Source: Candidatus Jorgensenbacteria bacterium CG23_combo_of_CG06-09_8_20_14_all_54_14 (GTDB lineage Bacteria; Patescibacteriota; Minisyncoccia; UBA6257; GWB1-50-10). From it: a stretch of 14,599 bases of DNA. Under the pieces are notes generated by a model. The model was given only the letters and a program-made list of their open reading frames with translations. It did no database searches and was not told where the DNA came from. The stretch lies in NCBI GenBank assembly GCA_002772205.1, contig PCRZ01000025.1, forward strand, positions 1-14,599. Reading direction: 5' to 3'. The position numbers were made by a program, and so were the translations under genes. Shown here piece after piece: positions 1-14,599 of the stretch (the first letter of the stretch is position 1; each line of letters begins with the position of its first letter).

Positions 1-6
1 TCCCTA

Positions 7-936
7 CTATTCCCCGTTCAACTGCAGGCCGAAAACCCGTTCAGCATTCTTCGCTATCTGCTCCGCCGTCGCTTCCGCCGTCATCCCATTCAGTTCCGCA
101 AGCTTCTTCACCACCTCCACCACATATGCCGGCTCATTCCTTTTCCCACGGTACGGCACGGGTGCTACGTATGGCGCGTCGGTCTCGGAAAGAATGCGTT
201 CCGGCGGAATAATTTTAATAACTTCGTCATAATCGCCGAGCCTGCCCGCCTTTGGCGGGAACGTGATGACCCCGCCGAACGTGAAATAAAATCCCATATC
301 AAGAAGTTTCTTCGCGTCGCCGAGTGTGCCGCTGAAGAAGTGAATGACACTAGGATTTAGGCGCGAGGCGTTAGGCGTTAGGATAGAGATCAAATCCGAA
401 AATGCGGAGCGACAGTGGATCATAAGCGGTTTTTGGACTTCATGTGCAAATTTTATCTGTGCTTCAAATGCCTCCCGCTGCTTTTCTTTAATCCGCCGCA
501 CCTCCTCACCAGAAAATCCCGATTCTTGTCGGGGTGCTCGCTTTTGTAACTCCAACACACGGTCGGAGACAAAAACGGCATAGTCCAACCCGCATTCTCC
601 GATTGCGACCACCTTCGGGTCCTCCGCCAGTTTCCGGTAGTACTCGTGGTCGAATTCTTCGCCGCGGCCCGCAAACCCCCGCGCTGCCTCCCCGCCGCCC
701 AGCTCTTGCACGTCATGGAATGATTTCCCGGTGTGGACCGGATGGAGTCCGACGGCTGCCCAGACATTCTCGTGCACACGGGCAACCTCAACCGCCTTCA
801 GTGATGTATCGCGCTGGGTACCCACCGTAATCATTCCTACGCCCGTTGCGCGGGCGCGCGCAAGAACCGCATCGCGGTCGGAATCATACGCGGCGAACTG
901 CGCGTGGGTGTGCGCGTCAAAGTACTGAAACTTCAT
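7..936 (-). CDS. tatD: TatD-family metal-dependent hydrolase / 3'-5' DNase
   Basis: Metal-dependent phosphohydrolase of the TatD (YcfH/YabD) TIM-barrel family, cytoplasmic, linked in the family to DNA end processing and repair. Visible metal ligands are His9 and His11 (DAHTH), Glu114 (GECGLDY), His174 (MIHCR), His199 (VIHFFSG) and Asp253 (SETDAPYVAP). At 309 residues it is longer than the usual ~260. The extra length sits in low-complexity segments at about residues 80-92, 132-146, 185-196 and 228-235; the last three coincide with DNA repeats (518-533, 351-385, 245-259). The ATG overlaps the metG stop codon (TGATG), so it is probably translated by coupling and is the last gene seen of the metG operon. 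The family call is firm; the exact substrate is not shown by the sequence. Confidence 0.93.
   Translation of the reverse strand: MKFQYFDAHTHAQFAAYDSDRDAVLARARATGVGMITVGTQRDTSLKAVEVARVHENVWAAVGLHPVHTGKSFHDVQELGGGEAARGFAGRGEEFDHEYYRKLAEDPKVVAIGECGLDYAVFVSDRVLELQKRAPRQESGFSGEEVRRIKEKQREAFEAQIKFAHEVQKPLMIHCRSAFSDLISILTPNASRLNPSVIHFFSGTLGDAKKLLDMGFYFTFGGVITFPPKAGRLGDYDEVIKIIPPERILSETDAPYVAPVPYRGKRNEPAYVVEVVKKLAELNGMTAEATAEQIAKNAERVFGLQLNGE
245..259. repeat. In-frame GC palindrome in tatD
   Basis: CCCGCC-TTT-GGCGGG, a perfect 6-base inverted repeat with a 3-base loop, flanked by cctg. It encodes part of PPKAGRLGD, between the conserved GGVITF and DEVIKIIPPERILSETDAPY segments where TatD proteins are normally shorter. 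It has the same architecture as the palindromes in the M16 gene and glyQS. Confidence 0.7.
351..385. repeat. Five-unit heptamer array inside tatD
   Basis: Five consecutive 7-base units: TAGGATT, TAGGCGC, GAGGCGT, TAGGCGT, TAGGATA. On the coding (minus) strand they encode about ILTPNASRLNPS (residues 185-196), just before the conserved VIHFFSG strand. This looks like an in-frame surface-loop insertion. Confidence 0.8.
518..533. repeat. Short palindrome inside tatD
   Basis: CCCGA-TTCTTG-TCGGG, a 5-base stem with a 6-base loop. It encodes part of the stretch QKRAPRQESGFSGEEV (about residues 131-146), which looks extra relative to normal TatD proteins. Short, so the repeat call rests partly on its position in a divergent loop. 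Confidence 0.5.
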
Positions 937-2399
937 CAGGAAGAAATACGCGGAAAAAGCGCGGGGCCGCGCGAAACCGTGATGGTGTGATCACTCCACG
1001 CGATCTGCTTCGTGATCTTCTCGCTCGTACCTGGGAGGAACGGGAGGAGGAGCGCCGCGACATTGTCCACCACCGTGACCAAACTGAAAAGTACCTTCTT
1101 GTCTGGTACCGCCCACGGTTTTTTCTCATTCACATAACGGTCTCCAGCACCGATGAGCTCCCAGATTGCGGCAAGCGCCTCGTGGAACCGGTACCCGGCG
1201 AGCTTCGCCGTCATCGCCTCCTGCGCGCGCGCGACGGCACCTGCGAGCATAGGGTCCACGTCTTTTTCAAAATCGATGCGCGTGCCGTTCAGGCGCTCCG
1301 CGAGGGTGAGCACACGGGAAACGAAGTTCCCAATGCCGTTCGCGAGGTCTGCCTCATAGCGCTCAGCAAACTTCTCCCACGTGAAATCCCCATCCTCAAA
1401 GGGATTCACGTCGCGCGCGAGCCAGTAGCGGAGCGCGTCGGTGCCGTACTTTTCTACCACTTCAAATGGATCTATAACGTTTCCAAGAGATTTGGAAATT
1501 TTTTGTCCTCCCACTGTCAAATAACCATGCACCACTATTTGTGTGGGGAGTTTTAGGCCTGCAGATAGAAGCATCGCAGGCCAATAAATGGCGTGAAAAC
1601 GCAACACCCCCTTCCCGATGAGATGAGTGATTGAGCTACCTCCTTCCCAAAACCGCCTGAACCGGTCGGAATTCTCAGCATAGCCCAGTGCAGTGATGTA
1701 ATTCGTAAGCGCATCGAACCAAACGTATTGAATCTGTGTTTCGTCTCCAGGCACCAATATACCCCAATTTTTCGCCCGCTCGCGCGAACGCGAAATGCTG
1801 AAGTCCTGCAGCCCCTCCCGAATGAAAGAGAGGACTTCGTTTTTTCTCGTTTCCGGGACAACTCTCAATCGGTCGCTTTCGATCAGTTCCTCTAAAGTTT
1901 TTTGGTAATTGGTAAGGCGAAAAAAATAATTTTCTTCCTCAATGTCCTCGATTGGAGCGTTCGGATGTTCGGGGCAATGCTCGTTCACGAGATCTTTCGA
2001 GGTTTTGAACTCTTCACATCCAACGCAGTAAAGGCCTCGATACGATTTCTTATAGATATCTTTCTTTGCTACTAACCAAAATTTCTGTGCACCCGCCCGA
2101 TGTCTCGGTTCGGTGGTCCGGACAAAATCATCCCATGAAAGATCGAGGGTCTTTTTGAGGCTCTTGAACATCTCTGCATTCCGCGTTACCAATTCTTCGG
2201 TCGAAATTCCTTCTTGTTCCGCTGCGAGCACATTCTTCAACGCGTTTTCGTCTGTGCCCGTCAGAAAGAAAACGTCGTCTCCTTGAAGGCGCCGGTAACG
2301 CGCAATGATGTCCGCCTGCACGAGTTCGAGCGCGAAACCCAAGTGTGGTTTTGCATTCACGTATGGTATGGCGGTCGAGATAAAGAAAGTTTTTCCCAT
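936..2399 (-). CDS. metG: Methionyl-tRNA synthetase
   Basis: Charges tRNA-Met with methionine (class I aaRS, cytoplasm). Numbered from the ATG at 2399 (487 aa): HIGH-type motif PHLG at 18-21, zinc knuckle CVGC at 125-128 with Cys142 and His145, KMSKS-type KISKS at 300-304 (1488-1502), then a helical anticodon-binding domain. No C-terminal tRNA-binding (EMAP-like) domain. I chose 2399 because MGKTFFISTAIPYVN begins like family members; an upstream ATG at 2417, two bases after the endonuclease stop, would add MCRPRP. No Shine-Dalgarno is visible for either. Oddities: the usual Asp of the GKDxxRFH motif is Gly (GKGVLRFH, residue 264), and GC content changes sharply near 1440 (see findings). The stop overlaps the tatD start. 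Confidence 0.95.
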   Translation of the reverse strand: MGKTFFISTAIPYVNAKPHLGFALELVQADIIARYRRLQGDDVFFLTGTDENALKNVLAAEQEGISTEELVTRNAEMFKSLKKTLDLSWDDFVRTTEPRHRAGAQKFWLVAKKDIYKKSYRGLYCVGCEEFKTSKDLVNEHCPEHPNAPIEDIEEENYFFRLTNYQKTLEELIESDRLRVVPETRKNEVLSFIREGLQDFSISRSRERAKNWGILVPGDETQIQYVWFDALTNYITALGYAENSDRFRRFWEGGSSITHLIGKGVLRFHAIYWPAMLLSAGLKLPTQIVVHGYLTVGGQKISKSLGNVIDPFEVVEKYGTDALRYWLARDVNPFEDGDFTWEKFAERYEADLANGIGNFVSRVLTLAERLNGTRIDFEKDVDPMLAGAVARAQEAMTAKLAGYRFHEALAAIWELIGAGDRYVNEKKPWAVPDKKVLFSLVTVVDNVAALLLPFLPGTSEKITKQIAWSDHTITVSRGPALFPRISS

Positions 2400-2419
2400 G
2401 GGTCTCGGTCTACACATTT

Positions 2420-3271
2420 CTACATATTAATAGAACCGAATTGTTTGTTCCTTATCGTTATGTTCTTGAGAGCTTCCGAAAGTGCTCGTTTCTTATCAGT
2501 GTGCCGCATAAGAGGTTGCAATGCGGTGAGAATCATTTGCACTGACTTTTTCCGACCACAGGTTAGATGATGATAATCCGCGCTGCGGACATACCCGTCC
2601 TTGTCTTTATAGCCTTGGAGATGGTCGGATACAACACTTCCGACCTGGATCCCTAACTTTTCCAGATTACTTTTAATTCGAGAAAGCAGTTCATGGTTAT
2701 AGTTCCCCCAGCTTACGAACGCTTGGTTTCTAGATATAAAGACACTACCCTCTGCGTCGGTAAAACCGGCGAGAAAAGACAGGAAATGTTCATTCTTGCT
2801 GAAAACCCAATTGATTTTTAGACGCTCGTCCGTCAAAAGAAAACCGAAAGAGAGGTCAACAAACGCCTCAACAAATATCTTTCCCTCTCTATTCCTTTGA
2901 CCGACCCACACGCGCCCATATGGAGAGAATAAGCTTTTTATGAGTTTGATCTGGGCTGGTTTCGTGCTCGCGCACCCTATTGAAATTGTTTTACTTCTTT
3001 CGCCGCCATGCCGACGCACTCGCAAATCGCCTATTGTAAACCCTAATAGATACGCTCTGTCGCAATCATCTCCCTTGTAAGAATCGCGGGGATATTTTAT
3101 ATGTGCAGTAGCGAGGTCCCGGGGAACAATGCCGCACTTTTTGAGACGCGCGTACGCTGTGCTCCGCGAAAAACCGGTGAGGCGCTCGATTGTCCACGTT
3201 GAAAGCTTCTTTTGGACGTACAAATCTTGTAGGGTATCTGCCGATAGTGTCGCAGTCGATACTTTTACCAT
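2420..3271 (-). CDS. Free-standing LAGLIDADG homing endonuclease with N-terminal HTH
   Basis: Predicted DNA endonuclease of 283 residues. Residues ~20-50 resemble a helix-turn-helix (LTGFSRSTAYARLKKCGI). Two LAGLIDADG helices follow: YLLGFTIGD at 74-82 (acidic residue Asp82) and FLAGFTDAEG at 166-175 (Glu174), about 93 residues apart as in single-chain two-repeat enzymes. Both catalytic-position acids are kept, so it may be active. It is not an intein or a clear intron ORF: it has its own start and stop, and the neighbouring proteins have no splice motifs. It sits 11 bases after the permease stop and 20 bases (or 2, with the alternative start) before metG, inside an operon. Sampled rows have 35-50% GC against about 63% in the permease next door, suggesting acquisition. 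No Shine-Dalgarno is visible. An HTH-type transcriptional regulator of LAGLIDADG ancestry is the alternative. Confidence 0.82.
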   Translation of the reverse strand: MVKVSTATLSADTLQDLYVQKKLSTWTIERLTGFSRSTAYARLKKCGIVPRDLATAHIKYPRDSYKGDDCDRAYLLGFTIGDLRVRRHGGERSKTISIGCASTKPAQIKLIKSLFSPYGRVWVGQRNREGKIFVEAFVDLSFGFLLTDERLKINWVFSKNEHFLSFLAGFTDAEGSVFISRNQAFVSWGNYNHELLSRIKSNLEKLGIQVGSVVSDHLQGYKDKDGYVRSADYHHLTCGRKKSVQMILTALQPLMRHTDKKRALSEALKNITIRNKQFGSINM

Positions 3272-3282
3272 ACCATCGGATA

Positions 3283-4302
3283 TTACACCATTCCCTTCCG
3301 GTCGCGTTTCTGCTCGGCTAGATAATTGAAAACCTCCTGCGACATGACCGCGATGGGCACCGAGAGCACAATGCCGACGAAGCCGGCCACCTGTGCCCCC
3401 GCGAGGAGCGAAAAAATGACGATCACCGGGTGCACCTGCATGGACTTCCCCATCACGTAGGGGAAGAGGAAATGATTCTCAACCTGCTGGAGGAGCACGA
3501 AGAAGATGACCGCGTAGAGGCCGAGGGAGAACGAATCCGAGAGCGCCACAATGAACGCAATGAGGCCGGTGATAACGGGACCCACGAGCGGCACGAGCTC
3601 GAAGAGCGCCGCCACGATACCGAGGACAAGCGCGTACGGCACCCCGAGCGCCCACATCCCCACCCCGACCAACACGCCCATAATGAGGCTCAACCCAAGC
3701 TGCGCCGTGAACCAGCGCCGAATCTTCACCTTGAAGCGGTCAAAGATAGCGAGCATTGCCCGCTCGTAGGCGTCGGGGAGCAACACCTTCAAAAGCCGCT
3801 CGGTCCCCCGCTCCTCCAAGGTGAGATAGAACGAGATGATGAGCGTGCTTATGATGAGCACCGCGCGCCCGAAGACGCCCCCGATGGCGCCAGAAAGAGA
3901 AAAGTCAGCGGAGGAGAGGAACCCGAGGGCGCGATTCAGATCACCCGAGAACCCCGAGAGCGCCGTCTCCGAAATGCTAAAGCCCACCGAGGAGAGCGCC
4001 TGGTTCATATGGCCGAGGAACCCTCCCATCTCCCGCACCACGACCGGGACCGCTACATAGAACACCGCGGTGAGCGCCAGGATACCCAAGATGAAGATAA
4101 AAATAGTGGCGAGGAACCGCGGGAACCTTGCGCGCTGGAGAAATGAGACGAGAGGGTCCAACCCCAACGAAATCACCACGGAGATGAGGAACACCCCGAC
4201 CGGCGCGCGGGCGAGGTAGAGCACGTAGAGGATGAGGAAGGTGAGGACGATGCGCCAAATCGTCTGCCACCCGAGCTCAAAACGCGAGGACTCCGATTCC
4301 AT
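3283..4302 (-). CDS. AI-2E family transporter (YdiK/TqsA-like permease)
   Basis: Integral membrane protein of 339 residues, the normal length for the AI-2E transporter family (PF01594). Hydrophobic segments lie at about residues 17-31, 33-48, 62-90, 140-160, 200-222, 228-255, 258-275 and 295-325. The family-typical stretch GLDPLVSFLQRARFPRF is near residue 47, and a Gly/Pro-rich core (EVPLVGP-like ELVPLVGPVITG) is near 240. Members have been linked to autoinducer-2 export or Na+/H+ antiport; the substrate here cannot be told. The ATG is 2 bases after the M16 stop, so co-transcription and translational coupling are likely. Confidence 0.9.
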   Translation of the reverse strand: MESESSRFELGWQTIWRIVLTFLILYVLYLARAPVGVFLISVVISLGLDPLVSFLQRARFPRFLATIFIFILGILALTAVFYVAVPVVVREMGGFLGHMNQALSSVGFSISETALSGFSGDLNRALGFLSSADFSLSGAIGGVFGRAVLIISTLIISFYLTLEERGTERLLKVLLPDAYERAMLAIFDRFKVKIRRWFTAQLGLSLIMGVLVGVGMWALGVPYALVLGIVAALFELVPLVGPVITGLIAFIVALSDSFSLGLYAVIFFVLLQQVENHFLFPYVMGKSMQVHPVIVIFSLLAGAQVAGFVGIVLSVPIAVMSQEVFNYLAEQKRDRKGMV

Positions 4303-4304
4303 GG

Positions 4305-5603
4305 TTATACTTTCACTATATCAAGAAATGAGCGGTCTTTGAACGGGCCTATCAAGGCGAGGTTCAGGCGGTCGTTGGTAAAGAGCACCCGTGCCACCGC
4401 GCGGATATCCTCGGCGGTAACCGCCTGGAGTTTCGCCGCGAGCGTCCGTGGATCTTGGAGCGGCATCCGCATAATCTCCTCTCCGGCGTAAAAAGCCGCG
4501 AGGGCGTCCGAGGTCTCAAGGGAGAGGAACAGATTCCCTGTCACGTGGTCCTTGGCGCGCTGGAGGTCCGTGGGGCTCACGGCCTCATCCTTGAACCGCG
4601 CGAATTCCTTCAAAGACGCCGTGATGACCTCCGGGAGTTTTTCGTGGTGCACCCCCGCATCCATAACCACGAGACCGTGGTCGGAGTAGAGATCGGCGGA
4701 GGCATGCACATAGTAGGCGGCGCCGAGCTCCTCGCGCACCACCTGGAAGAGACGTGAGCCCATCCCGCCGCCCAAAATGTCGGTGAGGAGCTGGAGTGGA
4801 TAGCGGCGCTCGTCAAAAATATCAAACGCGCGGAAACCCATCACAAGGTGGGTCTGGTCCACCTCTTTGAAACGGACGAGTTCGCGGGGTTTTTCCTGCG
4901 TTTCCACCACCTTCAGTTTCTGCCCCTTAGCGCCGGTGCTTAAACCCCCGAAGTGTTTCTCAATGAGCGAAGTAACTTTTTTCTCATCTCCGCCAAAGGC
5001 GGATCCGCCTCCGGCGGAGAACCCGCCTGCCGCCACCACCGCGGTCGCGGGAGCAAGGTAGTGCGCGCCGCGGTATTTCAGAAAATCCTCACGCCCCACG
5101 CGGCGGATAACCTCCTTCGGCCCCGCGATGGACCAGCCCGCGGGCTGGTCGCCGTAGACAAGTCCCATAAAAAGCTCCGCCACCTTCCGCTGGGGAAGGT
5201 CCTCATACATATTGATCTCACCGATGATGACGCCGCGCTCCTTCTCTATCTCCCTTGCGTCAAAGACGGGGTGGAGATAAAGGTCGGCGACGATATCCAG
5301 CGCCCGCTCAAACGATTCGTTCCGCACCTTCGCGTAGTAGCTCGTGGACTCCTGCGAGGTGAAGGCGTTGTACTCGGCCCCGAGGCCGTCCAATTCGTTC
5401 GCAATGTCAATGTGGCGCGGCCGCTTCGTCGTTCCCTTGAAGCACATGTGCTCCAAAAAATGCGAGATGCCGTTTACTTCCTTCGTCTCGTACTTGGACC
5501 CCGCCTCCACCGCCACCATCACCGTCGTCGCCAAACTCTGCGGCTCAGGGACAAGGATGACCCGGAGGCCGTTTTTGAGAATTAGTTTCTTGAAGGGTTG
5601 CAT
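4305..5603 (-). CDS. M16-family zinc metallopeptidase (pitrilysin/insulinase type)
   Basis: Zinc peptidase of the M16B type, 432 residues from the ATG at 5603. The inverted zinc motif HFLEH is at residues 48-52, and the third ligand is probably Glu129 in IGEINMYED, 77 residues on. A second, inactive-like M16 domain follows (from ~210, with the GGGMGSRLFQ and LGAAYYV segments). I prefer the ATG at 5603 (MQPFKKLILKNGLRV), which matches how the family begins. An upstream ATG at 5645 adds a short hydrophobic stretch (CGFFLLPVSSL) that is a poor signal peptide. Residues 195-205 (FSAGGGSAFGG) look like an insertion encoded by two tandem palindromes at 4989-5018. First gene of the protease-permease-endonuclease-metG-tatD run. 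Substrate unknown. Confidence 0.93.
   Translation of the reverse strand: MQPFKKLILKNGLRVILVPEPQSLATTVMVAVEAGSKYETKEVNGISHFLEHMCFKGTTKRPRHIDIANELDGLGAEYNAFTSQESTSYYAKVRNESFERALDIVADLYLHPVFDAREIEKERGVIIGEINMYEDLPQRKVAELFMGLVYGDQPAGWSIAGPKEVIRRVGREDFLKYRGAHYLAPATAVVAAGGFSAGGGSAFGGDEKKVTSLIEKHFGGLSTGAKGQKLKVVETQEKPRELVRFKEVDQTHLVMGFRAFDIFDERRYPLQLLTDILGGGMGSRLFQVVREELGAAYYVHASADLYSDHGLVVMDAGVHHEKLPEVITASLKEFARFKDEAVSPTDLQRAKDHVTGNLFLSLETSDALAAFYAGEEIMRMPLQDPRTLAAKLQAVTAEDIRAVARVLFTNDRLNLALIGPFKDRSFLDIVKV
4989..5018. repeat. Two tandem 15-base palindromes inside the M16 gene
   Basis: TCCGCC-AAA-GGCGGA (4989-5003) followed directly by TCCGCC-TCC-GGCGGA (5004-5018). They encode the Gly/Ser-rich insert FSAGGGSAFGG between VVAAGG and DEKKVTSLIEKHFGG, which are contiguous or nearly so in M16 peptidases. 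Confidence 0.85.
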
Positions 5604-5677
5604 ATGGAGTGATGATACGGGAAGGAGGAAAAAACCGCAAACCATTACAGGCGAAACAAACCATATGGGGAGAAGGG

Positions 5678-5703
5678 GGGTGCTACAGTTAACTGTAGCA
5701 CCC
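5678..5703. repeat. Perfect 26-base palindrome between glyQS and the M16 gene
   Basis: The arms GGGTGCTACAGTT and AACTGTAGCACCC are exact reverse complements meeting at GTTAAC. It lies 17 bases after the glyQS stop and 74 bases before the chosen M16 start. It could form an RNA hairpin, but on the minus strand it is followed by C-rich sequence, not a U tract, so intrinsic termination of glyQS is doubtful. An operator or a dispersed palindrome is equally possible. Confidence 0.8.
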
Positions 5704-5720
5704 TGTTTGTTAACCCTCTT

Positions 5721-7106
5721 TTAACTCGTCTCCTCCTCCAAACGTTCTGAGAGATACTTCTTCAGCTCTGCGATTTTCACTCTCTCCTGCCTCGTCGTAT
5801 CGCGGTCGCGCACCGTCACATCATTCTTCTCCAGCGAGTCGAAATCCACGGTTATGCAGAAGGGAGTCCCTATTTCGTCCTGCGCGTAGTAGCGCTTCCC
5901 GATGTTGCCGCGGTCGTCCCACGCCACATTCCACTCCTGTTTTAGTTCTTCATATATTTTCCGCGCAAGCTCCACTAACTGCGGCTTGTTCGCGAGGAGC
6001 GGGAAGACCGCCGCCTTCATGGGCGCTATCTTTGGGTGGAATTTCAACACAATCCTGTCCTCTTCCTCGTGGTACGCGTCGCAGAGGAGCGCGAGCGCGA
6101 TACGCTCCACGCCCGCCGACGGTTCAATCACATACGGGAGATAGCGCTCTTTTGTTGTTTCGTCAAAGTAGGTCAGGTCCCTCCCAGAAAACTTCGCGTG
6201 TTGGGTAAGGTCAAAGTCGCCTCGGTTCGCCACACCTTCAATCTCCTGCCAATCTCCGCCAGAGGCGTGCTCCAGAGGCGCATCCGCCTTAGGCGGAGAT
6301 CCGCCTTCGGCGGACATTGGAAACTTATACTCAATATCCGTCGTCGCTTTTGAATAGTGCGCGCGCTCCTCCTTTTTCTGCTCGCGCTTGCGGATGTGCT
6401 TCAAACCGATGCTCTCATACCACTTGAACCGCCGCTCCACCCACTCATCAAAATATTTTCCGTCCTCGCCGGGTTTCACAAAATACTCCAGTTCCATCTG
6501 CTTGAACTCGCGCGTGCGGAACACAAAGTCGCGCGGGTTGATCTCGTTCCTGAACACCTTTCCAATCTGCGCGATACCAAATGGAATCTTGACACGATTC
6601 GTATCCAGCACGTTTTTAAAATTCACGAAGATGCCGCCGGCGGTCTCCGGCCGCAGGTAAGCCACGGACGAAGAATCCTCCGCAGGCCCCACGTGGGTTT
6701 TGAACATCAAATTGAACTGTTTTGGTTCTGTAAAATTACCCTTTGCGCCGCAGGTCGGACAAATGGTTTCATTAGAAATTAGAAATTCGAATTTAGAAAT
6801 TCCGATTTCGTTACTACGAAATCGGCCGTGGCATTTCTTGCATTCCACAAGCTCATCCGCGAAGCCGCTCACGTGGCCGGAGGCCTCCCACGCCTTCGGG
6901 TTCATAATCACTGCCGCATCAATTCCCACCACATCGTCCCGGAGCTGGACGGTATCCCGCCACCACGCCCACTCAATATTCCACTTGAGTTTCACTCCGA
7001 GGTGCCCCCAATCGTAGAAGCCCGCGAGCCCACCGTAGATGTCCGAACCGGGGTAGATAAACCCACGCCTTTTTGCCAATGAGACAACTTTTTCGAATGT
7101 ATCCAT
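5721..7106 (-). CDS. glyQS: Glycyl-tRNA synthetase, single-subunit (alpha2) type
   Basis: Class II aaRS that charges tRNA-Gly; the eukaryote/archaea/Gram-positive-like form, not the alpha2beta2 form. Numbered from the ATG at 7106 (461 aa): class II motif 1 region GFADELVECKKC; zinc-like cysteines CKKC at 89-92 and CPTC at 116-119; motif 2 FRNEINPRDFVFRTREF at ~186-202; GVANRGDFDL near 291; motif 3 PYVIEPSAGVERIALALL; C-terminal anticodon-binding domain. A TTG at 7112 could add two residues; ATG is preferred. Two apparent insertions: residues ~98-114 between the cysteine pairs (heptamer array) and ~264-285 just before the glycine-site segment EIEGVANR (GC palindromes). No Shine-Dalgarno. It stands alone between repeat-filled spacers. 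Confidence 0.96.
   Translation of the reverse strand: MDTFEKVVSLAKRRGFIYPGSDIYGGLAGFYDWGHLGVKLKWNIEWAWWRDTVQLRDDVVGIDAAVIMNPKAWEASGHVSGFADELVECKKCHGRFRSNEIGISKFEFLISNETICPTCGAKGNFTEPKQFNLMFKTHVGPAEDSSSVAYLRPETAGGIFVNFKNVLDTNRVKIPFGIAQIGKVFRNEINPRDFVFRTREFKQMELEYFVKPGEDGKYFDEWVERRFKWYESIGLKHIRKREQKKEERAHYSKATTDIEYKFPMSAEGGSPPKADAPLEHASGGDWQEIEGVANRGDFDLTQHAKFSGRDLTYFDETTKERYLPYVIEPSAGVERIALALLCDAYHEEEDRIVLKFHPKIAPMKAAVFPLLANKPQLVELARKIYEELKQEWNVAWDDRGNIGKRYYAQDEIGTPFCITVDFDSLEKNDVTVRDRDTTRQERVKIAELKKYLSERLEEETS
6255..6314. repeat. Three GC palindromes inside glyQS
   Basis: TCCGCC-AGA-GGCG (6255-6267, last two bases not matched), TCCGCC-TTA-GGCGGA (6283-6297) and TCCGCC-TTC-GGCGGA (6300-6314). 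Together they account for a roughly 66-base, in-frame stretch (6252-6317) encoding MSAEGGSPPKADAPLEHASG and GD. In family members YKFP runs almost directly into the W-x-E-(I/L)-x-G-(I/V)-ANR segment. Confidence 0.85.
6771..6805. repeat. Five-unit heptamer array inside glyQS
   Basis: ATTAGAA, ATTAGAA, ATTCGAA, TTTAGAA, ATTCCGA. It encodes (minus strand) most of NEIGISKFEFLISNE, between the two cysteine pairs of the zinc-like module. Five units of seven, as in tatD and tsaD. Confidence 0.82.
6802..6825. repeat. Perfect hairpin palindrome overlapping the glyQS heptamer array
   Basis: CCGATTTCG-TTACTA-CGAAATCGG: a 9-base stem and 6-base loop adjoining the array at 6771-6805. It encodes the RFRSNEIG part of the insertion. 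The combination suggests a compound insertion. Confidence 0.7.
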
Positions 7107-7117
7107 AATCAAAGTAG

Positions 7118-7237
7118 AAATCCTAAATCACAAATTCCAAATAACAAATAAATTCCAATGACCGAAATTCTAAAACATTTCGAATTTGGAGTTTGGAGTT
7201 TGGTGCTTGTTTGTTATTTGGTGCTTGGTATTTGGAA
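7118..7237. repeat. Two opposed heptamer arrays upstream of glyQS
   Basis: The left array, 7118-7152, is AAATCCT, AAATCAC, AAATTCC, AAATAAC, AAATAAA. The right array, 7182-7237, has eight 7-base units: GAATTTG, GAGTTTG, GAGTTTG, GTGCTTG, TTTGTTA, TTTGGTG, CTTGGTA, TTTGGAA. The arrays are roughly inverted copies: AAATTCCAAA at 7132-7141 is the exact complement of TTTGGAATTT at 7231-7240. They fill nearly the whole spacer between the surface-protein stop and glyQS, so the glyQS promoter must lie in or among them. Confidence 0.8.
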
Positions 7238-7246
7238 TTTACCTCT

Positions 7247-9121
7247 CTACGGTATCACCCTCCCTATCCCCTCGCCAACCGTGCGGTCGTCGGGGAGCGC
7301 CGTGGTGAACCCCGCATCTCGGCTCGTGAGTTCAAGACCCGTGAAATCGTCGGTGGTCCTCAGGGTGGTCTCCCCCATGAGTGGCTGGTACTGCCCCACC
7401 TCGGTCACGTCCGGTGTCGCGCGCACCTGGAACACCGCCTCAATGGGGTCGGAGATGACCCCCTTGGTCGCCGCGATCTTCTCTATCTGCCACGTCACCT
7501 CGCTCCTCCGCTCGTTCCAGAGCGGCACCGCGTCAATACTGCTCTTCACGAGCCCCGTCCACGTGACCCCCGACTGGAGGAACGCGCTCACCGCTACGTT
7601 CTTCACGTCCGTGCCGTAATTCCGAATCACCCAGTGGATGGTGTACTCGGTCGGCTGCCCCACCTGCGGGGGCAGTTTCCCCTGGTTCAGCATCCCCGCC
7701 GCCACGTCCCGGAAGAACGCCTGCGCATACACCACAGTGAGACCCGCCACTTTCGTCTCCATGCTCGCCAGGGCGGTCGTCTTGTCCGCACTCAAATAGT
7801 ACGGCACCGAGGGGGAACTCGCTTCCGCCTGTACACGGAGGAAGAAGTTCTTGTCGGAAGGCCTCCGGATGGGGAACGAGGGTTTCAGGCGCACGGTGGC
7901 GCGTACCTCGCCCGACGCGCCGGGGTCCAAGAGGCGGAACGGGGGTGTGTTCCCGGCGTTCCACGTGAGGGTATTGGCAAGCGAATCAATGCGTGCATCG
8001 GTGTCCAGGGTTGTGAAATTAAAGAGTTCTCCGGAGAGCGAGAGTTTTAAAACCACATCGGCGAGCGCGATGCCGCTCTCGTTCCGGTAGGAAACGGTGT
8101 AGGTGAGCATGTCCCCCGCGCGCGCCACGTAGTCACTGCGGCCGTTCACGAGCACCTGGAGGTTCACCGGCGCGGGCGCCAAGGCAAGCGCCACGTTTTC
8201 CTCTGCAAGTAAATACTCTTCGCCGCCGAAGTTCGCAATCACGGTGACGGGCAGGGAGAATTGCGCCTCGCCCACTCCCGTCAAAACCCCCTTCACGCGA
8301 AGCACGCCTTTGGAACCCGCGTTGAGCGCTCCCAGCCGCCAGGAGCTGTCCAAGGAATCGGGGTTTGCGGAAGCCGATTGGAAGCTGAACCCGTCCGGAT
8401 ACTTCATGCGGAGCGTCACGTCGGAGAAATCAAATCTGGAGGCGTTCTCATATCCCACTTCCAGTTCAAATGCCGAACCGGAGATCACCCGCTCCGGCTT
8501 TGTCACTGCGAGCTTCACCGCCGCGCGGTTCACGATAATCTCCTTCTCCGCGCTCGCCTGGAAACGGCTCCGCCCGCCCGTGCCGTAGGAGAGCGTGACG
8601 TTCGCTTTTTGGAGCGAATCAGGCAGTCCCACCGCGAGGAGACGGAATGTTTTTTTCGCCACCGTCCGTCCGCCGATGTCGCCGATTGACTCGCTGGTTA
8701 TCGCGCGGTTGGTCCCGATGTTGTCTACGGAGACAAGTCCCGCGGGCAGGTTCAGGGAAAGCGTCGCGTCGCGAATTATCTCGTCAAGCTGATTTTCCAC
8801 TTCCACCTTGAGCTCAAAGGGCACACCGCGGTAGATCTCGGATGGAGCGTAGAGTGTGAGTGTGATACCCTCCCCGCCGCCCCCGGAACTCAAAATAAGA
8901 ACAACTGCTCCCACGGCGAGAAATAAAAGCACCCCCACTGCCGCGAGCATCCACCAAAAAAACGGGTGGCGGCGCTTTTCTCCCATTTCCTCGCGTTGCC
9001 ACTCCTCCAGGACAGCGGGAGTTCCGCGCTCCATCTCCCCGCGGGGGCGCGGCGCGGCGCGGGGGCGGGTGCCCTTTTCTTGCTCGGCATACAAACGTTT
9101 CTCTAAATCATCAAGAGACAT
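7247..9121 (-). CDS. Single-pass anchored surface protein with Ig/DUF11-like repeats
   Basis: 624 residues. A charged, Pro/Arg-rich N-terminal tail (1-52) precedes one strong membrane segment (about 55-78, FFWWMLAAVGVLLFLAVGAV) and a Gly-rich linker (SGGGGEG). The rest, ~85-610, is beta-rich and probably lies outside the cell in an N-in orientation. Recurring motifs such as YRGVPFELKVEVEN, SGSAFELEVGYENAS, AGDMLTYTVSYRNESG and TEYTIHWVIRNYG, each followed by a hydrophobic D-V-x-L strand, mark four Ig-like modules of the DUF11/CARDB kind (about 85-205, 208-320, 330-460, 480-610). No enzyme motif was recognised. A role in the envelope or in contact with a host cell is inference only. The N-terminal PRAAPRPRG is encoded by a very GC-rich stretch (9035-9070). 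Confidence 0.8.
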   Translation of the reverse strand: MSLDDLEKRLYAEQEKGTRPRAAPRPRGEMERGTPAVLEEWQREEMGEKRRHPFFWWMLAAVGVLLFLAVGAVVLILSSGGGGEGITLTLYAPSEIYRGVPFELKVEVENQLDEIIRDATLSLNLPAGLVSVDNIGTNRAITSESIGDIGGRTVAKKTFRLLAVGLPDSLQKANVTLSYGTGGRSRFQASAEKEIIVNRAAVKLAVTKPERVISGSAFELEVGYENASRFDFSDVTLRMKYPDGFSFQSASANPDSLDSSWRLGALNAGSKGVLRVKGVLTGVGEAQFSLPVTVIANFGGEEYLLAEENVALALAPAPVNLQVLVNGRSDYVARAGDMLTYTVSYRNESGIALADVVLKLSLSGELFNFTTLDTDARIDSLANTLTWNAGNTPPFRLLDPGASGEVRATVRLKPSFPIRRPSDKNFFLRVQAEASSPSVPYYLSADKTTALASMETKVAGLTVVYAQAFFRDVAAGMLNQGKLPPQVGQPTEYTIHWVIRNYGTDVKNVAVSAFLQSGVTWTGLVKSSIDAVPLWNERRSEVTWQIEKIAATKGVISDPIEAVFQVRATPDVTEVGQYQPLMGETTLRTTDDFTGLELTSRDAGFTTALPDDRTVGEGIGRVIP

Positions 9122-9131
9122 GGAAGTTGCG

Positions 9132-9166
9132 ATACTAATATACTAATGCATACGAATTATACGAAT
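9132..9166. repeat. Four-unit octamer repeat upstream of the surface-protein gene
   Basis: ATACTAAT (9132-9139), ATACTAAT (9140-9147), ATACGAAT (9150-9157) and ATACGAAT (9159-9166), separated by 0, 2 and 1 bases. It lies in the leader or promoter region of the surface-protein gene. Unit length and sequence differ from the heptamers. Confidence 0.7.
9156..9161 (-). promoter_or_regulatory. Possible -10 box for the surface-protein gene
   Basis: TATAAT (exact consensus) on the minus strand, created at the junction of two ATACGAAT repeat units and 34 bases before the ATG. No good -35 is found 16-18 bases upstream (AATAAT at 9179-9184 is the best), so this is weakly supported. Confidence 0.3.
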
Positions 9167-9186
9167 AGGCGGGAGAGGATTATTAA

Positions 9187-9229
9187 TTTTCGGAAGTCGG
9201 ACTTCCGAAAATGGGAAGTCCGACTTCCC
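9187..9229. repeat. Paired palindromes between recO and the surface-protein gene
   Basis: The first palindrome (9187-9211) has arms TTTTCGGAAGTC and GACTTCCGAAAA around one central base; the second (9213-9229) is GGGAAGTC-C-GACTTCCC. The 15-base cores at 9192-9206 and 9214-9228 are exact reverse complements, so they can form two small hairpins or one 15-bp stem with a 7-base loop. Located just after recO; it could end recO transcription, but no clear U tract follows. Confidence 0.8.
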
Positions 9230-9253
9230 TAACATTGATATATTAATATCGTA

Positions 9254-9787
9254 TTAGATGTATATTACCTCAACATCCTTAAATTTCCCACGGCAGGAGC
9301 CGCAGAGGAATGATTGTGTAGATAGCACAAAGCAGGCGGGGTGTTTCCTGCCGCATACCTCACAGGCGGCGTGGAGCGGATCATATCCCAGCAGTTTCAG
9401 GATAGTACCCACATCCACGCGCGCAGCGACGAACGAACGCACCGCGGAGTGCCAGAGACGCAGGTCCGGCGCCTCGCGGGGGAGGAGGTAGGAGAGGAGC
9501 GCGAGGAGCGCGAGCGCGCGGGAAAATTCCTTCGGGTTCCGGCGAAGCTTCGTGAAACGTTCCCCGCTCACCGCGTCGGTCACCGTGTACGCGTTCTTTT
9601 TCACGAGGCGGACCACCGCGAGATTCCCGACATTAAGGTGCGGCGCGAACTTGGAGAGCACGCGCCGTCCCCCCACCACGCGCGCCTCAAGCACTCCGAG
9701 TTCCTTCGTGAAAAGACACGCGAGGCGATCCCGTTCCCATGAATCCCTTACCCCCAACACCAGCGCATGGACGATATATTCTCTCAT
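9254..9787 (-). CDS. recO: DNA repair protein RecO
   Basis: Recombination mediator that helps RecR load RecA on SSB-coated single-stranded DNA (RecFOR pathway, cytoplasm). 177 residues from the ATG at 9787, shorter than the ~240 typical of Proteobacteria but usual for reduced genomes. An N-terminal OB-fold (REYIVHALVLGVRDSWERDRLACLFTKELGVLEARVVGGRR) precedes a helical region and a C-terminal zinc module with Cys142, Cys145, Cys162 and Cys165 (CEVCG...FLCGSC). The reading frame extends upstream to a GTG at 9910, but those 41 codons run through a terminal-inverted-repeat element and do not look like RecO, so I reject them. The ATG takes its first two bases from the end of that element. No Shine-Dalgarno. 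Confidence 0.93.
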   Translation of the reverse strand: MREYIVHALVLGVRDSWERDRLACLFTKELGVLEARVVGGRRVLSKFAPHLNVGNLAVVRLVKKNAYTVTDAVSGERFTKLRRNPKEFSRALALLALLSYLLPREAPDLRLWHSAVRSFVAARVDVGTILKLLGYDPLHAACEVCGRKHPACFVLSTQSFLCGSCRGKFKDVEVIYI

Positions 9788-9960
9788 CCCGTTAGAGATA
9801 GTCCCGTTAGAAATCCGCCCTGTAGCCGCACGGCAGCAGCCGCTAAGGAGCGGCTTATTTCTAACGGGACGTGGTGTCCTGTCAAATTTGACCTTTGGCA
9901 ATGTTGACACTCTTTATGGGGCATATTTATTTCTAAAATTTAAGTTATCTCCAACGGGAT
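9786..9960. mobile_element. MITE-like element with nested inverted repeats (recO upstream)
   Basis: The outer ends are ATCCCGTTAGAGATA (9786-9800) and TATCTCCAACGGGAT (9946-9960), a 15-base inverted repeat with one mismatch. Nested inside are GTCCCGTTAGAAAT (9801-9814) and its exact complement ATTTCTAACGGGAC (9857-9870), which enclose AGCCGCT-AAGG-AGCGGCT (9838-9855). A separate palindrome GTCAAATTTGAC is at 9881-9892. The element fills the entire gap between the glycosyltransferase stop codon (9961-9963) and the recO ATG. It has no coding capacity of its own. Mobility is inferred from the shared ends with 12338-12457. Confidence 0.72.
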
Positions 9961-11469
9961 TTATGATACTGCATCCTTCGCTTTCGGCGTTACCCAGAAC
10001 CCAAGCTTGAAACGCCCCCCGAGCATCATGCGGGTCTGCGCCTCAAGCGCGGGCACCGCGCTCCAGAATATAAAAGTAATGGGGATGAGGAACCACTGGA
10101 GGAGGTAGTAAACGTAGTGGCGGAACTTCAGGGGCTCGCCGGTGGGGAGCGGCGGGGTGAGAAAGATGCTCACGAACGCAAAGGTAACGATACCCACCAC
10201 GCTCAAGTTGATGAGAAATCCGGTGACGCCGGGGAGATTTGTGGAAAGCACCGAGTGGCGAAACGCATCGCCCCCGAGGAAATTGGGGAGCCACCCGAAG
10301 AGAAAGATGATGAATGAGCTCGTCGCCCACGAGTGGAACCCCTCGGTGAGCAAAAAGGCCCAGAAAAATTTGCGCCGCAGGGGAAGCGTCTTGTCGCGGA
10401 CGAACTGTGAGAAGACAAAGGGGATATTCTCAATACCCCATGCCCATCGCCTCTGCTGTTTGTAGAGATTTTTCAGCGCCTCCGCGGTTGTGGAGCCGGA
10501 GACAGCATCCATGTAAATCGGGTAGAAGAGTGGAACCGTGCGCCAGTCGCCGCCGTAGTGGGTGAGGCACTGGAAGAAAATGCGCGAGTCCTCGGAAACG
10601 ATGTCGGTATTCCAAAAACCCACCTCCACGAGCGGCTCGAGCGGTATGCTATGCCCGGAAAAGGTTACCAACTGTTCATGCCGCGACTGCTGCATGAACT
10701 GCCAGAACGTGGCGACGAACGCGATGAGACGCGCAAAAATGGGTACGTTATGGATATTATTGGTAAATAGGGGGATCGGCTGGTAGCTCGCATGGTCGCC
10801 GTGCAACTCGGAAAGAAAATGGTAGGTGAGCACGCCGAAATAATCCCGCCCGGGGCGGGTGTCAATATCAAAGACCGAAACCAGCACGTGTGTATGGGGA
10901 ATCGCGCGGCGGTCGATGAGTTCCTCAAGCGCCCGCTTCACCGCCCACGTTTCGTTCGCCCCTTTCCCCTTGAGCTCTCCGGAGATGCCGTCCGGGTGGA
11001 CGGTCGTGAGCAGCCCGCCGAAGACCTGACCAAACTCTTCCTTGATGCGGGCGGCAACCGCCGCATCCACCTCGCCTCCCCGCTCCTCGGTGGCAAGCAC
11101 CACAAGAAGCTTATCCAGCGGGTAATGCTGGTTCGCTAAGCTCTTAAAAGTCCCCCGCGCCACCTCATACGGCTCACGACACATAGGGAGCACCACGAGG
11201 TGGAATACCTCATCCCAGCGGCGCGGTTCCCGGTCGCGGTAGGGAAGCACCATGAGCTTCGCAAGCCAGTCAATTTTTAAAAATTCCCGCGTCCGCGCAA
11301 AGGAAAAGCGGAGGTGGAAAAAAAGGTAGACGGTTTTGAGGAACCAGTGGAGATCGTAGAGCACAATAAACACCGCCACCGCCACCGGCAGTTTCCATGA
11401 GAGGAAAAGGAGGCCGAGGAGCGTCCCCCACGAGAGCGCTCCGGGGAGCAGTTCAAAAAGGCGCGTCAT
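9961..11469 (-). CDS. Membrane-bound family 2 glycosyltransferase
   Basis: 502 residues. Two N-terminal membrane segments (about 12-30 and 32-52), a cytoplasmic GT-A domain, then at least three C-terminal membrane segments (about 366-392, 412-438, 446-470). GT2 motifs: nucleotide-binding start HLVVLPMCREP at 90-100; DID at 201-203 (DxD, metal-nucleotide binding); SED at 292-294 (catalytic base position); QQRRW at 338-342 (the QxxRW motif of processive or membrane GT2 enzymes). It probably moves sugars from a nucleotide- or lipid-linked donor into cell-surface polysaccharide; donor and product cannot be read from the sequence. It lies 42 bases after the doxX-like stop and may be co-transcribed with it. 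It ends exactly where the recO-upstream element begins. Confidence 0.88.
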   Translation of the reverse strand: MTRLFELLPGALSWGTLLGLLFLSWKLPVAVAVFIVLYDLHWFLKTVYLFFHLRFSFARTREFLKIDWLAKLMVLPYRDREPRRWDEVFHLVVLPMCREPYEVARGTFKSLANQHYPLDKLLVVLATEERGGEVDAAVAARIKEEFGQVFGGLLTTVHPDGISGELKGKGANETWAVKRALEELIDRRAIPHTHVLVSVFDIDTRPGRDYFGVLTYHFLSELHGDHASYQPIPLFTNNIHNVPIFARLIAFVATFWQFMQQSRHEQLVTFSGHSIPLEPLVEVGFWNTDIVSEDSRIFFQCLTHYGGDWRTVPLFYPIYMDAVSGSTTAEALKNLYKQQRRWAWGIENIPFVFSQFVRDKTLPLRRKFFWAFLLTEGFHSWATSSFIIFLFGWLPNFLGGDAFRHSVLSTNLPGVTGFLINLSVVGIVTFAFVSIFLTPPLPTGEPLKFRHYVYYLLQWFLIPITFIFWSAVPALEAQTRMMLGGRFKLGFWVTPKAKDAVS

Positions 11470-11511
11470 GCCGTTTTTATTTGCGAACGCAGCGAGCGAC
11501 TACCAAGCCCT

Positions 11512-11919
11512 TCAGTAGAAGAGGAACATCCCACGCGCCTGCTCAACACTCCAGAGGCCTCCGCCGGTGGTCATAAGGAGGAGCGCCGCCGCCGTGATCA
11601 GGAGGTTAAATTCATACCCACCCGCGAGACCTTTCCCGCGCTTCACCTTGAAAATGATGATGAGAAATTGGAGGAATACGAAAAGCGCCGCGAGCTGGGT
11701 CAAGAATCCCACGATGATGAGGAGGCCGCCCGCGCACTCCACGGCGCCGGCGACCGCCGCCCAAAACGCGCCGGGCCTGAACCCCATCGCCGCGGATCCT
11801 CCCCCAGTCGCTTTGAGGTTTTTGAGCTTCGGAAGTCCGTGGACGATGAGGATGATCCCGAGGACCACCCGCAGGGCGAGAAGCCCCCAATCATAAAACA
11901 CAAAAAGTGGTTGAATCAT
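11512..11919 (-). CDS. DoxX family membrane protein
   Basis: 135 residues with four hydrophobic segments (about 10-28, 52-72, 74-91, 105-120). It has the DoxX (PF07681) pattern RVVLGIILIVHGLPKL near the start, then a Gly/Ala-rich AGAVECAGGLLIIVGFLTQLAA core. The family is small, poorly understood and membrane-located; some members are tied to thiosulfate/quinone oxidoreductase or redox stress complexes, but no partner is seen here. The ATG is seven bases from a heptamer array of AGTATNA type, leaving no visible Shine-Dalgarno. An intrinsic terminator at 11991-12039 separates it from the small gene upstream, so it needs its own promoter. Confidence 0.88.
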   Translation of the reverse strand: MIQPLFVFYDWGLLALRVVLGIILIVHGLPKLKNLKATGGGSAAMGFRPGAFWAAVAGAVECAGGLLIIVGFLTQLAALFVFLQFLIIIFKVKRGKGLAGGYEFNLLITAAALLLMTTGGGLWSVEQARGMFLFY

Positions 11920-11925
11920 AAATAT

Positions 11926-11960
11926 AGTATGAAGTATTTAGTATTAAGTATAAAGTACGC
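11926..11960. repeat. Five-unit heptamer array in the DoxX-gene leader
   Basis: AGTATGA, AGTATTT, AGTATTA, AGTATAA, AGTACGC: five units of seven. Read on the minus strand (the gene's direction) they give repeated TATACT/AATACT-like hexamers 8-40 bases before the ATG, where a promoter is expected. Confidence 0.82.
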
Positions 11961-11990
11961 GACTTTTTTCATAGTATACACCTTTTTACC

Positions 11991-12039
11991 ATAAAAATAA
12001 AAGCGCCCGCCCTCTGTTTTTCACGGAGAGAACAGGCGC
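11991..12039 (-). terminator. Intrinsic terminator of the 70-codon gene
   Basis: On the minus strand GCGCCTGTTCTCT (12039-12027) can pair with AGAGGGCGGGCGC (12015-12003) over 13 pairs including three G-U pairs. The loop is 11 bases and a TTTTATTTTT tract (12002-11993) follows. The TGA stop of the small gene lies in the loop. This is the clearest terminator in the window. Confidence 0.8.
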
Positions 12040-12233
12040 ATGAATGCGGCGAAGCGCGAGGAGAGAAGCGCGCGGAACGTCTGAAAATATTCCAGGACAA
12101 GCACGGCCTGGACCGGTGAGAACAACAGATTTGCCGCCATCTGGAAAATAAATGCCGATGCCACCTCCGCTTTGATCGCTCCTACCTCCGCCACGGTTTT
12201 CGCCGCAACCCCAATTCTTCGGAATCGTTTCAT
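12021..12233 (-). CDS. Unrecognised small protein (70 aa)
   Basis: Not recognised. MKRFRRIGVAAKTVAEVGAI begins a basic N-terminus followed by an Ala-rich amphipathic or hydrophobic stretch (about 24-50, including VASAFIFQMAANLLF and VQAVLVLEYFQTF) and a basic tail with RFAAFMRLF. It could associate with the membrane. The case for a real gene is its context: a promoter-like pair TTGACA/TAAGAT at 12304-12276, GAGAGAGG seven bases before the ATG, and a U-tract terminator whose loop holds the stop codon. Another frame (11986-12252) gives 88 residues, but its start falls inside the Shine-Dalgarno and its product is Gly/Arg-rich and implausible. The DNA could instead encode a small RNA. Confidence 0.6.
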   Translation of the reverse strand: MKRFRRIGVAAKTVAEVGAIKAEVASAFIFQMAANLLFSPVQAVLVLEYFQTFRALLSSRFAAFMRLFSP

Positions 12234-12240
12234 GGGTTTC

Positions 12241-12248
12241 CCTCTCTC
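12241..12248 (-). promoter_or_regulatory. Shine-Dalgarno of the 70-codon gene
   Basis: GAGAGAGG followed by GAAACCC and ATG (12233), a 7-base spacing. It decides the start and is the only convincing ribosome binding site found in the window; most other starts here lack one. Confidence 0.6.
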
Positions 12249-12275
12249 TCAAATGAATGTGATGAACTGGAACAA

Positions 12276-12304
12276 ATCTTATACAGACCTTTCCTGCCTG
12301 TCAA
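12276..12304 (-). promoter_or_regulatory. Sigma70-type promoter of the 70-codon gene
   Basis: On the minus strand TTGACA (12304-12299, exact consensus), a 17-base spacer, then TAAGAT (12281-12276). The overlapping TATAAG (12283-12278) gives a better -10 at 15 bases. The predicted leader is about 35 bases. Confidence 0.65.
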
Positions 12305-12337
12305 ATAGCGCCGCATTCCGCTACCATAACGGGATGA

Positions 12338-12457
12338 ATCCCGTTAGAGATAGGTTGTTGCAAACAACCGTAAAACAACTGTTTTTCATCGCTAATACAT
12401 TCTCTCTATTTTTGAACACCGGATTTCACAACATTATTTAATTATCTCTAACGGGAT
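12338..12457. mobile_element. MITE-like element with 15-base terminal inverted repeats (tsaD upstream)
   Basis: ATCCCGTTAGAGATA (12338-12352) and its exact complement TATCTCTAACGGGAT (12443-12457) bound a 120-base, non-coding, AT-rich segment. Inside are GGTTGTT-GCA-AACAACC (12353-12369) and AAAACA-AC-TGTTTT (12372-12385). A further inverted copy of the end, TAACGGGAT (12327-12335), abuts the left side and makes a hairpin with 12338-12346. The right end supplies the A and T of the tsaD ATG. Confidence 0.75.
12412..12440 (+). promoter_or_regulatory. Possible tsaD promoter inside the element
   Basis: TTGAAC (12412-12417), 17 bases, TATTTA (12435-12440). Transcription would start about 10 bases before the ATG, giving a near-leaderless mRNA, in keeping with the missing Shine-Dalgarno. 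Moderate match only. Confidence 0.4.
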
Positions 12458-13559
12458 GAAAATACTCGCCATTGAAACTTCCTGCGATGAGACCGCGCTC
12501 GCTATCCTTGAGGCGGAGGGCGGCCTTCGCGCTCCGCGGTTCAAAATTCTTGAAAACCTCGTCTCTTCCCAAATCGCCATCCACCGCCCCTACGGCGGCG
12601 TGGTGCCGAACCTAGCGAAACGAGAACACTTGAAAAATTTGCCGATTCTCTTTCAAAAACTATCCCCTAAACCCTATACCCTAAACCCTGATGTCATTGC
12701 CGTCACCGTAGGCCCCGGTCTGGAGCCCGCGCTCTGGACCGGCATTGTTTTTGCTGAGCAACTCAGCAAAAAACTTAAAACTAAAAACTTAAAACTAAAA
12801 ACTATAGGTGTAAATCATTTAAATGGTCATTTGTACAGTTTTCTCCTGACTGAAAAAGTTAATAGTCATCAGTTATCAGTTAAAAGTCTATTCCCCGCCA
12901 TCGCCCTCATCGTGAGCGGGGGCCACACCGTCCTGCTTAAGATGGAATCGCTCACTAAAATGAAAAAACTCGGCGAGACACGCGATGATGCGGTGGGCGA
13001 GGCGTTTGATAAGGTGGCGCGCCTTTTGGAGCTCCCCTATCCGGGCGGCCCTGAGATAGAGAGGATCGCGCGGGAGGGGAACCCCCGCGCCATAGCGTTC
13101 CCCCGCCCTATGCTACACGCGAAGAACTATGATTTCAGTTTCTCGGGATTGAAAACTTCTGTCCTCTACTATCTGCGTGACCAACGACTAACAACTAACA
13201 ACCAACGACTAAAAACTAAAAGCTCCTACCTCCGTCCGGCTACGGACGGGCAGGTAAAGCTCGAAGCTGACATCTCTGCTTCCTTTCAAGCGGCCGCCAT
13301 TGACGTGCTTGTCGCAAAAACGGAGCGCGCGGCGCGGGAATTTAAAGCAAAATCCATTATGCTCTCCGGCGGCGTCGCGGCAAATTCCGCGCTCCGCGAA
13401 AAGTTGTCAGTCGTTAGTCGTAAGTTGTCAGTCAATTTCTTCGCTCCCCGTATGTCCCTCAACACCGACAACGCCGCCATCATTGGCGCCGCCGGCTACA
13501 TTGCCTGCCTCTGCAAAGAAAGGTTGCCGCTCTCCGCAGATGGGAATCTAAACCTCTGA
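12456..13559 (+). CDS. tsaD: tRNA N6-adenosine threonylcarbamoyltransferase (TsaD)
   Basis: With TsaB/TsaE, transfers the threonylcarbamoyl group from TC-AMP to A37 of ANN-decoding tRNAs (t6A), in the cytoplasm. 367 residues against ~340 usual. Motifs: LAIETSCDETALAIL at the start; metal-binding HLNGH at 121-125; SGGHT at 154-158; GETRDDAVGEAFDKVARLL at 172-191; DFSFSGLKTS at 226-235; SGGVAANSALR at 304-314; metal ligand Asp338 in NTDNAAIIGAAGY. The extra length comes from five heptamer arrays and one palindrome that encode residues ~70-78, 105-116, 134-145, 243-256, 257-267 and 316-327, all between conserved motifs, so activity is probably kept. It is divergent from the 70-codon gene. Its ATG overlaps the end of the 12338-12457 element. 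An IS element starts within 26 bases of the stop. Confidence 0.96.
   Translation: MKILAIETSCDETALAILEAEGGLRAPRFKILENLVSSQIAIHRPYGGVVPNLAKREHLKNLPILFQKLSPKPYTLNPDVIAVTVGPGLEPALWTGIVFAEQLSKKLKTKNLKLKTIGVNHLNGHLYSFLLTEKVNSHQLSVKSLFPAIALIVSGGHTVLLKMESLTKMKKLGETRDDAVGEAFDKVARLLELPYPGGPEIERIAREGNPRAIAFPRPMLHAKNYDFSFSGLKTSVLYYLRDQRLTTNNQRLKTKSSYLRPATDGQVKLEADISASFQAAAIDVLVAKTERAAREFKAKSIMLSGGVAANSALREKLSVVSRKLSVNFFAPRMSLNTDNAAIIGAAGYIACLCKERLPLSADGNLNL
12665..12689. repeat. Telomere-like heptamer array in tsaD (array 1)
   Basis: CCCTAAA, CCCTATA, CCCTAAA, CCCT: three and a half units. It encodes about SPKPYTLNP (residues 70-78). The unit is the same as the plant telomere repeat; no functional link is implied. 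Confidence 0.75.
12770..12804. repeat. Five-unit heptamer array in tsaD (array 2)
   Basis: AAAACTT/AAAACTA units with the C at 12774, 12781, 12788, 12795 and 12802, exactly seven apart. It encodes KKLKTKNLKLKT (residues 105-116), directly before the metal-binding GVNHLNGH. Confidence 0.82.
12857..12891. repeat. Five-unit heptamer array in tsaD (array 3)
   Basis: AGTTAAT, AGTCATC, AGTTATC, AGTTAAA, AGTCTAT. It encodes about KVNSHQLSVKSL (residues 134-145), directly before the FPAIALIVSGGHT strand. Confidence 0.82.
13182..13223. repeat. Six-unit heptamer array in tsaD (array 4)
   Basis: CAACGAC, TAACAAC, TAACAAC, CAACGAC, TAAAAAC, TAAAAGC. It encodes about QRLTTNNQRLKTKS (residues 243-256). 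The reverse complement reads AGTNGTT-like units, so it is the same family as arrays 3 and 5 in the other orientation. Confidence 0.82.
13227..13256. repeat. Palindrome in tsaD next to array 4
   Basis: TACCT-CCGTCCG-GCTA-CGGACGG-gc-AGGTA: a 7-bp inner stem and a 5-bp outer stem with a 2-base bulge. It encodes YLRPATDGQV (residues 258-267). It lies 3 bases from the heptamer array, so the two probably form a compound insertion. Confidence 0.8.
13402..13436. repeat. Five-unit heptamer array in tsaD (array 5)
   Basis: AGTTGTC, AGTCGTT, AGTCGTA, AGTTGTC, AGTCAAT. It encodes about KLSVVSRKLSVN (residues 316-327), between the SGGVAANSALRE and FFAP segments. Confidence 0.82.
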
Positions 13560-13667
13560 CCGCGCTTTGCAAAAGATGAGATACATCGGTGACACTTCGG
13601 TGTTGCCCGATGACCTTCTCAAGACGACTCAATAATCGGGGCGGAACGAGGTACGCTGGGTGCATGA

Positions 13668-14599
13668 TGCCCACCTCACTCGTTCTGCCGGGGGCTGCCT
13701 CCCTCGCACCCCTCCCGCGCCTCTCGCGGGAGGCAAAGCGCCGCCCTGACCTGCCGTCACTTCGGCATTTCCCGTCAGTGCTTGTACAAGTGGAAGCGCC
13801 GATACAACCCATTCCACCTTGAATCCCTTGAGGAGCAGAGCCGGAGGCCCAGGAGGACGCGGCAGTGGGAGGTCTCCCGCACGGAGGAGTTTCGCATCCT
13901 TGCTCTCAGGAGGGCTCATCTCCGCTGGGGGAAGATGAAGCTCAAGGTTCTCTACCAACAGGCATACGGCGCCCCAATCTCCTCCTGGAAGGTCCAGCGA
14001 GTCATTGAGAAGCACCTCCTCTACTTCCACCCAAAGAGGAATCTCCTGTTGCAGAAGAAACGCAGAGCCAATCAGCCAAAAAAGCGCATCACGGAACTCA
14101 AGAAGGAGGTGCGCACCGGGTTCCTCGTCGCCCTCGATACCATGGTGAAATACTGGGCTGGGGCGAAGCGGTACATTCTAACCGGCATCGATACCCATTC
14201 CAAGATCGCATTTGCCCGCATGTACGTCGGCCATGGTTCGGCGCACGCCGCTGATTTTCTCCGCCGGCTCCACTATCTTTTTGAGGGGAAGATTGAAAAT
14301 ATCCAGACCGACAACGGGAGCGAGTTCGCGAAGGACTTCCATGACGCCGCAGTCGCGCTTGAGCTTCCTCACTACCTCTCCCGCCCGAGGACCCCGACAG
14401 ACAACCCTTTTGAGGAGCGGTTCAACCGCACACTTGATGAAGAGTTTATCCAAATGGGGAATATGACGTCCGACTGCGAGGCCTTCAATCGGAAACTGAC
14501 CGAGTGGCTTATTGAGTACAACTTCAAAAGACCCCACCAAGCCCTTGGCTACGAGGTACCGGTCGAGTACCATTACAAGTACCAGAAAGTGTCACCGAT
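13668..14599 (+). CDS. IS481-like DDE transposase; start region disrupted, 3' end cut by window
   Basis: This frame is open from 13668 to the window end (310 codons) with no stop. An HTH is visible (CRHFGISRQCLYKWKRRY, from 13752) with a LEEQSRRPRR linker and an RNase H-like integrase core. Likely acidic residues are Asp in VALDTM (14136), Asp in IQTDNGSEF (14309-14311) and Glu in NPFEERFNRT (the FEE region, about 14410-14417), with the family-typical YNFKRPHQALGY near the end. No ATG, GTG or in-frame start precedes the HTH, and a TGA at 13665 closes the frame. The expected short N-terminus appears in pieces in the other two frames (RRLNNR in one, NEVRWVHDAH in the other), and a palindrome lies at 13712-13732. 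Likely a damaged copy, or one that needs frameshifting. The first in-frame ATG is at 13935, after the HTH. Confidence 0.8.
13712..13732. repeat. Palindrome at the 5' end of the transposase gene
   Basis: CTCCCGCG-CCTCT-CGCGGGAG, perfect 8-bp stem. TGCCTCCC at 13696-13703 can also pair with GGGAGGCA at 13728-13735. It lies just upstream of the HTH-coding part, where the reading frame appears broken. Confidence 0.7.

Follow-up and report, generated by a model that had tools for sequence, protein, structure and literature searches.

The window, the whole stretch of 14,599 nucleotides analysed here, carries ten tandem arrays with strict 7-base spacing. Direct observations on these arrays and on those of related genomes comprise an excess of period 7, units that form genome dialects, constraint on a core beside freer linkers, a peak in array length, octamer and decamer counterparts, and protein sites at which arrays recur. 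With a little under even confidence, we read the arrays as short dispersed direct-repeat elements of core-linker type, most of them about 30-38 bp in length, that are kept or copied by a factor reading the core, and such a factor would act in trans.

Heptameric arrays in the window and its genome

Scanning the window at lag 7 (match +1, mismatch -1.5, threshold 9) recovered ten arrays, at all ten places listed by the first-pass annotation. Across 100 first-order Markov shuffles, the mean was 0.12 arrays and the maximum 2, which confirms that the arrays are real. Tandem Repeats Finder returned period-7 rows at 10 of 10 arrays, and for several of them period 14 or 21 fits equally well or better. 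Their scored lengths, in order, are 24, 31, 34, 64, 32, 25, 35, 19, 46, and 31 bp.

351-385, minus strand: tatD array, coding-strand CCTAACG type, scored at 359-382
6771-6805, minus strand: glyQS array, coding-strand AATTTCT/AAATTCG type, in a variable protein loop, scored at 6771-6801
7118-7152, unstranded: array before glyQS, AAATNNN on plus, scored at 7118-7151
7177-7240, unstranded: ATTTGGA type on plus, convergent with the array at 7118-7152
11926-11960, unstranded: array 6 bases upstream of the doxX start, plus-strand AGTATNA, scored at 11926-11957
12665-12689, plus strand: tsaD array, CCCTAWA, loop at TsaD residues 70-79
12770-12804, plus strand: tsaD array, AACTWAA, sense, alternating units with period 14 exact
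12857-12891, plus strand: weaker tsaD array, coding AGTYATC, other strand AACTGAT, loop residues 130-149, scored at 12864-12882
13179-13224, plus strand: tsaD array, RACYNAM, sense
13402-13436, plus strand: tsaD array, coding-strand AGTYGTN, segment mostly constant in length, scored at 13402-13432

The array at 7118-7152 is 5 bases upstream of the glyQS start as listed (TTG 7112), with an ATG 6 bases further in, and the stop codon of the gene at 7247-9121 is 6 bases away from the array at 7177-7240. The tatD, glyQS, and tsaD genes all hold scored arrays, bearing out the earlier claim that conserved enzymes contain them.

The genome of the window is Patescibacteria-like, and the 265 kb scanned (about half of it) contained 48 arrays at lag 7 and none in shuffles; the arrays are thus heptameric tandem repeats, being dispersed, of strict period 7, and above chance. 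Lag 14 gave 41 arrays in the same 265 kb, and every other lag from 3 to 30 gave at most 12. In 13 loci of other phyla, lag-7 arrays were not in excess. The flanks of the 48 arrays yielded 8 matching pairs, mostly of a palindromic repeat, against 2 at random places; a larger shared element around the arrays was therefore rejected, and the little that the flanks share indicates that the array itself is the element. The STRR heptamers of Calothrix and Nostoc are likewise tandem heptanucleotides dispersed in the genome, and they differ from the present arrays in unit and host.

Array length was studied in a pooled set of 196 arrays (threshold 12) from the window, 20 stretches of its own genome, 20 same-family stretches, and 67 named loci, mostly of Patescibacteria going by title. 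Exactly 32 bp, which corresponds to four units plus a 4-base core and hence to five cores, was the length of 31 arrays, and 124 measured 27-36 bp. The first-pass annotation had counted exactly five units in seven of the ten window arrays and proposed a fixed copy number. That count is reproduced only when visible cores are counted by eye; scored lengths vary, the true regularity is the peak near 32 bp, and a total length of about 32-36 bp, to which octamer and decamer arrays also conform at different copy numbers, replaces a copy number of five. According to a simple ORF caller, 116 of the 196 arrays are genic. Selection for reading frame (+21 bp) was rejected as the sole source of the peak because intergenic arrays likewise peak at 32 bp (12 of 68). 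Lengths of up to 36 bp were found for 104 of 116 genic and 42 of 68 intergenic arrays.

Fixed cores, free linkers, and genome dialects

The main unit of the genome is AACTNAH. Among its 98 units, which come from 22 arrays and were selected on positions 1-4 only, position 1 is A in 98, position 2 is A in 98, position 3 is C in 97, position 4 is T in 87, and position 6 is A in 96, while position 5 (A 40, T 38, G 13, and C 7) and position 7 (T 41, C 34, A 22, and G 1) are variable. Positions 1, 2, 3, and 6 are thus near invariant. This unit is loosely fitted by 33 of the 48 arrays and strictly by 22, so that the earlier statement that the unit differs between places is right in part only. Deviations within arrays were uneven by position in this genome (G000) and in genomes G021, G006, and G048, and weakly so in G011. 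A universal grammar of four fixed, one free, one fixed, and one free position was absent from the pool of all genomes and was rejected; in 74 arrays with two variable columns, the spacing of these columns was near random (32 : 21 : 21 for distances 1 : 2 : 3).

The units behave as dialects, being more alike inside one genome than across related genomes. Unit similarity within genomes was 0.29 versus 0.11, with a permutation maximum of 0.19 (2,000 permutations; 172 arrays from 11 genomes), and after thinning to 2-kb spacing it was 0.256 versus 0.115, with a maximum of 0.240. The pattern does not extend to every genome, as no dialect was seen in G007 and G005. In addition, the relative G040 carries octamer arrays (AAGAACNN) and the genome of the window carries decamer arrays (ATCMGYNNNA), both with fixed cores and freer linkers. 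Median lengths, which depend on a detection threshold that climbs with period, were 35.5 bp for the G040 octamers and 36 bp for the decamers, compared with 33 and 32 bp for the heptads. Decamers adjoin heptads, with 4 of 7 lying within 60 bp against a random mean of 0.19, and their units alternate consistently, a pattern that copying of a single element would explain no less well than selection. Within the literature searched, the dialects, the octamer and decamer arrays of total length similar to that of the heptads, the core-linker unit AACTNAH, and the finding that neighboring units are no more alike than others in an array are new.

Replication slippage is the leading rival explanation, and we consider it unlikely as a full account. 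The arrays would then be ordinary simple sequence repeats in which a period of 7 is favored by the polymerase footprint, a hypothesis cited in the heptamer literature (PMC4692102); a lack of mismatch repair would increase them, and selection would filter them. Near-perfect arrays that look like recent tandem duplications do exist, mostly in genes (33 of 116 genic versus 3 of 68 intergenic arrays), and one array has a 21-base super-repeat (stretch L002, 2150-2237). A match to the MutS_V domain (PF00488) came from none of the 59 genomes searched, that of the window included, and from 11 of 14 control genomes; absence of the domain is common to array-rich and array-poor genomes, and loss of MutS was therefore rejected as a discriminating cause. 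The signature of a slipping microsatellite, with neighbors most alike and variation at all positions, was seen in the near-perfect genic arrays only. Elsewhere, the core is frozen and the linkers are free; for AACTNAH, identical adjacent whole units numbered 10 of 76, against 14.8 ± 2.4 in within-array shuffles, and neighbor likeness at linker positions 5 and 7 was at the chance level. Dialects common to unlinked loci of one genome, octamers in one relative, and decamers in the same genome as heptads also count against slippage. The suspicion raised in the first-pass annotation, that slippage alone explains the arrays poorly, is supported by the near-fixed core, the free linkers, the lack of special likeness between neighbors, and the dialect shared by unlinked arrays.

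Under the core-linker reading, a sequence-reading factor would recognize the repeated core (here AAC T. A) at exact spacing, leaving the linker letters free, and the arrays would either be selected for as its binding platform or be copied or converted with its help. Many genomes of the group have their own core dialect and some a further period (mostly 7, but also 8 and 10), and arrays accumulate where DNA is tolerant, beside stop and start codons, sometimes as convergent pairs, and within genes at loops and a few tolerant segments. Slippage is a probable additional source of copy-number change, chiefly in near-perfect genic arrays, and is insufficient by itself. No factor was found in this analysis; as a search for one whose specificity follows the dialect, the puzzle becomes testable.

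Placement, pairing, and comparison with known heptamers

In the genome of the window, start-side arrays read antisense in 7 of 7 cases, and close pairs are convergent in 5 of 6, one of them inside tsaD; the octamer pairs of G040 are convergent in 4 of 4. Outward placement beside genes is present in this genome and in G021 and absent in G008. Combining nine genomes, it falls short of significance (p 0.08 and 0.06), and it was rejected as a universal rule.

The convergent pairs and the outward placement in this genome and G021, together with the dialects, are the evidence for a writer resembling telomerase or a similar enzyme, which would work from a template or by terminal addition and add the dialect to broken 3' ends that are then joined into convergent pairs. 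We regard this as improbable, since free positions 5 and 7 are unfit for a fixed template, no candidate enzyme emerged, one TsaD site changes without a change in length, and the placement fails in G008. The RAYT transposase was rejected as the writer; PF01797 (Y1 transposase, RAYT) is present in 25 of 59 genomes and had no match in the genome of the window (94.6% complete). A broader version, in which a machine specific to the lineage and acting in trans reads the core at a fixed spacing and may also write it, is given a small chance; the ladders that it makes would measure about 35 bp, the core and sometimes the period would be genome dialects, and convergent pairs beside genes would be joined ends, each extended outward with the dialect.

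Convergent arrays could also be RNA elements, that is, intercistronic hairpins that regulate or insulate neighboring genes. Seven of eight hand-picked stretches are more stably folded than their shuffled versions (z -2.6 to -6.0), including the pair at 7118-7152 and 7177-7240 (z -2.8), and the eighth, a single array, has z +0.7. However, convergent arrays of one dialect fold together anyway, many arrays are single or inside genes, and the second arms of the G040 pairs often read ATGAAC against AAGAAC, a recurrent mismatch. Agreement between arms at free positions was 0.45, against 0.53 ± 0.12 for random arms, in five pairs only. With no covariation seen in these few pairs, a hairpin is not favored as the main function, and the reading as RNA elements is held to be as doubtful as that of the terminal-addition writer; a DNA-level platform or a short selfish element is preferred over an RNA regulator. 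An assembly artifact, with long arrays collapsed to one length, is scarcely credible. In its favor, these are draft genomes, those with a title being mostly metagenome bins, and 0 of 196 arrays are perfect beyond 32 bp. Against it, imperfect arrays, which should escape collapse, show the same length peak, many genomes share that peak, and arrays inside genes leave the reading frame open.

Arrays of heptads, as in Nostoc, Xanthomonas, and Beggiatoaceae, are a known bacterial feature of unexplained cause (PMC4692102; PMC4679880). The Xanthomonas GGGAATC or (GGGANTN)n heptamers share with the present genome the period of 7, four units as the commonest number, convergent pairs, and chromosome-wide dispersal, and their conserved positions 1-4 and 6 match those of AACTNAH over 98 units, a pattern that is not universal in our pooled set (PMC4692102). 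Nostoc, with GGGGA(C/T)T, is said there to have few paired repeats only. Both systems have G-tracts, whereas the dominant units AACTNAH and AAWTNCH have none, and G-quadruplexes were therefore rejected here. The regularities of the arrays count against quadruplexes and polymerase-footprint slippage, the two explanations offered in this literature, as general causes. Further differences are the share of genic arrays (116 of 196 here, 7-11% for Xanthomonas, and roughly one third for Nostoc; PMC4692102), the dialects between genera, and the octamers and decamers. TAACTGA direct repeats are reported for Beggiatoaceae, Cyanobacteria, and Bacteroidetes, in Maribeggiatoa with two to six copies and related heptamers mixed in (PMC4679880). 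TAACTGA is a rotation of AACTGAT, which accounts for 7 of our 98 units, whereas one unit dominates in Beggiatoaceae, and the sets there lie mostly forward just before start codons, unlike the antisense start-side arrays found here (PMC4679880).

Arrays within TsaD, TatD, and GlyQS

Essential proteins of small genomes carry these repetitive segments at tolerant sites, and the TsaD and TatD sites are reused across genera with different units, a reuse that is new within the literature searched, as is the usually stable length of one TsaD site. TsaD array midpoints fall at residues 70-79 in 18 of 77 and at residues 130-149 in 30 of 77, and of 29 TatD orthologues, 8 have an array called at the same site, built of other units. 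A genome of the same genus was absent among the 59 genomes, and the next closest TsaD cluster is 73% identical. Rickettsia palindromic elements are palindromic inserts in proteins; they resemble the present arrays as repetitive DNA tolerated in frame in protein loops and differ from them as palindromes rather than tandem repeats. It is hard to see how arrays within protein loops could be selected sites, which weighs against the core-linker reading.

Arrays had been expected to appear as insertions in ortholog alignments. This holds for the glyQS loop, which exceeds that of the nearest relatives by about 10 residues and in which an array was called in 0 of 29 other orthologues. It does not hold for the TsaD site at 13402-13436, which in most sequences is equally long whether or not an array is present, and there the segment is conserved in length only, not in sequence. 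The glyQS gene of this genome also holds a separate palindromic insert.

Heptad arrays in the window, in relatives and inside proteins

The heptad arrays are real. They belong to a class that is already known, though unexplained, and they show new regularities. The ten arrays reported by the first-pass annotation (in tatD, glyQS and tsaD and upstream of glyQS and doxX) were all recovered by a lag-7 scan, in which self-matches at a 7-base offset are scored and a run above the threshold is called an array; 100 Markov shuffles gave a mean of 0.12 arrays and a maximum of 2. Where tested, the gene names agree with Pfam (TatD DNase, DoxX, and TsaD), and the gene matching a class II tRNA synthetase with an anticodon-binding domain was taken as glyQS. 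The surrounding genome comprises 508,565 bases in 47 contigs and is 94.6% complete, and its nearest named TsaD relatives are Patescibacteria (e.g., Harrisonbacteria) or untitled bacterial bins, from which the genome is taken to be probably Patescibacteria-like. An ORF at window 2420-3271 (minus strand), adjoining the methionyl-tRNA synthetase gene, carries a LAGLIDADG_3 domain (E 6e-9) and is possibly a homing endonuclease.

The window and 20 further stretches of the source genome (265,104 bases, about half of the genome) contain 48 arrays at lag 7, 41 at lag 14, and at most 12 at any other lag from 3 to 30, with lags 9, 12, 18, and 21 also yielding some; one shuffled copy per sequence gave no lag-7 arrays. 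Array density per 100 kb was 16.0 in the 20 own-genome stretches, 15.0 in 25 named loci whose TsaD is close, and 11.4 in a same-family set of 20 stretches. The 42 named loci that are more distant, titled as Patescibacteria with a few exceptions, gave 6.5, and a single array across 13 loci from other phyla gave 0.47. These densities do not represent a random sample, as the same-family stretches and some from the source genome were in part picked from contigs with known arrays or tsaD. Exact-repeat spectra concur, with a lag-7 excess in the pooled Patescibacteria set and none in the 13 other-phyla loci. One other genome, G013 (stretches L143 and L256-L260), has 12 arrays at lag 18 versus 5 at lag 7, and the former are possibly protein-level repeats.

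Among the 196 arrays, 31 have a length of exactly 32 bp and 124 span 27 to 36 bp, and none of the 25 perfect arrays exceeds 32 bp. A simple ORF caller placed 116 in genes and 68 between genes, with 12 ambiguous. The 32-bp peak is present in both classes, arrays of at most 36 bp make up 104/116 genic versus 42/68 intergenic cases, and near-perfect arrays (one mismatch at most) are mostly genic (33/116 versus 3/68; Fisher p 3e-5). Median lengths are 33 bp for the 48 heptad arrays of the source genome, 32 bp for 129 in 12 other genomes, 35.5 bp for 12 octamer arrays, and 36 bp for 7 decamer arrays, a comparison across periods limited by a detection threshold that favours longer spans as the period grows.

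TsaD was extracted from 106 of 110 loci, and at an array threshold of 11, 77 arrays were called in the 94 sequences outside the other-phyla list and none in the 12 other-phyla sequences. Their midpoints fall at residues 70-79 (18 arrays), 130-149 (30), 320-329 (12), and elsewhere, and most sites are variable loops. Segment 311-333 has 23 residues in 9/12 array carriers versus 49/82 others; the arrays there differ in units and, on inspection, also in register. The loop that holds the glyQS array is variable and exceeds that of the nearest relatives by about 10 residues, and no array was called at this loop in 29 other orthologues. Arrays with other units occupy the tatD site in 8 of 29 further orthologues.

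Unit grammar and genome dialects

The main unit family of the source genome is AACTNAH (22 arrays, 98 units), with A, A, and C at positions 1 to 3 in 98, 98, and 97 units, T at position 4 in 87 (C in 8, A in 3), position 5 free, A at position 6 in 96, and T, C, or A at position 7, with one G. Because these arrays were selected on positions 1 to 4, the constancy of position 6 owes nothing to that choice. A looser set (33 of the 48 arrays) has within-array deviations at positions 1 to 7 of 8, 0, 2, 23, 37, 7, and 26, far from uniform (p 4e-15, indicative, as units are not independent). Deviations are also uneven in G021, G006, and G048 and weakly so in G011 (p 0.03); G020, G040, G008, and G005 entered as position profiles only. 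No common column pattern runs across all pooled arrays.

Stepwise slippage would predict neighbouring units more alike than observed. In the AACTNAH set, adjacent whole units are identical in 10/76 cases versus 14.8 ± 2.4 in within-array shuffles, and likeness of neighbours at positions 5 and 7 is at chance level with or without one long array. Units three apart are identical in 12/32 cases versus 6.1 ± 1.9, an excess partly driven by that array.

Unit words are on average more alike within genomes than between them. Among pairs of units from one genome, the share that agree at 6 or 7 positions averages 0.29 (172 arrays, 11 genomes), versus a mean of 0.11 and a maximum of 0.19 in 2000 label permutations; after thinning to spacings of at least 2 kb (99 arrays, 9 genomes), it is 0.256 versus 0.115 (maximum 0.240). 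Compared with composition-shuffled units, likeness is 0.67 versus 0.13 in G006, 0.57 versus 0.07 in G020, 0.51 versus 0.16 in G021, and 0.21 versus 0.08 in the source genome; in G007 and G005 it does not exceed the between-genome level. Short AACTNAH chains occur in 23/59 relatives. Of 286 genomes sampled across the phylum, 31 have longer chains, with the source genome leading at 33 and the next at 10; some genomes also yield matches to the reversed control (e.g., G279 with 22).

Octamer and decamer arrays and placement beside genes

Besides heptads, G040 (L241-L245) carries octamer arrays of AAGAACNN (12 arrays, 41 units), in which positions 7 and 8 are free and positions 2 and 3 fairly free. 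The strict pattern was found in this genome only among 59 (8 matches), and its reversed control gave 0 there and 5 in G052. Close octamer pairs are convergent in 4/4 cases, with second arms often ATGAAC. The source genome has decamer arrays of ATCMGYNNNA (27 overlapping matches), including the following.

Decamer arrays ATCMGYNNNA in stretches of the source genome
L003, 11907-11941
L010, 9515-9552
L017, 2670-2705
L020, 302-337
others

This pattern is present in 10/59 genomes (reversed control 0 in all), and within the arrays of the source genome the central unit tends to be unlike the flanking ones. Four of the seven sampled decamer arrays have a heptad array within 60 bp (random mean 0.19).

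Near genes of the source genome, units that follow a stop codon lie in sense and those that precede a start codon in antisense; this holds in 18/18 cases under one array definition and in 13/14 and 6/9 under a second (12/12 and 5/6 within 20 bases of the gene). The same placement holds in 5/5 cases in G021 and 0/3 AACT arrays in G008, and pooling over nine genomes gives 15/21 and 11/14 (p 0.08 and 0.06). Placement partly reflects which strand supplies the stop, because the first unit often contains the stop codon. Close array pairs in the source genome comprise five convergent and one not, with 0.9 expected overall.

Candidate causes and an interspersed palindrome

The arrays are best read as short dispersed core-linker elements that would be kept or copied by a putative core-reading factor, with slippage probably contributing. 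Quadruplex formation is weakened as a general cause of heptamers by the lack of G-tracts in the arrays of the source genome. MutS_V (PF00488) was found in 0/59 genomes (controls positive in 11/14), and its absence fails to separate array-rich from array-poor genomes. The RAYT family was not found in the source genome and is present in 25/59 genomes. Heptamers have been described as abundant and of unknown function (PMC6344855), and PMC4679880 describes TAACTGA repeats, a rotation of AACTGAT, which is a unit of the source genome. Among the matches listed for heptad repeats in Patescibacteria and bacteria in open-licence papers, no title concerns dialects or octamer and decamer counterparts.

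The window also contains a palindrome, TCCGCCTTNGGCGGA, with 9 matches at up to 2 mismatches versus 0.21 expected, including in the following places.

Palindrome TCCGCCTTNGGCGGA in the window
6250-6320, glyQS, minus strand
4986-5020, M16 peptidase gene

Within glyQS, the palindrome makes up about 20 inserted residues, which the aligned orthologues lack, and pieces resembling it were found elsewhere in the source genome.
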